Assembly (NCBI GenBank): GCA_030835125.1
Contig: JAUQWM010000014.1
Span: 1 to 64,000, forward strand
Length of the DNA: 64,000 nucleotides
Direction: 5' to 3'
Source of the DNA: Gemmatimonadaceae bacterium
GTDB lineage: Bacteria > Gemmatimonadota > Gemmatimonadetes > Gemmatimonadales > Gemmatimonadaceae
This document shows positions 1 through 64,000 of this stretch, piece after piece; position 1 is the first letter of the stretch, and the number at the start of each line of letters is the position of its first letter. The notes beneath the pieces are model-generated. The model searched no databases and was not told the origin of the DNA. It saw nothing but the letters and a program-made list of their open reading frames with translations. The position numbers were made by a program, and so were the translations under genes.

Positions 1-1790
1 ATGAGGTCGAGGCGGAGCGTGCCTAACGCCAACCCCGCGCTCTCCAGCTGGTGCACCAGCGACGCGCGGTGCCGCAGCATCTCGTCGAGCGAGGCCCGCT
101 GGCGCCGGAGGAACGCCAGCCGGCGGCCGGCGTCCGGGTCGTCGGCCTCGCGCTCGAGCGCCGCCATCCGGGTATCGAGGTCGGCCGCGAGCCGCGGGTC
201 GATACCCGCCTCCACGCGCTCGATGGTCTTCACCAGGTGCATCACGCGCTCGACGAGGGCCTCCACGGTCGGACCCAGGTCGGGGACCAGCGCGCGGTCT
301 TCCTTCGAGAGCCCGGCGAGGATCTCCCGGATCACGGTCCGGTCGTCGGCGGCGCGCCGGATGGCGGCCCCGTACGGCCCGTCGAGCACCGCGCGCGGCG
401 CGATCTTCTCCAGCTGCTTCTCGCGCGCGCCGGGTGCCACCTTCGCCTTCCGGGCGCCGGGGATCACCCACGTCGCGCGCGGCATGAGGAAGACCCGCCG
501 GAGCCGGAGCCCGCTGTCGCGGAGCGATAGCCCCCGCCGGGCGAGCTTCAGCATCATGTACAGCGGAACGACCGGCGCCAGGATCAGCGGGACCGCCTCT
601 GCCTCCACGGCGAGGGTGACCCCCGCCATCGACGCGACCGCCATGCCTAACGTGTACCAGGCGTAGCGGCGCGCGGCCTTCACGCGGTCGAGGAGGTTCG
701 CCCGCCCATGCCACAGCGCGAGGTCGTCGCGCTGCTCGGGCGTGAGGGACGCCAGGTGCGGCGGCTCCACCACCATCGGTGGCTGCCCGGGGTCGGTGAT
801 GAGCAGGGGGCGCACCATCGGCGTCCCCCGGGACGGGGACGGCGTCCGGCCGTCGCGCGGTCGTACGGCGCGCTCCCGACGCCCGGCCTCCGGACTCGGC
901 GAGGCGTACCGCACCGGTTCCCGCTCGGACCGCCACGACGGACCCGGCATCTCGTCGGACAGCAGCGCTTCGCGCAGGACCGTCGCGCTGGGCCAGCGGT
1001 CGTCGGGCGATTTCGCCAGCGCGCGCTCGATGGTCTCGCGAATGGGGCGCGGCGCCTCGGGCCGCAACTCGCCGATGGGCCGCGGCCGCTCGGTCACGTG
1101 CTTCAGCAGCAGCGCCATGTTGTTCGGCGCGGTGAACGGCACCCGGCCGGTGAGCATCTGGTACGCCACCACGCCGAGGGAGTAGATGTCGCTTCGGCCG
1201 TCGACGTCCCGGTCGCCGGTGGCCTGCTCCGGCGACATGTACGTCGGAGTCCCCACCGCGATGCCGGTCTGCGTGAGCCGGGCACCCGCCTCCATCGCGC
1301 GGGCGATCCCGAAATCCGTCACCAGCGCGCGTCCGCTCTCCCGCTCGAGCAGGATGTTGTCCGGCTTGATGTCCCGGTGGATCACCCCGCGTCCGTGCGC
1401 GTACCCCAGCGCATCCGCCACCTCGGCCAGGATGCGGCGCGCCGTCTCGACCGATGGCCGCGGATCGCGCGCCAGGCAGTCGGCGAGGTTGCCGCCGTTG
1501 ACCAGTCCCATCACCAGCCAGGCGATGCCCTCGCGTTCACCAACGTCGTAGATCGGCACGATGTGCGGGTGCGAAAGCTGCGCCGAGGTGTGCGCTTCCC
1601 GGGCAAAGCGGGTCCGGACCGCGGGGTCGCGGGCGAGCTCCGGGGGCAGGACCTTGATGGCCACGTCCCGGTGGAGGCGCCGGTCGCGGGCGCGGAACAC
1701 GACCGACATCCCGCCCCGCCCCAGCTCGTCCCCGATCTCGTACTGGTGTCCGATGGCGGCCTGCAGCCGCTCGAGCGTCGATTCCGGCAC
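1..1790 (-). CDS. PknB-type Ser/Thr protein kinase, 3' end outside window
   Basis: This is a eukaryotic-like Ser/Thr kinase whose C-terminus lies beyond the left edge; about 596 residues are visible. The glycine loop GRGGMSVVF is at 24-32, the ATP lysine K46 in AIKV, the catalytic HRDIKPDN at 138-145 and DFG from D159. A peptide-substrate segment MSPEQATG follows. The kinase domain ends near residue 280. A hydrophobic hairpin lies at about 375-412 and a charged, helical tail follows, so the kinase is probably membrane-anchored with a cytoplasmic catalytic half. The start is a GTG preceded by GGGAGA at about 7 bases. It lies 44 bases behind the oxidoreductase gene on the same strand and may be co-transcribed. 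Its layout resembles the second kinase at 21.3 kb. The substrate is unknown. Confidence 0.9.
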   Translation of the reverse strand, partial: MPESTLERLQAAIGHQYEIGDELGRGGMSVVFRARDRRLHRDVAIKVLPPELARDPAVRTRFAREAHTSAQLSHPHIVPIYDVGEREGIAWLVMGLVNGGNLADCLARDPRPSVETARRILAEVADALGYAHGRGVIHRDIKPDNILLERESGRALVTDFGIARAMEAGARLTQTGIAVGTPTYMSPEQATGDRDVDGRSDIYSLGVVAYQMLTGRVPFTAPNNMALLLKHVTERPRPIGELRPEAPRPIRETIERALAKSPDDRWPSATVLREALLSDEMPGPSWRSEREPVRYASPSPEAGRRERAVRPRDGRTPSPSRGTPMVRPLLITDPGQPPMVVEPPHLASLTPEQRDDLALWHGRANLLDRVKAARRYAWYTLGMAVASMAGVTLAVEAEAVPLILAPVVPLYMMLKLARRGLSLRDSGLRLRRVFLMPRATWVIPGARKAKVAPGAREKQLEKIAPRAVLDGPYGAAIRRAADDRTVIREILAGLSKEDRALVPDLGPTVEALVERVMHLVKTIERVEAGIDPRLAADLDTRMAALEREADDPDAGRRLAFLRRQRASLDEMLRHRASLVHQLESAGLALGTLRLDL

Positions 1791-1834
1791 GGGCAGTCTC
1801 CCGCGATCGCGACCGGCTCCGGTCGCGTCGCTCG

Positions 1835-3922
1835 TCAGGCGAGGGCGACCTCGACCTGGTTGTCGTAGAAGGTGGCGCCACCGCCCATGTCGGTCTCGCG
1901 CTGGCTGGTGGTCTGGTTGGCGTTGCGGCCGTCCCTCGAGAACTTCGTCCACCAGACCGACGGGGCCCAGACCACGCCGCGCCGGATGCCATCCTCGACC
2001 CGGGCCGTGACCGTGAAGGCGCCGCGCCCGTTGCGGATCTCGACCTCGTCGCCGGTGCGGATGCCGCGCGGGGCGGCATCGTCGGGGTGGATGATGCACT
2101 CCGGCTGGCCGACCCCACGCCGGAGCGAGTCCACGTTGACGAATGACGAGTTCAGGAACTGGTGGGCGGGCGAGGAAATCAGCGTGAGCGGCCACTGCGC
2201 GACGAGCGCCGCGTCACGTTCCGGGCTCTCGTACGGCGGGATGTACGCCGGCAGCGGGTCGAGGCCCATCTGGGCCATCCGCTCGCTGTAAAGCTCGCAC
2301 TTCCCGCTGGGCGTCAGGAACTCGCCGTTGCTGAACGGCGCGTAGGGGCGCGGGAGGTTGAGCCGCACCCAGCCGTGCTCCATCAGCCGCTCGAACGTCA
2401 CCCCGCGCATCTTCGGCTGGTCCGTGTCGAGCGCCTGACGAATGAGGGACAGGTCATCGTCCTCGAACCAGGGCTGGCTGAGTCCCATCGCATGCGCGAG
2501 CCGGCGGAAGATCTCCGTGTTCGGCAGCGCCTGGCCGATGGGGGCGATGGCCGGCCGGTTGAGGGTGGCGTAGTGATGGCCGTAGGCCAGGTGCACGTCC
2601 CAGTGCTCGAGCTGCGTCGTCGCCGGCAGGACGTAGTCGGCCCAGTCGGCCGTGTCGGTCTGGAAGTGCTCCAGCACGACGGTAAAGAGATCCTCGCGCG
2701 CCAGGCCGCGACGCACCGCGTTGAGGTCCGGGGCGACCGCCCCCGGATTGGAGTTGTAGACGACCAGTGCCTTCACCGGGGGCCCGCCCACGCCCGCGTG
2801 AGGCAGGGTGAGCGCGTCGCCAAGCCGGATCATGTTGATCGTGCGCACCGGCGGGCTGGCATCGGCGCGATGGAGCGCCGTGACGTTGTAGCTGAAGTTC
2901 TTGCTGGTCGACAGCTGCACGCCCCCGCCGGCGTGGCGCCAGTGTCCCGTGATCGCGGGGAGGCAGGCGATCGTCCGCACGGCCATGCCGCCGCCGGCGT
3001 GCCGCTGCAGCCCGTAGTTCACGCGGATGAACGCGTTCTTCGCGCGGCCGTAGCGGCGCGCCAGCGCCTCGATCACCCCGGCGGCGATCCCGGTCGTCGC
3101 CGACGCGCGCTCGACGGTCCACTCCGCGGCACGGCTCCGGAGCTGGTCGGCGCCGATCGTGTGGCGCGCGAGAAAGTCGTCGTCCTGCAGGTTCTCGGCA
3201 AACAGGACGTGCATCATCCCCAGGGCGAGGGCGGCGTCGGTTCCCGGACGGATCCCGATCCACTCGTCGCACTGGCGTGCCGTGCGCGTCCGGATGGGAT
3301 CGATGCAGATGACCGGGGCGCCCTTCTCGCGCGCCTGCAGCACGAACGGCCAGAGGTGCGGGTTCGCCGTGAGCGTGTTGGTCCCCCAGAGGAGGATGAG
3401 GTCCGCGTCGCCCACCGACTCCGTGTCCGCCCCGATGTTCGCGCCCACCGTCATGCGCATCCCGGCCGCGCCGGCCGTCGAGCAGATCGTGCGATCGAGC
3501 CTGGACGCGCCCAGCGTATGGAAGAAGCGCCGGTCCATCGACTCGCCCTGCAGGTACCCCATCGTGCCCGCGTAGGAGTAGGGCAGGATCGCCTCGGCTC
3601 CGTGCGTGGAGATCACCTCGGCCAGGCGCTTCGCGATGTCCGCCAACGCCTCATCCCAGCTCACCGGCTCGAACTGCCCGCGTCCCTTCGGCCCCACCCG
3701 CCGGAGCGGGTGCGTCAGCCGGTCATGATGGTAGGTACGCTCGATGTAGCGATTGACCTTGGCGCACAGGAATCCCTGCGTGACCGGGTGATCCGGGTCT
3801 CCCTGGATCCTGACGGCGCGCCCATGCTCCACCGTCGTGATGATCGCGCACGTATCCGGGCAGTCGTGCGGGCAGGCGCCGCGAACGGTGCCGTCCTGGA
3901 TGAGGGGTAGGGTGGTCGCCAT
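1835..3922 (-). CDS. molybdopterin-dependent oxidoreductase (BisC/DMSO reductase family)
   Basis: At 695 residues this is a full-length catalytic subunit of the DMSO-reductase superfamily. The N-terminal 4Fe-4S ligands are C17, C21, C25 and C53 (CPHDCPDTC then FLC). C147, in the segment TICSTAG, is a candidate molybdenum ligand. The C-terminal 130 residues have the usual second MGD-binding fold (ECIIHPDDAA, GDEVEIRNGRG, ending NQTTSQRETDMGGG). There is no Tat signal, so it should act in the cytoplasm. No electron-transfer partner is adjacent, and the substrate cannot be read from sequence; this branch includes many unassigned dehydrogenases or reductases. It is transcribed divergently from the exported protein at 4018. 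Confidence 0.9.
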   Translation of the reverse strand: MATTLPLIQDGTVRGACPHDCPDTCAIITTVEHGRAVRIQGDPDHPVTQGFLCAKVNRYIERTYHHDRLTHPLRRVGPKGRGQFEPVSWDEALADIAKRLAEVISTHGAEAILPYSYAGTMGYLQGESMDRRFFHTLGASRLDRTICSTAGAAGMRMTVGANIGADTESVGDADLILLWGTNTLTANPHLWPFVLQAREKGAPVICIDPIRTRTARQCDEWIGIRPGTDAALALGMMHVLFAENLQDDDFLARHTIGADQLRSRAAEWTVERASATTGIAAGVIEALARRYGRAKNAFIRVNYGLQRHAGGGMAVRTIACLPAITGHWRHAGGGVQLSTSKNFSYNVTALHRADASPPVRTINMIRLGDALTLPHAGVGGPPVKALVVYNSNPGAVAPDLNAVRRGLAREDLFTVVLEHFQTDTADWADYVLPATTQLEHWDVHLAYGHHYATLNRPAIAPIGQALPNTEIFRRLAHAMGLSQPWFEDDDLSLIRQALDTDQPKMRGVTFERLMEHGWVRLNLPRPYAPFSNGEFLTPSGKCELYSERMAQMGLDPLPAYIPPYESPERDAALVAQWPLTLISSPAHQFLNSSFVNVDSLRRGVGQPECIIHPDDAAPRGIRTGDEVEIRNGRGAFTVTARVEDGIRRGVVWAPSVWWTKFSRDGRNANQTTSQRETDMGGGATFYDNQVEVALA

Positions 3923-4017
3923 CTGTCCTCAAAGATACTCTAGTTGGTAGCGGGAACCCTTTTACAGGTGTCGAGGTCAAACAGGAGCCCGCTGGCCGCC
4001 CCCTGATCGGATCATCA
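3923..4017. promoter_or_regulatory. divergent intergenic region
   Basis: These 95 bases separate two outward-facing genes and must hold both promoters. They include a locally AT-richer patch around 3930-3965 (AAAGATACTCTAGTTGG and ACCCTTTTACAGG). No operator symmetry is obvious, and the promoter positions are inference only. Confidence 0.35.
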
Positions 4018-5463
4018 ATGCCCAGGCTCAGCCCCGCCGTTCTCCCGAGGGTGGCACGCGCCGCCCTTGCCATCGTCCTTCTGGCTTCGCTGCCGGCGGT
4101 GGCAACGTCGCAAGGGCGACTCCCGGCGCCGGCCTCCCTTACGGACGCGGAGTTCTGGGAGTTTTTCACCCGGATGTCCGAACCAGGTGGGTATTTCCTG
4201 TCCGAGAACTTCGTGTCGAACGAGGTGTCGTTCCAGGAGGTCATCCCCACGCTCCAGAAGACGCTGACGCCGGACGGCGTGTACCTCGGCGTCGGGCCCG
4301 AGCAGAACTTCACCTATATCGCGAACCTGAACCCCCGGATGGCCGTCATTTTCGACATCCGCCGGCAGAACGCGATGCAGCACCTGATGTACAAGGCCCT
4401 GTTCGAGATGTCGTCGACCCGATCGGAGTTCGTGGCGAGGCTGTTTTCGCTCCCTGCGGTCGCCCGCATCCCGGCGGACTTGCCGGTGGCTGGACTCTTC
4501 GACTCGGCCGCTGTCGCCGTGAAGAGCGACTCGGCGTATGCGGCCAACCTGGCCGCCATCAGGGACCAGCTCATGAAGCGTCACGGCTTTCCGCTCACGG
4601 CAGACGACCTCGCATCCATAGAGCACGTCTATCAGGTCTTCTTCAGCGCCGGTCCGGGCGTGAACTACGGCTACCGGTCGGGAAGCACGGGCTTTTCGCG
4701 CTCGTCATACCCGACTTATGGCATGTTGCAGGGTGCGACCAACGCCGACAGCATCCAGATGGCGTTCCTGGCGACCGAATCGCACTACCAGGCCGTCCGC
4801 CGGATGCACCTCAAGAACCTGATCATTCCGGTTGTGGGCGACTTCGCCGGTCCCAGGGCAATCCGTCAGGTTGGAGAGTACCTGCGAAAGCGCAACCTCA
4901 CGGTGACCGCGTTCTACGTGTCCAATGTCGAGCAGTACTTGTTCGGTGACCGTCGCGCGTCAGACCGTTTCTATGGCAACGTGGCGACGCTGCCTCTCGA
5001 TAGCACGAGCATGTTCATCCGCTCCGTGCCGCGCAGCAACGGCCCGATGATGCGGTTCGGCTCGGGGAGCGCCACGACAAGCTCGTTCAGCGTCTTCATC
5101 ATGCGCGACAGCGGCGGCACGCGGATCACCCGCACCGTCCGTGACAGTGCCGGGGTGGCGCTGATGTCCGTGACCCGCGACAGCGCGGGCGTGCCGGTGA
5201 ACAGCACGCCCGACTCGAGCCTCAGGGCGGCACTCGCGCGGGACAGCGTGCTCCTGTCCACGCTTCAGGCACTGTCCCGGAGCCGGGACAGTGCGCAGTG
5301 GCAGGTCATCGCCGGCCCCCCGTCGATCGCGATGATGGGTGGCCTCCTGACGTCAGGCCTGGCACCGATGCAGAAGACGGTGGGCGCCCACATCAAGGGC
5401 GAACTGAAGAGCTACACCGACGTCATTGGCATGACCCGGACCAGCGACTGGAAGGAGCCCTAG
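4018..5463 (+). CDS. exported protein of unknown role, LIC_10091-like
   Basis: The 481-residue protein has a signal peptide (about residues 1-32, hydrophobic core ALAIVLLASLPAVA). The body resembles the conserved LIC_10091-type family, which has a Rossmann, methyltransferase-like fold: NFTYIANLNPRMAVIFDIR near 97 and TAFYVSNVEQYLF near 300. That family match is from memory and moderate. No catalytic residue can be assigned. The C-terminal third carries an insertion with the degenerate repeat RDSxGx (MRDSGG, VRDSAG, TRDSAG, ARDSV). It stands alone, between a divergent oxidoreductase and a convergent small gene. Confidence 0.8.
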   Translation: MPRLSPAVLPRVARAALAIVLLASLPAVATSQGRLPAPASLTDAEFWEFFTRMSEPGGYFLSENFVSNEVSFQEVIPTLQKTLTPDGVYLGVGPEQNFTYIANLNPRMAVIFDIRRQNAMQHLMYKALFEMSSTRSEFVARLFSLPAVARIPADLPVAGLFDSAAVAVKSDSAYAANLAAIRDQLMKRHGFPLTADDLASIEHVYQVFFSAGPGVNYGYRSGSTGFSRSSYPTYGMLQGATNADSIQMAFLATESHYQAVRRMHLKNLIIPVVGDFAGPRAIRQVGEYLRKRNLTVTAFYVSNVEQYLFGDRRASDRFYGNVATLPLDSTSMFIRSVPRSNGPMMRFGSGSATTSSFSVFIMRDSGGTRITRTVRDSAGVALMSVTRDSAGVPVNSTPDSSLRAALARDSVLLSTLQALSRSRDSAQWQVIAGPPSIAMMGGLLTSGLAPMQKTVGAHIKGELKSYTDVIGMTRTSDWKEP

Positions 5464-5475
5464 CCGGCGGCGCGG

Positions 5476-5685
5476 TCAGGGAACATGCCAGTGACCGTGT
5501 TCGTCTGACCAGACGCGCCCCTCCTGGCTTCCGCGTCGGGCGGCCAGGACACCGACGGTGATGACGGCCAGCGCCCCGACGATCATCAGGACGCGCGACC
5601 GGATCTTCCGCTGGTGCTTCATCCGCTCCGCGTGCTGACGGGCGGCCTCGGCCCGCTCCTTGCGTTCTTCTCGTTTTCCATCCAT
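5476..5685 (-). CDS. small membrane protein, hypothetical
   Basis: The 69-residue protein begins with a very charged, coiled-coil-like half (KREERKERAEAARQHAERMKHQRK). One transmembrane helix follows (VLMIVGALAVITVGVLAA) and then a short tail ending WSDEHGHWHVP. A cytoplasmic helix with a single-pass anchor is the likely topology. It is convergent with the exported protein, with 12 bases between stops. I do not recognise a family. Codon use and the start are consistent with a real gene. Confidence 0.6.
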   Translation of the reverse strand: MDGKREERKERAEAARQHAERMKHQRKIRSRVLMIVGALAVITVGVLAARRGSQEGRVWSDEHGHWHVP

Positions 5686-5883
5686 CGCCGTCTCCGGAAT
5701 TGGCGCGGTCGAGTGTTTTCCGGAACCACGCCCGACTCGATACTAGCCCGGTCGCAGGCATCGGGAAGTCGGCGCCGGGGCGCTCTTGACGGTTTGCACC
5801 GGGACGGAGAGGTTTGGCCGGTTCATTAGCGGGCATTCACGAAACGGCGATGAACCCGCCGTTTCCGCTCTCGAGTCATCCCT

Positions 5884-7239
5884 ATGGCGCGCGTTCGCAA
5901 CGCGTCGATCCTGGCGTCGTTCCTGCTGGTGGGGACGGCGACCGCATCGCCCGCACAGCCCCCGTTCAAGCCCGCCAAGGCGGGCGTCGACGCGTCCAAG
6001 CCGGACGTCCTTCCGATCCTCAAGCTCACCCAGGTGAGCTTTGACGCCGCGCTGGCCGCACTCACGCGCCAGGACAACCGGGCGGCACGCGATCACCTCA
6101 GGAAGGCACGCGAACAGGCGGAGAAGGCCCTCAAGACCAACCCCGCCAGCCGCGATGCCGCGGTCGGACTCGGCATGATCTTCTTCTACGAAGGGGTCGC
6201 CGGCGACCGGAGGGGATACGAGCGCGCCAGCGACTGGCTCCAGAAGGTCGTCAACGCAGACCCTGATGCCGGGCAGGGGTACCAGTACCTGGCGCACGCC
6301 TACGGCCGCCAGAACAGGATGCACGAGACGATCGTCAATGCGTCACTGGCGCTGACGCTCCTGACCGACACGGCGTCCATTCGCGACCTCACCCAGCTCA
6401 AGAACGGCTTCCAGGACGTCTTCCTCAAGAACTGGTACGAGTACGGCCAGTACTACGAGAGCCCGGCCGCGAAGCTCACCCGCATCAACGCGCAGAACAA
6501 CTACGCCATCGAGCTGGTGGCGCAGATCACGCCGCAGTTCGAGCAGGACCTCGCGGCGAAGGGGCTGCAGGCGCTCGGCCCCACGCTGCAGATCTCGCAG
6601 GACGCACCGACGAAGCAGTACCTGCAGAAGCTCGTGGACAAGCTGCTGGCCAAGTCGCCGGGCGGCCCGCCGTTCACGTATACCGTCGACGTCGTCGAGT
6701 CGCCGGCGGTGAACGCGATGGCGTTTCCGGGGCGCATCCTCGTCAACACGGGGCTGATCCGATTCTGCGAGTCCGAGGCGGAGCTGATCACCGTGCTGTC
6801 GCACGAGATCGCCCACGTGTATGCCCACCACAGCGCGCGGGCGCTCCAGTCCAACTGGCAGAAGCAGCAGGTGGCGGCGACGATCCTCCAGGCGGCGAAC
6901 ATCAACAACTCGAACCTGAAGGAGCAGCTCATCACGCTGGGGGCCAGCGTCGGGCTCGAGCTGCTGGCGCGCGGCTACAGCCGCAACGAGGAGAAGGAGG
7001 CCGACAAGTACGGCACGCACCTCGCCTTCAACGCCGGCTACAACCCGACCCTGATGACGAAGTTCTTCCTCCGGCTGTACGAGGCGAACCCGCGCCAGCC
7101 GTTCAAGTGGCTCTCCACGCACCCGCCGACGACGGAGCGGATCGAGTACACCACGGCGTACCTCGAGGCGTTCCCGCTCGAGCAGGAGATGCAGCTGGAC
7201 AGCCAGGAGTTCAAGGACCTGAAGGCCCGCCTGAAATAG
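5884..7239 (+). CDS. M48-family metallopeptidase with N-terminal TPR-like region
   Basis: This is a secreted zinc peptidase of 451 residues. A signal peptide (SILASFLLVGTATASPAQ) is followed by helical TPR-like repeats at about 45-160. The M48 domain has HEIAH at 307-311, with E308 catalytic and H307/H311 as ligands. The third ligand is E370 in EKEAD. The tail contains FKWLSTHPPTTERI, the conserved HP motif typical of the BepA/LoiP group. It probably acts on periplasmic or outer-membrane proteins. Only 14 bases separate it from the giant vWA gene downstream, so the two are likely co-expressed, and the giant protein could be its partner or substrate (inference). Confidence 0.92.
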   Translation: MARVRNASILASFLLVGTATASPAQPPFKPAKAGVDASKPDVLPILKLTQVSFDAALAALTRQDNRAARDHLRKAREQAEKALKTNPASRDAAVGLGMIFFYEGVAGDRRGYERASDWLQKVVNADPDAGQGYQYLAHAYGRQNRMHETIVNASLALTLLTDTASIRDLTQLKNGFQDVFLKNWYEYGQYYESPAAKLTRINAQNNYAIELVAQITPQFEQDLAAKGLQALGPTLQISQDAPTKQYLQKLVDKLLAKSPGGPPFTYTVDVVESPAVNAMAFPGRILVNTGLIRFCESEAELITVLSHEIAHVYAHHSARALQSNWQKQQVAATILQAANINNSNLKEQLITLGASVGLELLARGYSRNEEKEADKYGTHLAFNAGYNPTLMTKFFLRLYEANPRQPFKWLSTHPPTTERIEYTTAYLEAFPLEQEMQLDSQEFKDLKARLK

Positions 7240-7253
7240 GGAGGTCGCCCCCC

Positions 7254-10200
7254 ATGCGTTCTCGTTCGTTAGGCGCCGTCGCCAGGCGGTTCGTCGACGT
7301 GCGCGCGGCCGCCGCGCTGCTCCTGCTCGTCGCCGGGCGCGCGACCGCGCAGCAGTACGAATACCCGGTCGTTCCGCCGGTCCTCTACGTGGTGGGGAAA
7401 CCGGAGTTCGGCACTCCCGCCGACGGCTCGCGCCGGGTCACGCTGTACAAGGACATCGGCCAGGCAACGGCGGCGGCGGGCGGGCAGCCGGTCTACCGGA
7501 TCCTCCGGCACGCGCTCGACCGCACCAGTGAAGGCACGGCGTTTCTCAAGTCGGTCCAGGCCGCGCGCAACGAGGACGGCCCGTTCCAAATCACCCTGAC
7601 GAGCGAACAATCCCTCGTCGAGACGCTGCACCGGAACAGCAAGGTTCCCGGCGACCTGGGTCCGGCCAACCCCAACTGGAAGCTCACCGGGAGATATCAG
7701 GGTCTCCTCAAGGACATGAACGCGGAATACAAGCCGGAGGGAGGCAAGGACGACTACAAGAACGGCCGCTTCTACTTCCCGACGGAGGGTTCCGAGGCCG
7801 CGGTGAACTTCATGCAGAACTTCAAGGTGCATGTCGGGAAGGACGCCGCCGGCAACACCATCCTCATGCGTCGCAATGATGCCGGCACGCTCATGCCGAT
7901 CGATACCCGGGACATCTCGAGCGACGTCCCGGCCGGCCAGTGCATCTTCGTCATGGACGCCGACGGCAACATGTACGTACTCGCCCGGGAGTGGGTCATC
8001 GGCATCAAGGCCATGGGCTTTGACGGGGTCAACCACTCCTCGATCCCCGCCGGCCACCCGATCGCCGCCGCGGGCAAGTTGGCGATCCACGATGGCAAGG
8101 TCGTGGCGATGGACAACTCTTCGGGACACTACCACCCGTCCAACGCCCATCTCAAGCAGGCCGTCAGCCAGCTGCAGACACTGGGGATCGAGAAGGGCTC
8201 GTACGACGTCGGGTTCCTCGCCGACGATCATCCGGGCCACGCCTACCTCGAACTCGACTCCAGGAAGGAGCAGCGGAAGTTCGTCGACGCGCCGCTCGAC
8301 GATGCACGCACCGGCGGCCCGCTGCACGGGGACCCCAACGCCAGGCGCCCCGACGCACCGGCCGACGCCGCGAGCGCCCTCAAGCCCGAGGAGACGATCC
8401 CCGACAAGCAACTCGACGTGGACCGTCGCGCCGCCGAACCCCCGCCCGCGTCAGGCACGATGGAGGCCGACAAGCCGGTCGAGCCGCCGCCCAGGGCGCT
8501 GGTCGAGGACATCCGGAAGCAGCTCGCCGCCCTGAAGCCAGAACAGATCGACGCCGCGGTCGTGAAGAGGCTCTACGCCCTCGACCCGAAGGCCGCCAAG
8601 GCGATCGCCGAGGCGGTCTCGAAGGGAGGCCTTGACGCGCACAACATGAAGATCGGCCAGGTGCGCAAGCAGCTGGACCTCGAGGTCTGGAAGAAGATCT
8701 TGTCCGAACACAACATCCAGGTCGAGACGACCAACCAGGGGAAGAACAACGGCGCTCGCAGCGACCTCGATTACACGCTGTACTTCGTCGCCGAGGAAGC
8801 CGGCGTCACGATCAAGGATCTGATCGCGGAGCACACCGCCACGTGGAAGGCGTTGCACCAGCTCGATCCGGCACAGGTCGAGATCAAGGTGATGAACGGC
8901 GACGAGTTCTACCCGGACTGGCGCAATGAAGCCCTCGGCTCGGTCGAGCACGAACTCCTGGTCAAGGATGTCCTCGGCCAGTTGCGTGGCGACGCGGAGA
9001 AGTACTCGGTCCCCGGCGGCAACAAGGAGCAGGTGCACAACCGCCCGCTGAGCGAAGGCCGGACCGAGAAGCTCCGCTACGATCCCGAACTCGACAAGCC
9101 GGACGTGCCCATCGAACGGCAGGTCATCAGCGACGCGGGCCCCACGCGCGAGATCTCACGGCGGTACCAGGGCGTCCACGCCCAGTACAACACGATGAAC
9201 GCGCTCGGGAACCTCATCCAGAACAAGGCCGAGTTCTTCAGCCACACCGGCGACCAGGCACAGGACGCCACGCGCCGCGCCAAGTACTTCAACCGCGTCA
9301 TCAACCTGGGCCTCGGAAACCTGCGTTTCTTCCCGAACACGTACGGGCAGATCCACGCCGGTCAGGCGGCGAAGAAGGAGCAGATGAAGGAGGACTTCCT
9401 CATGCGCGCCTTTGGCACCCTGGCCAGGGACGAGGGAAGGCCTGCCATCAACAGTTCGCAGCTCCGGCACTACAAGGAAGTCATCGACATCTCCATGCGG
9501 ATCGAGGCGGAGAAGACCGCCAACGCGAACTACATGGACCAGCGCGAGTCGTATTTTCGCGACAAGTACGCGCGCAACGCCGAGGCGTTTGTCGACCTGC
9601 GGCTCGGCAATTCGCCGGTCACGCCCGAGGAACGGAAGGCACTGGTCCTGGACGAGATGCAGCGCCTCTTCGAGCACGACCAGAAGCTCCTGCTGGCGGA
9701 AGCGATCCTGGCCGGCATGCGCCAGAGCGTCGCGCGCGACCTCACCCCCGAAGGCGTGCTGCGCAACCGGCTCCGCTTCGACGAGAAGACGCAGAAGTTC
9801 ATCGCCGACCCGGAAGGCGCGAAGAAGGTTGCGTTCGAGCGCGCCACCGAAGTCGCCCTGTTCTTCGAGCTGGTGAACTTGCTCCCCGACGGGACGCCGT
9901 TCGAAAAGGCGTTCAAGGAGAGCCTCAAGGCGCGCGCGATGGCCACAGCGCCCAACAAGGACATCGAGACCTTCTACGAAGCGCTCGACAAGGTCAACGC
10001 CGCCGAGATCGACAAGTTCATCAAGGGTGATCCGGAGAGCCACGTCCAGAAGTCGATGGACGAGTTGCGAGCCAAGCGTGACCGGGCGGTCCTCGAGTTG
10101 CTCGCCGATCGCAAGGAGAAGGCGGTCGAGTTCGCGCGGCAGAAGGGCGTCCGCGCCGATCCGTCCACGGTGGCACCGGCCGACGTGCATGCCCACATCC

Positions 10201-13200
10201 TCGAGGCCCAGTCGGAGCGCCTGGCACCATCCCGGCGCACCCAGATCCGGGCCGTGGCCGGAGCGCTCGGGACACGCATCGGCGGCGAGTTCAGGGAGGC
10301 ATTCACGCAGAACGGCTCCGCCCTGATGATGGGGTCCTCGGCGGTGAACCTGGCCCGGGCGTGGCAGTCGGGCGCACCCGGCGCCCTCGGCTACGCGGCG
10401 TTCACCGAGGCCATCAATTACATGCCGGATGCCATCCAGACACCGTTCACCGTGGTGGATCTCCTCGCCAAGGTGAAGCGTGGCGAGTACGTCGGCGCCG
10501 CCTGGTCGGGATCGCTGTTTGCGGCCATGTCGCAGGCGCCGGTGCTGGGACACGCGATGCTTGCCTACAACATCACGACCGGCACGCTGGACATCGCCCA
10601 CACGCACTTCGTCACCCGGATCGACCAGGACCTGACCGAGCAGGCGCTGAAGTCGCGCCCGCGCAACGAGCAGGGCGGCGGCCTCCCCGACGGAGTCCGC
10701 GCCCGTCCCAACCGGTTCCCGGATGCGAAGGAATCCGTCTACAACGGCAGCGGCCCTGGTTTCCCGCTCTTCTTCGGCCGTTACGTCAAGGAGCACGGGC
10801 CGAACACCAGCCCTGAATACCTCGACGGCACGGTCCCCCACGACGCGCTGTCCGACGACCAACTCGCCGACTCGGCGTCGTTCGAGTTCGCGCCGCAGAT
10901 CGACAGCATCCTGCGCGCCGCCAACCTCACCCCGGGCACGCAAGCCTGGGCGGGTCGCGCCTGGGACCTGAAGCGGAAGTATGGCTTCGACATCCCCTTC
11001 TACCGGCGCATGACGAAGGTGTACCAGGAGAAGTACAGGTTCCTCACCTACTTCGAGAACTGGCCGAGCCCGTACAACAAGGAATACCTCGAAGAGTGCC
11101 GCATGGACGTGTACGACTGGTTCGTGCAGCAGCCGCCCGGTTACAAGCTCGAGCTGGCCGGGGACGCGACGTTCTGGTTCGGCGACCAGACCGACAAGAT
11201 GCAGGAAATGATCGCCAGGCAGTGCGCGTTGATCCTGGGCAGCATCCACGAGATCACCGAGCACGCCGACGAGGTGGACAAGTCCAACCTCAAGGCCTTC
11301 AAGGAAGCGATGAAGCGCGGCTTCGACGCCGAGCGTTCCCTGCTCGCGGCAAAGCGCGCCCTCCATGCGCGCATCCAGGCGGATGAGCAGAAAGCGGCCG
11401 CCGAGGTGGAGAAGCGGGCCCTCGAGCTGGCCACCCGGCACAAGACCCAGCTCGTGATCAGCTACCCATTCACGTACGCGACCGAGGAGGATCTCTCGCT
11501 CCTCGACGTCGACGTGCGCACCCTCGCGGTCACGGTCAAACAACCGACGAGCGTTGACCTGAAACAGGAGCTGGGAACGGCCACGGAAGGTGCCCCCGCG
11601 GGATGGGAGCCGGGGCCGTCGTGGGCTGACGCGTTCAAGCCTGACAAGGACGGGTTCGTCGCGCGGCGACCCCTCACCGTACCGATGAAGATCACCGGCA
11701 ACCTGCTCGATGCCGACAAGAAGCAGGTTGCCACCGCGTCACTCACCCTGCCGGTCGTGGTGTATGCCCCGACGTTTTCGGGGACGGTCACGGTGAAGGT
11801 CTACGGCATGACGGCCAGGGGTGACAGCACCGAGTATCCCGGCGCCCTCGTCACGCTGGGCAGCGAGACGCAGGCAACGGATGCGTTGAATGGCGTCGCC
11901 ACCTTCGTGCGCCTGAAGCCCGGCCCGCACTCGGTGAAGGTTGCGCCGAGCAAGGGCGACGAACGCCACGGCCCGGGATCCGGTTCCGCGTCACTGGTCG
12001 ACCTACTGCTGACGAAGGACCCGAATGGAACGGAGAGCGCGCGGATCGTCGTGAAGCTTCCGTACATCCCGGAGAAGGTGGTTGCGGATTCAACAGCGAA
12101 TCCGGGCACGAAGAACCCGACCGGCGGGACTGGAACCGGTGCGAAGAACCCCGCCGATTCAGCCGCGAAGAAGGCGGCCGCCGACTCCGCCGCGGAAGCC
12201 GCGGTCGAGGCGGCCGTGGCGAAGCTCGGGCCCCTGACCGCCAGGGCCGAGGCCACGCGCGACCAGGCCATCGCCGCATGCCGGTACGGTGACGCCGCCG
12301 CCGCACAGGAGCAGCTCGTCGCGGCCGCAAGGAGTTTCATCGCGTCGGCTTTCCCGAAGGGCGCACCGGCCGGCATTGCGAGCATGGCACAGGAATACGA
12401 CACGAAGCTCGTCGAGCTGAAGAAGTTCGCCCTGGGCGAGACCGAGGCCAGGGTCCACCTGCGCCGCGGGCTCGCGTTCATCCAGCAGAAGAAGGGAGAA
12501 CCCGCCCTCACCGCCCTCGAGGAGGCGGAGAAGGTCGACAATGTCCCGAAGTGCCTCCATGACCAGATCGTCCAGACGTACAACGAGCTGAAGGCCGACA
12601 TCGAGAAGCGCATCCTGATCATCGACAAGGCGGTGGATGCGGCCAACAACAAGTGTGACTACCCGGCGGCGCGTGCGTTCGGGGAGCAGGTCGAGAAAGA
12701 GGATGCGTCACTCTCGTGGGTCGTGAACGAACTGCCGCGCATCAAGGACCTGGAGAAGAAGCAACAGGACGCGCGCGCCCTCGCCCAGCAGGCCGAGCAG
12801 AAGGCGGCCCTCGCCGAGCAGGCGGCGGGGGCGGGCAACGCCGCGCAGGCCGAGGCGCTGTTCAATGAAGCGATCGCCCTCGCCAACCAGGCGCTCCAGC
12901 TCGCGCCGGCTTGTGACAAGCAGAACTACTCCGACGGGGTCACGGCGCTGGTGGCGCGGAAGACGGCGCTCACCAACCCCACCGTGGACCAGTCGGTCGT
13001 CCTCCTGCTCGACACCAGCGGCAGCATGGGAAGCGGCGGGAAGATGGAGAGCGCCAAGCAGGCGGCCACCGACGCGGTGCGCGCGCTGGGCCCGACGGTG
13101 GAGGTGGCGCTCCTGACGTACGACGGCGGGTGTGCCGGCGGCTATCGGGTGGTGGCCGGGTTCACCACGCAGAAGGCGGGAATCGTCACCGCCATCGCGG

Positions 13201-14039
13201 GACTGAGCCCGGGCGGCGGCACGCCGACCGCGCCTGCGATCGGGTTCGCCCACGACTACATGAAGAAGAGCGCGAGGGGCAAGTCGGCCCAGATCGTCCT
13301 CATGACGGACGGACAGAATGACTGCGGGTCGATGGTCGACGCGGGATCCGGCCTGCGCAACAGCAACATCCCGGTCCGGCTCGACGCGGTCGGCTTCGGT
13401 CTCGACCCGAGCAGCCAGGCGACGAAAGACCTCGGTGACATCGTCCGTGCGTCTGGGGGCGGGGGCGGGGCCTATTCGGCGAACAGTTCGGCCGAACTGA
13501 TCTCCGCGTTCCGGCGGGCGTTCATCACGACCCAGGTGAAGCCGCGGGACCCGATGGTGTCGGGTGCCGCGGGCACGCGACTCGCAGACCTGTTCGCGGC
13601 GGCGATCGCGGCGCTGAAGGCCAACGACATGCGTGGCGCGGTCGGGCAGTTCAAGTCGGCGGTCGACCAGTTCCCGGCCTCACCCGCCGCGCAGTTCAAC
13701 GCATCGCTGGCGTACGAGGCGGCCGGGCAGCCCCTGGCGGCGCTGAACCACGCGCAGCAGTACCTGAAGCTCGCGCCTAACGCCTTCGATGCGGGTTCGG
13801 TGCGCGAACGGGTCACGCAACTGGAGGCCGAGCAGGCGGCCAACCCCCGCGCGATCTACACGCCGAACGACTGCAGCGCGCTCTACCGCTGGGCGCAGCG
13901 GGAGGTGCGTGCCGCGGGCGGCGAGGCTGCCCGGCGCGCCGCCGTCTACGCGATCATGACCACGGCGCAACGGGGCGAGTGCCCCGCGGCCGAGAAGGCC
14001 TACGAGGACTACGTGACGAAGTACGTGAAGAAGCCATAG
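7254..14039 (+). CDS. giant secreted vWA-domain protein (2,261 aa)
   Basis: The start is the ATG at 7254, preceded by GGGAGGT at about 7 bases; longer upstream readings run into the M48 gene. A signal peptide is followed by a long mostly helical body of unknown family. Residues 500-511 read GARSDLDYTLYF, reminiscent of the G-S-DxD core of nucleotidyltransferase folds (weak). Residues about 1505-1575 look like a carboxypeptidase-regulatory beta-sandwich. A Pro/Gly/Ala/Lys linker lies at about 1610-1650, followed by coiled coil. A von Willebrand A domain starts near 1912, with MIDAS DTSGS at 1920-1924 and TDG at 2018-2020. TPR-like helices close the protein at about 2098-2190. It is probably periplasmic or cell-surface. 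A metal-dependent adhesion or assembly role is only inference. Confidence 0.85.
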   Translation: MRSRSLGAVARRFVDVRAAAALLLLVAGRATAQQYEYPVVPPVLYVVGKPEFGTPADGSRRVTLYKDIGQATAAAGGQPVYRILRHALDRTSEGTAFLKSVQAARNEDGPFQITLTSEQSLVETLHRNSKVPGDLGPANPNWKLTGRYQGLLKDMNAEYKPEGGKDDYKNGRFYFPTEGSEAAVNFMQNFKVHVGKDAAGNTILMRRNDAGTLMPIDTRDISSDVPAGQCIFVMDADGNMYVLAREWVIGIKAMGFDGVNHSSIPAGHPIAAAGKLAIHDGKVVAMDNSSGHYHPSNAHLKQAVSQLQTLGIEKGSYDVGFLADDHPGHAYLELDSRKEQRKFVDAPLDDARTGGPLHGDPNARRPDAPADAASALKPEETIPDKQLDVDRRAAEPPPASGTMEADKPVEPPPRALVEDIRKQLAALKPEQIDAAVVKRLYALDPKAAKAIAEAVSKGGLDAHNMKIGQVRKQLDLEVWKKILSEHNIQVETTNQGKNNGARSDLDYTLYFVAEEAGVTIKDLIAEHTATWKALHQLDPAQVEIKVMNGDEFYPDWRNEALGSVEHELLVKDVLGQLRGDAEKYSVPGGNKEQVHNRPLSEGRTEKLRYDPELDKPDVPIERQVISDAGPTREISRRYQGVHAQYNTMNALGNLIQNKAEFFSHTGDQAQDATRRAKYFNRVINLGLGNLRFFPNTYGQIHAGQAAKKEQMKEDFLMRAFGTLARDEGRPAINSSQLRHYKEVIDISMRIEAEKTANANYMDQRESYFRDKYARNAEAFVDLRLGNSPVTPEERKALVLDEMQRLFEHDQKLLLAEAILAGMRQSVARDLTPEGVLRNRLRFDEKTQKFIADPEGAKKVAFERATEVALFFELVNLLPDGTPFEKAFKESLKARAMATAPNKDIETFYEALDKVNAAEIDKFIKGDPESHVQKSMDELRAKRDRAVLELLADRKEKAVEFARQKGVRADPSTVAPADVHAHILEAQSERLAPSRRTQIRAVAGALGTRIGGEFREAFTQNGSALMMGSSAVNLARAWQSGAPGALGYAAFTEAINYMPDAIQTPFTVVDLLAKVKRGEYVGAAWSGSLFAAMSQAPVLGHAMLAYNITTGTLDIAHTHFVTRIDQDLTEQALKSRPRNEQGGGLPDGVRARPNRFPDAKESVYNGSGPGFPLFFGRYVKEHGPNTSPEYLDGTVPHDALSDDQLADSASFEFAPQIDSILRAANLTPGTQAWAGRAWDLKRKYGFDIPFYRRMTKVYQEKYRFLTYFENWPSPYNKEYLEECRMDVYDWFVQQPPGYKLELAGDATFWFGDQTDKMQEMIARQCALILGSIHEITEHADEVDKSNLKAFKEAMKRGFDAERSLLAAKRALHARIQADEQKAAAEVEKRALELATRHKTQLVISYPFTYATEEDLSLLDVDVRTLAVTVKQPTSVDLKQELGTATEGAPAGWEPGPSWADAFKPDKDGFVARRPLTVPMKITGNLLDADKKQVATASLTLPVVVYAPTFSGTVTVKVYGMTARGDSTEYPGALVTLGSETQATDALNGVATFVRLKPGPHSVKVAPSKGDERHGPGSGSASLVDLLLTKDPNGTESARIVVKLPYIPEKVVADSTANPGTKNPTGGTGTGAKNPADSAAKKAAADSAAEAAVEAAVAKLGPLTARAEATRDQAIAACRYGDAAAAQEQLVAAARSFIASAFPKGAPAGIASMAQEYDTKLVELKKFALGETEARVHLRRGLAFIQQKKGEPALTALEEAEKVDNVPKCLHDQIVQTYNELKADIEKRILIIDKAVDAANNKCDYPAARAFGEQVEKEDASLSWVVNELPRIKDLEKKQQDARALAQQAEQKAALAEQAAGAGNAAQAEALFNEAIALANQALQLAPACDKQNYSDGVTALVARKTALTNPTVDQSVVLLLDTSGSMGSGGKMESAKQAATDAVRALGPTVEVALLTYDGGCAGGYRVVAGFTTQKAGIVTAIAGLSPGGGTPTAPAIGFAHDYMKKSARGKSAQIVLMTDGQNDCGSMVDAGSGLRNSNIPVRLDAVGFGLDPSSQATKDLGDIVRASGGGGGAYSANSSAELISAFRRAFITTQVKPRDPMVSGAAGTRLADLFAAAIAALKANDMRGAVGQFKSAVDQFPASPAAQFNASLAYEAAGQPLAALNHAQQYLKLAPNAFDAGSVRERVTQLEAEQAANPRAIYTPNDCSALYRWAQREVRAAGGEAARRAAVYAIMTTAQRGECPAAEKAYEDYVTKYVKKP

Positions 14040-14128
14040 CGCAGGCCGCCAGCTCGCCGCCCCGTACTGGACCCCAACCCGCCGCCAGGGTAAGATCGCT
14101 CGCTCCTCGGACCCAAGGGAGGTACGGA

Positions 14129-15523
14129 ATGCAGGTCGCATCGCGCCCCGGTGGGCGGCCGCCGCGGATTGCCCTCATCTCCCCGAAGGGTCCGCTCTAT
14201 CGGCATCGGGGGGGCATCTGGAAGAAGTCCCTCCGGTACCAGCCGCTGACGCTCACCACCCTGGCGGCGCTGATTCCGGAGGACGTTCCGCACACGGTCG
14301 CCCTGTACGACGAGGGTATCTGCGACGTCCCCCTCGACCTGGACGTTTCGCTGGTGGGCATTACGGTCATCACCGGCACCGCCGTGCGCGCGTATGAGCT
14401 CGCCGATCATTTCCGGTCGCGCGGGATCGCCGTCGTCCTTGGCGGTCCGCATGTCACGCTCATCCCGGAGGACGCCCAACCGCACGCCGATGCCGTCGTG
14501 GTCGGCTACGCCGAGGACACCTGGCCGCAACTCATCCGTGATTTCACGGCCGGCGCGCTGCAGCCGCGGTACACGCAGGCGCCGGGTCTCAGCCTGGCCG
14601 GCCGTCCGTTCGCCAGGCGCGACTTGCTGCCCAGCCGGCACTTCCTGACCAACAACGTGTTCGAGGCAACGCGCGGCTGCGTCCACGCCTGTGAATTCTG
14701 CGTGGTGCCCACCGCCTGGGGCCGGCGCCCGTTCCAGAAGCCGGTGCAGGAGGTCGTGGCCGACATCCGCCAGCACGGGGCGCGCAAGCTCATCTTCGTC
14801 GACCTCAACCTGATCGCCGATCGCGCCTATGCCCTCGAGCTCTTCACCGCGCTGATCCCGCTGCGGCTGCAATGGTACGGACTGTCCACGGTCCTGCTGG
14901 CGGACGACGAGGAACTGCTCGCGCTCGCCCAGCGCAGCGGATGCAGGGGACTCCTCATGGGCCTGGAGTCCCTGTCCACCGTGAACCTCAAGGGAAACCG
15001 GAAGGGATTCAACTCGCCCGATCACTACGCGACGGTGGTCGACCGGCTGCACGCCCACGGCATTGCCCTGCAGGGCTGCTTCGTCTTCGGGCTCGACGAC
15101 GATCGCCCCGACGTCTTCCTCCGGACTGCCGAGTTCGCGGTGCAGGCCGGGATCGACCTGCCACGCTTCGCGGTCGTGACGCCGTTCCCGAACACGCCGC
15201 TGTACAAGCGGCTCGACGCGGAAGGGCGCATCCTGACGAAGAACTGGGAGCTGTACGACGCTCAGCACGTGGTCTTCCAGCCTCGCCACATGAGCGTGCA
15301 GGAGCTTCAGGAAGGGATCGAGGCGGCGTGGCAGCACGCGTACAGCTACCGGTCCATCTGGCGGCGCATCCGCGCCTCGCCGGCGCCCTGGCCCGTGCGG
15401 CTCGGGACCAACATCGGCTACCGGTTCTACACGAACAACCTCTCGCGGTTCTACAACTGCGACTGGATCATCGGGCGCACCGTGAATGCCCCGGCGCCGG
15501 CCCTCACGCGCGCCGCCTCCTGA
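14129..15523 (+). CDS. B12-binding-type radical SAM enzyme, first copy
   Basis: The 464-residue protein starts at an ATG preceded by GGGAGGT. The N-terminal 150 residues have the Rossmann pattern of cobalamin-binding domains (LVGITVITGTAVRAYELA, VVLGGPHVTLIPEDA). The radical SAM cluster ligands are C184, C188 and C191 in GCVHACEFC. Later signatures are LMGLESLS, CFVFGLDDD and VTPFPNTPLYKRL, as in HpnR/BchE-like enzymes. It should catalyse a SAM-radical step (methylation, cyclisation or C-C bond change) on an unknown substrate. It is the first gene of a five-gene operon, and its stop lies 5 bases before the second radical SAM gene. Confidence 0.93.
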   Translation: MQVASRPGGRPPRIALISPKGPLYRHRGGIWKKSLRYQPLTLTTLAALIPEDVPHTVALYDEGICDVPLDLDVSLVGITVITGTAVRAYELADHFRSRGIAVVLGGPHVTLIPEDAQPHADAVVVGYAEDTWPQLIRDFTAGALQPRYTQAPGLSLAGRPFARRDLLPSRHFLTNNVFEATRGCVHACEFCVVPTAWGRRPFQKPVQEVVADIRQHGARKLIFVDLNLIADRAYALELFTALIPLRLQWYGLSTVLLADDEELLALAQRSGCRGLLMGLESLSTVNLKGNRKGFNSPDHYATVVDRLHAHGIALQGCFVFGLDDDRPDVFLRTAEFAVQAGIDLPRFAVVTPFPNTPLYKRLDAEGRILTKNWELYDAQHVVFQPRHMSVQELQEGIEAAWQHAYSYRSIWRRIRASPAPWPVRLGTNIGYRFYTNNLSRFYNCDWIIGRTVNAPAPALTRAAS

Positions 15524-15528
15524 CGCGC

Positions 15529-16884
15529 ATGCGCCTGACGATCATTCATCCCTGCGTTGGGCGGAAGCCGGGGCAGCAGTACATCCGCACCTGGCAGATG
15601 GAACCGCTGCCGGCGGCGACGCTCGCCGGCCTGACGCCGGCCGACGTCACCGTCCGGTTCCACGACGACCGGATGGAGATCATCCCGTTCGACGAGCCTA
15701 CGGACCTCGTGGCGATCAGCGTCGAGACCTACACCGCCAAGCGCGCCTACCAGATCGCCAGCGAGTATCGGCGCCGGAAGGTCCCGGTGGTGATGGGCGG
15801 CTTCCACGCCAGCCTCTGCCCCGACGAAGTCGCTCGCTACGCGGAAGCGGTGGTCACCGGCGAGGCCGAGCAACTCTGGGCCCGGGTGATCGACGATGCC
15901 CGCCACGGGACCCTCGAGAAGTTCTACCGGGCGCAGGGCCGTCCGTCACTCGCCGGCCTTAAGCCGGACCGGTCCATCTTCCGCGGCAAGCGGTACCTGC
16001 CCGTGGGCCTCGTCGAGGCCGGGCGCGGCTGCCACTTCAGTTGCGAGTTCTGCGCCGTGCAGACGGTGTTCGAGGCGACACAGACCCGCCGGCCCATCGA
16101 CGACATACTTGCCGAGCTGCGCGCGCTCAAGGACTCGAAGAAACTCTTCTTCTTCGTCGACGACAACATCACGTCGAACCTCCGGCAGGCGAAGGAGTTC
16201 TTCCGCGCCCTCATCCCCCTCGGGATCCGCTGGGTCAGCCAGTCGAGCATCAACGCCGCGCACGACGAGGAGTTCCTCGACCTGCTGGTGCGCAGTGGAT
16301 GTCAGGGGGTGCTGATCGGGTTCGAGAGCCTGAACCCGGACAACCTGCTGTCGATGAACAAGCGGTTCAACACGGCCAAGGGAGGGTTCGAGGCTGCGCT
16401 GGCCAACCTGCGGCGGCACCGGATCCGTATCTATGGGACGTTCATCTTCGGATACGACGGCGACACGGCCGACAGTTTCGGGCCCACCGTGGAGTTCGCC
16501 CAGCGCCACGGCTTCTATATCGCCGCATTCAACCACCTGACCCCGTTCCCCGCCACGCCGCTGTACCAGCGGCTGCAGGCCGAGAGCCGGCTGCTCTACG
16601 ATGCCTGGTGGCTCGACGATCGCTACAGCTACAACCGCATCCCCTTCCAGCCGCGCGGGATGTCGCCCGATGACCTGCAGCGCGCCTGCCTCACCGCGCG
16701 CCGGCGCTTCTATGGCTGGGGGAGCATCCTGCGGCGCAGCATGGACGTCGTGAACCGCAGCGATGCCTTCATGTGGCGCAATTTCTACCTTATCAACTCG
16801 CTGCACCGGCAGGACGTGAGCCTGCGCGATCACTATCCGCTGGGAGACGAGGCGTGGCAGGGACCGCTGCTCTCGGCGAACTGA
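15529..16884 (+). CDS. B12-binding-type radical SAM enzyme, second copy
   Basis: The 451-residue protein is related to its upstream neighbour but clearly diverged. The cobalamin-like N-terminus includes TDLVAISVETYTAKRAYQIA and VVMGGFHASLCPDE. Cluster ligands are C168, C172 and C175 in GCHFSCEFC. Further signatures are FFFVDDNITSN, LIGFESLNPDN, TFIFGYDGD and LTPFPATPLYQRL. The ATG lies 5 bases after the previous stop. Paired radical SAM enzymes acting successively on one scaffold are common in natural-product and membrane-lipid pathways; that role here is inference. The longer reading frame upstream of the ATG overlaps the first enzyme and is not used. Confidence 0.92.
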   Translation: MRLTIIHPCVGRKPGQQYIRTWQMEPLPAATLAGLTPADVTVRFHDDRMEIIPFDEPTDLVAISVETYTAKRAYQIASEYRRRKVPVVMGGFHASLCPDEVARYAEAVVTGEAEQLWARVIDDARHGTLEKFYRAQGRPSLAGLKPDRSIFRGKRYLPVGLVEAGRGCHFSCEFCAVQTVFEATQTRRPIDDILAELRALKDSKKLFFFVDDNITSNLRQAKEFFRALIPLGIRWVSQSSINAAHDEEFLDLLVRSGCQGVLIGFESLNPDNLLSMNKRFNTAKGGFEAALANLRRHRIRIYGTFIFGYDGDTADSFGPTVEFAQRHGFYIAAFNHLTPFPATPLYQRLQAESRLLYDAWWLDDRYSYNRIPFQPRGMSPDDLQRACLTARRRFYGWGSILRRSMDVVNRSDAFMWRNFYLINSLHRQDVSLRDHYPLGDEAWQGPLLSAN

Positions 16885-17978
16885 GCGAAGCACCCCCGAC
16901 AGGACTGTCACTCGCCCAGTCGGCGGACGATGCCGCGCTGCGCGCGCTGCTGCGACGTTCGGTGCTGCCGGGTCCTGTGCGGGTCGCCCTGACGCGTGAG
17001 CCATGCTACGCGGCGGGCGAGGGCCTTGCCGGAGCCGAGGATACCACGCTGGTCTCGCGTCGCGATGGGCGGATCGCCGGCATCGGGCGGTGCAGCGTGA
17101 ACACGCAGGTGCTCGACGGGCGGGCGTCGCGGGTCGGCTATCTCGCCGAACTGCGCGTGATCCCCGGTTCGCCGGGTGCGCCACGCATGCTCCGCGAGGG
17201 CTACGAGTACCTCGAGACGCACGTCGCCCCGACGCTCGATGCGTGCTTCACGAGCATCGGGGCGGGCAACGAACGCGCTCGGCGCGTGCTGGAACGCGGC
17301 GCGCGCTTCGGGCTTCCTGCCTATCGACGACTGGGTGACCTGGTCACGCTCGTGGCCCCCATCCCGCCGATGCGGATCGCTTCCACCGAACGCGAGGTGA
17401 TCGTCGACGAGGATGCGCTCCTTGCGTTCCTTCGCGTCCAGTCGGCGCGTTCCCGGCTTGGGCTTGCATGGACGGATGTCCAGTGGAACGCGCTTTCGGC
17501 GCACGGGATCGACCACAGCAGCTTCGTCGTCGTCATGCGCGATCGGCGCGTGGCCGGCGCCGCCGCCATCTGGGACCAGCGGGCCTTCCGGCAGGTCGTC
17601 GTGGATGGTTACGACGGCGCTCTCCGGTACACCCGTCCGCTGGTGAACGTCGCTCTCGCGCTGCGCGGCGAGCCGCGCCTGCCGCCTCCGGGATCCGTCC
17701 TCGCCCAGGGGATGCTGCTTGGCGCTTCGGTGGTCGACCCCTCGGACTGGCCGGCGCTCTGGGCGGCAATCGCGCACCGGGCTGCGGGCACGGGGTTGCG
17801 GTGGCTCGTCGTTTCCCGAGCGGCCGGCGATCCCGAACTCGATATCCTGCGCCGGACGCTGCACGCCCGCGAGTATCGCACGACGCTCTATGACGTGCGG
17901 TGGCGCATGATGAACCAGCGCGGACTCCTTCCGCCTGGCGAGGCGCGGCCATTGCGTCCCGAGGTCAGCCTCCTGTGA
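16854..17978 (+). CDS. GNAT-like protein of radical SAM/GH3 operon
   Basis: The 374-residue protein is read from a GTG inside the 3' end of the radical SAM gene; GGGAG lies about 8 bases before it, but the start is not certain. The first half has an acetyltransferase-like pattern (TTLVSRRDGRIAGIG, YLAELRVIPGSPGAPRMLREG, SIGAGNERARRVLERG). The second half repeats a similar plan (VVVMRDRRVAGAAAIWDQ). It may be a double GNAT fold without a classical QxxGxG/A loop. It could transfer an acyl group or act as a substrate-binding partner. The stop overlaps the next start as GTGA. Confidence 0.7.
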   Translation: MAGTAALGELSEAPPTGLSLAQSADDAALRALLRRSVLPGPVRVALTREPCYAAGEGLAGAEDTTLVSRRDGRIAGIGRCSVNTQVLDGRASRVGYLAELRVIPGSPGAPRMLREGYEYLETHVAPTLDACFTSIGAGNERARRVLERGARFGLPAYRRLGDLVTLVAPIPPMRIASTEREVIVDEDALLAFLRVQSARSRLGLAWTDVQWNALSAHGIDHSSFVVVMRDRRVAGAAAIWDQRAFRQVVVDGYDGALRYTRPLVNVALALRGEPRLPPPGSVLAQGMLLGASVVDPSDWPALWAAIAHRAAGTGLRWLVVSRAAGDPELDILRRTLHAREYRTTLYDVRWRMMNQRGLLPPGEARPLRPEVSLL

Positions 17979-18721
17979 CGGCACTGTTCCCGGCCTCGGG
18001 CGAATCCATCGTGCTCGGCGATGGCGCCGTGGCCACGCCGCGCGCCGCCCTCAGCATTGCCGCGCGCCACGAGATGCGACGCCTGATGGTGGCGCACTTC
18101 GACGGCGTCACCGAGACCCAGTTCGACCGGGACCTCGCCTCGAAGGACTGGGTCCTCAGGTTCTCGCGCGATGGCGTCCTGGTGGGTTTCTCCACGATGC
18201 AGGTCTACGGTGCCACGCACGATGGTCGCGCCGTGAACGTGATCTACTCCGGCGACACGGTCATGGCGCCCGAGGCGTGGGGTTCGCCGATTCTCGCCCG
18301 CGCCTGGATTGCGCTGGTGCGCAGGCTCCAGGAGGCGCGACCCGGGGCGCCCTGGTACTGGCTGCTCCTCTCGTCAGGCTTCCGCACGTACCGCTTCCTG
18401 CCGGTGTTCTGGAGGGAGTTCTGGCCCCGGCATGACGCCGCGACGCCCTCGGACATCCGTTCACTGCGCGATGACCTCGCGCGCAGCCGTTTCGGTGCGT
18501 CGTTCGACGCGGACCGCGGGGTCGTCCGGTTCGCGTATCCGCAACGACTGCGCGCCCACCTGGCCGCCATCCCGGACGGAAAGGAGGCCGATCCACACGT
18601 GCGCTTCTTCCTCGAGCGGAACCCCGGTCATGCCGCCGGCGACGAGCTGGTCTGCCTCACCGAGCTGAGTGACGCCAACCTCACCGCGGCCGGCGCCCGC
18701 ATGGTCCGCGCGCCCCGGTGA
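17975..18721 (+). CDS. unknown protein of radical SAM/GH3 operon
   Basis: The 248-residue cytoplasmic protein starts at a GTG overlapping the previous stop (GTGA), and its own stop overlaps the next GTG in the same way, so translation is coupled on both sides. I do not recognise the family. Visible features are an N-terminal helix (MRRLMVAHFDGVTETQFDRDL), a beta-rich middle (GVLVGFSTMQVYGA, NVIYSGDTVM) and a C-terminal FFLERNPGHAAGDELVCLTEL. The sheet-helix order is compatible with a diverged GNAT fold. The strict coupling implies a job in the same pathway as the GH3 enzyme. Confidence 0.7.
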   Translation: MTALFPASGESIVLGDGAVATPRAALSIAARHEMRRLMVAHFDGVTETQFDRDLASKDWVLRFSRDGVLVGFSTMQVYGATHDGRAVNVIYSGDTVMAPEAWGSPILARAWIALVRRLQEARPGAPWYWLLLSSGFRTYRFLPVFWREFWPRHDAATPSDIRSLRDDLARSRFGASFDADRGVVRFAYPQRLRAHLAAIPDGKEADPHVRFFLERNPGHAAGDELVCLTELSDANLTAAGARMVRAPR

Positions 18722-20304
18722 ACCCGGCGGCGGTGGCGAACACACTCTGGCTCGCCAGCGGCATCGGCGCGTCACGCCGTTTTTCGCTGGCACTGGCCGG
18801 CATCCGTGAGGCACAGGAGCGGTGGCTGCGGCACCAGCTCGTCAGGCATGCGCGGAGCGAGTTCGGGCGCGCCCACGATTTCGCCGCGATCGAGTCCGCC
18901 GACAACTTCGCCCAGCGAGTCCCGCTCACCGATTACGCGACGCTGCAACCGTCGATCCGTCGCATCGCCGACGGCGAACCCGACGTCCTCGCCTGCGGCC
19001 GCGTGACCCACCTGGTGCCGACGAGCGGATCGACGGGCGCGCAGAAGCTTGTGCCCTTCAGCGCCTCCCTGCAGGCAGCATTCAGCGCCGCCGTGCGACC
19101 CTGGCTCGGCGACCTCGCCCGGCAGAGGCCGTCGCTCCTAGGCGGACCGGCCTACTGGTCAATCTCACCCATGACCGAAGCGACCGGCGCCGCCGGGAGC
19201 ACCGACGGCATTCCGGTCGGGTTCGCGGACGACGCGGAGTACGTCGGGGGCACGACCGCCTGGCTCCTGCGTCGCGCCCTGGCCGTTCCGGCCGAGGTGC
19301 GGCACGTACGGGACGCCACGACCTTCTGGCGCCTGACGACGCTGGCGATGCTCCGCGCGCGCGAACTGCGGCTCATTTCCGCCTGGCATCCGTCATTCGT
19401 TGACGTGCTCGTGTCGGCCGCGGCCGCGGCGTGGCCCGAGCTTCTCGACGCCATCGCCACGGGATCGTGTCCGTGGGAGGACGCCCTGCCGCCAGCGAAG
19501 GCCGCGCGCTGGCGCGTCCCCCCGGATCGCGCGCGCGCCGCGGAACTCCGCGCGATCGGCCCTGCCGATTGGCCGCGCTGGTGGCCGCGACTCACGGTCG
19601 TGAGCTGCTGGGGCGAGCAGGCCGCCGAGGCGGGTTGGCAGCGCCTTCGCGCGAGGCTGCCTGGGGTCCTCGTCCAGGCCAAGGGATTGCTGGCCACCGA
19701 GGCGGTCGTGACCATCCCCTACGGCGGGATGACGCCGCTCGCCGTCACGTCCCATTTCTTCGAGTTCATCGACCAGCGCGGAGAGGTCCGCCTGGCGCAC
19801 GAACTGGAGCGCGGCGGAGCGTACGAGGTCGTCGTCACCAATGGGGGCGGCTTCTGGCGCTACCGCCTCGGCGATATGGTCGAATGCGTCGGCTTCCTGC
19901 GCGAGGCGCCGTGCCTGCGATTCCTCGGGCGCGCGGGCCGGGTCAGCGACCTCCGTGGTGAGAAGCTCAGCGAGGTGTTCGCCGCCGAGGTGTTGCGCAC
20001 CGCCTGGGGCGGCGTTGCCGCGCCCGCGTATGCCGCGTTCCGGGCGAACGACGACGGCGATCGGGCCGGGTACGACCTCCTCGTGTCCATCGAGTCCCTC
20101 ACGGCACCGCCGGACGACATCGCCGCGCGCATAGACCACGCACTGTCGGCCAATCCACACTATGCCCTGGCGCGTCGACTGGGACAGCTCGCGCCGCTCC
20201 GCGTGATCCCGGTCAGTCCCGACAGCGCCCGGGAGGAACTCGTGGCGACGAGGTTGCGGATCGGGGAAACGAAGCCATCGGTGCTGTTCCTGAACGGCGA
20301 TTGA
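18718..20304 (+). CDS. GH3-family acyl-adenylating enzyme
   Basis: The 528-residue protein belongs to the GH3 branch of adenylate-forming enzymes, best known from plants where it conjugates hormone acids to amino acids. The phosphate-binding loop is TSGSTG at 102-107. Other blocks are AYWSISPMTEATG, LLATEAVVTIPYGGM, YEVVVTNGGGFWRYRLGDMVE and FLGRAGRVSDLRGEKLSE, matching the A3, A5 and A8-like motifs of the family. It should activate a carboxylic acid with ATP and pass it to an amine or thiol. The GTG start overlaps the previous stop. It ends the operon and is followed by a hairpin. Confidence 0.9.
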   Translation: MNPAAVANTLWLASGIGASRRFSLALAGIREAQERWLRHQLVRHARSEFGRAHDFAAIESADNFAQRVPLTDYATLQPSIRRIADGEPDVLACGRVTHLVPTSGSTGAQKLVPFSASLQAAFSAAVRPWLGDLARQRPSLLGGPAYWSISPMTEATGAAGSTDGIPVGFADDAEYVGGTTAWLLRRALAVPAEVRHVRDATTFWRLTTLAMLRARELRLISAWHPSFVDVLVSAAAAAWPELLDAIATGSCPWEDALPPAKAARWRVPPDRARAAELRAIGPADWPRWWPRLTVVSCWGEQAAEAGWQRLRARLPGVLVQAKGLLATEAVVTIPYGGMTPLAVTSHFFEFIDQRGEVRLAHELERGGAYEVVVTNGGGFWRYRLGDMVECVGFLREAPCLRFLGRAGRVSDLRGEKLSEVFAAEVLRTAWGGVAAPAYAAFRANDDGDRAGYDLLVSIESLTAPPDDIAARIDHALSANPHYALARRLGQLAPLRVIPVSPDSAREELVATRLRIGETKPSVLFLNGD

Positions 20305-20306
20305 GG

Positions 20307-20327
20307 CGCCGGCCGCCAGTGCCGGCG
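20307..20327 (+). terminator. candidate terminator hairpin after GH3 operon
   Basis: A 7-bp perfect stem, CGCCGGC pairing with GCCGGCG around a 7-base loop, starts 3 bases after the GH3 stop. The following GTTGTG has only a few T residues, so intrinsic termination is possible but not classical. Confidence 0.35.
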
Positions 20328-20385
20328 GTTGTGCGGGAGGGCGCCGCGTGCCACGATACCGCGCCACCCTGACCGGAGCCGCTTC

Positions 20386-21288
20386 GTGACTGCCTTTCGC
20401 ACCATCATGGCGTGCCTGTGCCTCATCGGCCTCGTCACCCTGCCGGTATCGGCCCAGCGGCCACTCAAGGTCTACATCTCCGTCGACATGGAGGGCATCG
20501 GCGGCGTGGTCACGAACGAGCAGCTGGGGCCTACGGGGTTCGAGTATGCCCGGGCGCGCCAGTTCATGACCGACGAGGCGCTGGCGGCCATCCAGGGCGC
20601 GCGCGACGCCGGTGCTACCGAGATCCTCGTCAGCGACTCGCACGGCAACGGCCAGAACCTTCTCATCGACCAGTTGCCGGCGGACGTGCGGGTGATCCGC
20701 TCGTGGCCGCGACCCTTGATGATGATGGAAGGCATCGACTCGTCGTTCAGCGCCGCGGTGTTCATCGGGTACCACGCGTCAACGGCCAACGTGCGTGGCG
20801 TCCGGGCACACACGATGTCGAGTGCGACCCTGACCGGCGTGAAGCTCAATGGCGTGGAAGTCCCCGAGGGCGGGCTGAATGCCGCGATCGCGGGACACTT
20901 CGGCGTGCCGGTGGTCGCCATCAGCGGTGACGACGCCGCGGTGGCCGAGGTCCGGCAGTTCACCGGGCCGATTCCGGGCGCCGAGGTGAAGCGCGCGATC
21001 TCGTTCCACTCGGCGTCGACCCTCACACCGAAGGCCTCGCAGGAACTGGTCCGCACCCGGGTCAGGGCCGGCGTCGAGCAACGGGCGTCCGCGAAGCCGT
21101 ACATGGTGCACGGACCCATCACGCTGGAGATGTCGTTCAAGAACTACCGCGCCGCCGAGCTGCTGGCGTACCTGCCGATCGTCACGCGCATGAATGCGCA
21201 CACGATCCGGTTCGTCGGCAGAGACATCGTCGAGGTCTCGAGGTTCATCGAATTCGTCAACTCGTACCAGCCGGACATCACGCCGTGA
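20386..21288 (+). CDS. M55-family D-aminopeptidase (DppA-like), exported
   Basis: The 300-residue protein is read from a GTG with GGAG 8 bases upstream; an ATG 7 codons later is the alternative. A signal peptide (CLCLIGLVTLPVSAQ) precedes the M55 domain. The family metal motif is VDMEG, with D34 and E36. H86 in SDSHG and H130 in GYHA complete the visible ligands. The segment GDDAAVAEV and the lysine-rich FHSASTLTPKASQ are also typical. DppA cleaves short peptides with N-terminal D-residues, so this enzyme probably recycles peptidoglycan-derived D-peptides in the periplasm. It is a single gene. Confidence 0.9.
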   Translation: MTAFRTIMACLCLIGLVTLPVSAQRPLKVYISVDMEGIGGVVTNEQLGPTGFEYARARQFMTDEALAAIQGARDAGATEILVSDSHGNGQNLLIDQLPADVRVIRSWPRPLMMMEGIDSSFSAAVFIGYHASTANVRGVRAHTMSSATLTGVKLNGVEVPEGGLNAAIAGHFGVPVVAISGDDAAVAEVRQFTGPIPGAEVKRAISFHSASTLTPKASQELVRTRVRAGVEQRASAKPYMVHGPITLEMSFKNYRAAELLAYLPIVTRMNAHTIRFVGRDIVEVSRFIEFVNSYQPDITP

Positions 21289-21318
21289 GGCGCACCCTTT
21301 TTCCGGCGCGACCGCGCC

Positions 21319-23001
21319 ATGGGTGACCCCATGAGCGACGTCGCCGTGAAGCTCCCGCCGGGCTTGCAGGGCCGCTACCGCGTCGAGCGCGAAGTGGGGC
21401 GCGGAGGCATGGGCGCCGTCTTCCTGGCCGTCGACCTGCGGCTGGATCGCCCGGTGGCGCTGAAGGTGCTGCCGCCGGAATTCGCGACCGACGTGGCGCT
21501 GCGCGAGCGATTCCTCCGGGAGACGCGAACCGCCGCGTCTTTCTCGCACCCGAACATCGTCCCGGTGCACTCGGTGGAGGAGGATGCCGGTTCCCTCGCC
21601 TTCGTCATGGGGTTTGTCGAGGGGGAGAGCCTGGCTGCCCGCGTCGCACGCACCGGCCCGCTCGACGTGCGGAGCGTGGTACGCCTGCTCCAAGACGTGG
21701 CCTACGCGCTGGCGTACGCGCACGGTCGCGGCGTGGTCCATCGCGACATCAAGCCGGACAACATCATGATCGAGCGGGCGACCGGCCGCGCGCTCGTCAT
21801 GGATTTCGGGATCTCGCGCTCGATCGTCCAGCCGGCCGAGGCGCAGGGCCTGACCCGGATCGGGGAGATCGTGGGGACCCCGGAGTACATGAGCCCCGAG
21901 CAGGCGTCCGCGGACCACGTCGACGGCCGCAGCGACCTGTATGCGCTGGGCCTGGTGGCACTGTTCGCCCTGACGGGCCGCGCGCCGATCGGTGGCGGAT
22001 CCACCCAGCAGCTCATCGTCAGGCAGCTCACCGAGGTGCTGCCGCCCGCGGCCTCGCTCCGCCCCGACCTGCCGCCCGCGCTCGCGGACGCCATCGACCG
22101 CTGTGTCGCCAAGGCACCCGACGAGCGGTTCGCCACCGCCGAAGCCCTGGTCGAGGCCATCGACAGCGCTCAACTGGCCGCCCCCGAGATCCCACTGCCC
22201 ATCCGGCTCTTCGCCCAGGAGGCGGCGACGTTAGGCATGGTGCTGTCCTTCTTCGCCGTCATCAGCTGGGTGATCGTGGCCACGCTCTCGCGCCTGACGG
22301 GCGGCATCGATGCCTGGCTGCCGGTGATGCTGCTCATGGGCGTGGTGCTCACGCGGGTGCTGCAGGCGCGGTCGGAAGCCGGCCGGCTGGCGGCGGCGGG
22401 ATTCACGGTCGACCATGTCATGGCGGGGATGCGCGCCGTGGTCGAGGAGCGGGCCACCGTCCGGGCCGCGGTCGGCACCAGCGCGGCCGTGCGAAAGCGC
22501 CGGAGGCGCACGGTGACGATCGCGCTCCTGCAGCTGCCCGTGGCTGCCCTGTTCGCAAAGCTCGCGCTGGACAGTCGGGAGCAGGTCGGGCCCTCGAGCT
22601 ACCGGGTTGGATTCGGTGCCACGACGCTCGTCGTCACCGCGCTCATCCTCACCGGCGTGAGTTTCGTTCTCCTCATTCGCAGCCCGTTCCGGGCGCCGAT
22701 CGGCGAGCGCCTCTTCCGGCTGGTGTGGCTTGGTCCCTTCGGCCGGGCCTTCGTGCGTGGGGCGATGCGTCAGGCGGGTAAGGCGGCAGGAAGTCCGGAG
22801 TCCTCGGCCACTGCGGTGCGCGTGCCCGCGGCACCAATGGTCGCGCGGACGCCGGCCCCAACGCCAGGCACCGTGGCGGTCACGGTCACCGGGCACCTGG
22901 TGCCGGTTGCGCCTGGCGATGGGACCGATGTGCGTCTCGATCGGATCGAGGCGCGACTGGCCGCCATCGAGCGCGCGGTGACACGGCCGGGCCGGGGATG
23001 A
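21319..23001 (+). CDS. PknB-type Ser/Thr kinase with four-helix membrane tail
   Basis: The 560-residue kinase has its glycine loop GRGGMGAVF at 27-35, K49, HRDIKPDN from H141, and MDFGISRS and YMSPEQASA in the activation segment. Catalysis looks intact. The tail has four hydrophobic helices near 304-326, 330-346, 397-413 and 440-460, then an Ala/Pro/Val-rich stretch and a short coiled coil. This polytopic tail is common in Gemmatimonadota-type kinases; its signal is unknown. ATG 21331 is an alternative start. Its TTA-GGC codon pair at 22231 lies in one of the dispersed octamers. Confidence 0.92.
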   Translation: MGDPMSDVAVKLPPGLQGRYRVEREVGRGGMGAVFLAVDLRLDRPVALKVLPPEFATDVALRERFLRETRTAASFSHPNIVPVHSVEEDAGSLAFVMGFVEGESLAARVARTGPLDVRSVVRLLQDVAYALAYAHGRGVVHRDIKPDNIMIERATGRALVMDFGISRSIVQPAEAQGLTRIGEIVGTPEYMSPEQASADHVDGRSDLYALGLVALFALTGRAPIGGGSTQQLIVRQLTEVLPPAASLRPDLPPALADAIDRCVAKAPDERFATAEALVEAIDSAQLAAPEIPLPIRLFAQEAATLGMVLSFFAVISWVIVATLSRLTGGIDAWLPVMLLMGVVLTRVLQARSEAGRLAAAGFTVDHVMAGMRAVVEERATVRAAVGTSAAVRKRRRRTVTIALLQLPVAALFAKLALDSREQVGPSSYRVGFGATTLVVTALILTGVSFVLLIRSPFRAPIGERLFRLVWLGPFGRAFVRGAMRQAGKAAGSPESSATAVRVPAAPMVARTPAPTPGTVAVTVTGHLVPVAPGDGTDVRLDRIEARLAAIERAVTRPGRG

Positions 23002-23038
23002 ATCCCGGTGCCTCCCGGTTCCCTGCGCGCCACGGGTG

Positions 23039-24160
23039 TCAGTCGAGCGACTTCCGGAACCGCATGGAGCTGACGGTGATGAGGAGGACGGCGAACGCGC
23101 ACAGGGACGCGACGTCCTTCCAGATCGAGCCGAGTTCGGTCCCCTTGAGCAGGATCCCGCGCATGATCCTGAGGAAGTAGGTCAGGGGAATTGCGCCGCC
23201 GATCCACTGGGCGAACCCCGGCATCGCCTCACGCGGGAACATGAAGCCCGACAGGAGGATGGAGGGCAGGATCACGAGGAAGCTCAACTGCATCGCCTGC
23301 ACCTGGGTCTTCACCGCCGTCGAGATGAAGAGCCCGAGCGCGAGGCTCGCGAGGATGAACGGTGCCGTGGCCACATAGAGCAGCAGCAGGCTGCCGCGAA
23401 TGGGCACGTCGAACACGAAGCGCCCGAGGATCAGGATGACGGTGATCTGGACGTACCCGACGAGCGCGAACGGCAGGATCTTGCCCAGCATCAGCCCGGC
23501 GCGGGTCACCGGGGTCACGATGAGCTGCTCGAGGGTGCCGCGCTCCCGCTCGCGCACGATGGACATCGAGGTGATGGCCGACAGCGTGAGGGTGAGGATG
23601 AGGCCCGCCACGCCGGGCACGATGTAGATCGCGCTCTCGAGGGCGGGATTGTACCACGGCCGCACCCGGACCTCGAGCCGCCCGGTGCCGGCGCGCGCGG
23701 CGCCGAGGGCCGCGTTGCGGGCGGACGACGCGAGCGCCGCGGCGGCAATGGCCGCCTGCGAGGCCAGCGGATCGGCGGCGTCGATGATCACCTGCGCGGT
23801 GGCCGTGCGCCGTCGCTTGAGGTCCGTCTCGAAGCCCGGCGGGATGACCACCGCCGCGCGCGCGTCGCCACGCTCGATGGCCAGGCGCATCTCGTCACGG
23901 TCGGCGACCGCGCCGATGACGTCGAAATTGCCCGTGTTGGCCATGGCCTGCACCAGGGCCCGGCTCTCGGTGGATTGCGACTCGTCCAGCACGACGGCCG
24001 GGAGGTGCCGCACTTCCATGCGGATCGCGAACCCGAACAGCAGCAGCTGGATCGCCGGAATGCCGACCAGCATGCCCAGGGTGAAGCGGTCCCGCCGCAT
24101 CTGGACGAGTTCCTTCCAGAGCATGGGCCAGAGCGGCGAACGACCGATCCGTTCGAGCAC
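23039..24160 (-). CDS. ABC-2 type transporter permease
   Basis: The 373-residue permease resembles YbhS/YbhR. An N-terminal membrane anchor (MLVGIPAIQLLLFGFAI) is followed by a large extracytoplasmic domain and five C-terminal helices. The ABC-2 signature is present (VRERERGTLEQLIVTPVTRAGLMLGKILPF). The GTG start overlaps the ATPase stop by one base (TAGTG). Only one permease gene is present, unlike the ybhFSR arrangement, so it probably forms a homodimer. It is the last gene of the TetR-HlyD-ATPase-permease operon. Confidence 0.92.
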   Translation of the reverse strand: MLERIGRSPLWPMLWKELVQMRRDRFTLGMLVGIPAIQLLLFGFAIRMEVRHLPAVVLDESQSTESRALVQAMANTGNFDVIGAVADRDEMRLAIERGDARAAVVIPPGFETDLKRRRTATAQVIIDAADPLASQAAIAAAALASSARNAALGAARAGTGRLEVRVRPWYNPALESAIYIVPGVAGLILTLTLSAITSMSIVRERERGTLEQLIVTPVTRAGLMLGKILPFALVGYVQITVILILGRFVFDVPIRGSLLLLYVATAPFILASLALGLFISTAVKTQVQAMQLSFLVILPSILLSGFMFPREAMPGFAQWIGGAIPLTYFLRIMRGILLKGTELGSIWKDVASLCAFAVLLITVSSMRFRKSLD

Positions 24161-24984
24161 TAGGTCCGGTCCCTCCCCGGGGCCGCCGGCCCCCGGCCCG
24201 CGGCCTCGAGGTCCTCGTCCCGCCGTTGCAGCTCGATGAAGACGTCCTCGATCGTCGGCTGGCCGAAGGCGTGCGATACCTCGTCCACGGTGCCTAACGC
24301 TATGAGGTGTCCGCGCGACAGGAACCCGAGCCGCTGGCACCGCTCGGCCTCGTCCATGTAGTGCGTCGTGACCAGGATCGTCGTCCCGCCCCGCGCGAGG
24401 CCGTAGATCCACTCCCAGAACAGCCGCCGCGACGCGGGGTCGACGCCCGCGGTCGGTTCATCCAGGAACAGCATGTCGGGTTCGTGCGCCGTCGCACAGG
24501 CAAGGGCGAGCCGCTGCTTCCATCCGCCGGACAGCGTGCCCGCCATCTGGTCCCGCCGCGGACGCAGGCCGAGGTCGTCGAGCAGGCCCTCGATCCGCCG
24601 GTCCCGATCCCGCCCCCGCAGTCCGTACATCGACGCGTAGAAGCGGATGTTCTCCCGGATGGTCAGGTCGTCGTACAGGCCGTACCGCTGCGACATGTAA
24701 CCGATCCGGCGCCGCACGCCCTCCGGATCCCTGGCAACGTCGACGCCGACCACGGTGGCCTCGCCGGCCGTGGGCTCAAGGAGCCCGCACAGCATGCGAA
24801 TCGTTGTGGTCTTGCCGGACCCGTTCGGCCCGAGCAACCCGAACACTTCACCGCGGAGGATGTCGAGGTCGAGCGACTCGACCGCGACGAGCGTCCCGAA
24901 CACCTTCCGCAGGCCGGTCGTCCGCACCGCGACGTCTCCGTCGACGCGCGGCGTGATGTCCGGTCCTGGCGCGGGAGCGCTCAC
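24160..24984 (-). CDS. ABC transporter ATP-binding protein (exporter)
   Basis: This 274-residue ATPase powers the adjacent ABC-2 permease. Walker A is GPNGSGKTT, the Q-loop region YMSQRYGLYDDLT, the signature LSGGW, Walker B MLFLDEPTAGVDP and the switch histidine in TTHYMDEAE. The signature differs from the usual LSGGQ, as in YbhF/CcmA-like exporters. The start overlaps the HlyD-protein stop as ATGA, so the two are translationally coupled. It belongs to the DRA/CcmA class of drug or lipid exporters; the cargo is not evident. Confidence 0.94.
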   Translation of the reverse strand: MSAPAPGPDITPRVDGDVAVRTTGLRKVFGTLVAVESLDLDILRGEVFGLLGPNGSGKTTTIRMLCGLLEPTAGEATVVGVDVARDPEGVRRRIGYMSQRYGLYDDLTIRENIRFYASMYGLRGRDRDRRIEGLLDDLGLRPRRDQMAGTLSGGWKQRLALACATAHEPDMLFLDEPTAGVDPASRRLFWEWIYGLARGGTTILVTTHYMDEAERCQRLGFLSRGHLIALGTVDEVSHAFGQPTIEDVFIELQRRDEDLEAAGRGPAAPGRDRT

Positions 24985-25988
24985 GGGCTGTTCGGTGGGG
25001 AGGTGTCCGGCGGGGCCCCGGTCGCGCGCACGCGGTCGCTGAACACGGCGGTGGCTGGAAGGCCCGCCTTGAGCGTGCCGGTGGAATCCGTGAACTCCAG
25101 CCGCACCCCGAAGAGCAGGTCGGCGCGCTCGCGCTCGGTCAACGCGACGCGCGGCGTGAACTCGGCGGTCGTGGCGATGGATGCCACCCGCCCGTCGAAC
25201 ACCCGGCCCTCGAGCCCGTCGATCGTGACCGGGATGGTATCGCCGATCGAGAGTGCCGCGACCACCGGCGCGGTGACGTAGACGCGGACCCAGGCATGCC
25301 GGGCGTCGCCTAACGACACAATCGGGATCCCGGCGGCCACCACTTCCCCCGCCTCGGCATGGCGGGCAAGCACCTGCCCGTCGACGGGAGCGAGGAGCAC
25401 CAGGTCGCCCGCCGCGGCCATCCCCATGGCGAGCTGGGCGCGCGCGGTCGCGACGGCGGCACGCGCGGCCTGAACGCGGTCGGGGCGCGGACCCGCCTCG
25501 AGCAGGCGGAGCGCGTCCCGCACCGCATCCCGCCGGGCGCCGGCCACGCGCGCGGCGCCGGCGGCGGCATCGAACGCCGACTGGCTGACCCCGCCGGCGG
25601 CCAGCAACCGGGCGAGTCTCGTCGAATCGGACGCCGTGCGCTCGGCGTCCGATTCCGCGCTCCGCAGCTCCGCGCGCGCCCGGTCGAGTTCCTCGGGGCG
25701 CGCTCCCCGTTCGAGGTCGCGAAGTTCGGACTCCGCGGCCATGACCCGGGCCCGACGCTGGTCGATGTCCTGCGGGAGGCCGGTCTGGGAGAGCACCGCG
25801 ATCGTGTCTCCGGCCTGCACCACGGCCCCCTCCTCGACGGCCACGCGAACGATGCGGCCCGGCTGGCTCGCGGCGACATCGGTCTGCGTGAACTCGATGG
25901 TACCGGTGGCAGACGGGGGTTCATTGCGAGCGCACGCGCCGAGGGAGAGGACCGCGCCGAGGGCAACGCAGCGGACCGCGGAAGTCAT
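24981..25988 (-). CDS. HlyD-family membrane fusion lipoprotein
   Basis: The 335-residue periplasmic adaptor has a lipobox (LGAVLSLGAC, Cys19). A lipoyl-like half (GRIVRVAVEEGAVVQAGDTI) is followed by a long alpha hairpin rich in Arg/Ala/Glu, the returning lipoyl half (LLAPVDGQVLARHAEAGEVV) and a beta-barrel domain. It bridges the inner-membrane exporter to an outer-membrane channel, which is not encoded here. It resembles YbhG. It overlaps the regulator upstream and the ATPase downstream by 4 bases each. Confidence 0.92.
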   Translation of the reverse strand: MTSAVRCVALGAVLSLGACARNEPPSATGTIEFTQTDVAASQPGRIVRVAVEEGAVVQAGDTIAVLSQTGLPQDIDQRRARVMAAESELRDLERGARPEELDRARAELRSAESDAERTASDSTRLARLLAAGGVSQSAFDAAAGAARVAGARRDAVRDALRLLEAGPRPDRVQAARAAVATARAQLAMGMAAAGDLVLLAPVDGQVLARHAEAGEVVAAGIPIVSLGDARHAWVRVYVTAPVVAALSIGDTIPVTIDGLEGRVFDGRVASIATTAEFTPRVALTERERADLLFGVRLEFTDSTGTLKAGLPATAVFSDRVRATGAPPDTSPPNSP

Positions 25989-26653
25989 GTCGTCGTTTCC
26001 TCGAGCCGATTGGATGCGCGGGTGGCCGGGACCGCGGGACGGCGAAGCGCCGCGAGCGCGAAGTCGGCGGCATGTTGGCCGAACGCCTGGATATCGCCGT
26101 CGGTCGGTCCATCGAGTCCACGCCCAAGCAGGATGCCGGCGATCGGACTCGCGAGGACCAGGTATCCAACCTGCGCGATGGTTGAGATGGCGGCGAAGGT
26201 GGGATCAATGTCGGGCCTGAACTCTCCAGTGGCCTGACCGTCGGCGATCGCCTTGGTGAGTTCCTGGAAGAGCGTGGCCGAGAGATGGCGGATGGCCGGT
26301 TCCGCGTGAGCGGCCTTCCAGTCGATGAGTTCCCTGGCGAGCAGCACAGGGAGGTGCGGATTTCCGGCCAGGACTGCGACCTGGCTCTCGACGACTCCGC
26401 GAACCACGCGCTCTGGGTCGGATCCAGGGGCTATCCGGCGTCGAGCTCCGTCTGCGATGGTCCCGATTACCCTTTCCAGTACATGGCGGTAAAGTGCCGC
26501 CTTACTGTCATGATAATAGTAGATCAGCGCCGAGTTCTGGCCGGATTCTGCGGCGATCATCTTGATAGTGGTCGCAGCGAATCCACGCCGGGCAAACAGC
26601 TGCTCCGCGGCATCCATGATTGCCGTGCTGGCATCGGGGACTCGATCGATCAC
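25985..26653 (-). CDS. TetR-family repressor of the exporter operon
   Basis: The 222-residue regulator has a TetR helix-turn-helix at about 10-55 (IMDAAEQLFARRGFAATTIKMIAAESG, then ALIYYYHDSKAALYRHV). A ligand-binding C-terminus with no clear identity follows. The GTG start lies 4 residues before the usual family start and lacks a clear ribosome site. It heads the exporter operon, as ybiH/cecR does for ybhG-ybhFSR, so it probably represses its own operon and responds to the exported compound (inference). Confidence 0.92.
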   Translation of the reverse strand: MIDRVPDASTAIMDAAEQLFARRGFAATTIKMIAAESGQNSALIYYYHDSKAALYRHVLERVIGTIADGARRRIAPGSDPERVVRGVVESQVAVLAGNPHLPVLLARELIDWKAAHAEPAIRHLSATLFQELTKAIADGQATGEFRPDIDPTFAAISTIAQVGYLVLASPIAGILLGRGLDGPTDGDIQAFGQHAADFALAALRRPAVPATRASNRLEETTT

Positions 26654-26661
26654 GGGAGTTA

Positions 26662-26680
26662 ACTAATTGATTAATTGAGT
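26662..26680. promoter_or_regulatory. candidate TetR operator upstream of exporter operon
   Basis: This 19-bp imperfect dyad has ACT and AGT outer arms, with 6 of 9 pairs complementary around a central T. It holds a direct repeat TAATTGA at 26664-26670 and 26672-26678. It is strikingly AT-rich for this window and starts 9 bases upstream of the TetR gene start. Position and composition fit an autoregulatory operator overlapping the promoter; no binding data are available here. Confidence 0.45.
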
Positions 26681-26820
26681 ACGGTCAACCCGCGCGGATC
26701 CACCCAAAGTCCTCCGCAATCGCCAATCCCCGTGTTGTTCGACCTGCGCTTCGACCCTAACCTAGGCTCACCAACCTTCCGTCCAACCCTCACGATGTCC
26801 GTTTCCATACCCCCTGGCGC

Positions 26821-27858
26821 ATGAGCGGACCTGGCGCCCCACCGCGGAGCGAGTCCGAACTCGACGAGGCGCTGTCCCGACCGACGCCCGCCGTCGTCGA
26901 GGCACTCCTCGCCTGCCCCGGCGACGTCGCCATCCTCGGCGCCGGCGGGAAACTCGGACCGACCGTCGCCCGGCTGGTGCGGCGTGCCGCCGACCATGCC
27001 GGGTCGGACCGTCGCGTCTATGCCGTGTCGCGCTTCGCCGACGCCACCATGGCCGAGCGGCTGGAGGAGGCCAACATCGAGGTGCTGCGCGCTGACCTCG
27101 CCGACTGGGCCTCGCTGGCGTCGCTCCCCGAGGTGCCTAACGTCCTCTTCCTGGCCGGCCAGAAGTTCGGCACCCGGTCGCTGCCGTCCACGACCTGGGT
27201 CACCAATACCGTGGTGCCAGCGCTGGTGGCCGATCGCTTTCGCGCCTCCCGCCTGGTCGTGCTGTCCACGGGGAACGTGTACCCCCTGTCACCGGTGCGG
27301 GGCGGCGGGTCCCGGGAGTCCGACACGCCGTCACCGGTCGGGGAATACGCCTGGTCCTGCCTGGGCCGTGAACGCGTCATCGAGCACGCCTCGCGAACGC
27401 GTGGCACGCGTGCCGCCATCGTGCGGTTGAACTATGCCGTGGACCTTCGCTACGGCGTGTTGGTCGACCTGGCGCTCAAGGTCGCGGCGGGAACGCCGAT
27501 CGACCTCGCCATGGGATGGGTGAACGTGATCTGGCAGGGGGATGCGGCCGCACAGGTGGTGCAGTGCCTCGCCAGGGCGTCCGTGCCCCCCTTCGTCCTC
27601 AACGTCGCCGGCCCGGAAGTGCTGGCCGTGCGCGCCGTGGCCCAGGAGTTCGGGCGACTGCTCGGTCGTGAGCCCGTCGTCACGGGGAGCGAGGCCGGTG
27701 ACGCGCTCCTCAGCAACACGGACCTCGCCCAGTCGCTCTGGGGACCGCCGTCCGTCGGCGCGGAACGGCTCATCGCCTGGGTGGCCGACTGGGTCTCGCA
27801 CGGTGGCGTCACGCTGGGCAAGCCGACGCACTACGAGCAGCGCGAGGGCAGCTTCTGA
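26821..27858 (+). CDS. atypical extended SDR (NAD-dependent epimerase/dehydratase-like)
   Basis: The 345-residue protein has an extended-SDR Rossmann core with GAGGKLG as the nucleotide loop, then NVLFLAGQKFGT and VVLSTGNVYP. The active-site tyrosine Y176 is present in GEYAWSCLGRE, but the YxxxK lysine position holds C180. Either the lysine is replaced or the enzyme uses another mechanism or has lost catalysis. Its stop overlaps the apparent start of the aldolase gene, so the two probably handle the same substrate, perhaps a sugar-acid or keto-acid. Confidence 0.82.
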   Translation: MSGPGAPPRSESELDEALSRPTPAVVEALLACPGDVAILGAGGKLGPTVARLVRRAADHAGSDRRVYAVSRFADATMAERLEEANIEVLRADLADWASLASLPEVPNVLFLAGQKFGTRSLPSTTWVTNTVVPALVADRFRASRLVVLSTGNVYPLSPVRGGGSRESDTPSPVGEYAWSCLGRERVIEHASRTRGTRAAIVRLNYAVDLRYGVLVDLALKVAAGTPIDLAMGWVNVIWQGDAAAQVVQCLARASVPPFVLNVAGPEVLAVRAVAQEFGRLLGREPVVTGSEAGDALLSNTDLAQSLWGPPSVGAERLIAWVADWVSHGGVTLGKPTHYEQREGSF

Positions 27859-28889
27859 ACCTCCGACAGCACCTGCTCCACGGCTGGGTCATCCCCGCCC
27901 ACCCGCTGGCACTGACCCCGCGGCGGACGCTGGACGAGCGTCACCAGGCAGCCCTGACCCGGTACTACATCGACGCCGGTGCGGGCGGCCTCGCGGTCGG
28001 CGTCCACACGACGCAGTTCGCGATCCGGGAGCCGCGGCACGGACTCCTGCGGCCCGTGCTCGAATTGGCCGCGGACACGGCGCGATCGTGGCCGGCGCAG
28101 GCCCCGCTCGCGCTCATCGCCGGTCTCTGCGGCGACACGCGCCAGGCGCTGGGGGAAGCGGAACTGGCCCGGACCCTCGGATACCACGCCGGACTGGTGA
28201 GCCTGGCCGGGCTACCTGGCGCCACCGACGCCCAGCTGGTCGAACACTGCCGGCGCGTCGGCGACGTCCTCCCGGTGTTCGGGTTCTACCTGCAGCCCGC
28301 CGTCGGCGGACGCCCGTTAGGCTGGCGGTTCTGGCGGGAACTGGCGGAGGTGCCGTCGGTGGTGGCGATCAAGGTGGCGCCGTTCAACCGGTATGCCACC
28401 CTGGATGTCATGCGCGCGGTGGCCGACGCGGGCCGCACCGACATCGCGCTGTACACGGGGAACGACGACGCCATCATCCACGACCTCGTGACGCCATACC
28501 CCTGCCTCGTGGGTGGGGGGACGGTGACGATGCGCATGGTCGGCGGCCTGCTCGGGCAATGGGCGGTCTGGACCAGGCGCGCCGTGGAGTTGCTGGATCG
28601 AATCCGGGCGGCGGCGTCCGGAGGACCGGTGACGTGGCTGCCGGAGGAAGCGGCGATCACCGACGCCAACGGCGCGATCTTCGATGCCGCCAACGGCTTC
28701 GCCGGCTGCATCCCCGGAATCCACCAGGTCCTGCATCGCCAGGGCCTGCTGCAGGGCACGTGGTGCCTGGACCCCGCCGAGCGCCTGTCGGACGGACAGG
28801 AGGCGGAGATCGACCGGGTCCTCCGCTGGTATCCCCACCTCACGGACGACGACTTCGTCCGCGAGCACCTCGACGCCTGGATTCGTTAG
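27855..28889 (+). CDS. DapA-like (dihydrodipicolinate synthase family) aldolase
   Basis: The protein, about 344 residues, is a class I aldolase of the DapA/NAL superfamily. The opening segment HGWVIPAHPLAL is followed by YYIDAGAGGLAVG, FGFYLQPAVGG with the conserved Tyr, the Schiff-base lysine K173 in VVAIKVAPFN, and YTGNDD. Family length requires the N-terminus near 27855, yet no ATG, GTG or TTG occurs there. A CTG overlapping the SDR stop (CTGA) is the best candidate; the first ATG (28410) would remove half the barrel. The stop lies inside the dispersed octamer and overlaps the stop of the opposite gene. Confidence 0.8.
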   Translation: MNLRQHLLHGWVIPAHPLALTPRRTLDERHQAALTRYYIDAGAGGLAVGVHTTQFAIREPRHGLLRPVLELAADTARSWPAQAPLALIAGLCGDTRQALGEAELARTLGYHAGLVSLAGLPGATDAQLVEHCRRVGDVLPVFGFYLQPAVGGRPLGWRFWRELAEVPSVVAIKVAPFNRYATLDVMRAVADAGRTDIALYTGNDDAIIHDLVTPYPCLVGGGTVTMRMVGGLLGQWAVWTRRAVELLDRIRAAASGGPVTWLPEEAAITDANGAIFDAANGFAGCIPGIHQVLHRQGLLQGTWCLDPAERLSDGQEAEIDRVLRWYPHLTDDDFVREHLDAWIR

Positions 28890-28891
28890 GC
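28884..28891. repeat. octamer CGTTAGGC carrying the stop codons of two convergent genes
   Basis: The octamer supplies TAG (28887-28889) to the plus-strand aldolase and TAA (28888-28886) to the minus-strand small protein. The two genes thus end within the same 4 bases. Confidence 0.9.
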
Positions 28892-29392
28892 CCGGGGAAC
28901 GGCGGGCAGCAGGTCGCGGTGCCACGAGTCGCCGGCCGGCCGCTCGAACCCGGCGCGCCAGGCGGCCGCGGTGGTCACGCTGGTGTCGAACACCGGCGTC
29001 GTGGCACCGACGGCCCCCGCCGCGGCCTGCGCCGCAAACGCATCCCTGCTTGCCGTGACGATGGCCCCGGCGCCGTCCCGCCAGAACACCCGGGCCCCGC
29101 CAAGGAACGTCGTGCCGAGGGAGGATTGGAGGTGCTGCAGCACGTGAAACAGCGCGTCGACCGAGCACCCTGACGCCCCCGCAGCCGACTGGTCGACGCC
29201 AATCGCCAGGAACCGGTCATCACGCCAGTCGCGGCCGCACGTCAACGGATCGCCATGCGCCTTCCACTGGGCAAGCCACTCATCGACGGCAGACAGGAGG
29301 CGAGCGGCGGGTTCGCCGGTCACGGGATCCGAGGCGGCGAAGACCCAGAGCCGGGCATGATCCGGGAGCGCGTGAAAGTCCACCCTGGGCAT
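28886..29392 (-). CDS. conserved small protein often misnamed ABC transporter ATPase
   Basis: The 168-residue soluble protein matches a widespread uncharacterised family. Its markers are ARLWVFAASDP at the start, VDEWLAQWKAHGDPL, FLAIGVDQSAAGASGCSVDAL near the middle and a loosely conserved tail. The SGCSID-like core is the strongest signature. It has no Walker motifs, so the ATPase name used for relatives is not justified. It has no signal peptide. It is convergent with the DapA-like gene and sits upstream of a WtpA-like gene on the same strand. Confidence 0.8.
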   Translation of the reverse strand: MPRVDFHALPDHARLWVFAASDPVTGEPAARLLSAVDEWLAQWKAHGDPLTCGRDWRDDRFLAIGVDQSAAGASGCSVDALFHVLQHLQSSLGTTFLGGARVFWRDGAGAIVTASRDAFAAQAAAGAVGATTPVFDTSVTTAAAWRAGFERPAGDSWHRDLLPAVPRA

Positions 29393-29469
29393 GGTGAGCA
29401 GGGAACAGGAAACGAGCGTCCGGCGGTGTGGACACGGCCGTCAGGCCGGTTGTCCGGACTCCCTCGAAT

Positions 29470-30408
29470 CTACCGTCCCAGCGCGCGAAGCACGCCTGCC
29501 GGAATGCCATCCCCAACCGCCTCGGGCGCTGGCAGCGTCGACAGGAATTGGCCCTCGAGTGCGCGACGACCCTCCGGCGAAAGGAGGTACGCGACAAAAC
29601 GCCCGGCCAGGGAGGCATGGAGCGCCGCGATGGGAATCGAGAACGCATACCGGATCGGCGCTCCTCGCATCGTGACGGTGTCGGCCGCTGACTTGCCGAT
29701 GACCCTGACGGCCGCGTGCTGGTAGGCCTCCGCATGGGAGGAGTTGCCGAGATCGATGTCGTCGCCGACGCGCACGTGCCGTATCCCCGAGGAACGCGCC
29801 ATCGACTCGTAGAACCATGCGAAGTCGAGGTCACCCGACTCGAGCAGCGCCACCAGCTCGATTTCCTTGGGGCGGATGTTGCGCGGCGGCGCGGCGCGCT
29901 CGAGCGCGGCGGCCAGTCCGGGCTGACCCAGCCGGCGCCCAGCCAGCTGGAACAGCATGAGTGTCCGATACCCGGCGGGGTCGAGGTCGGGATTCGCGCG
30001 GCCCGTCTCGACCCCCGGGCGCTGGAGCACTTGCCACCAGTTCGTCGAGTCGACATCGGCCGCAAACTTCGACCGATCGGTGAACGCCAGCACGATCCGG
30101 TTCTCGGCGAAGCGGGCGTACCACGTCACGTGCGACGGCATGAGCACCTTGGGAAACACGTCCTCGTCGGCCAACGCGATGACGTCGGGCGTCTTTCCGA
30201 GTTCGGTCAGCTTCCGCGCCGTCTCGAGGCTCCCGGAGGTCTCGAGTTCGTAGCGGATGCCGGACGCGGCCGAGAAGGAATCGAGTGCGGCCCGCATGGG
30301 GCGGGCGAGGCTCCCGGCCGTGAAGACGACCAGCGGACCGTCCTCCCCCACGGATCCGCCAGTGCATGCGGCGAGGAGTGCGACCGCCGCCACGGACCAC
30401 CTTCGCAT
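29470..30408 (-). CDS. WtpA/ModA-like substrate-binding lipoprotein
   Basis: The 312-residue protein is the extracytoplasmic binding component of a molybdate/tungstate-type ABC importer. It has a lipobox (VALLAACTGG, Cys15), then VVFTAGSLARPM, an early ligand loop, TPDVIALADEDVFPKVL, ENRIVLAFTDRS, and DFAWFYESMA, PIRYAFSIPI later in the domain. The extended form fits WtpA more than ModA. No permease or ATPase gene is adjacent. Its reading frame ends 2 bases before the start of the epimerase ORF. Tungstate or molybdate as ligand is inference; the window also carries one Mo-cofactor enzyme. Confidence 0.85.
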   Translation of the reverse strand: MRRWSVAAVALLAACTGGSVGEDGPLVVFTAGSLARPMRAALDSFSAASGIRYELETSGSLETARKLTELGKTPDVIALADEDVFPKVLMPSHVTWYARFAENRIVLAFTDRSKFAADVDSTNWWQVLQRPGVETGRANPDLDPAGYRTLMLFQLAGRRLGQPGLAAALERAAPPRNIRPKEIELVALLESGDLDFAWFYESMARSSGIRHVRVGDDIDLGNSSHAEAYQHAAVRVIGKSAADTVTMRGAPIRYAFSIPIAALHASLAGRFVAYLLSPEGRRALEGQFLSTLPAPEAVGDGIPAGVLRALGR

Positions 30409-30410
30409 CG

Positions 30411-31328
30411 TCAGCTCCCCCGGAGTTCGCTGGCCAGCGCCGCGTCGATGGTCGGGTGCTCGAACTGGAAGCCGGAATCGAGGAGTTGCCGCGGGATCGC
30501 GCGCTGGCCGGCCAGGATGGTTTCCTCGCCCATCTCGCCGAACATGAGCCGCACCGCAAACGCCGGCACGACCGCGAGGGCCGGCCGATGGACGGCCTTC
30601 GCCAGGGCCTTCGTGAACTCGGCGTTGCGAACGGGGGATGGCGCGGTCACGAGGAGCGGTCCACCTAACGACTCATGCAGCGCCGCCCACGACAGCGCCC
30701 GGATGGCGTCGGTGCGGCTGATCCAGCTCAGCCACTGCCGCCCACTGCCGAGACGACCACCGGCGCCGAGCCGGAAGATCGGCAGGAGTTCCTTCAGCAG
30801 CCCACCCGACGGGTGCAGGACCAGTCCCGCGCGAGGGTGCACCACGCGCACGCCCGCCTCGCGCGCCGGGTCGGCCGCTCCCTCCCAGGCGCGGACGACG
30901 TCGGCCAGGAAGCCGGTGCCGGCACTGCTGTCCTCGTCGAGTTCCTGGTCGCCGCGATCGCCGTAGTACCCGATCGCCGACATGCTGACGAGCACGCGCG
31001 GATGCGGGTCGAGCTCGGCGCAGGCGCGCGCGAGAAGGCTGGTGGACCGCACCCGCGTATCCACGATCTTCTTCCGCCACTCGGGCGTCCACCGCTGGCC
31101 GATGTTCGCACCCACGAGGTTGATGACGATGCGCACGCCGGCGAGCTTCGACACGTCGAGCGTCCCGGCGTCGGGATCCCACCGGATGTGGCCGTGACGA
31201 TCGTCCTCGCGCCGACCGATCCGGATGACGGCGTGCCCCATCTCCTCGAGGTGCTTCGCCAGCGCCGAGCCGATGAAGCCTGACGCGCCGGCAATGGCAA
31301 TGCGACGGGGTCCCTTGGGGGCGCTCAT
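30411..31328 (-). CDS. TIGR01777/YfcH-type SDR epimerase
   Basis: The 305-residue protein has the nucleotide loop GASGFIGS at the N-terminus, then VINLVGANIGQRWTPEWRKKI, SMSAIGYYGDRG with the family tyrosine, and a C-terminal domain with GRLGSGRQWLSWI and QRAIPRQLLDSGFQF. All are hallmarks of this subfamily, whose substrate is unknown. The ATG overlaps the DNA-glycosylase stop by 4 bases. The TTA-GGT pair near 30664 lies in a 7-of-8 copy of the dispersed octamer. Confidence 0.93.
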   Translation of the reverse strand: MSAPKGPRRIAIAGASGFIGSALAKHLEEMGHAVIRIGRREDDRHGHIRWDPDAGTLDVSKLAGVRIVINLVGANIGQRWTPEWRKKIVDTRVRSTSLLARACAELDPHPRVLVSMSAIGYYGDRGDQELDEDSSAGTGFLADVVRAWEGAADPAREAGVRVVHPRAGLVLHPSGGLLKELLPIFRLGAGGRLGSGRQWLSWISRTDAIRALSWAALHESLGGPLLVTAPSPVRNAEFTKALAKAVHRPALAVVPAFAVRLMFGEMGEETILAGQRAIPRQLLDSGFQFEHPTIDAALASELRGS

Positions 31329-31939
31329 GCCGACTGGGCCGGCAATTCGAGGACACGCCACATGTACCAGGAACCGACCGTGCGGTACGGCGCCCACGGC
31401 GCGGCGATCTTCGCGACGCGCTTTCCGTCGGGCATCTTGCGGAGGCGGTAGGCGCGTTGCACGCCCTTGCGGATCCCCAGGTCCAGCACCGGCAGCACGT
31501 CGGGGCGTCCGAGCCGGAACATGAGGAACATCTGCGCGGTCCAGACGCCGACGCCCTTGACCTGCACCAGCTGGCGCGTGACTTCCTCGTCCGGGAAGTC
31601 GCCGAGCCGCTCCGCATCGAGGGTGCCCCGCGACGCGTGCGTCGCCAGGTCCCGGAGGTAGCCGAGCTTCTGGCGCGACAATCCTGCACTCCGCAGGGTT
31701 TCGTCGGGAAGGCCCAGCAGGGGCTCGACCGACAGCGATCCCCCACAGGCCGCCTGTACGCGCCCGTGGATCGTCGTGGCGGCCTTGGTCGAGAGCTGCT
31801 GGTAGATGATCGAGCGCGCGACGAACTCGAAGTGCGTGCCATCGGTCGGCGGCGTCAACCGACAGGGTCCGACCTTCTCGATGACCTTCTGCAGGACGGG
31901 GTCCGCGCGGCGCAGGTGGGCGAGTGCCTTTCGGTGCAT
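31325..31939 (-). CDS. AlkA-type DNA-3-methyladenine glycosylase
   Basis: The 204-residue protein is a HhH-GPD base-excision glycosylase. It has FEFVARSIIYQQLSTKAA early and the helix-hairpin-helix VQVKGVGVWTAQMFLMF. The catalytic aspartate sits in VLPVLDLGIRKG, where relatives have PxDDLG. A WAPYRTVGSWYMWR tail follows. It should excise alkylated purines. I chose ATG 31939; a TTG two codons upstream is also open. It is coupled to the downstream epimerase, a frequent but unexplained pairing. Confidence 0.92.
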   Translation of the reverse strand: MHRKALAHLRRADPVLQKVIEKVGPCRLTPPTDGTHFEFVARSIIYQQLSTKAATTIHGRVQAACGGSLSVEPLLGLPDETLRSAGLSRQKLGYLRDLATHASRGTLDAERLGDFPDEEVTRQLVQVKGVGVWTAQMFLMFRLGRPDVLPVLDLGIRKGVQRAYRLRKMPDGKRVAKIAAPWAPYRTVGSWYMWRVLELPAQSA

Positions 31940-32055
31940 GACCAAACTCTAACCGCGGACCATCACGAGGCGAGTGCTTCCCGCCACCAAGGCGTTCCGG
32001 CATGGCCGAGCGGCGGCTAGCTTGACGTGTTCACCCTCCCCTGCCAGCCGTGCAC

Positions 32056-33330
32056 ATGGATCCGCGATCAGTGGTACGCCGCCCGCACGTCCCTTCGTCC
32101 GCGGCCCGGGGCCGATGGCCCCTGTTTGCGGCCCTGGTCCTGTTGTGCGCATCCGGCGCCGTCCTCCCCGGACAGGGCGTGGTCGTCCTGCGACACGCCA
32201 ACCTGGCGGATGGAGCCCGCGGTGCGATTGCCACGAACGCGGCCGTGGTCATTCGCGATGGACTGATCGCGCAGGTCGAGAGCGAGCCGTTCACGCCGCC
32301 CGCGGGAGCGACGGTCATCGATGTGGGCGGCCGGTACGTCGTCCCGGGCCTCATCGATGCCCACACGCACATCTCGACGCTGGCGAACGCCCGCCGCGCG
32401 CTGGAGTCGGGCGTGACCACCGTGCGAAGCGCCAGCACGAGCAACTTCCAGGACGTCGCCCTCCGCGACCTGGTGAAGCAGGGCGCGGTCACGGGTCCCG
32501 AGGTCGTCGCGGCCGGCGTCTTCATCACGCCGGAACTGGGCGAGACGATGCTTGCCGACGCCAGGCTCGGCGCCCTCAAGGATGGGGTGGTGACCGAGTC
32601 GGCCTTGCGGGCGGTGGTCCGGATCAACCTCGAGCACGGGGTCAACGTCATCAAGACGCGAGGCACCGAGCGCGCCGGCCTGCCGAACACCGACCCGCGG
32701 AAGCAGACGTACACGGAGCAGCAACTGGCATGGATCGTCGACGAAGCCACGAAGGGCGGCGTGCCCGTCATGGCCCACGCGCACGGGGATGAAGGCGCCT
32801 ATGCCGCGGTCCGGGCCGGCGTGCGGTCGATCGAGCACGGCACGTACCTGTCCGACTCGACGCTGGCCCTCATGCGGCAGCGCGGCACGTTCCTGGTGCC
32901 GACCTACATCACCGTCGTCGACCTGACGCGTCCCGGCGGCGATTACGACAACCCGATCCTCACGCTCCGGGGGGCGCACATGCTCCCGCGGCTGGCCGAA
33001 ACGGTGCAGCGCGCGCACCGCATCGGCGTGAAGCTCGTGACCGGCGCCGACACGGACTACGGGCCGGAGAGCCTCTCGCGGATCGCCGGTGAGGTGGCGT
33101 CGCTGGCCGAGCTGGGGCTCACGCCCCTGGAGGCGCTCCGCGCGGCCACCACGGTCGCGGCGGAGTTGTTAGGCATCGGCGCCCGCACGGGCGCGATCCA
33201 GGTGGGCATGGAGGCCGACCTGGTGGTCGTCGAGCGCAACCCGCTGCAGGACCCGCGCGCCCTGGCCGACGTGCTCGTGGTGCTGAGCAACGGGCGCATC
33301 GGGCTCAATCGCCTTCCCTTCGGACGGTAG
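32056..33330 (+). CDS. exported metal-dependent amidohydrolase (imidazolonepropionase/prolidase-like)
   Basis: The 424-residue protein has an N-terminal signal segment (LFAALVLLCASGAVLPG) and an amidohydrolase barrel. Ligand motifs in order are DAHTHIS, the VIKTRGTE lysine, MAHAHGDEG, RSIEHGTYL and VTGADTDYG. The composite beta domain returns at GMEADLVVVERNPLQDP. Relatives hydrolyse Xaa-Pro dipeptides or cyclic amides. GTG 32050 is an alternative start; neither has a clear ribosome site. It carries a TTA-GGC pair at 33169. The M28 peptidase follows 9 bases later. Confidence 0.9.
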   Translation: MDPRSVVRRPHVPSSAARGRWPLFAALVLLCASGAVLPGQGVVVLRHANLADGARGAIATNAAVVIRDGLIAQVESEPFTPPAGATVIDVGGRYVVPGLIDAHTHISTLANARRALESGVTTVRSASTSNFQDVALRDLVKQGAVTGPEVVAAGVFITPELGETMLADARLGALKDGVVTESALRAVVRINLEHGVNVIKTRGTERAGLPNTDPRKQTYTEQQLAWIVDEATKGGVPVMAHAHGDEGAYAAVRAGVRSIEHGTYLSDSTLALMRQRGTFLVPTYITVVDLTRPGGDYDNPILTLRGAHMLPRLAETVQRAHRIGVKLVTGADTDYGPESLSRIAGEVASLAELGLTPLEALRAATTVAAELLGIGARTGAIQVGMEADLVVVERNPLQDPRALADVLVVLSNGRIGLNRLPFGR

Positions 33331-33339
33331 GACCGCGCC

Positions 33340-34377
33340 ATGTCGTTGCCGAGCCGCCTGCGCCTGGCCCTCCTCGCCCTGGTGATGACCGCGGCGCCGG
33401 CGTGCTCCCAGCGCACGCCGGCGCCGGGTGAGGCAGCCATCACCGAGGCCCTGATCCGCCGGCACGTCGACGTGATCGCCGCCGACTCGATGCTCGGCCG
33501 TGACACGCCCAGTCGCGGGCTCGAGCTGACCGCCGCGTACGTCGCCTCGCACTTCCAGCGGCTCGGCCTGCGGCCCGGCGGGGACGCGGGGACCTTCCTC
33601 CAGCGGTACCCGCTGGCCGGTCCGCCGCCCGCGAAGGGGCCGCGCGGGACCCCCGGCGCCCCCGTCGGCTACGACCCCGGGTCGGCGCCTAACGTGGTCG
33701 GCATCCTCCCGGGCACCGACCCCGCGCTGCGCGACGAGTACCTCGTGGTGTCGGCGCACATGGATCATGTCGGCGTCAACGGCGCCGTCCCGAAGGACAG
33801 CATCTGGAACGGCGCTGACGACGATGCGTCGGGGACGGCCGGCGTGCTGGCACTGGCCGAAGCGTTCGCCAAGGCCCCGCCCCGCCGATCGATCATCTTC
33901 CTGACCGTGAGCGGTGAGGAGCAGGGCTTGTGGGGCAGCGCCTGGTTCACGGAGCACCCGCCGGTGCCCATCACGACGATCGTGGCGAACCTCAACCTCG
34001 ACATGATCGGACGGAACTGGAAGGACTCGATCGTGGTGATTGGCCAGGAGCATTCCGACCTGGGGACGACCCTCGCGAAGGTGAACGCGGCGCATCCCGG
34101 GCTGCGCGTGACCGCCATGAAGGATCCGTGGCCCCAGGAGAGCTTCTTCACGCGCTCCGACCACTTCAACTTCGCCCGGCGCGGCGTCCCGGCGCTGTTC
34201 TTCTTCAACGGCGTCCACGAAGACTACCACCAGCCGAGTGACTCGCCCGACAAGATCGACGCGGAAAAGGAAGCGAGGATCGTCCGGCTGATCTACCACG
34301 TGGCCGTGGCGGTCGCCAACACCACGTCCCGCCCGAAATGGAATCCCGAGTCGTACCGGAAGATCGTGAAGCCGTAG
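33340..34377 (+). CDS. M28-family zinc aminopeptidase, probable lipoprotein
   Basis: The 345-residue protein has a signal with lipobox-like AAPAC and a two-zinc M28 domain. Ligand motifs are AHMDHVG, NGADDDASGT, VSGEEQGLWGS with the catalytic glutamate, NLNLDMIG and EDYHQPSD. Residues 40-110 form a short N-terminal extension and no clear PA insert is seen. It should release N-terminal amino acids from peptides in the periplasm. It lies 9 bases after the amidohydrolase; together with it this is a peptide-scavenging pair. Confidence 0.93.
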   Translation: MSLPSRLRLALLALVMTAAPACSQRTPAPGEAAITEALIRRHVDVIAADSMLGRDTPSRGLELTAAYVASHFQRLGLRPGGDAGTFLQRYPLAGPPPAKGPRGTPGAPVGYDPGSAPNVVGILPGTDPALRDEYLVVSAHMDHVGVNGAVPKDSIWNGADDDASGTAGVLALAEAFAKAPPRRSIIFLTVSGEEQGLWGSAWFTEHPPVPITTIVANLNLDMIGRNWKDSIVVIGQEHSDLGTTLAKVNAAHPGLRVTAMKDPWPQESFFTRSDHFNFARRGVPALFFFNGVHEDYHQPSDSPDKIDAEKEARIVRLIYHVAVAVANTTSRPKWNPESYRKIVKP

Positions 34378-34414
34378 TGGACTCCCCCCTCCCCAATCTC
34401 CCATCCCATCCTGA

Positions 34415-34780
34415 ATGAGCTCCGTCACGTTCTACAAGTGGTCCGACGTCCCCCTCGAGAACGTCACGCCCGTGCTCGACCGCAAGCTGATCACCGGCGA
34501 GCGGATGATGCTGGCGCAGGTCTTCCTGAAGAAGGGATGCGTCGTGCCGCGCCACCAGCACCATAACGAGCAGTTGACCTACATCCTCGAGGGAGCCCTG
34601 CGGTTCTGGATCGGGGAGGACGAGTCGGAGATCCAGGACGTCCATGCCGGCGAGGTGTTGTACATCCCGGCGAACGTGTGGCACAAGGCGGAAGCGCTGG
34701 AGGACACGCTCGACCTGGACGTCTTCTCGCCGCCTCGTGAGGACTGGCTCAAGAAGACGGACGACTACCTCAGGAGATAG
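34415..34780 (+). CDS. single-domain cupin
   Basis: The 121-residue small cupin has the first motif as RHQHHNEQLTYILEGALRF (HxH...E metal ligands) and the second as GEVLYIPANVWHKAEAL with the fourth ligand histidine. It has no signal peptide and no fused domain. Such proteins include oxidases, isomerases and binding proteins, so no substrate can be assigned. The ATG lacks a visible ribosome site. A 7-bp tandem repeat begins at the last base of its stop codon. Confidence 0.9.
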   Translation: MSSVTFYKWSDVPLENVTPVLDRKLITGERMMLAQVFLKKGCVVPRHQHHNEQLTYILEGALRFWIGEDESEIQDVHAGEVLYIPANVWHKAEALEDTLDLDVFSPPREDWLKKTDDYLRR

Positions 34781-34803
34781 GCCGGAGGCCGGAGCCCGGA
34801 GGG
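34780..34803. repeat. 7-bp-period tandem repeat
   Basis: Three heptads, GGCCGGA, GGCCGGA and GCCCGGA, followed by a partial GGGC, lie between the stops of the cupin and the convergent membrane protein. It is one of five such arrays in the window. Confidence 0.75.
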
Positions 34804-34807
34804 CTCG

Positions 34808-35077
34808 CTACCGCAGCTTGTGGCGCGCGGCGGCGAAGAGCCCGACCACGACGCCAGACCCGACGACCCACAGGCCGAGGCGCGACTGCGCCACGTGGAA
34901 ATCGGTCACCGTCACGGCCGGAATGCCCCTGGGCATCGCGCGAGTCCCGTCGCCGATGCCGGTCAGCGCATGACGAGCAAAGGCGAACAGGGCGATTCCG
35001 CCCAGCACCATCAGCAGGGCCACGGCGTCGAGCAGCCGGTCGGCGGCACGGGGACGGGACTTGTCGGAATCGGTCAT
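34808..35077 (-). CDS. small two-helix membrane protein
   Basis: The 89-residue protein has a short charged N-terminus (TDSDKSRPRAADR), a first helix (LLDAVALLMVLGGIALFAFA), a loop of about 30 residues and a second helix (LGLWVVGSGVVVGLFAAA) with a basic end. No family is recognised. It is divergent from the M15 peptidase and convergent with the cupin. Confidence 0.6.
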   Translation of the reverse strand: MTDSDKSRPRAADRLLDAVALLMVLGGIALFAFARHALTGIGDGTRAMPRGIPAVTVTDFHVAQSRLGLWVVGSGVVVGLFAAARHKLR

Positions 35078-35233
35078 GGTCGCCCATTGGACGACCAAGG
35101 GGCGCCGGGGCCACGGACCCGCCGAGGCCGCGATTGACGGCCACGCGGCAGGCGCTTTGTGCGCCCGGTCACCGGCAAGGACCCGGGCGCTGATCGGGGT
35201 TGCTGGCGACTCCGGGGACTCGTCCTTCAATCG

Positions 35234-36325
35234 ATGCGATTCCCCCGGTTCAGCTCGCGCCGCGTCGCGCGTTTCTTCGCCGTGAGCGCCCCCCTGGCGC
35301 TTGCGGTGCCCGTCACCCGCGCCGTCGCCGTCGGCGACCTGTTCGGAAATCCGGTCGCGCCGGAACGGCCTCGCGCGGAACTGGTGAACGTCCCGAGCCG
35401 GCGTGCGCTGTCGGGACCGTCGTTCGATTCGCTCGCCGGCCGGAGCGGCCAGCTTCGCGTGGCGTTCCTCACGCGCGAAGACGTGGACCAGCTCCCGGCA
35501 CTCGTCGACCAGTTCGGGCCGGATGCCCGCCTGCCCGGCGTGCGTTCGCTGGCGTATCCCCGCGACGGATCGACGTTCGCCTTCGTGACCCTCAAGCCGT
35601 GGCGCGAGAAGCTCGGCAGCTTCATCAACACGTACCACGTCGGCTGGTGGCCCGGCGAGCGCCGCACGATGCCCGACAACTACGACAACCCGGTGGGCTT
35701 CATCGAAGTCACGCCGGAGAACGCGGACCTCCGGCTGTCGACACACTTCACCCTGCGGAGCTTCCTGACGCGCGATCAGGAGCGCGTCTGGCCCAAGTAC
35801 GTGGTGATGCGTGAGGAGCTGCTCGACAAGCTCGAGCTGGTGCTCACCACGCTCGAGGCCCAGGGCATCCCGACGCGGAACGTGATCGTGCTGTCCGGCT
35901 TCCGTACGCCGCAGTACAACCAGCGCGCGACCTTCGAGGGCGCCGCCTATGCCAGCCGCCACCAGTACGGTGACGCGGCCGACCTGATCATCGATGCCGA
36001 CCGGGACGGACGCATGGATGACCTGAACCGCGATGGCGCGGTGGACTTCATGGATACGGACGTCATCAACCGCGCCGTGGAGCGGGTGGAACGGAAGTAC
36101 CCCGAGCTGGTCGGTGGACTCGGACTCTACCACGCCATGGGTCCCAGCGGCCCATTCGCGCACATCGACGTTCGCGGTACGCGGGCGCGCTGGTCAGGCG
36201 GCGGCTCGCCCTCACGGGCGGTGGCGTCGAAGGCAGGCACGGTCGCGGGCCCGGAGAACCGCGTATCTCCCACCGGCACCTGCAAGGCTCCCGCGGAATT
36301 CGCGTATCTCTGTGGGAAGCGATAG
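35234..36325 (+). CDS. M15/YcbK-type peptidase with embedded calcium-loop-like insert
   Basis: The 363-residue exported protein has a Tat-like or Sec signal (SSRRVARFFAVSAPLALAV). A beta-rich N-terminal half is followed by a zinc D,D-peptidase domain: SGFRTPQYN, then SRHQYGDAADL with His and Asp ligands, and GPFAHIDVRG with the last His. Between the ligands is a segment with two D/N-x-D-x-D-G-like loops (DADRDGRMDD and NRDGAVD), reminiscent of EF-hand or dockerin calcium loops. It probably trims peptidoglycan stem peptides in the periplasm. An ORF starting further upstream is possible but lacks a signal. Confidence 0.88.
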   Translation: MRFPRFSSRRVARFFAVSAPLALAVPVTRAVAVGDLFGNPVAPERPRAELVNVPSRRALSGPSFDSLAGRSGQLRVAFLTREDVDQLPALVDQFGPDARLPGVRSLAYPRDGSTFAFVTLKPWREKLGSFINTYHVGWWPGERRTMPDNYDNPVGFIEVTPENADLRLSTHFTLRSFLTRDQERVWPKYVVMREELLDKLELVLTTLEAQGIPTRNVIVLSGFRTPQYNQRATFEGAAYASRHQYGDAADLIIDADRDGRMDDLNRDGAVDFMDTDVINRAVERVERKYPELVGGLGLYHAMGPSGPFAHIDVRGTRARWSGGGSPSRAVASKAGTVAGPENRVSPTGTCKAPAEFAYLCGKR

Positions 36326-36337
36326 CCGGGAGCCGGG
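36324..36337. repeat. 7-bp-period tandem repeat
   Basis: Two perfect heptads AGCCGGG lie exactly at the stop codon of the M15 gene, followed by a GC-rich dyad GGCGCCTGAGGCGC. Confidence 0.65.
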
Positions 36338-36406
36338 AGGCGCCTGAGGCGCTGCGGGTAGCGGGCGCTTCTTGTGTCCGCCGCCATTGACGGTACATTC
36401 GCGCCC

Positions 36407-37024
36407 ATGGTCTCCCGCCGGGCGTTCGTCAGCTGGCTGAGCGGTGTCGGCGCCGCACTGGGTATCGGCGCCCGCACTCGATTCGTCGGCGCCGTCGAGC
36501 CAATCCTCGAAGTTCCCGGGCAGGGCGCAACGCTCGACGCGGTGGTGATGACGCGGATCGGGGACGCGGTGCTCCCGGCCGAGCTGGGTGACGCCGGCAT
36601 TGCCCGAATCAGCCGCGCATTCACGCAGTGGGTCGCCGCCTATCGTCCGGGGATGGAACTGGTCCATCCCTACGGCAGCAGCGAATTGCGCACGACCGGC
36701 CCTTCACCGGCAGCGCGATGGCGCGGCCAGCTGGCGGCCCTCGAGCGCGAGGCGCGCGCGAGGCACCGTCGTGGGTTCGTTGCCCTCGATCGCGACCGGC
36801 GCCGTGCGCTCGTAATTGCCGCGATCGAGGGAGAACGCACCGGGCGCATGCCCGACCCACTCGGCGCAACGCACGTCGCGGTCGCCCTGCTGGCGTGGTA
36901 TTACTCCACGCCCGACGCCACCGACCTGTGCTATGGCGCGCGCATCGGCCGGTATTCGTGTCGCCCACTGGTCAACGCAGCGCGTGAACCCCTGCCGCTC
37001 GCGCGACCGGGCGGACGCTCGTGA
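36407..37024 (+). CDS. gluconate 2-dehydrogenase subunit 3-like Tat protein
   Basis: The 205-residue small subunit of a GMC-type periplasmic dehydrogenase has a Tat motif (SRRAFVSWLSGVGAALGIG) and the family blocks VMTRIGDAVLPAELGDAGI and FVALDRDRRRALV. It is thought to escort or stabilise the flavin subunit through Tat export. Its stop overlaps the GTG of the GMC gene (GTGA), so they are translated together. The usual cytochrome c subunit gene is missing. Confidence 0.88.
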   Translation: MVSRRAFVSWLSGVGAALGIGARTRFVGAVEPILEVPGQGATLDAVVMTRIGDAVLPAELGDAGIARISRAFTQWVAAYRPGMELVHPYGSSELRTTGPSPAARWRGQLAALEREARARHRRGFVALDRDRRRALVIAAIEGERTGRMPDPLGATHVAVALLAWYYSTPDATDLCYGARIGRYSCRPLVNAAREPLPLARPGGRS

Positions 37025-38643
37025 GCGCCCGCGTCATCGAGACTGACGTCTGCATCGTCGGTTCCGGGATCACGGCCGCGATGGTGGCGGAGAAGCTCAC
37101 CGACGAACGCAATGCCCGGGTCCTCGTCGTGGAGGCGGGCGATGACATGCCGCAGCTCCAGGACTGGTACCGCCATCGCAAGCGCTTCCTGGACTACGGC
37201 GAGAGCCCGTGGCCCTCGGATCACCTGAATGACGCCTCGGTCGAGGGGATCCAGTCGCGATCGATGGGCGTTGGCGGCCTCGCGATGCACTGGGGAGGCG
37301 TCACGCCGCGGTTCAGTCCCGAGGACTTCCAGCTCAGGACCACCTGCGGCGTCGGCGATGACTGGCCGATCACCTACGACGACCTCGATCCCTGGTACCA
37401 GGAGGCCGAGGAGCGCATTGGCGTGTCCGGCGAGCAGGGTCCGGCCGACATCGATCCGCGTGGCAAGCCGTTCCCCCTGCCGAAGCTGCCGCTCTCATAC
37501 AACCTCGAGAAGCTGCAAGGCTGGGTGACCGGTGCCGGCATCCCGACGTGGAGCCAGCCCTCAGCGAAGAACTCGATCCCGTACCGGGGACGCAGCGCGT
37601 GCTGTCGCTCCGATACCTGCACGCCGATCTGTCCCGTCGGGGCCAAGTACTCGCCGGATGCGACGTGGCGCGACCTGCGCGCCAGGCACCGGGTGACGAT
37701 CCTGACGCGCACACTCGTCAGGCGGCTGGTGCCGGCGAGCGGGAGCGACCGCGTGGAGGTGGCGCAGGCCGTGTCGCGGGATCGCCCGTCGGACCCGGTC
37801 GAGATCCGCGCCAGCACGTTCGTGGTCGCGGGCGGCTACACCTGGAGCCCGCACCTCCTCCTGTTGTCCCGATCGTCGCGGTTCCCCAACGGCCTGGCGA
37901 ACGGTGCCGGCCTGGTGGGCAAGTACCTCACCGGCCACCGCAACGTGGGCGGCTACATCGCGCTGCCGCTGAAGCTGTACCCCGGACTCAACGAGCAGCA
38001 TTCCCTGGTCTCCAAGCACTTCATGCGGAAGCCGAGGTACGATCGCTACCTGCGGCACGACCTGCGCGTGTGGGAGTCTGCCGTCGACAAAGCACCACGC
38101 CTGCGGAACGACGCCGGGGACCTCCTGCTCGGTGACGCGATCCTCGCCGACTGGCGCGAGCGGACCCGCACCGGGACCGCGCGCGTGCGGTGCTACTACG
38201 ACGTGGTTCCCGCGCGCGAGAGCGAGCTGACCCTGGACCCGACGCGACTGAATGCGCTCGGCGATCCCCTGCCGAAGCTTTCGTGGCGCGACGCGGAGCT
38301 CTCGCGCGACCTTCGGGGCTGGACCGAGGAGCAGATCCGCTCGCTGTTCGAGACGCTGGCGCGGGCCGGGAACGGACGGGTCGTCCGGGCATCGAGCGAC
38401 GATTTCCAGGATCACCCGGCGGGCGGCTGTCGCATGGGGCGCGACGCCGCGACTGGGGTCGTGGACTCGTGGGGCCGGACGTTCGAGCACCCGAACCTGT
38501 TCGTCGTGGGCGCGCCGACGATGGTGAGCGGGAGCTGCGCCAACGCGACGCTGACCTTCTGTGCGCTGTCGCTGCGCTCGGCGACCGAGATCGGGCGTGA
38601 GTTCCCACAACGGTCGCCGGAAACCCGGAGGGAGGAAACGTGA
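37021..38643 (+). CDS. GMC-family FAD dehydrogenase
   Basis: The 540-residue flavin subunit has VCIVGSGITAAMVAE as the FAD-binding loop and MGVGGLAMHWGGVTPRF as the GMC signature. A cysteine-rich segment RSACCRSDTCTPICPVGAKY may bind metal or a cluster. The C-terminus has DHPAGGCRMG and VVGAPTMVSGSCANATLTFCAL with the catalytic His/Asn region. It lacks its own signal and is presumably exported with the Tat subunit. It should oxidise a sugar or alcohol and pass electrons to a cytochrome encoded elsewhere. It is coupled on both sides by GTGA overlaps. Confidence 0.92.
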   Translation: MSARVIETDVCIVGSGITAAMVAEKLTDERNARVLVVEAGDDMPQLQDWYRHRKRFLDYGESPWPSDHLNDASVEGIQSRSMGVGGLAMHWGGVTPRFSPEDFQLRTTCGVGDDWPITYDDLDPWYQEAEERIGVSGEQGPADIDPRGKPFPLPKLPLSYNLEKLQGWVTGAGIPTWSQPSAKNSIPYRGRSACCRSDTCTPICPVGAKYSPDATWRDLRARHRVTILTRTLVRRLVPASGSDRVEVAQAVSRDRPSDPVEIRASTFVVAGGYTWSPHLLLLSRSSRFPNGLANGAGLVGKYLTGHRNVGGYIALPLKLYPGLNEQHSLVSKHFMRKPRYDRYLRHDLRVWESAVDKAPRLRNDAGDLLLGDAILADWRERTRTGTARVRCYYDVVPARESELTLDPTRLNALGDPLPKLSWRDAELSRDLRGWTEEQIRSLFETLARAGNGRVVRASSDDFQDHPAGGCRMGRDAATGVVDSWGRTFEHPNLFVVGAPTMVSGSCANATLTFCALSLRSATEIGREFPQRSPETRREET

Positions 38644-39878
38644 GGCGAGCGGTCCTGCGAACGGCGCTCCTGATCCTGGCGACCCTGCCTGCGTTCGTGC
38701 CTCAAGGCGCCAGCGCGCAGGCACAGGGCGAAGCCATCGCGGTGACGGCGCAACGGCTGATCGACGGCACGGGCCGCAGGATCGACGGTGGCTCCGTGGT
38801 GGTCGAGGGGAACCGCATCACGAGCGTTGGTACGCTGCCTCCCGGCTTTCGCGGGCGCCGGATCGACCTCGGGGACGCGACGATCATGCCGGGCCTGATC
38901 GATGTCCATGTTCACGTGACGTGGTACTTCAATGCCCAGGGCCGGTACCACACGTCGAGCGATGGCGAGACGCCGGTCCAGGGCATGCTCGCAGCGGCCG
39001 GCAACGCCTACGAGACGCTGCTCTCGGGGGTCACCACCGCGCAGAGTCTCGGGTCCCCGGAGGATCGCGACCTCCGCGACGCGATCGCCCGCGGTTCGGT
39101 GCCGGGGCCACGGATCCTGACGTCGCTCGGCTCCATCAGCGGCGGGGAGCCCGAACAGATCCGGCAGCGGGTCCGGGACTTCAAGTCCCGCGGGGCCGAC
39201 GTCATCAAGGTCTTTGCTTCGAGGAGCATCCGCGACGGCGGCGGGCCCACGATGACGGTGGCGCAGCTCGAGGCGGCGTGTGGCGAGGCGCACGCCCAGG
39301 GCCTGCGCGCGCTCGTCCACGCGCACGCGACCGAGGCGATGTCGCTGGCGGTGGAGGCAGGGTGCGACCAGGTGGAGCACGGGGTGTTCGCGACGCCCGC
39401 GATCCTGTCGCGCATGGCGGCGAAGGGGACGTACCTGTCGCCGCAGTGCGGCCTCGTCTTCCGGAACTACCTCGAGAACCGCGCGAAGTACGAGGGGATC
39501 GGCAACTACAACGCCGAGGGATTCGCGTCGATGGAACGCGCGCTCCCCCTGGCCGTGGAGGCCGTGCGGAAAGCGGTGACGACACCGGGGCTGAAGGTCG
39601 TCTTCGGGACCGACGCGGTCGCCGGCGCGCACGGGCGGAACGTCGAGGACCTGATCTGCCGCGTGACCGAGGCAGGGCAGAAGCCGATGGACGCGATCCT
39701 GTCGGCAACGTCGGTGGCGGCGCAATCGATCGGGATGGGGGAGACGATCGGAACGCTGAAGCCGGGCATGCTGGCGGACATCATCGCCGTGCGCGGCGAC
39801 CCGCTCGTGGATTTCGCGGCGATGCGGCGGGTCGTCTTTGTCATGCGCGATGGCCGGACCTATCGCAATTCGCCGTAG
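38640..39878 (+). CDS. exported amidohydrolase
   Basis: The 412-residue protein has a signal peptide (LLILATLPAFVPQGASAQ) and an amidohydrolase barrel with DVHVHVTWYF, DVIKVFASR, LVHAHATEA, QVEHGVFATP and VFGTDAVAG. The beta domain returns at GMLADIIAVRGDPLVD. It starts at a GTG overlapping the GMC stop, with GGAGGGAGG upstream. Co-translation with a dehydrogenase suggests it opens or cleaves a cyclic amide or lactone-like substrate; this is inference. Confidence 0.9.
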   Translation: MRRAVLRTALLILATLPAFVPQGASAQAQGEAIAVTAQRLIDGTGRRIDGGSVVVEGNRITSVGTLPPGFRGRRIDLGDATIMPGLIDVHVHVTWYFNAQGRYHTSSDGETPVQGMLAAAGNAYETLLSGVTTAQSLGSPEDRDLRDAIARGSVPGPRILTSLGSISGGEPEQIRQRVRDFKSRGADVIKVFASRSIRDGGGPTMTVAQLEAACGEAHAQGLRALVHAHATEAMSLAVEAGCDQVEHGVFATPAILSRMAAKGTYLSPQCGLVFRNYLENRAKYEGIGNYNAEGFASMERALPLAVEAVRKAVTTPGLKVVFGTDAVAGAHGRNVEDLICRVTEAGQKPMDAILSATSVAAQSIGMGETIGTLKPGMLADIIAVRGDPLVDFAAMRRVVFVMRDGRTYRNSP

Positions 39879-39885
39879 GTTGACC

Positions 39886-41850
39886 ATGCGCCCCGGATCC
39901 CGAGGCCTGGCCATCGCCGTCGCCCTGATCGGCGCGGTATTCGTGTCCCTTCAGGCAGTCTTCCCCCAGGATCGGCCACGTCAGGTGGACTGGCCCGTGT
40001 ACGGTGGCGACGCCGGCGGGATGCGCTATTCGGTCCTGGCGGACATCAACCGCGACAACGTCTCCGGTCTCTCGCTCGCATGGACGTGGGCCACCGGTGA
40101 GTCGCCCATCCCGCAGACCGATTCCACGAAGGCGGCCCGGCCCGGCGCGTTCCAGGTCACGCCGCTGGTGGTGAACGACACGATGTACCTCAGCACGCCG
40201 TTCAACCGCGTCGTGGCGCTCGACGCCGCGAGTGGCCGCGAACTGTGGCGGTTCGATCCCGGCTCGCATCGATATGGACAGCCGTCCAACGGCACCGGCT
40301 TCGTGCATCGTGGCGTCGCGCTCTGGTCGGACGGCCGCGAGCGACGGGTGTTCATCAACACCCGCTGGCGCCTGATCGCGCTGGATGCGTCGAGCGGGCA
40401 GCCGGTGCCGACCTTCGGGACCGACGGGGAAGTCGACGTCACCGCGGGGCTCGACTGGGCGGTGAACCCCCTCCACTACACGAACACGTCGCCGCCGGTG
40501 GTGTGGGGCGACCTGGTGATCCTGGGCAACGGCGTCGGTGACCGACTGATGTACCGGCAGGATCCGCCAGGCGACATCCAGGCGTTCGACGCACGCACCG
40601 GGAAGCGCGTGTGGCGATTCCGGACGGTCCCCCAGCCGGGGGAGTACGGCAACGACACGTGGCGCGACGAGTCGTGGCGACACACCGGCCACACCAATGT
40701 CTGGGCGCCGTTCACGGTCGACAGCGCGCGCGGCCTGTTGTACCTGCCTGTGGGGACGCCGAGCAACGACTGGTATGGCGGCCGCCGGAAGGGCGAGAAC
40801 CTGTTCGGCGAGAGCATCCTGTGCCTGGACGCGCGGACCGGACGCCGGGTCTGGCATTTCCAGGTGGCCCACCACGGCCTCTGGGATTACGACCTGCCCG
40901 CCCCGCCTAACGTCGTGACGATCACGCGGCCGACCGGGCCGGTGGAAGCAGTGATCGTGCCGACCAAGCAGGGCTTCATCTTTGCGTTCGATCGCGTCAA
41001 CGGCACGCCGCTCTGGCCCATCGTGGAGCGGCCGGTCCCGGCGAGCGACGTTCCGGGCGAGGAGTCGTGGCCGACGCAGCCGTTTCCGTCACGACCGGCG
41101 CCGGTATCGCGGCAGGGGTTCACGCTCGACGACGTCATCGACTTCACCCCGGCGATCCGTGCCGCCGCCCGCGCCGAGGCCCTCCGGTACCGGACGGGCC
41201 CCCTGTACACGCCGCCGTCCCTGCAGGGGACGATCACGATGCCCGGGGCGATCGGTGGCGTGGGGTGGGGCGGCGCCGCGTTCGACCCGGAATCGAACAC
41301 GCTCTTCGTGAAGGCGTCGAACCAGCCGGCCCTCTGGCGGATCGTCAGGCGCGAGTCCCCCTCCGATACGATTGACTTCGAGTATGCGCCGGACCTGGCC
41401 AACTCCTCGGTCTCCGTGCGACTGCCCCGGGAAGGCGAGCCGCGCCTGCCCGGGTTGCCGATCAACAAGCCGCCCTATGGAACGCTCACGGCGATCGACA
41501 TGGCCACCGGGGAATTCCGCTGGCAGGTGCCTATCGGCGATTCACCGGAGGTACGCAACCACCCGCTCCTGCGCGAGGCGGAGCTTCCCCCGATGCTCGG
41601 CGTGGCCGGGGCCCCCGGGGCGACCGTCACCCGGGGCGGGCTGGTCTTTCTGAGCGGCGGGGGGAGCACTTTTTACGCGGTGGACGCCAGGGACGGGAGC
41701 GTCCGCTGGTCGGTCCCGCTGAACCAGCGGGCCTATTCGAATCCCATGACCTACCGGACGCGTACGGGAACCCAGTTCGTGGTCATCGCCACCGGCAGCG
41801 GGCAGGGTGCGACGCTCCAGGCCTTCGCCCTGCCATCAGGGCGCCGGTGA
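39886..41850 (+). CDS. PQQ-dependent dehydrogenase (quinoprotein glucose dehydrogenase-like)
   Basis: The 654-residue periplasmic enzyme has a signal anchor (GLAIAVALIGAVFVSLQAV). The classical opening VDWPVYGGDAGGMRYS is followed by beta-propeller blades with repeated tryptophan-docking segments (VVALDAASGRELWRF, IQAFDARTGKRVWRFR, ILCLDARTGRRVWHF, FYAVDARDGSVRW). No fused cytochrome c domain is present. It oxidises sugars or alcohols with PQQ. It begins 8 bases after the amidohydrolase, extending the oxidation cluster. Confidence 0.92.
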   Translation: MRPGSRGLAIAVALIGAVFVSLQAVFPQDRPRQVDWPVYGGDAGGMRYSVLADINRDNVSGLSLAWTWATGESPIPQTDSTKAARPGAFQVTPLVVNDTMYLSTPFNRVVALDAASGRELWRFDPGSHRYGQPSNGTGFVHRGVALWSDGRERRVFINTRWRLIALDASSGQPVPTFGTDGEVDVTAGLDWAVNPLHYTNTSPPVVWGDLVILGNGVGDRLMYRQDPPGDIQAFDARTGKRVWRFRTVPQPGEYGNDTWRDESWRHTGHTNVWAPFTVDSARGLLYLPVGTPSNDWYGGRRKGENLFGESILCLDARTGRRVWHFQVAHHGLWDYDLPAPPNVVTITRPTGPVEAVIVPTKQGFIFAFDRVNGTPLWPIVERPVPASDVPGEESWPTQPFPSRPAPVSRQGFTLDDVIDFTPAIRAAARAEALRYRTGPLYTPPSLQGTITMPGAIGGVGWGGAAFDPESNTLFVKASNQPALWRIVRRESPSDTIDFEYAPDLANSSVSVRLPREGEPRLPGLPINKPPYGTLTAIDMATGEFRWQVPIGDSPEVRNHPLLREAELPPMLGVAGAPGATVTRGGLVFLSGGGSTFYAVDARDGSVRWSVPLNQRAYSNPMTYRTRTGTQFVVIATGSGQGATLQAFALPSGRR

Positions 41851-41895
41851 CGATCTCCATGCGACCGAAGGTCGACTCCAACCGCGAGGGGACAC

Positions 41896-42153
41896 ATGGG
41901 ACTCATCTGGATGTGCCTGATCGGCCTTCTGGCCGGTGCGCTGGCGAAGTGGATCATGCCGGGCCGCGATCCGGGCGGATGGTTCATGACGATGCTGCTC
42001 GGAATCGGCGGCTCCGTGGTTGCCGGGCTGCTGGGTCGCCTGGTGGGCTGGTATCACCCCGGGCAGGGTGCGGGGTTGATCGCTTCCGTGCTCGGCGCCA
42101 TGCTCGTGCTCTGGATCTACCGGAAGTCGCAGGCCGGATCGGCGGGAGCGTAA
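41896..42153 (+). CDS. GlsB/YeaQ/YmgE-family membrane protein
   Basis: The 85-residue protein has three hydrophobic helices: GLIWMCLIGLLAGALAKWI with a conserved GxxAGxxA-like start, the Gly-rich WFMTMLLGIGGSVVAGLLG, and a C-terminal helix. It has the family PGRDPGG turn. It is a stress-associated inner-membrane protein of unclear mechanism. The ATG has GAGGGG about 5 bases upstream. Confidence 0.93.
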   Translation: MGLIWMCLIGLLAGALAKWIMPGRDPGGWFMTMLLGIGGSVVAGLLGRLVGWYHPGQGAGLIASVLGAMLVLWIYRKSQAGSAGA

Positions 42154-42170
42154 CGCAACGGAGGTCGTGG

Positions 42171-42809
42171 ATGCATCACCGGCTGGCAGCCGTGCCGCAC
42201 GTCGGGCTGGTGGCGGCCGCGCTGTGCTCCCTGTGGTCGGCATCCGTGTCGGCACAGGCGCCACGGCAGACGGACGCCGACCACTACACGCGCTACGAGC
42301 TGCTCGCGCCCGGCAGCGCGAAGTTCCGCATCATCTACGAAGTCACCGCGACGACCGCCGGAGCCACACGGTACTTCAACCCGATCCGTCGCGGGAGCAT
42401 CGCGACGGATGAAGCCGTGTTCGACCGGATGACGGGCGAACCCCTCCGCTTCGAGGTCGTGCGCGGCGACATCGCCCGCGCCGGTGGCGTGCGTGGCGCC
42501 GATTCCACCAGCGAGTACATCATGGTCCACCTGGCCCGGCCGGTCCCGTCAGGAGGAGAGGCGCGCATCCGGATCGACAAGACGTACGAGGACCAGCGGT
42601 CGTACCTGGCCGGCGGCGACACGCTCGTCTTCACCCGACCGTTAGGCATCAAGCGGAACGCGGTCGTCCTGCCGGTGGGGTATGAGCTGACGGGGGTGAA
42701 CTACCCGTCGCAGGTGCGGCAGGAGGCCGACGGCCGGCTGGCCGTGAGCTTCATCAACATCGGGAGCGCCGAAGTGCCGTATGTCGTCAAGGCGCGGAGG
42801 GTGCGGTGA
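42171..42809 (+). CDS. exported protein, first of a tandem paralogue pair
   Basis: The 212-residue protein has a signal peptide (GLVAAALCSLWSASVSAQ) and a beta-rich body. The segment YFNPIRRGSIATDEAVFDRMTG and the closing LPVGYELTGVNYPSQV and VKARR align with the next gene. GGAGGT stands 5 bases before the ATG. I do not recognise the family; the fold may be a beta-sandwich. Its TTA-GGC pair is in an exact octamer at 42640. Confidence 0.75.
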   Translation: MHHRLAAVPHVGLVAAALCSLWSASVSAQAPRQTDADHYTRYELLAPGSAKFRIIYEVTATTAGATRYFNPIRRGSIATDEAVFDRMTGEPLRFEVVRGDIARAGGVRGADSTSEYIMVHLARPVPSGGEARIRIDKTYEDQRSYLAGGDTLVFTRPLGIKRNAVVLPVGYELTGVNYPSQVRQEADGRLAVSFINIGSAEVPYVVKARRVR

Positions 42810-43462
42810 GAAGGCGCACGGCAGGGCTGGTGGCGATGCTGGCCGTCGCCGGGGTCGCGGGCGCGCAGGGGGCGCCGCCGGCCGCGGGTGCCAATCGTGG
42901 ATCGCGGCTGGGCGAACGGGCGCACCAGGACCGCGAGATCGTCTACTTCCTCCAGCAACCCGAGACGCATGCGTTCGACCTGTACCATGACTACACCGAG
43001 TCGCGGCCGGGCGTCGATCGCTACCTGAATGTCGTCCGCGGCGGGAGCGCCGTCTCGAATCCCTCCGCGCTGATCCTCGACACCGGCGAGAAGCTCGTCG
43101 TCGAGACGCTTCGCGGAGCGCGCATCAGCGAGGCCAGGATCGACATCGGCGAACCCGTGACTCCCGGGAGTGAGGTCGTGGTGATCCGGTTCCCGGCGGT
43201 GCAGCAGGGGCGGTCCGTGCGGCTGCGGATTTCGGAGACGTACACCGACTCCGCTCGATACCGGGTCGTCAACGGCGAGCTGCTGTGGGATCGCGCCTTC
43301 GGGAGGCCGGCCAACGCGATGGTCCTGCCGGAAGGCTGGTACCTGACGAACTGTTCGATCCCGGTCACCGTGTCGCTCCAGCCCGACGGCCGCGTGCGCC
43401 TCGATTTCGTGAACGCGCGCAACGACAACATCGACGTGCTGGTGACCGCCCGGCGGCGCTGA
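42806..43462 (+). CDS. exported protein, second of a tandem paralogue pair
   Basis: The 218-residue protein has a signal (AGLVAMLAVAGVAGAQ) and starts at a GTG overlapping the previous stop. It shares with its neighbour the blocks YLNVVRGGSAVSNPSALILDTG, RISETYTDSARYRV, LPEGWYLTNCSIPV and VLVTARR at the end. A gene duplication followed by divergence is the simple reading. Function is unknown. Confidence 0.75.
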   Translation: MRRRTAGLVAMLAVAGVAGAQGAPPAAGANRGSRLGERAHQDREIVYFLQQPETHAFDLYHDYTESRPGVDRYLNVVRGGSAVSNPSALILDTGEKLVVETLRGARISEARIDIGEPVTPGSEVVVIRFPAVQQGRSVRLRISETYTDSARYRVVNGELLWDRAFGRPANAMVLPEGWYLTNCSIPVTVSLQPDGRVRLDFVNARNDNIDVLVTARRR

Positions 43463-43468
43463 CGCCGC

Positions 43469-44425
43469 CTAACTCCCCGCGCTCCGGCCCGCATCGGGCA
43501 GCGCCGCCGGATCGGGCGCCGCCGCAGCCGCCTCATCGGCGCCGCGCGCGCGGGTCGGCGCGAGAGACCGCTCGGTGATGTAGCCCATGACGTAGGCCAC
43601 CTGGGACACCGCGGCAAGGATGGCCAGCCAGAGCGCTCGTGGCGATGTGTCCTTCCGGAACGGGAAGGTCACGAGGCGAACGTAGAACGACAGCGGCTCG
43701 CGGCGTGGTGCGGGGTGGCCGCGTCGCTCCCGAGCGTTCCGCAGGTAGCTCGCGCCCTGCCCATACCGGAGGTGCTGCCGGACGAATCGCCCCAGGGAGG
43801 AATCCAGGTGGTGCGTGACCCGGGCGGCATCCTCATAGTGAAATGGGCGTCCCGCCTCGCCCCAGCGCTCGCACAGGTCGCGATCCTCGGCGGCGGCCCG
43901 CGGGAACGACTCGTCGAAACCGCCCAGGGAGAGAAGCAGTTCGCGCCGGCATGCGACGTTGTTCGTGGCAAAGAACCGCAGGGAGGTGGGTGCCTGCCGG
44001 TAGTACTCGTAGAGGAAGTCGACGATGTTCTGGCTGGCGACGTCGTAGGGCGAGCCGGCCGGACCGGAACTGGTCGTGCTTCCACCGACGATGGCGTCCG
44101 GGTGGGCCTCGAGCGCTGCTTCGAGTGCGCGCAGCCAGCCACGATCCACGACGCAGTCGTCATCCGTGAAGGCGACGTACGTGCCCGTGGCGGCGTGGAT
44201 TCCGTTGTTCCGGGCCGTCGCCGGCCCGCGGTGTGCCTGCGTGACGAGGCGGATGTTGATCACCCGGCGCGCACGCTCGATGATCTCGGCCGGCATCCCA
44301 CCGCCATCATCGACCACGACGACCTCGAAGTCGGTTCGCGGATATTCGACCGCGGCGAGGGAGTCGAGGCAGGCGGTGAGCTGCCTGGGCCGACGCCGCG
44401 TCGGAATGACGATCGTGAACTTCAT
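43469..44425 (-). CDS. GT2-family glycosyltransferase
   Basis: The 318-residue protein has a GT-A fold: FTIVIPTRRRPRQLTACLDSL, VVVVDDGG, AYVAFTDDDCVVD-like DXD (YVAFTDDDC), the acceptor part FATNNVACRRELLLSLGGFDESFPRAAAEDRDLCERW with the ED catalytic motif, and one C-terminal hydrophobic segment (LWLAILAAVSQVAYVMGYI). It probably adds a sugar to a lipid-linked or surface glycan. It is divergent from the polysaccharide ABC export genes. Its stop lies in a 7-of-8 octamer copy (AGTTAGGC). Confidence 0.92.
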   Translation of the reverse strand: MKFTIVIPTRRRPRQLTACLDSLAAVEYPRTDFEVVVVDDGGGMPAEIIERARRVINIRLVTQAHRGPATARNNGIHAATGTYVAFTDDDCVVDRGWLRALEAALEAHPDAIVGGSTTSSGPAGSPYDVASQNIVDFLYEYYRQAPTSLRFFATNNVACRRELLLSLGGFDESFPRAAAEDRDLCERWGEAGRPFHYEDAARVTHHLDSSLGRFVRQHLRYGQGASYLRNARERRGHPAPRREPLSFYVRLVTFPFRKDTSPRALWLAILAAVSQVAYVMGYITERSLAPTRARGADEAAAAAPDPAALPDAGRSAGS

Positions 44426-44747
44426 CGCGAAGGAATGCGTCCCCGGTCGCTCATCACTGCGCCTCCGTAGGCGAACCTCCTGTCCGCCAAGTCCCCTGAC
44501 GCCCGCATGTACACGTCGCCCCAGCGCAAGACCTGCACCGTGCCTGCTTCGCCGCGGTCACCGCGCAGCCATTGCGGAACCTGTTGCCCTGTAACAGCTT
44601 CTGCGGCCGGCGTACCGGAGCAACCATCCCGTCCGGCCGAAGTCGCGGTACAGGTCCCACAGGGCGTCGCGACGCGCAGGCCTCGGCAATCGTCCCACCG
44701 CTGGGTGAAGATATAGTCGAGCCGACCATTGATCGCGAGCCTCAGCC
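44426..44747. other. 322-base intergenic region
   Basis: The only reading frames are short and overlap each other on opposite strands, and neither is convincing. A dyad CTGTT-7-AACAG sits at 44581-44597. An AT-richer run GAAGATATAG lies at 44707-44716, about 30 bases before the exporter permease, and could contribute to its promoter. Nothing else is recognisable. Confidence 0.5.
44581..44597. promoter_or_regulatory. small dyad in promoter region of glycan exporter
   Basis: This is a perfect 5-bp inverted repeat, CTGTT...AACAG, with a 7-base spacer, 151 bases before the permease start. It could be an operator or chance. Confidence 0.2.
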
Positions 44748-45515
44748 TTGATTGACCGGACCGAACGCGCGCTGCTCTGGGCGCTGGTGGTGCGAAACGT
44801 AAAGGTCCGCTACCAGCGGTCCGCGCTCGGCCTGGTGTGGGCGCTGCTCAACCCGGTGCTGATCATCCTGTGCCTGGTCGCGGTCTTCACGTACGTCATC
44901 AGGATCCAGCTCGAGGACTTCTGGGCGTTCCTGGTCTCGGGCTACTTCGCCTGGATCTATTTCGCGCACACGGTCTCGACCAGCGTCACGATCCTTCGCG
45001 ACCACGGCCAGTTGCTCCGCAGCGTCCGTTTTCCGCCAGTGCTGCTGATCTGGAGCAACGCCATCTCGCGCGGGATCGAGTTTGCCATTGAACTCGTGCT
45101 GGTGTGCGCGGTGATCGCCATCTTCCACCACCATGGCGTCCCGGCGTCCTACGCGCTCCTGCCGCTGGCCGTGGTCATTCATGTACTCATGACCGTCGCC
45201 TTCGCGCTGCCGGTGGCCGCCGTCGGCGTCTTCTTCCAGGACACGCAGCACGGGTTACCCGTCCTCCTCACCGCGCTGGGGTACATCTCCCCGGTCTTCT
45301 ATTCGCTGTACATGGTGCCGGAACCGCTGCGGGCGTGGTTCCTGGTGCTGAACCCGTTGACGCGCGTCTTCCCGCTCTTCCATGCGGTGATCTACGATGG
45401 CCGCTTTCCACCAATCATGGCGTGGGTGCTGGCGGCCACGCTCGCCGGGGCGCTCTGCGTCGTGGGCCACGCGGCCTTCCGCTGGCGTCGCCCCGTCTTC
45501 GCCGAGGTCGTATGA
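44748..45515 (+). CDS. polysaccharide/teichoic-type ABC-2 export permease
   Basis: The 255-residue permease has six hydrophobic helices and the family opening LLWALVVRNVKVRYQRSALGLVWALLNP, followed by FLVSGYFAWIYFAHTVS. It is Wzm/TagG-like and exports O-antigen or capsule-like glycans across the inner membrane with the ATPase downstream. The start is a TTG with weak ribosome binding. Its stop overlaps the ATPase start (ATGA). Confidence 0.9.
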   Translation: MIDRTERALLWALVVRNVKVRYQRSALGLVWALLNPVLIILCLVAVFTYVIRIQLEDFWAFLVSGYFAWIYFAHTVSTSVTILRDHGQLLRSVRFPPVLLIWSNAISRGIEFAIELVLVCAVIAIFHHHGVPASYALLPLAVVIHVLMTVAFALPVAAVGVFFQDTQHGLPVLLTALGYISPVFYSLYMVPEPLRAWFLVLNPLTRVFPLFHAVIYDGRFPPIMAWVLAATLAGALCVVGHAAFRWRRPVFAEVV

Positions 45516-46291
45516 GCACGCCTGTCGGCGGGGACCCCGTGATCGAGTGCACGGATGTCAGCAAGCAGTTCTTCATCTACCAGCACCGCACGAACACGCT
45601 GCAGGAACTCGTGCGGCGCATCGTGCTGCGGCAGCCCATTCACGTGCGGCGACCGCTCTTCCAGCTCGAGGGCTTCAACCTCACCGTGCAGCGCGGCGAG
45701 TCGCTGGCCCTGGTGGGCCCGAACGGCTCGGGCAAGAGCACTGCGCTGCGCCTGATCGCGGGCGTGTACGCGCCGACCACCGGCACCGTGACGACGCGCG
45801 GGCGGATCGTCGCCGTCATCGAGCTCGGCGCGACCTTCCAGCCGGAGTTGACGGGGGACGAGAACCTCTGGCTGTACGCGACCGCCCTCGGCCTCTCGCC
45901 GGCCGACATCCGGCGACGCTCGGAGGAGATGTACGCGTTCGCGGGCGTCCAGGAGTTCTCCGACGTGCCGCTCAAGTACTACTCGTCAGGCATGCGGGTG
46001 CGCCTCGCTGCCAGCGTCGCGCTCCACGCTGACCCCGACATCCTCCTGCTGGACGAGGTCCTGGCGGTCGGCGACGCCGAGTTCGCGCGCCAGTGCCTGC
46101 GACGACTGGAGTCGTTCCAGGCGGGCGGCGGCACGATGGTCGTCGTCTCGCACAACCTGGATTCGCTGAAGGACCTCTGCGCGCGGGCCGTGTGGATGGA
46201 CCATGGCCGCGTCCGCATGTCGGGCTCCTCGGCGGAGGTCACCGAGGCGTACGCCGAGGCGATCGGGGCGGCCGACACCGTCCATGCCTGA
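45512..46291 (+). CDS. polysaccharide export ABC ATPase (Wzt/TagH-like)
   Basis: The 259-residue ATPase has Walker A GPNGSGKST, ELTGDENLWLY, a signature YSSGMRVRL (SGM variant typical of Wzt/TagH), Walker B ILLLDEVLAVGD and VSHNLDSL. The N-terminal FFIYQHRTNTLQELV is typical of this class. There is no C-terminal carbohydrate-binding domain, so the exported glycan should not need a terminal modification for recognition. It overlaps the next gene by 8 bases. Confidence 0.93.
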   Translation: MSTPVGGDPVIECTDVSKQFFIYQHRTNTLQELVRRIVLRQPIHVRRPLFQLEGFNLTVQRGESLALVGPNGSGKSTALRLIAGVYAPTTGTVTTRGRIVAVIELGATFQPELTGDENLWLYATALGLSPADIRRRSEEMYAFAGVQEFSDVPLKYYSSGMRVRLAASVALHADPDILLLDEVLAVGDAEFARQCLRRLESFQAGGGTMVVVSHNLDSLKDLCARAVWMDHGRVRMSGSSAEVTEAYAEAIGAADTVHA

Positions 46292-47882
46292 CGCCGGCGT
46301 CGCCGCGGCCAGTGCCGCGGCGCTGCACGACGTCGACCTGCTGGCACTCGAGCGCCGCATCGAGGCCGCGCCGGGGAAGGCGCACTGCCTGGTCCGCGCG
46401 GGGGACCTGCCCATCGGCAGGCTGACGCTGCCGGTGGACTCGCGGGGCGTCATCGACCCGCGCGCCCTCGAGACGGCGGTGTCCTCGGCCGGCCTGTCGC
46501 GATCGATCGCGCACGCGATGGCGCGGCATCTCGTCGAGGGGCTGCCAAACGGCGGTACCGGGCTGTCCGACGCCATCGCGGCGGCTCGAGCGCCTCGCGT
46601 TCGCGGGGACCTGCCCTCACTGACGATCGCGATCTGCACCAGGAACAGACCTCAGGTGCTGGCGCGCGCGATGGACGCGCTCGCATCGCAGGTGAGTGGG
46701 GACGTGGACCTGCTGGTCGTCGAGAACGCGCCGAGCGAGGCTGGCGCGACCGCACCGATTCGGGAGCGGTATCCCCAGGCCCGGTTTGTCGTCGAACCCG
46801 GGCCGGGACTCGACCGCGCCCGCAATCGCGCGCTCGCGGAGTCGACGGCGGACATCGTGGCGTTCGCGGACGACGACACGGTTGCCAGCGCAGGCTGGTC
46901 GCGCGCGATCCGCGAGGCGTTTGCGGCAGCACCGGAAGCCGCCGTCGTCTGCGGCCTGATTGCCCCGATGGACCCGGGAACTCCGGGAGCCCGCGCGCTC
47001 GACGCGTATGGTGCCATGCAGCACGGTTACCAGCGGCGCTGGTCTTTCGCCGACGCCTCCCGCGGATCGCTCCTCATGTCCCATGGGATCACCAGTGCCC
47101 TGGGCAGCGGTGCCTCCATGGCCGTGCGCCGGGAGCGCGCGCTGGCCATCGACGGCTTCGACGTGGCCCTGGATGCCGGCACCCCGGCGAGCGCGGGCGG
47201 CGACCTCGAGTTCCTGTTCCGCGCGATCAAGACCGGGCATGCGGTGTGCTATGAGCCGGCGGCCGTGCTCCGGCATGAGCATCGAGCGACGATTGCCGCC
47301 GCGGCCGACCAGCTCGCGCATTGGGGATGTGGCCTTGGGGCGTACCTCGAGCGAACGGGGGCGGCGTATCACGAGGAACGGGTCGCATCGCGAGGGTTGC
47401 TCGCCTGGTTGCTGGCATCGTGGTACGCGCGTCGCGCCGCGCTGTCGCTGGTGCGCCCCGACTTTCCACTGTCGTTGCTGGCCAGTGACGTGCGCGGACT
47501 CCTCCGCGGCGGGGCACGGTACCGGGAGGGGGTGCAGAACGCGCCGGCGCCGGCAGCACCGCGCGCCCCGGTGATCCGGCACCGCGAGGCGGTCGCGCTG
47601 CGCGAGGTCGACCTCGCGACCGAAGGCGTAGCTACGCTCGAGGTCCCCGACGCCGGGATTGCGCGCGTCGCCATCCGCATCGGGCCGCGCAGACTGGGCA
47701 CCATCGACGTCCGGCCCGTTCGTGGCGTCGTCGGCAGCGCACGATTGTGCGACGCCATCGTCACGTCGTTTCGAGCCGTGTTGCTGGGTGTCAGCGACCA
47801 GGAAGCAGGACCTGCCCTTCTGGCCGCTGTCAGCCAGGACCAGCGTGGATCTCCGGCCCGACGTCGAGCGGGTTCCTACTGA
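46284..47882 (+). CDS. GT2 glycosyltransferase with extra N- and C-terminal regions
   Basis: The 532-residue protein has a central GT-A domain from about residue 110 (LTIAICTRNRPQVLARAMDAL, VVENAPS, ADIVAFADDDTVASAGW as DXD, GGDLEFLFRAIKTGH as the ED-like motif). The N-terminal 110 residues (LERRIEAAPGKAHCLVRAGDLPIG) and the C-terminal 100 residues (a beta-rich tail) are not part of the standard fold. Co-translation with the exporter indicates that it builds the exported glycan. Confidence 0.88.
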   Translation: MPDAGVAAASAAALHDVDLLALERRIEAAPGKAHCLVRAGDLPIGRLTLPVDSRGVIDPRALETAVSSAGLSRSIAHAMARHLVEGLPNGGTGLSDAIAAARAPRVRGDLPSLTIAICTRNRPQVLARAMDALASQVSGDVDLLVVENAPSEAGATAPIRERYPQARFVVEPGPGLDRARNRALAESTADIVAFADDDTVASAGWSRAIREAFAAAPEAAVVCGLIAPMDPGTPGARALDAYGAMQHGYQRRWSFADASRGSLLMSHGITSALGSGASMAVRRERALAIDGFDVALDAGTPASAGGDLEFLFRAIKTGHAVCYEPAAVLRHEHRATIAAAADQLAHWGCGLGAYLERTGAAYHEERVASRGLLAWLLASWYARRAALSLVRPDFPLSLLASDVRGLLRGGARYREGVQNAPAPAAPRAPVIRHREAVALREVDLATEGVATLEVPDAGIARVAIRIGPRRLGTIDVRPVRGVVGSARLCDAIVTSFRAVLLGVSDQEAGPALLAAVSQDQRGSPARRRAGSY

Positions 47883-50530
47883 ACGATCTTCGCCGGCCTG
47901 CTCCCGGCGTTCTTGACGTAGATGTCCAGCCACGCGGTCCAGCGACCCCAGAGGTCCAGCAGCGTCTCGGCCGTGGCCGGACCGTGATCCTCATACGGGT
48001 ACATGTACAGCGCGGAGTTCTTTCCCTGGGCGCGCAGCGCCTGCATCATGCGGATCGAGCTGATCGGAGCCGTGCCGACGTTCTGGTCCTCCATGCCGTG
48101 GTACATCAGCAGGGCGCCCTGCATCTGGTCCGCGTACAGCATGGGTGACATCTCCAGGTAGGTGCCCTGGCCGTCCCACAGGTCGCGCCGCTCACTCTGG
48201 AACCCGACGGGCGTGAGCGTTCGGTTGTACATGCCATCGCCGGCAATGCCGGCCTTGAAGAAGGGCGTGTGCACGAGCGCGTTCGCGGTGGTGAAGGCAC
48301 CGTAGCTGTGCCCGCCAATGCCCAGTCGCGAGCGATCGATCCACCCTTGCCGATCCAGTTCGTCGATGACCGAATAGAGGTTCATCCGCAGGTCGGCGAC
48401 ATAGTTGTCGTTCATCCTCCCGGATTCCCCGATGATCGGTGGGTCGAAGTTCGCGACCACGTACCCCTGAGTCGCGAGGTACTCGATCGTGCGCGTCCCA
48501 CCCTGCGGGAACCGGTTGACGTTTTCTGTCCGCAACGTGCGGTCGTATTCCGCCTGACTCGTATACTCGTACGGATAGAGCCAGAACATCCCGGGCAGGC
48601 GCGTCCCTTCCCGGTAATCAGCGGGTAAGGTCACCCTCACGACGAACGAGATGCCATCGGGCCGCGTCACCGTGACACGCTTGCGGATCGCGCGCGTGTA
48701 TTCCGGGGTCAAGTCGGTGTTGCTGGTCAGCCTGGTGCTCGTGCCCGACCTGAAATCGCGGAGCCAGGAGTTCCCCACCTCGGTGCTCGATTCCCGCACC
48801 ACGATCGCCTTCGAGAAGTCGTCGTCGAGCGGTGCCGTGACGCTTTCCCAGGCATCGACCGGCCCCTCGAAGAGGCGGGACTTCGTGCCGGTTCGGATGT
48901 CGACCCGGTCCACGAACTCACGGGGCGCGTGCTGGAGGTAGTCGCGAAAGTATTGCGTGCCCCGCAGGAAGACGGTGCTGTCGCTGGACAGCATCACGAC
49001 CTGGCCACCGGATGATCCCCGCCGGGTCATCAGCGTGCCCGGGTTGTTGTAGAACGCCAGCGTGTCGTCGCCGGCGGCACCGCCCCGTCCGCCGCGGCCG
49101 CCGGCACCCAGCGCGGGCGTGTAGCCGCGCTGACGGATGACCGTGTAGCGCTTCGTTGGTTCGTCCAGCCGGACACCGAAGATCTCGCCCTGGCCATTCG
49201 ACGTCGCCGCGGCGAAGACCATCTTCGCGTCATCGGTGAACAGGACCCCGCTCATCGGCCCCGTGTGCCGGTAGAGCGTCGCGGTATCGGCGGTGCCGAA
49301 GGGAGCCGACCAGCGGATGAGCCGGTCGGGCCGGTTGGCGTTGCCGCCCCCGGCGCCGCCTCGACCGCCGGCTCCCGCCGCGCGACCACCGGCCGGCGTG
49401 GCATTGCCGGAATCGCCACGAGCGGAAGCCTCGGACGCGAGGTAGTACATGCCGGGACCCGTCGGCATCCACGCCAGTCCACGCCGCGAACCTTCGCCCC
49501 CGGCCCGGCCACCGGCCGCGCTATCCGGGGCCTCACGGAGGGGGCGCTTCTCGATCGTCGCCAGGACCTTGCCGGAGGCGTCCCACACCTCGCTGTTCGA
49601 TCCGAACGACGAGTACTGCACGATGTAGGAGAACGGCTTCTGCATCGTAGTCACCCGGAAGTACTGCCCGTCGGGGGAAGCGTCCACGGCGCTGATCATG
49701 GCCGGCGTGCCAACCTTGCGCACCGCCCTCGTCTTCACGTCGATCACGGCCAGCTGCCCGGTGACGAACCACTCCATCAGGGCCATGTCGAATGGCTCCT
49801 CGAGCAGGCTGGCGAAGTTCCGCTGTGGCGACGGCTTGCTCTCGGTCCACACACGGACCTGCGGCCCGGTGGCCACTGGCGGCTTGACCGGCTGGGGCGC
49901 GCGTTGCTCCGGCAGGAGGACGGCCACGATGCTCCTTCCATCCGCCGTCCAGTCGACGCTGGTCACCAGCGTGGCGAGCAACGGCGTCTTCGTGACCTGG
50001 ATCGACTTGCGGGTGGCGACGTCGGCGACGAAGACATGCGACGCGGTCTCGAAGTTCGCCACGTAGGCGAGTTGCCTGCCGTCGGGCGACCAGGACGATC
50101 CACTGACCGTTGCACCGCGTGGCGTTTCGATCGTCGTGGAGGCGCCGGTCGTCGCATCGATCAGCGACAGTCCCGCCGCGCCGCGCGTCGTCAGGCTGCG
50201 CGCGCGATTCGCCGCGGGATCGACCTGCAGTCCGCCGAAATACAGGTGCGGCTTCCCGAACGCGGTGACGGATGGCAGTCCCTCGGACTGCTCCTTCAGG
50301 AAATGGCGCCGGTCCGGACTGGGCTGGGTCAGCGAGACATTGAGGTGCCGCGGCGCGGTCACGAGCCTGGCGATGACGTCCGGTGGGCGGACCCAGGTTT
50401 CCCTGGCCAGGGTCTCGCGGGCCGCCTCGATGGATGCCGAGGCATTGGCTCCCTGTGCGTCGACCCGAGTGGCCGGCGCCAGGAACGCGACGGTGAGCGT
50501 GGCAAGAGCGATTCGTGAAGTCGGCCGCAT
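47876..50530 (-). CDS. S9-family serine peptidase (prolyl oligopeptidase class)
   Basis: The 884-residue protein is read from an ATG with GAGGGA upstream. A signal peptide (IALATLTVAFLAPATRVDAQ) precedes an N-terminal beta-propeller and a C-terminal alpha/beta hydrolase. The catalytic triad is S742 in GGHSYGAF, D815 in GMEDQNV and H849 in YEDHGPA. The propeller has two Gly/Arg-rich low-complexity inserts (AGAGGRGGAGGG and GAGGRGGRGG). It should degrade periplasmic oligopeptides. It converges with the glycosyltransferase, the two coding ends overlapping by 7 bases. Confidence 0.93.
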   Translation of the reverse strand: MRPTSRIALATLTVAFLAPATRVDAQGANASASIEAARETLARETWVRPPDVIARLVTAPRHLNVSLTQPSPDRRHFLKEQSEGLPSVTAFGKPHLYFGGLQVDPAANRARSLTTRGAAGLSLIDATTGASTTIETPRGATVSGSSWSPDGRQLAYVANFETASHVFVADVATRKSIQVTKTPLLATLVTSVDWTADGRSIVAVLLPEQRAPQPVKPPVATGPQVRVWTESKPSPQRNFASLLEEPFDMALMEWFVTGQLAVIDVKTRAVRKVGTPAMISAVDASPDGQYFRVTTMQKPFSYIVQYSSFGSNSEVWDASGKVLATIEKRPLREAPDSAAGGRAGGEGSRRGLAWMPTGPGMYYLASEASARGDSGNATPAGGRAAGAGGRGGAGGGNANRPDRLIRWSAPFGTADTATLYRHTGPMSGVLFTDDAKMVFAAATSNGQGEIFGVRLDEPTKRYTVIRQRGYTPALGAGGRGGRGGAAGDDTLAFYNNPGTLMTRRGSSGGQVVMLSSDSTVFLRGTQYFRDYLQHAPREFVDRVDIRTGTKSRLFEGPVDAWESVTAPLDDDFSKAIVVRESSTEVGNSWLRDFRSGTSTRLTSNTDLTPEYTRAIRKRVTVTRPDGISFVVRVTLPADYREGTRLPGMFWLYPYEYTSQAEYDRTLRTENVNRFPQGGTRTIEYLATQGYVVANFDPPIIGESGRMNDNYVADLRMNLYSVIDELDRQGWIDRSRLGIGGHSYGAFTTANALVHTPFFKAGIAGDGMYNRTLTPVGFQSERRDLWDGQGTYLEMSPMLYADQMQGALLMYHGMEDQNVGTAPISSIRMMQALRAQGKNSALYMYPYEDHGPATAETLLDLWGRWTAWLDIYVKNAGSRPAKIVQ

Positions 50531-50773
50531 TGGCGATGTCCCTCGTTCCGGTATCGGTGGAATCAGGCGTGCGCCGGGACTTCCACCCGCATCCCGTTCG
50601 AAGTTGGGGCCGCGTCGAAGGGTCCGAAAGTGGGACGACACGCCCGTCGCGGTCGATGGGCCGTACGGGCGGGACACCTGGACCCTGGGCGGGCCACCTT
50701 GGTACTGAGCGCCGGCCCCGTTGAGGCCGGAAACGGTGGCGCCTTGCCCGACGCAACCCGTACCTTGGCGACC

Positions 50774-51550
50774 ATGCAGTCACCACACCTTCGCGCCGGC
50801 CTCCTGGCGACCATGTTCGTGCTTTCGCTTCCCGCGGCGGCACAGGAGCGCCGCACCGTGAGCGGGATCGTCTCGGATTCCGGAGGCCGTCCGATCCCTT
50901 ATGTGAACATCGATGGGGGGCCTCGCTACCGGACACTCACCAACGGTTCGGGTGAGTATTCCCTGCTGCTTCCGCCCAACGAAGCGCTGGAGGTGGCGGT
51001 CCGCCGCATCGGCTTCCTCCCCGTGAAGTTTCGCGTCGAGAAAGGGGCCGACACGACCATCAACGTGTCGATGCAGCAGTTGGCCATCATCATGAACACG
51101 CAGGTGATCCGTGCCCAGCAGCTGGTCCGGACGCTGGAGACCCGCGGCTTCTACTCGCGGATGCTCGAGCAGGAGCGCGGGGCCCTCGTCGGCGAATTCG
51201 TCACGCCGGAAGAAATCGAGATGCGGAATCCCCAGCGGGTCACGCAACTGCTGGAGCAGCGACGAGGTATCCGGGTCCAACGCGTGAACAGCTGCCAGGT
51301 GATTGCCACGTGCTTCCGGGTGCAGGGTCAGGGTGGCTGTGCGGCCACCGTGTTCCTGGACGGCCAGCGCCTCAACAAGCTCGGCACGGGATCGGCGGCG
51401 CGGGATGACGGCGCGTATCCGGCCGTCGACGAACTCATCCCGGTGACGGGGGTGTCGGCGATCGAGGTCTACCCGCGCGGGTCGTCTGCGCCACCCCGGT
51501 ACCAATCGCTCGCGGGGACATGCGCCATCGTCCTCATCTGGACCAGGTGA
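50774..51550 (+). CDS. carboxypeptidase-regulatory-like domain plus truncated TonB-plug-like protein
   Basis: The 258-residue exported protein has a signal (AGLLATMFVLSLPAAAQ). A beta-sandwich follows (VSGIVSDSGGRPIPYVNIDGG, SGEYSLLLPPNE, IGFLPVKFRVEKGADT), then a plug-like segment (EFVTPEEIEMRNPQRVTQLLEQRRGIRV, ATVFLDGQRLN, SAIEVYPRGSSAPPRYQ). The beta-barrel of a TonB receptor is absent. It may be a receptor remnant or a stand-alone periplasmic protein, a form recurrent in Gemmatimonadota. It is divergent from the S9 peptidase. Confidence 0.85.
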   Translation: MQSPHLRAGLLATMFVLSLPAAAQERRTVSGIVSDSGGRPIPYVNIDGGPRYRTLTNGSGEYSLLLPPNEALEVAVRRIGFLPVKFRVEKGADTTINVSMQQLAIIMNTQVIRAQQLVRTLETRGFYSRMLEQERGALVGEFVTPEEIEMRNPQRVTQLLEQRRGIRVQRVNSCQVIATCFRVQGQGGCAATVFLDGQRLNKLGTGSAARDDGAYPAVDELIPVTGVSAIEVYPRGSSAPPRYQSLAGTCAIVLIWTR

Positions 51551-51602
51551 CTCTCGCAGGCCCGCGGCAGGCCGGCCGGGGCCTCGCGTCGTGCCGGACC
51601 CG

Positions 51603-52868
51603 TTAGGCGCCGCCCGGCGCCTGGCGACTCGAGGCCAGCATCGTGACGACCATCAGCGCCCATTGCGGGCCCAGCCAGCCGCGGTCTCCGTCATCATAGG
51701 ATTCGGTCACCGAGTGGGCACCGCGCCCCTCGCCGCCACCATCCAGGGTGATGGCCTCGACCCCGAGGCTCATCGGCCAGTTGGCGTCGGTGCTGGACGC
51801 GGAGCCGGGCGCCTCGAATCCGAGCGCGCGCGCCGCCGCCTGGGCGGTGCGGACGATGCGGCTCGTGTCCGGCGGCGCGGCCGCCGGCCGCACGCCCGTC
51901 GACTGCACGTCCACGGTCACCTTGACGCGCGACTGCGGCCACCGCGCGTTCTCGTCGGCAAGCGCCTCGTCCACCGCCTTCCGGAACGCCGCGTCGAGCG
52001 TGGCCAGCGCGTCGGGAGACTCCGACCGCAGGTCCACGTCCATCGCGCCAAGCGGCGAGATCGTGTTGACCGAGGTCCCGCCCTCGACGATCCCCACGTT
52101 GAAGGTCGTCTTCGGCGTCCGTGGCACCTGGATGGCCGAGATCTTCGCGATCGCCCGCCCGAGCGCGTGGATCGGGCTGGGCATGCCGAATGCCCCGTAA
52201 CTGTGGCCGCCGGGTCCCTTGAACGACACCTTGTACCGGTTGCTGCCGACGGCACGGCTCGTGAGTCCGAGCCCGGTCCCGTCGACCGAGATGAAGTAGT
52301 CGATCTTCGCCGGCGGCTTCGCGAAGAGGTGCTTCACGCCGCGGAGATCGCCAGGCCCCTCCTCACCAACGTTGGCGACGAAGTAGATCGCGCCCGCGGT
52401 GGTCACGTTCTCGGCCCCCATCGCCTTCGCCACGGCCAGGAGCACAGCGAGGCCACGGCAGTCGTCGCCGATCCCCGGGCCCTTCAGCAGGGTGCCCTGT
52501 CGCTGCACCCTGACATCCGTCTCCTCGGGAAAGACCGTGTCGAGGTGCGCGGCCAGGATGACCACCGGTCCATTTGACGTTCCGGGGCGCTCGGCAATCA
52601 CGTTCCCGATCGAGTCGATGCGCACGTTCCGGAGGCCGAGCGCCTCGAAGCGCCGCTTCATCTCGGCGGCGCGCCGCTCCTCCTTGAATGGCGGCGCCGG
52701 GATCTCGCAGATCGAGACCTGCTGTTCGATGGTCCACGCGTTGTCGGCGCGAATGCGGTCGAGGGCCGCGCGAACGGGCGTCGTCGCCGCAACATCCTGC
52801 GACTGCGTAACGCACGGGGACACGAGGGCGACGGCCAGCGCCGCGCGGAGGATGCGACGGAAAGTCAT
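51603..52868 (-). CDS. M20-family zinc peptidase, exported
   Basis: The 421-residue protein has a signal peptide (LRAALAVALVSPCVTQS) and an M20/PepT-like fold. The metal and catalytic motifs are LAAHLDTVFP, GIGDDCRGLA, NVGEEGPGDLRG and VDGTGLG. The dimerisation insert follows with GGHSYGAFG, and a last ligand is in GRGAHSVTES. It removes terminal residues from small peptides. It is coupled to the asparaginase upstream by ATGA. Its TAA stop is inside an exact octamer at 51601-51608. Confidence 0.92.
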   Translation of the reverse strand: MTFRRILRAALAVALVSPCVTQSQDVAATTPVRAALDRIRADNAWTIEQQVSICEIPAPPFKEERRAAEMKRRFEALGLRNVRIDSIGNVIAERPGTSNGPVVILAAHLDTVFPEETDVRVQRQGTLLKGPGIGDDCRGLAVLLAVAKAMGAENVTTAGAIYFVANVGEEGPGDLRGVKHLFAKPPAKIDYFISVDGTGLGLTSRAVGSNRYKVSFKGPGGHSYGAFGMPSPIHALGRAIAKISAIQVPRTPKTTFNVGIVEGGTSVNTISPLGAMDVDLRSESPDALATLDAAFRKAVDEALADENARWPQSRVKVTVDVQSTGVRPAAAPPDTSRIVRTAQAAARALGFEAPGSASSTDANWPMSLGVEAITLDGGGEGRGAHSVTESYDDGDRGWLGPQWALMVVTMLASSRQAPGGA

Positions 52869-53941
52869 TGCACCGAGGTGATGAGCGTGGCGATGTCGGC
52901 TGGCTTCAGGCCCGAGGCCAGGGCCAGGGAGAGGAGCATCCGCGCCTTCTGCGGGTTCAGGTCGCCGGCACCGATGGTTGCGCCCGCGCCCACAGGCAGG
53001 TCGCGGAGGATCTCGGGGTTCGTGGGACGACCGACGCGCCCGCCGCCGGTGCGGTTGCTGACGACAACGATGACCCCCCGGTCGACCGCGCGACGCAGCG
53101 CCCGCCCCTGCGACGGCGTGGTGCCTCCGCGCCCGACACCGGCCACCACGAGTCCACGCGCGCCGGCGTCCACCAGCGCGTCCACCAGCGCGCTGTCGGC
53201 ACTGATGTAGCTGTAGACGATGTCGACTCGCGCGAACGACTCGACGCGATCGATATCGACCAGCGGCGGGGCACACGTCGCCGGCGGCGGAGCCCGGAAG
53301 AAGATCCCGTCGGGATCGGTGACGCCGGCGGGTCCCGCTTCCGGGGCGGAGAAGGCGTTGAGGCGGGTCGTGTTCGACTTGGTCACCTCGCGCGCGAGGA
53401 AGACCTCATCGTTCATCAGCAGCATGGCGCCGCGCCCGCGGGCATCGGGTGACGCCGCGAGTCGCACGGAGTTGAGCAGGTTGGCCGGCCCATCGGCGCC
53501 CGCCCAGTTGGCTTGCCGCATCGCCCCCGTGAGGATGACCGGCGCACACCCGCCCACGGTGAGATCGAGGAAGAAGGCGGTTTCTTCCATGGTGTCCGTG
53601 CCGTGCGTGACGATCACGCCCGCCGGGGGATTCGCCTCCTTCTGGAGGCCCCTGATCTTCGTCGCGAGGTCGCGCAGCATTTCCTGCGTCACCGCGCCCG
53701 ACGCGACGTTGCTGAATTGCTCGCTGGTGACCTCGGCCACCTGGTCCAGGCCGGGAATCCCGGCCACCAGTTCCGCCCCGGTGCGACGCGGGTCGTTCCC
53801 CATGTTGGAGATCGTCCCGCCGGTGGCGATGACGTGCACGCGTGGGCGAACGCTCGCCTGCTGCGCGAACGACGCGGGCGGGGCGCAGCTCACCGAGAGG
53901 ATCGCCGCGACGAACGCTCGGGCCCGCGTCGTCGGCCTCAT
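52865..53941 (-). CDS. type II-like L-asparaginase, exported
   Basis: The 358-residue protein has a signal peptide (FVAAILSVSCAPPASFAQ). The first active-site block is VIATGGTISNMG with the nucleophile threonine, and the second is VIVTHGTDTMEETAFFL. The family Lys/Asp tail TGAMRQANWAGADGPANL follows. It deamidates Asn (perhaps also Gln) in the periplasm. It lies in the middle of a coupled operon with a D-amino-acid transaminase upstream and M20 peptidase downstream, suggesting extracellular amino-acid scavenging. Confidence 0.94.
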   Translation of the reverse strand: MRPTTRARAFVAAILSVSCAPPASFAQQASVRPRVHVIATGGTISNMGNDPRRTGAELVAGIPGLDQVAEVTSEQFSNVASGAVTQEMLRDLATKIRGLQKEANPPAGVIVTHGTDTMEETAFFLDLTVGGCAPVILTGAMRQANWAGADGPANLLNSVRLAASPDARGRGAMLLMNDEVFLAREVTKSNTTRLNAFSAPEAGPAGVTDPDGIFFRAPPPATCAPPLVDIDRVESFARVDIVYSYISADSALVDALVDAGARGLVVAGVGRGGTTPSQGRALRRAVDRGVIVVVSNRTGGGRVGRPTNPEILRDLPVGAGATIGAGDLNPQKARMLLSLALASGLKPADIATLITSVQ

Positions 53942-54819
53942 GCGACCACCGTCGCCGGCGCGGCAGTTCCCGACGCGGCGGCCAGCCGTCGGGCGAGTGC
54001 CTCGTACAACCGCATGGTGATCGCGCCGGGCTTGCCGGTGCCGACCGGGGCGCCGTCGATCGCAACCACCGGCATGACGTCGCTGGTCGTCCCGCTGAGG
54101 AAGCACTCCTCCAGCTGCGCGATCTCGTGCCGGTAGATCGGCGTCTCCGAGACAGGGATGCCCATCTCCCGCGCCAGCTCGACGACCACGTCGCGGGTCA
54201 CGCCGGGCAGCACGTAATTGCTGTTTGGGTAGGTCCGCACCTCGCCGCCGATCACCCCGAAGACGTTCGTGTGCGAACCCTCCGTGACCACCGCGTCCCG
54301 CAGGAAGACGGCCTCGAACGCGCCATGGTCCGTCGCGAACTGCTTGGCCATGACGGCGGGAAGCAGGTTCACGGTCTTGAGGTCACAGCGGGTCCAGCGG
54401 TAGTCCGGGTACGTCACGACGGCGACGCCTCGCGCCCGCAGCTCGTTAGGTGGCACGAACGGCGTCGCCGACAGGAAGACCGTCGCGGGAGTGCCGGCCG
54501 GCGGGAAATGATGGGTGCGCGGTGCCGCCCCGCGCGTGACCTGCAGGTAGACGGTGCCCTGCCCCTCGGTCATCCGGTTCTCGGCGACGACCCGCTCGTG
54601 CAGGGCGCCGATCCCGTCGAGGGAAAGGCCGGCGTCGATGCGCAACTCGCGCAGCCCGCGGGCCAGGCGGCGCGCATGCCGGTCCCACTCGAACAGCCGC
54701 CCCCGGACGACGCGCGTCACCTCGTAGACGCCGTCCCCGAAGAAGAACCCTCGCTCGTCGACCGAGAGCTTCGCCTCGGCGCGAGGGAGGAACTGGCCAT
54801 TGAGGTAGACGATTGACAC
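53938..54819 (-). CDS. D-amino-acid transaminase (class IV aminotransferase)
   Basis: The 293-residue PLP enzyme of fold type IV has VDERGFFFGDGVYEVTRV near the start and the Schiff-base lysine K148 in RCDLKTVNLLP. Further blocks are EAVFLRDAVVTEGSHTNVF, YVLPGVTRDVVVELA and ECFLSGTTSDVMPV, all typical of Dat/DAAT rather than branched-chain enzymes. It interconverts D-amino acids and keto-acids in the cytoplasm. The GTG start lacks a clear ribosome site; a heptad repeat lies just upstream. It heads the asparaginase/M20 operon. Confidence 0.93.
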   Translation of the reverse strand: MSIVYLNGQFLPRAEAKLSVDERGFFFGDGVYEVTRVVRGRLFEWDRHARRLARGLRELRIDAGLSLDGIGALHERVVAENRMTEGQGTVYLQVTRGAAPRTHHFPPAGTPATVFLSATPFVPPNELRARGVAVVTYPDYRWTRCDLKTVNLLPAVMAKQFATDHGAFEAVFLRDAVVTEGSHTNVFGVIGGEVRTYPNSNYVLPGVTRDVVVELAREMGIPVSETPIYRHEIAQLEECFLSGTTSDVMPVVAIDGAPVGTGKPGAITMRLYEALARRLAAASGTAAPATVVA

Positions 54820-54825
54820 GAAGAC

Positions 54826-54860
54826 GAGGTCCGAGGTGAGGAGGTCCGGAGTCCGGGAGT
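54826..54860. repeat. 7-bp-period degenerate tandem repeat upstream of the D-amino-acid transaminase
   Basis: The heptad-like units GAGGTCC, GAGGTGA, GAGGTCC, GGAGTCC and GGGAGTC follow one another with one extra G. The array sits immediately 5' of a start codon and may overlap a leader. Confidence 0.6.
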
Positions 54861-54979
54861 CATCCCGGGAACGGTCTCGTAAACACGCTTTTCGCTCCGG
54901 GTCGCGTCAAGGACCGCCGGACGCACAAGCGCCGCCGACCGGTGAATGGCCAGCGGCGCCCGGAACCTCCCCAGCCACG

Positions 54980-55771
54980 CTAACGCCGAGTCAGGAGCTC
55001 CTCGATCAGGTCCAGGGCCCGAGGGTCGCGGGAATTGGCGAGCCAGAACAGCGCCTTCTTCCGCAGCTCCGGATCCTTGTTCGTCCGGACGATGTTGATC
55101 AGCGACGGGATGCCCTCCTTGTCCCGTCGATTGGAGAGCGCGAAGATCGCGCTCTCGCGCACCTCACGGTCCAGCGCGGCATCACCGACCAGCTCGGTCA
55201 GCCCACGCGTCGCCGGTTCCTCCGCCAACTGGCCGAGCCAGAACGTGGCCCCCTCACGGATTGTCCTGGGCCGATTGTCGTTCCGGGCGATGCGCATCAG
55301 CATCGGCCACACCGTGACGCTGTCCACAAGCGTCACGGGGAAGATCGCCTCCCGTCCCGCCCGCCCATCGCTGGACTCGGCGATGCCAACCAGCAGGTCG
55401 ACCGCCGCCCGGGTGCCGACGGCGCCCAGGTCGGTCGCGGTGGTGGAGGCACGCCACCGGCCCCCCACATAGAAGCGCAGGTCGGTCGTCTCACCATCGC
55501 GCCGGACGATCACCAGCCGGCCCGGTCCGTCGTCGCACTCGATGTCGTACTCGACGTCACGGTTCCGCCGGTCGTCGCGCAGGTTCACGTTCGAGCTGCT
55601 GGAGTAGTACACCGAGTTGCCGTGGCCACAGACGTCGGGGCGCATGGCGAAGGTCATGCGGACCTCGCCTTCCCGGACGGCGTTCACCCGTGACGCGATG
55701 TCCTGTGTTGCGCCCTGCCGCGGGGCGAGCAGTGTGGCGCCGGCGACCAGCGCCAGGAGGGAGCGTTTCAT
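54980..55771 (-). CDS. exported HEAT-repeat protein (short)
   Basis: The 263-residue protein has a signal (LLALVAGATLLAPRQGATQ) and a beta-rich N-terminal half with DVEYDIECDDGPGRLVIV. Three HEAT-like repeats follow in which R-x-x-A-x-F-W/A-L-x-N/Q recurs (REGATFWLGQ, RESAIFALSN, RKKALFWLAN). It is the last gene of the sigma-factor operon, coupled by ATGA to the larger HEAT protein. A scaffold or sensor role is inference. Confidence 0.8.
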   Translation of the reverse strand: MKRSLLALVAGATLLAPRQGATQDIASRVNAVREGEVRMTFAMRPDVCGHGNSVYYSSSSNVNLRDDRRNRDVEYDIECDDGPGRLVIVRRDGETTDLRFYVGGRWRASTTATDLGAVGTRAAVDLLVGIAESSDGRAGREAIFPVTLVDSVTVWPMLMRIARNDNRPRTIREGATFWLGQLAEEPATRGLTELVGDAALDREVRESAIFALSNRRDKEGIPSLINIVRTNKDPELRKKALFWLANSRDPRALDLIEELLTRR

Positions 55772-57186
55772 CGGTTGATGACCTCCTCGAGGAACTTCAG
55801 GACGCGGGGATCACGCGACTGGCCGAGCCAGAAGATGGCCTTCGAGCGCATCTCGCGGTCCGTGTCGCGACGGGCGATGTCCATCAGCTTGTCCACCGCC
55901 GCGTCGGCCCGGTTCTGGGAGAGCACGAAGATGACCTGCTCCTTCATCTCCCGGTCGGTGAGGCGATCGTACAGCGACGCGAAATCGGCGGGCGACGCCG
56001 CGCGCTGGCTGCCGGCATAGAACAGCGCCTGCTTGCGCACCTGCATCGGCTCGCGGGCGTTGGTGGCGATGTCGATGAGCCACTTGCCGTTGTCGGTGCC
56101 GCGCTGGTTCGACACGGCGAACAGCACCTTGTCCTTCAGGTCCGCGTCGGTCAGCCCGGCGTAGAGCGTCCGCAGGAACGCGACCGACGAGCTGTCCCGG
56201 CGGTTGCCTAACCAGAAGATGGCCTGCTCCCGGGCGCCCTTCGCGGTGCCGTCGCGCTGGGCGATGTCCCGCAGGACCTGGGAGGCACGGTCCCCCCTCG
56301 TGTTGCTCAGCGCGAAGATCGCCTTCTCCTGCATCACCGGGTCGGAGGCGTTGGTGGCCATCTCGGCGAGCACGTCCACCACGCGCGGGTCGCGCACGTT
56401 GCTGAGCCAGAAGACGGCCTGCTCGCGGACGTCGGCGGCCGGGTCCTCGCGGGCCACCTTGAGCAGGATGTCCACGACGCCGTCGGCGCGCTTCTGCGCC
56501 AGCAGGAACACCGCCTTCCTCCGCAGGCCGCGCGAGCAGTCGTCGCGGCGCGCCAGCGTGCGCTCGAGGATGGGCACGGCCGCGTCGGAATTCATGTTCA
56601 GGAGCGCGTTGAGCGCCATGATCCGTTCGTCGTTGTCGTCGTCTTCGGCCGGGCAGGAGCGGGCCTGGCCCTGCGCGCCCGCGGAGGACGATGCGGACGA
56701 GGAGCTCGAGGCGCTCGCCACCACTTCCCGCGCGCAGTCCTCGTCGCCGCGGCGCGCCATCTCCCCGCAGATCCGGATCCGGAGCGACCCGGCGTCACCG
56801 CGATACGCCGCTGAGGCGGGATACACCCGGCCGAGTTGCGAGAGGGATGCGAGGGCCGCCGACAGGTTGCTGGAACCGCCGCTGCGGAAGAGGGCATACG
56901 CCCGCCAGTACAGCGCCTCGGGCGCCTGCGTCGTTTTCGGGTAACGCTCCGCGACCTGGGCGAAGAGCCGCGCGGCACGGCTGAAGTCCTGCTCATCGAG
57001 CGCACGCCTCGCCACCCGGAACGCGGAGTCGGCCTGCGCTTCATTGCTGACCGCGACGTTCCGGGGGATGACGATCCCGCCGGCGAGTGGGTGGGACTCA
57101 TGGAAGGCCACGGCCTGGCCGGCGATCGCGATCGGCGACCCCACGACGAGGGCAATGGACAGGACGCATCGGGAAATGGTGTTCAT
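55768..57186 (-). CDS. exported TPR/HEAT-repeat protein
   Basis: The 472-residue protein has a signal peptide (VLSIALVVGSPIAIAG) and a TPR-like stretch at about 45-120 (ADSAFRVARRALDEQDFSRAARLFAQ, then EALYWRAYALF). A Ser/Ala/Gly linker follows, then about eight HEAT-like repeats of 31-36 residues. Repeat cores are RRKAVFLLAQ, REQAVFWLSN, QEKAIFALSN, REQAIFWLGN, KDKVLFAVSN, RKQALFYAGS, KEQVIFVLSQ and RSKAIFWLGQ. The regular repeats form a protein-binding solenoid in the periplasm. The start is the first ATG after the membrane protein. Confidence 0.85.
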   Translation of the reverse strand: MNTISRCVLSIALVVGSPIAIAGQAVAFHESHPLAGGIVIPRNVAVSNEAQADSAFRVARRALDEQDFSRAARLFAQVAERYPKTTQAPEALYWRAYALFRSGGSSNLSAALASLSQLGRVYPASAAYRGDAGSLRIRICGEMARRGDEDCAREVVASASSSSSASSSAGAQGQARSCPAEDDDNDERIMALNALLNMNSDAAVPILERTLARRDDCSRGLRRKAVFLLAQKRADGVVDILLKVAREDPAADVREQAVFWLSNVRDPRVVDVLAEMATNASDPVMQEKAIFALSNTRGDRASQVLRDIAQRDGTAKGAREQAIFWLGNRRDSSSVAFLRTLYAGLTDADLKDKVLFAVSNQRGTDNGKWLIDIATNAREPMQVRKQALFYAGSQRAASPADFASLYDRLTDREMKEQVIFVLSQNRADAAVDKLMDIARRDTDREMRSKAIFWLGQSRDPRVLKFLEEVINR

Positions 57187-57199
57187 GGTTGACAGCGCC

Positions 57200-57832
57200 T
57201 CAGGAGCCGCTCGGGAACCCGGCGGGAATGGAAGAACGGATGCGAGTGAGGACCTGTCCGCGGTTGATGGCACGATCCACCATCGCGCGGTCCTCGGCCG
57301 GGGCATTGGGGTCGAGTTGGACGATCTGCGCGAGGACGTACTCGAGGTCCTCGAGCAACTGGCGCCGGGCGGCATCCTCGCCGGCCGGTGAATCGATGAG
57401 CAGGCGCGTGCTCGCCAGCAGGTCGCGCGCCCAGCGCCGGATGGCCACGTCGCCCTCGGTGCGTTCCTCGCGATGGAACGACGTGAGCAGGGCCTCGGCC
57501 GCCGAGAGGTGTTGCACGGAAACGACGTCGTAGGTGGTGCTGCTGAGCGCGGAATCGCTGCGCACGGCGACGCTGGCGGCCGCCGGCGTCGAGGTCCCGG
57601 CGCCACGCATCCAGTATCCCAGCCCGATACCGGCGCCGATGAGGAGCGACGCCGCCACCGCATACCGCACCGGGGACACGCGGGCGCCGATGCGTCCGGC
57701 GACGCTCGCCGTGCGCGCCTGGCGCGCCCGGGCAATGGCGTCCCACATCGCCTCACGCGGCACGTCGGCCGGCGGTCGATGGTACGCGGACGCGTTGTCC
57801 TTCAGCCACGCCTCGAACCGTTCCTCGCTCAT
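57200..57832 (-). CDS. single-pass membrane protein, probable ECF anti-sigma factor
   Basis: The 210-residue protein has an N-terminal cytoplasmic region (EERFEAWLKDNASAYHRPP, then VPREAMWDAIARARQ), one transmembrane helix (VRYAVAASLLIGAGIGLGYW) and a helical periplasmic tail. There is no zinc-binding HxxxCxxC. ATG 57832 overlaps the sigma-factor stop (ATGA); an ATG three codons upstream is also open. Coupling to an ECF sigma gene, a membrane anchor and a short cytoplasmic domain fit an anti-sigma role, which is inference. Confidence 0.75.
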   Translation of the reverse strand: MSEERFEAWLKDNASAYHRPPADVPREAMWDAIARARQARTASVAGRIGARVSPVRYAVAASLLIGAGIGLGYWMRGAGTSTPAAASVAVRSDSALSSTTYDVVSVQHLSAAEALLTSFHREERTEGDVAIRRWARDLLASTRLLIDSPAGEDAARRQLLEDLEYVLAQIVQLDPNAPAEDRAMVDRAINRGQVLTRIRSSIPAGFPSGS

Positions 57833-58371
57833 GCGCTCCATGCTCCCGCGAAGTCCGCGAGGACCTCGCGCAACCGGGCACGTGCCCGGAACAACTGTGC
57901 CTTCGAGGTGCCCGACTGGATGCCGAGCACCTGGCCGATCTCCTCGTGGGTGTACCCCTCGAGGTCGTGCATCAGGAAGACCGCCCGGTACCCGGGCGGA
58001 AGGCCCTCGATCGCGCGCTGCAGCCGCTCCTTCAGGTCCGGGTCAGCGATGCGCTTCCGGTCGCCTAACGACTCGGCGGCGTCGATGGCCACTTCACGCG
58101 TGCGGAGGCGGCGGACCGTGCGGATCCCGTTCAGCGCGACGGACATGGCAATGGTGTGGAGCCAGGTCCCGAACGACGCTTCACGGCGGAAGGTCGGCAG
58201 CCGGTCGAACGCGCGAATGAAGGCCTCCTGGGTGAAGTCCCTCGCCAGGTCGTCATCCCCCGCCAGGCGGTAGGCCAGGCGGTAGACACGGTCCACGTGG
58301 GCGTCATACAACGCGCGCTGGGCGGCTGGATCACCCTCGATGGCGCGCGCGATGAGCTGGGATTCGGACAC
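57829..58371 (-). CDS. ECF-family RNA polymerase sigma factor
   Basis: The 180-residue protein has sigma-2 (RVYRLAYRLAGDDDLARDFTQEAFIRAFDRL and FRREASFGTWLHTIAMSVALN) and sigma-4 (LPPGYRAVFLMHDLEGYTHEEIGQVLGIQSGTSKAQLFRARARLREVL). The start is a GTG. It heads an operon with a membrane partner and two exported HEAT proteins. The signal is presumably envelope-related. Its TTA-GGC pair is in an exact octamer at 58063-58070. Confidence 0.95.
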   Translation of the reverse strand: MSESQLIARAIEGDPAAQRALYDAHVDRVYRLAYRLAGDDDLARDFTQEAFIRAFDRLPTFRREASFGTWLHTIAMSVALNGIRTVRRLRTREVAIDAAESLGDRKRIADPDLKERLQRAIEGLPPGYRAVFLMHDLEGYTHEEIGQVLGIQSGTSKAQLFRARARLREVLADFAGAWSA

Positions 58372-58470
58372 GGGGTCGGGTTCGGTTTCAGGTTCCGCGC
58401 CGGGGGACCCCGGTCTGGAACCGCCCTTCTGACACAGCTCGGGGTGGGATGGTTTCGTCAGACAGGGGCG

Positions 58471-58523
58471 AGGCTGCGTGCTGATTGCTGCGGGCTGCTG
58501 CTGCCGCTGCGTGCTGGGGCTGG
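58471..58523 (+). repeat. left arm of 53-bp inverted repeat around DASS transporter gene
   Basis: The arm is rich in CTG units. Its reverse complement recurs at 60137-60189 with one mismatch in 53 bases (T at 58512). The two arms face each other across the transporter gene. Confidence 0.9.
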
Positions 58524-58540
58524 GGCGTGGCGTTTCTCAA

Positions 58541-58568
58541 GCCTCTAGCCTCTAGCCTCGAGCCTCAA
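58541..58568. repeat. 7-bp-period tandem repeat
   Basis: Four heptads, GCCTCTA twice, GCCTCGA and GCCTCAA, stand 43 bases before the transporter ATG and just inside the left inverted-repeat arm. Confidence 0.85.
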
Positions 58569-58610
58569 GCCAGTGGCCTCGCCCTGCGTCACGCCCCAGT
58601 TTGTTGCCCC

Positions 58611-60068
58611 ATGCCCACCCCTCCCGTGACCGTGCCTGGCAACCCGTCACCGGGACAGATCCAGCCGGGCGGAATCCTGTGGCGCTGGGCGGCCGTCTTC
58701 GGCACCGCCTTCCTCATCCTCTTCTGGGGAGCTCCGGAGGGCATCAGCGCTGCCTCGTGGCGTCTCTTCGCCATCTTCGCAGCTACCATCATCGGGTCCA
58801 TCGTCCAGCCGCTCTCGGCAGGCGCAGTCGTCTTCCTGGGAGTCTGCGCCATTGCCGTCACCGGCACCATGACCCCGGTGGACGCTCTGCGGGGGTACAG
58901 CGACCCGATCGTCTGGCTCGTGCTCTGCGCGTTCTTCATCGCGCGCGGCGTGCTGAAAACCGGCCTCGGGCGCCGCATCGCCTTCCAGTTCATCAGGGTG
59001 CTCGGCAAGCGGTCGCTCGGTCTGTCATACGCGCTCGTCTCGACCGACGTCGTGCTCGCCACGATCGTGCCGTCGAACAGCGCCCGGTCCGGCGGCATCA
59101 TCTTCCCCGTCGCGCGCAGCCTCGCCGAGGCCTATGACTCGACGCCCGGACCGACGGCACGGCGACTGGGTGCGTTCCTCATGACCACGGTCTATCAGTG
59201 CGACGTGATTGCTTGCGCGATGTTCCTCACCGGCCAGGCGTCGAACGTGTTGATCGCGAAGTTTGCGCTGGATGCAGCCGGCTATGAGATCTCCTACGCG
59301 AAGTGGATGCTCGGCAGCATCGTACCCGGCATCGTGGCGCTGCTGCTGGTGCCACTGGTGATCTACCGGATCTATCCGCCCGAGGTGAAGCACACGCCGC
59401 ATGCCACCGAGTTCGCGCGCGAGGAACTGGCGAAGCTGGGGCGCATGACGCGTGACGAGCGGATGATGCTGCTGGTGTTCATCCTCGTGGCCGGACTCTG
59501 GATCACGCAGGCCTGGCACAGCATTCACTACGCGGTGGTGGCGTTGGTAGGCGTCGCGGTGCTGTTGCTGAGCCGGGTGCTGGACTGGGATGACATCATG
59601 TCCCAGCGGCCGGCCTGGGACGTGTTTATCTGGTACGGCGGACTGGTGAGGATGGCGGAAGCGCTGGGGGAAACCGGCATCACCAAGCGGTTCGCCGAGG
59701 TGGTCGCGAGCTATACGGTGGGGTGGACGTGGTGGGCGGCGCTGGCGGTGTTGTTGCTGATTTACTTCTACGCGCACTACGCATTCGCGAGCATCACCGC
59801 GCATGCAACAGCGATGTTCACGCCGTTCCTGGTGGTGACGCTCGGAGCGGGCGCGCCCGCCACGCTGGCGGTGCTCGGCCTGGCATATTTCTCGAACCTG
59901 AGCGCCGGGCTGACGCACTACGGCACGACCCCCGCTCCGATTTATTTCGGTGCACGCTACGTAACGCAGCGGGAGTGGTGGCGGATCGGTTTCGTGGCGT
60001 CGCTGCTCACGATTCCAACGTGGGCAATCCTGGGATTCACGTGGTGGAAGATCCTGGGGTGGTGGTAG
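58611..60068 (+). CDS. DASS/SLC13-family anion (dicarboxylate) symporter
   Basis: The 485-residue transporter has about 12 hydrophobic helices. Family features are two SN(T/S)-like motifs, IVPSNSARSGGIIFPV near 165 and AYFSNLSAGLTHYGTTPAP near 435, and the helix pair WDVFIWYGGLVRMAEALGETGITKRF. It resembles 2-oxoglutarate/malate or citrate translocators (DiT1/CitT); the substrate is inferred as a C4-C6 carboxylate. The gene is set between inverted 53-bp repeats with heptad arrays at both ends, so it may have moved as a cassette or recruited repeats. Confidence 0.9.
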   Translation: MPTPPVTVPGNPSPGQIQPGGILWRWAAVFGTAFLILFWGAPEGISAASWRLFAIFAATIIGSIVQPLSAGAVVFLGVCAIAVTGTMTPVDALRGYSDPIVWLVLCAFFIARGVLKTGLGRRIAFQFIRVLGKRSLGLSYALVSTDVVLATIVPSNSARSGGIIFPVARSLAEAYDSTPGPTARRLGAFLMTTVYQCDVIACAMFLTGQASNVLIAKFALDAAGYEISYAKWMLGSIVPGIVALLLVPLVIYRIYPPEVKHTPHATEFAREELAKLGRMTRDERMMLLVFILVAGLWITQAWHSIHYAVVALVGVAVLLLSRVLDWDDIMSQRPAWDVFIWYGGLVRMAEALGETGITKRFAEVVASYTVGWTWWAALAVLLLIYFYAHYAFASITAHATAMFTPFLVVTLGAGAPATLAVLGLAYFSNLSAGLTHYGTTPAPIYFGARYVTQREWWRIGFVASLLTIPTWAILGFTWWKILGWW

Positions 60069-60075
60069 CGGAGGG

Positions 60076-60110
60076 GCGAGGGTCGAGGGTCGAGGGTCGA
60101 GGGTCGAGCG
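60076..60110. repeat. 7-bp-period tandem repeat
   Basis: Five heptads, GCGAGGG, TCGAGGG three times and TCGAGCG, begin 8 bases after the transporter stop. Read on the other strand they resemble the array at 58541, so the whole gene flank is inverted-symmetrical. Confidence 0.9.
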
Positions 60111-60136
60111 GCCCAGCCCAAGCACGAGCACCAGCA

Positions 60137-60189
60137 CCAGCCCCAGCCCGCAGCGGCAGCAGCAGCCCGCAGCAATCAGCACGCAGCCT
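60137..60189 (-). repeat. right arm of 53-bp inverted repeat around DASS transporter gene
   Basis: This is the reverse complement of 58471-58523 with one mismatch. It ends 9 bases before the D-threonine-aldolase-like ATG, so it may affect that gene's leader. Confidence 0.9.
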
Positions 60190-60197
60190 GAGAAAGC

Positions 60198-61328
60198 ATG
60201 CTCCATTCCTCCCCACCCCAGTTCATCGACCAGCTCGAGACCCCCATTCCCCTGGTGGACCTCGACCGGCTGGCGCACAACCTCGATCGCATGGCGGCCT
60301 ATTGCGCCGTGCATGGTCTCGCGCTGCGACCGCACGTCAAGACGCACAAGTCCCCGCGCATCGCCGCAGAGCAGCTGCGCCTCGGCGCCAGGGGACTGAC
60401 GTGCGCGACCCCGCGCGAACTCGAGGTCATGGCCGGCGTGTGCCCGGACCTCCTGCTCGCACACCCGCCGGTTGGTGCCGCGAAGGTCCGCCGCGTCCTG
60501 GGACTCGATCCCTCGGCCCGGCTCACCGTCGCGCTCGATTCCCTCGAAGCCCTGGAACCGCTCGCCGAGGCCGCCGACGCCGCCTCGCGCCCGGTGGATG
60601 TGTACGTCGAGGTCGACGTCGGCATGCGCCGGGTCGGCGTGTCCACCCCGGCCGATGCACTCGCCATCGCGCGACGCGTGCGGGCATTGCCCCCGCTGGC
60701 CTGGCGCGGGATCGCCTTCTACCCTGGCCATGTGCGCCAGCACCTGTCCCGCCAGGACGAGGCGCTTGCCACGCTGCGCGCGGACCTGTCCGCGCACCTC
60801 GCGCTGCTCGGCGACGCCGGCCTGGTTCCCGACGTCGTGAGTGGCGGGTCCACCCCCGCCGCCTGGCGCATGCACGAGGTCACCGGCGTGACCGAGGTGC
60901 GGCCTGGCACCTACGTCTACAACGATCGCGCCACCGTGGAGCTCGGCGCCTGCGGCTGGGAAGACTGTGCCCTGACCGTGCTGGCGACGGTGATCAGCAC
61001 CGCCGTGCCGGGGCAGGCCGTCATCGATGCCGGGAGCAAGGCGTTAGGCAGGGAGCCGCTTCCCGGCGGCGCGGACGCTGGCTATGGGTGCGTGCTCGAC
61101 CGCCTCGACGTGCCCGTCGTCCGCATGTCCGAGGAGCACGGCATCCTCGACCTCCGCGCCACGGATTGGCGCCCCCGCGTCGGCGACGTCGTCCGGATCG
61201 TCCCGAACCACGCCTGCATCGTCGTCCACCTGAACGACGTCATGCAGGGCGTTCGCGGCGAGGTCGTGGAGGCCACCTGGCCAGTCACCGCGCGCGGGCG
61301 AACCATGCCGCAATGGGCGACGCCATAG
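60198..61328 (+). CDS. D-threonine aldolase / DSD1-like PLP enzyme
   Basis: The 376-residue protein has an alanine-racemase-type N-terminal barrel with the PLP lysine K48 in RPHVKTHK and VYVEVDVGMRRVG. The C-terminal domain has VIDAGSKALG, SEEHGILDL and PNHACIVVHLND, which supply the divalent-metal ligands of the D-threonine aldolase/D-serine dehydratase family. It should cleave D-3-hydroxyamino acids to glycine and an aldehyde, or dehydrate D-serine. The TTA-GGC pair is in an exact octamer at 61042. The DASS gene upstream may feed the same metabolism (inference). Confidence 0.92.
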   Translation: MLHSSPPQFIDQLETPIPLVDLDRLAHNLDRMAAYCAVHGLALRPHVKTHKSPRIAAEQLRLGARGLTCATPRELEVMAGVCPDLLLAHPPVGAAKVRRVLGLDPSARLTVALDSLEALEPLAEAADAASRPVDVYVEVDVGMRRVGVSTPADALAIARRVRALPPLAWRGIAFYPGHVRQHLSRQDEALATLRADLSAHLALLGDAGLVPDVVSGGSTPAAWRMHEVTGVTEVRPGTYVYNDRATVELGACGWEDCALTVLATVISTAVPGQAVIDAGSKALGREPLPGGADAGYGCVLDRLDVPVVRMSEEHGILDLRATDWRPRVGDVVRIVPNHACIVVHLNDVMQGVRGEVVEATWPVTARGRTMPQWATP

Positions 61329-61353
61329 CGGGACCCGTCCCCCGGCCCGCGCA

Positions 61354-61611
61354 TCACCCGCTCGCGTCCTGGTCCCGCCCGTGATGCCTCGCGTCCGAGC
61401 GGGCGACGGCAACCGCCGGACAGGTCGGGCCATGCTCCGCGCAGTACCAGCCGTGTCGATCGTTGAAGACCTGGTGGCGGCCCGGTTGTCGCTCATACCG
61501 CACGACGAAGATCGCCTTGACCCGGGAGCGTTCGCCGGCAGCCGCCTGCGCATCGATGCGCTCCACGGTCACGCGCTCGGGAAAGAGGTCGAATTGGCTG
61601 AAGGCTGTCAT
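61354..61611 (-). CDS. small conserved-looking soluble protein
   Basis: The 85-residue protein is read from an ATG. It has a beta-rich first half (FSQFDLFPERVTVERIDAQ, VKAIFVVRYE) and a C-terminal HGWYCAEHGPTCPAV with two Cys and nearby His residues that could bind metal. Function is not recognised. It is convergent with the aldolase-like gene and divergent from cutC. The longer upstream start would lengthen it without a ribosome site. Confidence 0.55.
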   Translation of the reverse strand: MTAFSQFDLFPERVTVERIDAQAAAGERSRVKAIFVVRYERQPGRHQVFNDRHGWYCAEHGPTCPAVAVARSDARHHGRDQDASG

Positions 61612-61698
61612 CGTCCTGAAGGAAGTCCGGCTTGAAGCTAACGGACTCGCTCTCATCTTTCGTCAGGGCCCGTTCGCCGACAACGCATACTTTCCGCC

Positions 61699-62448
61699 GT
61701 GACTGACCGCCCATCCCGCGTGCTCGAAGTGTGCATCGAGACCATCGATGAGGCGCTGCAGGCCGTCCAGGCGGGGGCGACCCGGCTCGAACTCTGCGCC
61801 TGCATGTCGGAAGCGGGAACGACGCCGAGCCGGGGGCTGATGGAGGCCGTCCTCGAGAGGACGGGAGTGCCCGTGTTCGTCATGATCCGTCCTCGAGGCG
61901 GTGACTTTCATTTCTCCGAGGACGATCTCGACGTGATGTGCCGTGATATCGCATCCGCGCGGGCCGCGGGCGCCCACGGCATCGTGAGCGGCGCCCTGGA
62001 GCCCGGGGGCGCCATCGATTTCGCCACGACTCGACAACTCGTGGAGTCGGCCGGCCCGCTGCCGTTCACGTTCCACCGGGCGATCGACCTCGCGCCGGAC
62101 CTGGCTCAGGCGCTCAATGTCCTTCAGACGCTCGGGGTGCGTCGCGTCCTCACGTCAGGCGGAGCGTCGAGCGCACTCGTGGGCGCCGATGCGATTGCGG
62201 GACTGGTGCGCCGCGCCGGCTCCGCGATGACGATCGTCGCTGGCGGCAGCGTCCGGGCCGCTCATGTCGCCGAACTCATTCGCCGCACCGCCGTCACGGA
62301 AGTGCACGCCCGGCCGACGCGCCTGACCGGTGAAAGCCACGTCACCCGTGACGTACTCCTCGGCGGATCGAGGCCCGGCATGCCTCGCAGCGAACTGGAT
62401 GCCGAAGCCGTTCGCGCCCTGGCCGAGTCACTCACGACCCTGGGCTAA
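61699..62448 (+). CDS. cutC: CutC-family protein
   Basis: The 249-residue protein has the CutC TIM-barrel blocks LEVCIETIDEALQAVQAGATRLELC, VFVMIRPRGGDFHFSEDDL, PFTFHRAIDLAPDL, RVLTSGGASSAL, IVAGGSVRAAHVAEL and EVHARPTRL. The family was named for copper homeostasis, though its direct role is disputed. The start is a GTG. Its stop overlaps that of the convergent small membrane protein. Confidence 0.93.
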   Translation: MTDRPSRVLEVCIETIDEALQAVQAGATRLELCACMSEAGTTPSRGLMEAVLERTGVPVFVMIRPRGGDFHFSEDDLDVMCRDIASARAAGAHGIVSGALEPGGAIDFATTRQLVESAGPLPFTFHRAIDLAPDLAQALNVLQTLGVRRVLTSGGASSALVGADAIAGLVRRAGSAMTIVAGGSVRAAHVAELIRRTAVTEVHARPTRLTGESHVTRDVLLGGSRPGMPRSELDAEAVRALAESLTTLG

Positions 62449-62720
62449 ACGGGCTGGTTCCCTGGCAGGTGGGTGTGGCCCGTCTCACGCGCGATGATGC
62501 GTTCGGCGAACTCGAGCCGGTCATGCGCATCAGCCAACTCCCGGTGAAGGCGGTCCTGGTCTGCTTCGAGACGAGCGACGCGCTCCGCCAGCTCCCCGTC
62601 CGTTCCGCCCTCGAGTCGCTTCGCCACCGCCTTGCCCAGCCGCGTGAACGAAAACGCGATCAGGCCGGTGAAGAACATTCCGATCACCGGGATGAGATTG
62701 GCCAGGGCGTGACGATCCAT
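62445..62720 (-). CDS. small membrane protein with coiled coil
   Basis: The 91-residue protein has an N-terminal membrane helix (LIPVIGMFFTGLIAFSFT) followed by a charged coiled coil (ELAERVARLEADQDRLHRELADAHDRLEFAERII) and a short tail. The plan resembles PspB-like anchor proteins but no homology is claimed. It converges with cutC. Confidence 0.65.
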   Translation of the reverse strand: MDRHALANLIPVIGMFFTGLIAFSFTRLGKAVAKRLEGGTDGELAERVARLEADQDRLHRELADAHDRLEFAERIIARETGHTHLPGNQPV

Positions 62721-62838
62721 GGGGAGTTGGTGCCGGGCGTGGGCGCAGATGGGTGAGCGGAATGCTCCACATCACGACCGCTGGCCCGTCCCGGTTTCAG
62801 GACCTGCCAACCAGCCGTTTACCACCTGGCGTTGGGCG

Positions 62839-64000
62839 CTAGTTCATCCGGATGACCGGCTTCTGGCCAACCACCGGGACCCAGTAGGAGAACCAGTCCA
62901 CGATGCGCAGCATCCGGTCCTTGCTCAGCCGCGGATCGGTGATGCCGTGTCCCTGGCCCGGATACAGCACCAGCTTGACCGGCGCCTTGCCGATCCGTTT
63001 CATCGCCTCGTAGAACTGGATGCTCTGCTCCGGTGAGACGCGCCGGTCGGCGTCGCCCGACTGGATGAGCAGCGGTGTGGTGACGTCCTTGACCTTGCGG
63101 TAGGCAGACCGCTCCACCCAGAGCTCCGGCTTGTCCCACGGCACCGAGTTCAGGAGCATGCCCAGGTAGTCCGAGATGTCGGTCTGTGAAAAGAACGCGG
63201 TGAGGTCGTTGACGCCGGCACCCGCGCTGGCCGCCGCGAATCGCCGGGTCTGGGTCACGCCCCAGAAGGTCTGGAATCCGCCGTAGCTCCATCCCATGAG
63301 ACCCATCTTCGTGGAGTCCGCAATGCCGGCGCGGATCATCTCGGTGACGCCGGAATTCACGTCGACCCAGTCCTTCCCGAGGATGTCGCCATGGTTGAGG
63401 CCGCGGAAACGCTTGCCGTAGCCGGTGGAGCCGCGGAAGTTCGGTTGGAGGACCGCGTACCCCATGCTGCTGAAGACCTGCACCGGGTACGCCGTGTTCG
63501 CGGACGGATACCGCGCCGATGACAGGCCGGCGGGGCCTCCGTGGACCACCACCAGCAACGGGACGCGCGCGCCCTCCCGATACCCCACCGGCAGGGTGAG
63601 CACACCCTCGATCGACTCGCTGTCGGCGGCGGACTTCCAGGTCACCACGCGCTGCGCCCCGTGCCCGAATGAGGTCGCCTGCGGATTCATCGTCGTCAGG
63701 CGCTTCGGTGCGAACGTCGTCCCCATGGACGCGAACACGTCCGGCGGCTCGCTGGCCGTCTCGGAAAGGAACGCGATCGTCCCGCCGGCGGCGCGGAATC
63801 CCGAATTGAACCGCTCGTCGGAGACCCGCTGCGGCGCGCCCGACGGCTTGCCCTGTGCCAGCGGAATTCGGAACAGCGCGCGCCCCGTCTTCACGGCGGC
63901 TTCCACCCAGAGCTCCTGCGCCGTGGCCGTCACGTAGGCCGCATCCTCGTCCAGTGCATCGGTGAGCGACACGGGCTCGCCGGTGGCCAGCGGCACCGTC
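62839..64000 (-). CDS. S9-family serine peptidase, N-terminus outside window
   Basis: The C-terminal 387 residues of a prolyl-oligopeptidase-class enzyme are visible. The end of the beta-propeller is followed by an alpha/beta hydrolase domain with the nucleophile in MGWSYGGFQTFW, the acid in QSGDADRRVSPEQS and the base in YPGQGHGI. It is a second S9 peptidase in the window but not a close copy of the one at 48-50.5 kb. The 5' end is cut by the right edge. The 118 bases downstream contain no gene. Confidence 0.92.
   Translation of the reverse strand, partial: TVPLATGEPVSLTDALDEDAAYVTATAQELWVEAAVKTGRALFRIPLAQGKPSGAPQRVSDERFNSGFRAAGGTIAFLSETASEPPDVFASMGTTFAPKRLTTMNPQATSFGHGAQRVVTWKSAADSESIEGVLTLPVGYREGARVPLLVVVHGGPAGLSSARYPSANTAYPVQVFSSMGYAVLQPNFRGSTGYGKRFRGLNHGDILGKDWVDVNSGVTEMIRAGIADSTKMGLMGWSYGGFQTFWGVTQTRRFAAASAGAGVNDLTAFFSQTDISDYLGMLLNSVPWDKPELWVERSAYRKVKDVTTPLLIQSGDADRRVSPEQSIQFYEAMKRIGKAPVKLVLYPGQGHGITDPRLSKDRMLRIVDWFSYWVPVVGQKPVIRMN

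Follow-up and report, generated by a model that had tools for sequence, protein, structure and literature searches.

The window, by which we mean the whole 64,000-nucleotide stretch analysed from a Gemmatimonadaceae genome (G000, order Gemmatimonadales), carries open reading frames (ORFs) that include those of a protein kinase, an M28 peptidase and a PQQ dehydrogenase. Spread through it between positions 21 and 61049 are 16 exact copies of the octamer GCCTAACG, in both orientations, as the original prediction made from sequence alone had counted; these are listed with sites of an extended form in Table 1. The word is non-palindromic, its complement being the different word CGTTAGGC. No other 8-mer of the window is as strongly over-represented (z about 22 under Markov models of order 2-3, by which about 0.5 copies would be expected rather than the two or three first estimated, which was too high). 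The five one-mismatch copies of the original prediction were an undercount: 49 were found (65 total matches less the 16 exact), where shuffling of the window gave a mean of 43 matches for the same total of 65. The claimed codon phase, TTA-GGC or CCT-AAC, held: in the chosen ORFs eight copies read NCG-TTA-GGC, six read nnG-CCT-AAC-G and two provide stop codons. Three stops had been claimed, and the third (43469, as against those at 28884 and 51601) is a one-mismatch copy. The claim of a single TTA codon outside the motif failed; of 13 in the first set of called ORFs, some of them doubtful, seven are in CGTTAGGC, two more in TTAGGC and four elsewhere.

Table 1. Exact copies of the word and extended-form sites in the window.
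Feature	Position	Strand	Context
exact GCCTAACG	21..28	+	GTG-CCT-AAC-GCC, ORF 1-666
exact GCCTAACG	645..652	+	ATG-CCT-AAC-GTG, ORF 1-666
exact word	7267..7274	-	TCG-TTA-GGC, ORF 7107-14039
exact word	13775..13782	+	GCG-CCT-AAC, ORF 7107-14039
exact word	22229..22236	-	ACG-TTA-GGC, protein-kinase ORF 21319-23001
exact word	24292..24299	+	GCG-TTA-GGC, ORF 24160-24984 (-)
exact word	25308..25315	+	TCG-TTA-GGC, ORF 24981-25988 (-)
exact word	27135..27142	+	GTG-CCT-AAC, ORF 26821-27858
exact word	28315..28322	-	CCG-TTA-GGC, ORF 28056-28889
exact word	28884..28891	-	stop TAG of ORF 28056-28889
exact word	33687..33694	+	GCG-CCT-AAC, M28 peptidase ORF 33340-34377
exact word	40905..40912	+	CCG-CCT-AAC, PQQ dehydrogenase ORF 39838-41850
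exact word	42640..42647	-	CCG-TTA-GGC, ORF 41847-42809
exact word	51601..51608	-	stop TAA of ORF 51603-53276 (-)
exact word	58063..58070	+	TCG-TTA-GGC, ORF 57829-58371 (-)
exact word	61042..61049	-	GCG-TTA-GGC, ORF 60198-61328
extended-form site GCCTGACGA(G)	1832..1840	-	class enriched genome-wide
extended-form site GCCTGACGA	2433..2441	+	
extended-form site GCCTGACGA	15533..15541	+	
extended-form site GCCTGACGA(G)	18371..18379	-	
extended-form site GCCTGACGA(G)	18839..18847	-	
extended-form site GCCTGACGA	19331..19339	+	
extended-form site GCCTGACGA	22016..22024	-	
extended-form site ACCTAACGA	30663..30671	+	
extended-form site GCCTGACGA(G)	37715..37723	-	
extended-form site GCCTGACGA	41342..41350	-	
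extended-form site GCCTGACGA(G)	45983..45991	-	
extended-form site GCCTGACGA	50188..50196	-	
extended-form site ACCTAACGA	54443..54451	-	
extended-form site GCCTGACGA	63693..63701	-	

The source genome holds 858 copies of GCCTAACG, and among 118 genomes of the family the word is either on or off: 26 are word-rich (223-4469 copies) and 92 word-poor (68 or fewer). The two classes interleave on an rpoB tree, with close relatives lacking the word, and one core is common to at least two families. GCCTAACG ranked first among 8-mers in 16 of the 17 sample sets from word-rich genomes, and in the other (G137) came second to the overlapping TGCCTAAC. It is not confined to the chromosome; in G016 its density is 577/Mb in the chromosome samples, 650/Mb in those of the megareplicons and roughly 800/Mb on a satellite-like circle of 15 kb. 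Viral contigs searched with two proteins of this circle gave no relative and one weak relative, respectively. Among 77 loci of named relatives, reached via the PQQ protein, none showed word-rich density, and the ten Gemmatimonadetes loci among them held 2 octamers in 170 kb. A search of word-poor genomes for an alternative dialect word gave nothing comparable in G005, G009, G015, G019, G022, G030, G032 and G046 (samples of 8-60 kb each). Some words are enriched in G009, G015 and G030.

Codon shuffling of coding DNA in G000 (427 kb sampled, window included) gave an expectation of 3.3 copies against 72 seen. Equivalent figures were 61 against 1.6 in G021, 44 against 1.45 in G020 and 33 against 0.85 in G052; those for G016 (57 against 0.85) and G031 (13 against 0.35) carry less weight, as gene calls there look partly wrong, with too many Val-Arg pairs. 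Other octamers containing TTA or TAA reached only 0.32 of expectation in the same G000 sample. Thus neither result that would have refuted the original prediction, counts near a codon-aware null or equal enrichment of unrelated TTA/TAA octamers, was obtained. Chance and codon usage are rejected by the Markov models and the codon shuffling. Codon use conditional on the peptide points the same way: the word contains 51 of the 87 TTA codons in sampled G000 coding DNA, and [SPTA]LG tripeptides are written NCG-TTA-GGC in 51/358 cases in G000, 34/96 in G021, 15/80 in G020 and 22/88 in G052, compared with none of 23 in G015 and none of 52 in G019, both word-poor. These results, together with the on/off distribution and the repulsion between sites described below, support selection for the word itself, which is retained even within genes, as had been proposed. 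A repeat family was also considered and rejected; the flanks of the strict form are unconserved except for a pyrimidine preference at -1.

What the original prediction overlooked is that this genus has a longer, degenerate site, YGCMTRACGAG. Enrichment of imperfect cores is here largely limited to those followed by A(G), and that of perfect cores does not depend on it; in G000 the +1 base is A after 19/88 perfect cores but after 163/243 copies of three imperfect cores (Fisher 2e-13), so that core and flank compensate for one another. The one-mismatch variant GCCTGACG is also enriched across this genome, and A6 is unchanged in every one-base variant that shows at least threefold enrichment in G000 and G021. 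More than 100 copies of GCCTGACGAG are present in 17 of the 26 word-rich genomes and in 0 of 90 word-poor genomes of the family. GCCTGACG is in some excess on the G016 megareplicons (21 against 5.3 expected), though GCCTGACGAG is scarce in G016 (38 copies), a result that does not fit the general pattern. Overall, clades have their own dialects around one core.

In pooled tests the sites avoid one another at about 1 kb or less, which amounts to local diminishing returns. Pairs within 300 bp in G000 (two short stretches, L097 and L098, left out and the window cut in three) numbered 0 against 5.7 expected for two strict sites, and 7 against 19.0 for a strict site with a variant; two variants showed no repulsion. 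Other word-rich samples, pooled, gave 58 close pairs against 89.7 expected, and a peptide-constrained null over four genomes gave 8 against 21.5 (p<=0.0005). Taken singly, the peptide-constrained test found no deficit in G052 and, for G000, one only within 1 kb (p 0.02). The close-pair deficit was not significant alone in G020, G067, G052, G053, G031, G011, G149 or the G016 megareplicons, and in G021 was significant only within 100 bp; it rests on G000, the chromosome of G016 and the pooled samples. Compared stretch by stretch, strict and variant densities showed no significant anticorrelation (rho -0.23, p 0.32). These data bear on the possibility that the word binds a chromosome-organising or nucleoid protein which needs regular spacing. 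In its favour are the repulsion within 1 kb in pooled tests and a spacing evener than random in G000 (CV 0.69 against 0.90, p 0.004) and G052 (p 0.02). Against it, spacing was no evener than random in G016, in G021 with G067, or in G020, megareplicons and the mobile circle are at least as dense as the chromosome, and close relatives do without the word; we regard this explanation as very improbable.

The main rival is a mark like HIP1 of cyanobacteria: a solitary methyltransferase would act on the word, and repair directed to one strand would favour sites about 1 kb apart. HIP1 and the alternate HIPs are likewise dense, at about one per kb, and missing from some relatives, and under the mismatch-repair model for HIP1 saturation near 1 kb is likewise expected (PMC4390886), a point against uptake. 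The constancy of A6 would also suit methylation. However, HIPs are palindromes tied to methyltransferases, a symmetry that this word lacks, and the trade-off between core and flanking A/G resembles an affinity threshold rather than the fixed site of an enzyme. We consider such a mark unlikely, with the reservation that there is no methylome and methyltransferases were not searched for.

A Chi-like site for recombination or nuclease protection, read by a helicase-nuclease of RecBCD/AddAB type, would also be a dense short word, and one site per 1-5 kb would suit it. Over-representation of an octamer is shared with Chi and KOPS. Some stretches are indeed one-sided: 15/3 and 12/3 on G016 replicon C4 (C3/C4 heterogeneity p 0.04) and 25/11 on G000 contig C7. 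Unlike Chi and KOPS, the word shows no overall strand excess (455/403 in G000) and its strand follows that of the gene in G000, with 57 copies opposite the gene and 14 on the gene strand; this bias is weaker in G021 (37/24), G020 (24/19) and G052 (23/10). Strand heterogeneity gave p 0.10 over 11 sampled stretches of the G016 chromosome (63/64) and p 0.34 for the G000 samples, with origin and terminus unmapped. The earlier argument against a strictly polar Chi- or KOPS-like role is consistent with these counts, in the absence of a full origin map. In a search of 43 genomes (incomplete G001 and G067 left out), strong PDDEXK_1 matches (E <1e-10) were found in 2/19 word-rich and 9/24 word-poor genomes, with weak partial matches in six further word-rich ones. 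Because 17 of 19 word-rich genomes thus lack a strong match to an AddAB/RecBCD-type nuclease, the Chi-like reading is disfavoured and appears very unlikely.

Of the candidates originally listed, an uptake-type signal fits best, and a methylation-linked role remains possible. With moderate confidence we favour the interpretation that GCCTAACG, in this genus in its longer form YGCMTRACGAG, serves as a signal of the DNA-uptake type and varies by dialect; uptake is inferred without any uptake experiment and the reader protein is unidentified. A natural-transformation protein, most simply a surface receptor resembling a type IV pilin, would recognise some 8-11 bp, with an affinity that is additive and has to pass a threshold. 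Homologous fragments with at least one site would enter and recombine more often, so that new sites would become enriched and persist at any place where the protein sequence tolerates them; word-poor lineages may have lost the reader or changed its specificity. The DUS of Neisseriaceae and USS of Pasteurellaceae are likewise short non-palindromic words, present in hundreds to thousands of copies on both strands and within genes with one orientation favoured, and they too have clade dialects, a core with graded flanks and relatives without the word (PMC3630211, PMC7811141, PMC2346458). Known uptake words also have a favoured frame orientation, no chromosomal orientation bias and a reported even spacing (PMC3630211, PMC2346458, PMC1939737). 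Here the word and phylum differ, the core extends to at least two families, and receptor and uptake are inferred only.

Several results count against an uptake signal, among them the lack of significant repulsion in most single genomes and between variant sites. Inverted pairs are few, unlike the terminator pairs of known uptake words, which are common at gene ends there without being a defining trait; only scattered neighbours less than 80 bp apart were found, and terminator hairpins were rejected on this ground. Further, the secondary and mobile replicons are not word-poor but match the density of their host, while Neisseria islands are often poor in their own uptake word (PMC7371117). Competence and type IV pilin genes, which an uptake signal would need, are present but did not discriminate: ComEC matches (41/45 genomes), the pilin N-methyl motif (28/28) and the GspH family (31/45, with no match in G000) occur in word-rich and word-poor genomes alike, and were rejected as class markers; pilin sequences were not compared.

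The original prediction also missed that the word resembles the attC end-boxes of integrons in this order, a likeness which may reflect a link or chance. The core of an attC end-box is GTTRRRY. Pairs resembling attC lie at 6/30 intI loci, and five of the six carry GCCTAAC/GTTAGGC boxes, seven letters of the word; the full octamer is at both ends in two candidates and at one end in three. Contigs of word-poor G118, G156 and G180 have copies on one strand at intervals of 0.3 to 2 kb, resembling cassette arrays. That the dispersed copies are themselves attC ends or secondary sites of the integrase draws support from these boxes and array-like copies. Against this, the integrase is above cut-off in 29/48 genomes of both classes, on which ground an integron origin of the word was rejected, and dispersed copies are mostly single, codon-framed and within conserved genes such as rpoB, without the paired inverse boxes, separated by a hairpin, that attC requires. 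This explanation is very unlikely. We give similarly little credence to a bolder reading for this order rich in integrons, in which the uptake receptor reads the attC end-box, each free cassette would carry its own entry signal, and the 15-kb circle would exploit it too; it is lowered by the full octamer being at both ends in only 2/6 candidates. If true, the specificity of uptake and the capture of cassettes would belong to a single coupled system.

Self-DNA uptake words are, to our knowledge, not known outside Neisseriaceae and Pasteurellaceae. Neither such a word nor competence in Gemmatimonadota was found in the part of the literature examined, and those papers containing the octamer that were examined (part of the matches) appear unrelated by title and abstract opening. 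If the uptake-signal interpretation is correct, another phylum would supply one more case, independent of those two. Sister genera with and without the word would then make it possible to study the origin, spread and loss of such signals, and the receptor could be found by comparison. There would also be a link between uptake and integrons to put to the test, and a hard-to-engineer group may prove transformable with tagged DNA.

The octamer GCCTAACG, counted in both orientations, is the top-scoring 8-mer of the window in Markov models of orders 2 and 3, where about 0.5 copies are expected and 16 exact matches are found on the two strands. The original prediction of 16 exact copies in both orientations, locked in codon phase, held in both parts; in the one chosen set of reading frames on which the phase rests, eight copies read NCG-TTA-GGC and six nnG-CCT-AAC-G, making 14 in-frame TTA-GGC or CCT-AAC copies, and the remaining two supply a gene stop codon. 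The 4.48 Mb source genome carries 858 copies; the same word read backwards, a control in which codon use was not matched, occurs 208 times.

Synonymous codons were then shuffled 20 times across the called genes of each genome sample, a null that is conservative because it preserves TTA use. Coding octamers numbered 72 against 3.3 in the source genome, 61 against 1.6 in G021, 44 against 1.45 in G020 and 33 against 0.85 in G052. Counts near such a null, or equal enrichment of unrelated TTA- or TAA-containing octamers, would have refuted the original prediction; the counts lie far above the null, and the unrelated octamers stand at 0.32 of expectation in the source genome. NCG-TTA-GGC takes up 51 of the 87 TTA codons in the source genome sample, 34 of 99 in G021 and 15 of 50 in G020. 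It spells [SPTA]-Leu-Gly in 51/358 and 34/96 cases in the source genome and G021, both word-rich (hundreds to thousands of octamers), and in 0/23 and 0/52 in the word-poor samples G015 and G019. At four near-universal [SPTA]LG sites of rpoB the octamer was present in 5/14, 4/14, 5/13 and 6/13 word-rich rows and, at each site, in 0/13 word-poor rows, with G153 (45 copies per Mb) classed as word-poor; rpoB was free of the octamer in three of the 14 word-rich rows (G001, G149 and G160). It is clear that the octamer is a real, strongly selected and clade-limited genome word.

Across the phylum sample (n=395), 26 genomes hold at least 168 octamers, all of them Gemmatimonadales (17, eight and one from families f1, f2 and f3, the first of which we take to be Gemmatimonadaceae from NCBI naming), and the maximum outside this order is 67 (n=167). 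Within the family sample (n=118), 26 genomes spread over 11 of 35 genera carry 223 to 4469 copies and the other 92 carry 68 or fewer. The sole mixed genus, g21, has 3754 in G021 and 3 in G046. This is the sharpest same-genus contrast for locating a reader gene; a strong PDDEXK_1 pair is present in G046 and absent in G021. In a quick-method phylogeny of rpoB proteins from 27 genomes (three of the 30 genomes searched had no rpoB match), word-rich and word-poor genomes are intermixed: G021 groups with G046, G032 and G034, G016 and G031 with G015, and G020 with G014, and there is a single all-rich clade (G000, the source genome, with G001, G011, G026, G029, G052 and G053). This pattern could reflect either one ancient word with repeated loss or repeated gain of the same word; repeated loss is seemingly the simpler, and we lean slightly towards it. 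In stretches L155-L157 of the word-poor G015, a sister of Gemmatirosa, GCTCCGGAT and GATGCGGAT are enriched, either as another repeat or as a different word.

The strict octamer is accompanied in the source genome (427 kb) by imperfect cores, GCCTGACG (202 against 40.4 expected) and GCATAACG (29 against 2.5), and the top enriched 11-mer, GCCTGACGAGT, occupies 35 separate 1-kb places against 0.42 expected. The base following a perfect core is A in 19/88 cases, about background; that share rises to 163/243 after GCCTGACG, GCATAACG or ACCTAACG, where the A often begins an AG. Since GCCTGACG keeps an enrichment of about 2.5-fold before C or T, the flank requirement is graded. The site is therefore probably some 8-11 bases long with additive strength and a threshold, an inference from these counts. 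No excess of GCATAACG or ACCTAACG was seen in the G016 and G021 samples, where GCCTGACG is weakly in excess (17 against 9.4 and 11 against 6.5, respectively; for the megareplicons of G016, 21 against 5.3). In G021 and G067 it is changes at positions 2, 4 and 8 that are in excess. More than 100 copies of GCCTGACGAG are present in 17 of 26 word-rich family genomes and in none of 90 others searched (maximum 30). These variant patterns are likely to be dialects of a single core. Two other sets of dispersed 11-mers, GAGTCACGAGT/TCACGAGTCAC and TGCTGATTGCT, are also enriched in the source genome without explanation, and arrays of a heptamer and its reverse complement recur there, opposing copies facing each other in two places.

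Positions of the heptamer arrays within sampled stretches
Stretch	Positions	Feature
L082	16346-16437	AGGCATC and/or reverse complement
L084	10436-10495	AGGCATC and/or reverse complement
L084	12784-12850	AGGCATC and/or reverse complement

Strict sites avoid one another in the source genome sample, with no pairs within 300 bp against 5.7 expected and 7 against 18.3 within 1 kb. Strict and variant sites are likewise depleted in close pairs (7 against 19.0 at up to 300 bp and 43 against 61.9 at up to 1 kb; not significant at 2 kb), which suggests that both forms do the same job; mutual repulsion among variant sites was not seen. Other word-rich samples pooled gave 58 against 89.7 pairs within 300 bp, and the deficit was kept under a peptide-constrained placement null (8 against 21.5, p<=0.0005, four genomes pooled). 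It was not significant in most genomes taken singly. Control 8-mers in the source genome (60 of 461 with like abundance) had a median ratio of 0.99 within 1 kb, one falling to 0.40. Such a deficit is to be expected where the benefit of a site saturates per DNA fragment, but not under a mutational bias acting only locally. A HIP1-like role in methylation and repair remains possible, because the model published for HIP1 likewise reaches saturation at about 1 kb (PMC4390886).

The original prediction held that presence in both orientations argues against a strictly polar role; the strands are indeed balanced overall (455 and 403), with some sampled stretches one-sided. The finer strand results come from sampled stretches, without a full map relative to the origin. 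In the source genome 57 octamers oppose the gene strand and 14 share it, which accounts for one-sided stretches such as L081 (6/0), whose genes are nearly all on the minus strand; contig C7 there is 25/11. The source genome (p 0.34) showed no significant heterogeneity between stretches; neither did the G016 chromosome (63/64, p 0.10). Heterogeneity was slight on G016 contigs C3 and C4 (p 0.04), where two C4 stretches, L149 and L150, are strongly one-sided (15/3 and 12/3), a skew left unexplained by the unreliable gene calls in them.

G016, which we take to be Gemmatirosa kalamazoonensis (Gemmatimonadaceae, Gemmatimonadales) with its 1.1-Mb replicon NZ_CP007129.1, has 650 octamers per Mb in megareplicon samples and 577 in sampled chromosome. 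Its contig C1 (L135, 20,952 bases) is probably a circle of 14,997 bp whose recorded ends overlap. It bears 12 octamers (about 800 per Mb) and genes for a tyrosine integrase, an excisionase-like HTH protein and a DUF5906 primase, and 3 kb of it match a locus on the 1.1-Mb replicon at ~80% identity; from sequence alone it is likely to be a satellite-like mobile element. The same replicon bears one of the two largest plasmid integrons found by the IntegronFinder authors (PMC9024848). Integron integrases are frequent across the order, passing the cut-off in 29/48 genomes of both classes. The 30 intI loci yielded six attC-like pairs with matching boxes, five of which contain GCCTAAC/GTTAGGC; of these, L249 and L254 have the full octamer at each end, and L250, L253 and L255 have it at one. 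The 18 intI loci of word-poor hosts, G123 included, have 257 octamers per Mb (17 over 66 kb), and the 12 loci of word-rich hosts have 16 over 42 kb. The dispersed octamer's likeness to attC boxes may be chance, because GTTAGGC fits the general attC rule, or it may couple uptake with cassette capture; both remain possibilities only. Four contigs from word-poor genomes (G118:C43, G180:C14, G156:C5 and G151:C2) carry same-strand octamers at 0.3 to 2 kb intervals, which could be integron cassette arrays.

ComEC was found in 41/45 genomes, word-rich and word-poor alike, and each of 28 genomes searched, of both classes, had pilin-type N-terminal motifs; uptake machinery therefore exists, yet no gene was found that tracks the octamer. 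In two word-poor genomes the open frame that gives the ComEC match is short (417 aa on G030:C37 and 354 aa on G005:C12), possibly broken or fragmented. A role as a Chi-like recombination site is weakened, since a strong PDDEXK_1 match occurs in only 2/19 word-rich genomes (G028 and G160) against 9/24 word-poor ones (Fisher 0.08). The uptake words of Neisseria and Haemophilus have dialects and a required core with graded flanks (PMC3630211), prefer one orientation in reading frames (PMC2346458) and show interaction between core and flanks (PMC7811141); PMC1939737, which gives Karlin et al. as reporting even spacing and no chromosomal orientation bias, holds the spacing to be less even than compaction would need. 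Like these words, the octamer has apparent dialects, a favoured frame orientation and a core with a graded flank. Membership of the class is not claimed, because word-dependent uptake lacks a test; by analogy, we favour with moderate confidence the view that in these bacteria the octamer acts in the manner of an uptake sequence.

Follow-up and report, generated by a model that had tools for sequence, protein, structure and literature searches.

Five tightly packed genes at positions 14129-20304 of the window, a stretch of 64,000 nucleotides from a Gemmatimonadaceae contig (JAUQWM010000014.1), form a conserved unit, which encodes two radical SAM enzymes, two proteins of GNAT fold and a GH3-family acid-amido synthetase. 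The operon may hold the minimal gene set of a biosynthetic pathway that is uncharacterised and has spread horizontally; its product would be a lipid or lipid-like compound with an acyl-amide (N-acyl) linkage. To this reading we assign about an even chance.

Organization and conservation of the operon

The five genes, named A to E, are as follows.
Gene A, 14129..15523, + strand: BchE-type radical SAM enzyme with a B12-binding-like N-terminal domain and a CxxxCxxC motif, 464 aa (Pfam, subfamily tree)
Gene B, 15529..16884, + strand: second BchE-type radical SAM enzyme, 451 aa (PF04055, orthologues, own clade)
Gene C, 16854..17978, + strand, GTG start: predicted NMT-type tandem-GNAT acyltransferase with a conserved C-terminal Leu, 374 aa (AlphaFold, fold search)
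Gene D, 17975..18721, + strand, GTG start: predicted single GNAT fold with a C-terminal extension, 248 aa (AlphaFold, fold search)
Gene E, 18718..20304, + strand, GTG start: GH3-family acid-amido synthetase, 528 aa (Pfam domains, motifs)

Reading of the sequence gives a 5-base gap, then a 31-base overlap and then two 4-base GTGA overlaps, exactly the packing described in the original prediction, and the joint recurrence of the five genes in other organisms shows that their grouping is not due to chance. A scan for promoters and terminators returned nothing above chance.

Genes A-E occur all together in 60 of 80 loci retrieved from other organisms (43 strictly consecutive), and these loci span at least nine phyla, as read from the record titles. 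Spacing between -80 and +60 bases was found in 57/76 A-B, 57/63 B-C, 46/56 C-D and 52/56 D-E pairs. The pairwise sequence distances of the five genes are correlated, with r values of 0.67-0.90 (maximum of permuted values, 0.27). Gene order is therefore conserved far beyond close relatives and, together with the correlated distances, it supports the proposal that the products act as a unit. Within two sampled phyla gene D is sporadic (8 of 298 and 13 of 289 genomes), which fits horizontal transfer, as expected of a mobile specialised pathway. Five Chloroflexi genomes, in which B lies away from the cluster, gave the appearance of a B gene occurring alone; this pattern was rejected, since each genome contains exactly one D elsewhere, meaning that the parts have been split rather than lost. 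The core is also present in a record titled Desulfobacula. This genus comprises anaerobic sulfate reducers, and the finding is consistent with a pathway that does not require oxygen.

Radical SAM enzymes A and B

In Pfam searches, the product of gene A matches both the B12-binding domain PF02310 (41.4 bits, cut-off 32.1) and Radical_SAM PF04055 above the cut-offs, while gene B reaches 63 bits for PF04055 and 31.7 bits for the B12-binding domain, just under the cut-off of 32.1. In both proteins, the match to PF02310 is confined to the later half of the model. The iron-sulfur motif CxxxCxxC is present in all 64 A and all 81 B sequences, and the DxHxxG motif in none of 192 sequences across four radical SAM subfamilies. 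The latter motif is dispensable in known cobalamin-binding members of the radical SAM enzymes, and AprD4 is not known to use cobalamin. It is AprD4 (6fd2) that represents the closest solved relative of A and B. With no DxHxxG motif, a B12-binding domain matched only in part and AprD4 as the nearest structure, the use of cobalamin by A and B is regarded as putative, and so are the two successive modifications of the original prediction.

Four separate radical SAM subfamilies, referred to as A, B, Bp and Bq, were distinguished. A and B share with the BchE/HpnJ/AprD4 group the B12-binding-like N-terminal domain and the CxxxCxxC radical SAM core, but the four differ from it as subfamilies of their own, whose tested members, A and B of the window included, reach none of the curated NCBIfam cut-offs. 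The gene A subfamily is monophyletic, with a mean identity of 65% across phyla; B orthologues are 59-84% identical in many phyla and form a clade distinct from A. Taken together, A and B hold about 65% identity across phyla, which implies that one core chemical structure is under strong constraint.

GNAT-fold proteins C and D

The proteins starting at 16854 and 17975 had been described as unknown, the former GNAT-like and possibly acting on acyl groups. No named Pfam family passes for either of them; nevertheless, structure prediction, which had been suggested as a check, indicates that both are GNATs, one double and one single. For C, Pfam gives a GNAT match below threshold only. Its AlphaFold model (pLDDT 92.5) aligns with N-myristoyltransferase (NMT) at Z 22.1 and rmsd 3.5 over 297 residues, within positions 14-374, and the best 50 entries of the fold search are all NMT. 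The GNAT assignment is thereby sharpened to an NMT-type double GNAT, with two predicted domains in the NMT arrangement over the full length.

In NMT, the C-terminal carboxylate is catalytic and serves as the base. The alignment of C runs to the last residue of its model, which falls on the C-terminal end of NMT; the C-terminus lies at the same residue in 63/63 C orthologues and is Leu in 61 of them, and distant variants retain the tail as -FEMALV or -FETALV. The C-terminal carboxylate of C may match the catalytic one of NMT in position. In contrast to eukaryotic NMT, C is bacterial, is placed in a biosynthetic operon and is only about 9% identical, without a significant sequence match: models PF01233 and PF02799 gave no significant homology (NMT_C was found in 1 of 63 members, at E 0.14), and searching PDB sequences with a profile of C gave no match. 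An NMT-like fold is no proof of a long-chain substrate, since the double-GNAT architecture is shared by HisAT, Eis and mycothiol synthase. NMT-type double GNATs in bacteria were named, from structure searches only, in a study of HisAT/NAT16 (PMC12219266). Those proteins have a C-terminus that appears to reach the active site, and the same may hold for C; what sets C apart is its link to a conserved operon and its invariant C-terminal position.

Gene D contains no Pfam family, and its profile gave only chance-level matches to PDB sequences. Its AlphaFold model (pLDDT 95) shows the GNAT fold: it matches 147 PDB chains at E<=0.001, with Z up to 12.4, and NatD, AAC(2'), GCN5 and LasI are among them at Z 11-12. 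An SGDT motif is invariant in D.

GH3 enzyme E and its relation to OlsH

The product of gene E carries all three GH3 domains above the cut-offs (PF03321, 137 bits; PF23571, 65 bits; PF23572, 24.5 bits). The motifs SGS...K, TE, RY.lxD and GEK are conserved in 57 sequences and, because these GH3 ATP motifs are kept, it is plausible that E activates an acid and forms an amide, as predicted.

Among bacterial GH3 enzymes of lipid synthesis, we found only one that has been characterised, OlsH, which makes an amide lipid in the ornithine-lipid pathway of planctomycetes (PMC12493201). Both systems are alike in that an operon-borne bacterial GH3 enzyme couples a fatty acid to an amine, as E would do, and in a second acyl-transfer step. 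They differ in that the OlsH operon includes OlsG and OlsI, the partner OlsI being a protein of alpha/beta-hydrolase type, and that neither a radical SAM enzyme nor a GNAT is described for it (PMC12493201). Against the OlsH equivalog model E scores 44.9 bits, with a cut-off of 620.

Neighbouring genes and the nature of the product

After reading-frame clusters that are apparently antisense or out of frame (e.g., families 1, 5, 6 and 8) had been left out, the operon neighbours in other bacteria were found to include a fatty-acid desaturase at 33 loci and PAP2 at 31; at locus L055, a PAP2-desaturase fusion is situated inside the operon. Rieske, SnoaL and AurF-like proteins, two more radical SAM enzymes, and RND exporters resembling HpnN/HAE3 also occur nearby. 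No fatty-acid or polyketide synthase was found among the recurrent neighbours. The desaturase, PAP2, Rieske, RND exporter and two radical SAM neighbours suggest a lipid-like product; the genome of the window has no gene closely homologous to the neighbouring desaturase or Rieske protein, so this argument rests on other organisms.

The same surroundings can be read differently, as small-molecule clusters, too, contain Rieske, SnoaL and AurF-like genes. The product could then be a polar compound of small size, a natural product or signal similar to a siderophore, toxin or auxin conjugate, whose scaffold would be built by A and B, with C and D performing short-chain acylations (acetyl, amino acid) and E linking an acid with an amino acid. 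The best folds for D are indeed acetyltransferases, plant GH3s conjugate small acids, and the patchy distribution suits a specialised metabolite. However, a desaturase, PAP2 and transporters of RND/HpnN type are partners of the lipid kind, the closest fold to that of C is NMT, a binder of long acyl chains, and the radical SAM enzymes show a conservation across phyla that would be unusual in a diversifying natural product. We consider a polar product somewhat unlikely.

Still more improbable is the modification of a protein, a peptide or an existing cell-envelope molecule, in which C would acylate an N-terminus or lysine like NMT, and the radical SAM enzymes would alter the same target. The resemblance of C to a protein N-myristoyltransferase and of D to N-terminal acetyltransferases such as NatD speaks for such a function, as does the presence of peptide modifiers among BchE-type radical SAM enzymes, ApyD matching B at 59 bits. 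Yet the scores for ApyD and the other RiPP models lie far under the cut-offs, E as a GH3 is a free-acid ligase, and no conserved precursor peptide appeared among the recurrent neighbour families (ORFs >= 90 aa).

Comparison with known pathways

The literature (open-licence PMC full text) yielded no description of a pathway with these genes, which, along with the family-model scores, upholds the original statement that no named pathway has it. In NCBIfam, A and B score best against the BchE, HpnJ, PhpK and ladder-type models; for these and for OlsH, scores of 79, 75, 90, 61 and 45 face cut-offs of 481, 578, 600, 360 and 620, and all five were rejected. Two pathways named beforehand as possible sources of the radical SAM enzymes, hopanoid synthesis and tRNA methylation, do not match either. 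A and B score 16.1 and 32.6 bits against the MiaB/RimO model TIGR00089 (cut-off 251), and tRNA methylthiolation was rejected. Hopanoid gene clusters (HpnJ, HpnR, HpnN) also combine cobalamin-type radical SAM enzymes with, in some loci, an RND transporter; however, the scores of A and B are 68.7 and 75.4 for HpnJ (cut-off 577.6) and 38.5 and 32.6 for HpnR (cut-off 650). Squalene-hopene cyclase (TIGR01507, E 0.001) is absent from the genome of the window and from six of nine other operon genomes, and exceeds its cut-off in two of the ten. The hopanoid pathway was rejected on both grounds.

A variant of hopanoid modification (HpnJ/HpnR-like), of the bacteriochlorophyll cyclase BchE, or of ladderane or OlsH ornithine lipids is thus very improbable: it would account for the best models of A and B and for the weak OlsH match of E, but every score is far under the curated cut-off, hopene cyclase is lacking in 7/10 operon genomes, and the OlsG/OlsI operon paper never mentions a radical SAM enzyme (PMC12493201).

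Proposed pathway

The product of the operon is most likely an N-acyl or amide lipid. In its synthesis, E would activate a carboxylic acid with ATP and join it to an amine, C would acylate an amine with a long chain taken from acyl-CoA, with its C-terminal carboxylate as the base like in NMT, and D would add another acyl group. The carbon skeleton would be altered by A and B through oxygen-independent radical chemistry, such as C-H functionalisation, dehydration, cyclisation or methylation. In other bacteria, two more radical SAM enzymes and/or enzymes of the desaturase, Rieske, AurF-like and PAP2 kinds appear to join the core and, with the RND exporter, would tailor or move the product.

More tentatively, and at somewhat less than even confidence, we propose a new class of bacterial acyl-amide lipids, produced here and there in many phyla, with a transferable A-E core and, in some Gemmatimonadota, an oxygen-using variant consisting of Rieske and C-D-E without A and B. 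Should the product prove to be a new lipid, it would be a candidate both for a biomarker and for a component of membranes, and would offer an experimental handle on bacterial NMT-type acyltransferases. Carriers of the operon include two testable isolates, Chthoniobacter flavus Ellin428 and Neoroseomonas oryzicola.

Operon organization and conservation across bacteria

The five-gene arrangement described in the original prediction was confirmed exactly from a reading of the window sequence, in a genome of 4.48 Mb that is 99% complete.

Genes of the operon in the window
14129-15523, + strand: gene A, radical SAM protein
15529-16884, + strand: gene B, radical SAM protein
16854-17978, + strand: gene C, without significant Pfam match
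17975-18721, + strand: gene D, without significant Pfam match
18718-20304, + strand: gene E, GH3 protein in which Pfam finds each of the three GH3 domains

Contigs of other genomes were scanned with gene B, and 80 of the 100 confirmed stretches were retained (59-84% identity to B). All five genes mapped onto 60 of these 80 loci; they are strictly consecutive in 43 and permuted to D-E-A-B-C in seven, while several loci without the full set are broken off by contig ends. The full loci, mostly from MAGs whose taxonomy is the record label only, are titled as Acidobacteria, Verrucomicrobia, Planctomycetes, Gemmatimonadetes, Chloroflexi, Trueperaceae (Deinococcota), alpha- and gammaproteobacteria, Marinimicrobia, and Desulfobacula; the set also occurs in the isolates Chthoniobacter flavus Ellin428 (locus L010) and Neoroseomonas oryzicola (L071). 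Spacing is tight at nearly all loci. The 31-base B/C overlap is seen again in 20/63 loci and 4-base D/E overlaps in 29/56, counts biased towards the window's values, as the start codon taken was the one nearest the window's start. Pairwise distances of the five proteins are correlated across 45 common sets (r 0.67-0.90 versus at most 0.27 when permuted). This shows co-inheritance of A-E and not by itself shared function; the permutation ignores common organismal descent. The operon is real, conserved, and without a name in the sources searched; the main point of the original prediction holds.

Its distribution is patchy. Within the window's phylum, 8 of 298 genomes carry gene D, as do 13 of 289 in the phylum of Chthoniobacter. 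The window's genus has one further genome (72% complete), in which B was not found. The window's B shares about 80% identity with verrucomicrobial copies, and only 61-62% with one copy titled Gemmatimonadetes (L078). Scattered presence and this closeness fit horizontal transfer or extensive loss.

Radical SAM enzymes

A and B, both BchE-type, form separate clades with 35% mutual identity, and are the most constrained of the five (mean identity 65-66%, whereas D and E average 42% and C averages 33%). Two further BchE-type subfamilies, Bp and Bq, form additional clades and are an adjoining pair in many loci. All four genes share one neighbourhood at 19 loci, including L030, L046, L054, L057, L064, L069, L071, L080, and L085. 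CxxxCxxC is carried by all sequences of the four subfamilies, and a motif check found DxHxxG in none. The best curated models for A and B (BchE, HpnJ, PhpK, and ladder-type) scored approximately 6-8 times below cut-off; Bp and Bq were likewise far below. The nearest solved chain to A and B is AprD4 (6fd2). On these grounds A and B may or may not bind cobalamin; the original prediction took them for cobalamin-type enzymes, which would make two successive modifications.

Acyltransferase-like proteins and the GH3 enzyme

The AlphaFold structure predicted for C from 63 orthologues (pLDDT 92.5) gave glucosamine N-acetyltransferase, VipF, and N-myristoyltransferases (NMTs) as top Foldseek ranks. After realignment, 50/50 top entries were NMTs (Z 21-22, ~300 residues); the shared fold covers model residues 13/14-374, although sequence homology to NMT is undetectable. 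All 63 orthologues end at an identical position, the last residue being Leu in 61, Met in one, and Tyr in one; distant copies end in -FETALV (L102) and -FEMALV (L103). NMT itself uses its C-terminal carboxylate as catalytic base (PMC4964394; PMC12219266), and the NAT16 paper reports by structure search "NMT-type" double GNATs, with the C-terminus ending at the active site, in bacteria and archaea (PMC12219266). By analogy, C would use its C-terminus as NMT does. Eis reportedly uses its C-terminus in a similar manner.

D is predicted (pLDDT 95) to have a GNAT fold with a C-terminal extension. Its substrate is unreadable from the fold because NatD, AAC(2'), GCN5, and LasI match at similar Z (11-12).

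The GH3 ATP-site motifs of E are conserved in 57 sequences. Among bacterial GH3 enzymes of lipid synthesis, the planctomycete lyso-ornithine lipid synthetase OlsH was the only one found to have been characterised; it makes an amide lipid, and different amino acids are suggested for its other homologues (PMC12493201). E itself was rejected as OlsH (44.9 bits versus a cut-off of 620).

Proposed function and variants

In the most economical reading, A and B would modify a skeleton around which C, D, and E carry out acyl-amide assembly. Judging by C's fold, the GH3 precedent, and neighbours in other organisms, the chances that the product is a lipid are about even. A hopanoid pathway is disfavoured, since hopene cyclase is absent in 7/10 operon genomes.

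Recurrent near the core are genes for a fatty-acid desaturase (33 loci), PAP2 (31), a Rieske oxygenase (20), a SnoaL-like protein (20), an unassigned 340-aa protein (12), a membrane protein (11), and an RND exporter (7); AurF-like (5) and rSAM-SPASM (3) proteins are rarer. The AurF-like diiron protein lies beside the core in different phyla (L010, L015, L034, L057, L060), adjoined by a hexapeptide-repeat protein in 4/5 loci. A PAP2-fatty-acid desaturase fusion lies inside one operon between D and E (L055:11277-12881), and a second GH3-like gene follows E in N. oryzicola (L071:11204-14523). The window's genome carries nothing closely homologous to the desaturase or Rieske neighbours; A-E is therefore a minimal unit.

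Two Gemmatimonadota genomes (G195 and G282, 92-93% complete) cluster C, D, and E with a Rieske gene and have no B orthologue, so C-D-E is separable from A-B.

C-D-E-Rieske clusters in two Gemmatimonadota genomes
L102:8083-12880
L103:5659-10437, minus strand

We suggest that an oxygenase may stand in place of the radical step here, as an oxygen-using version of the pathway.

Immediately upstream of the operon, the window encodes a very large protein (7107-14039; 2310 codons if counted from the earliest possible start); apart from a von Willebrand A domain close to the C-terminus, it has no Pfam match. Downstream (20329-23001) come genes for a D-aminopeptidase (M55) and a serine/threonine protein kinase, neither of which has an obvious tie to the operon.
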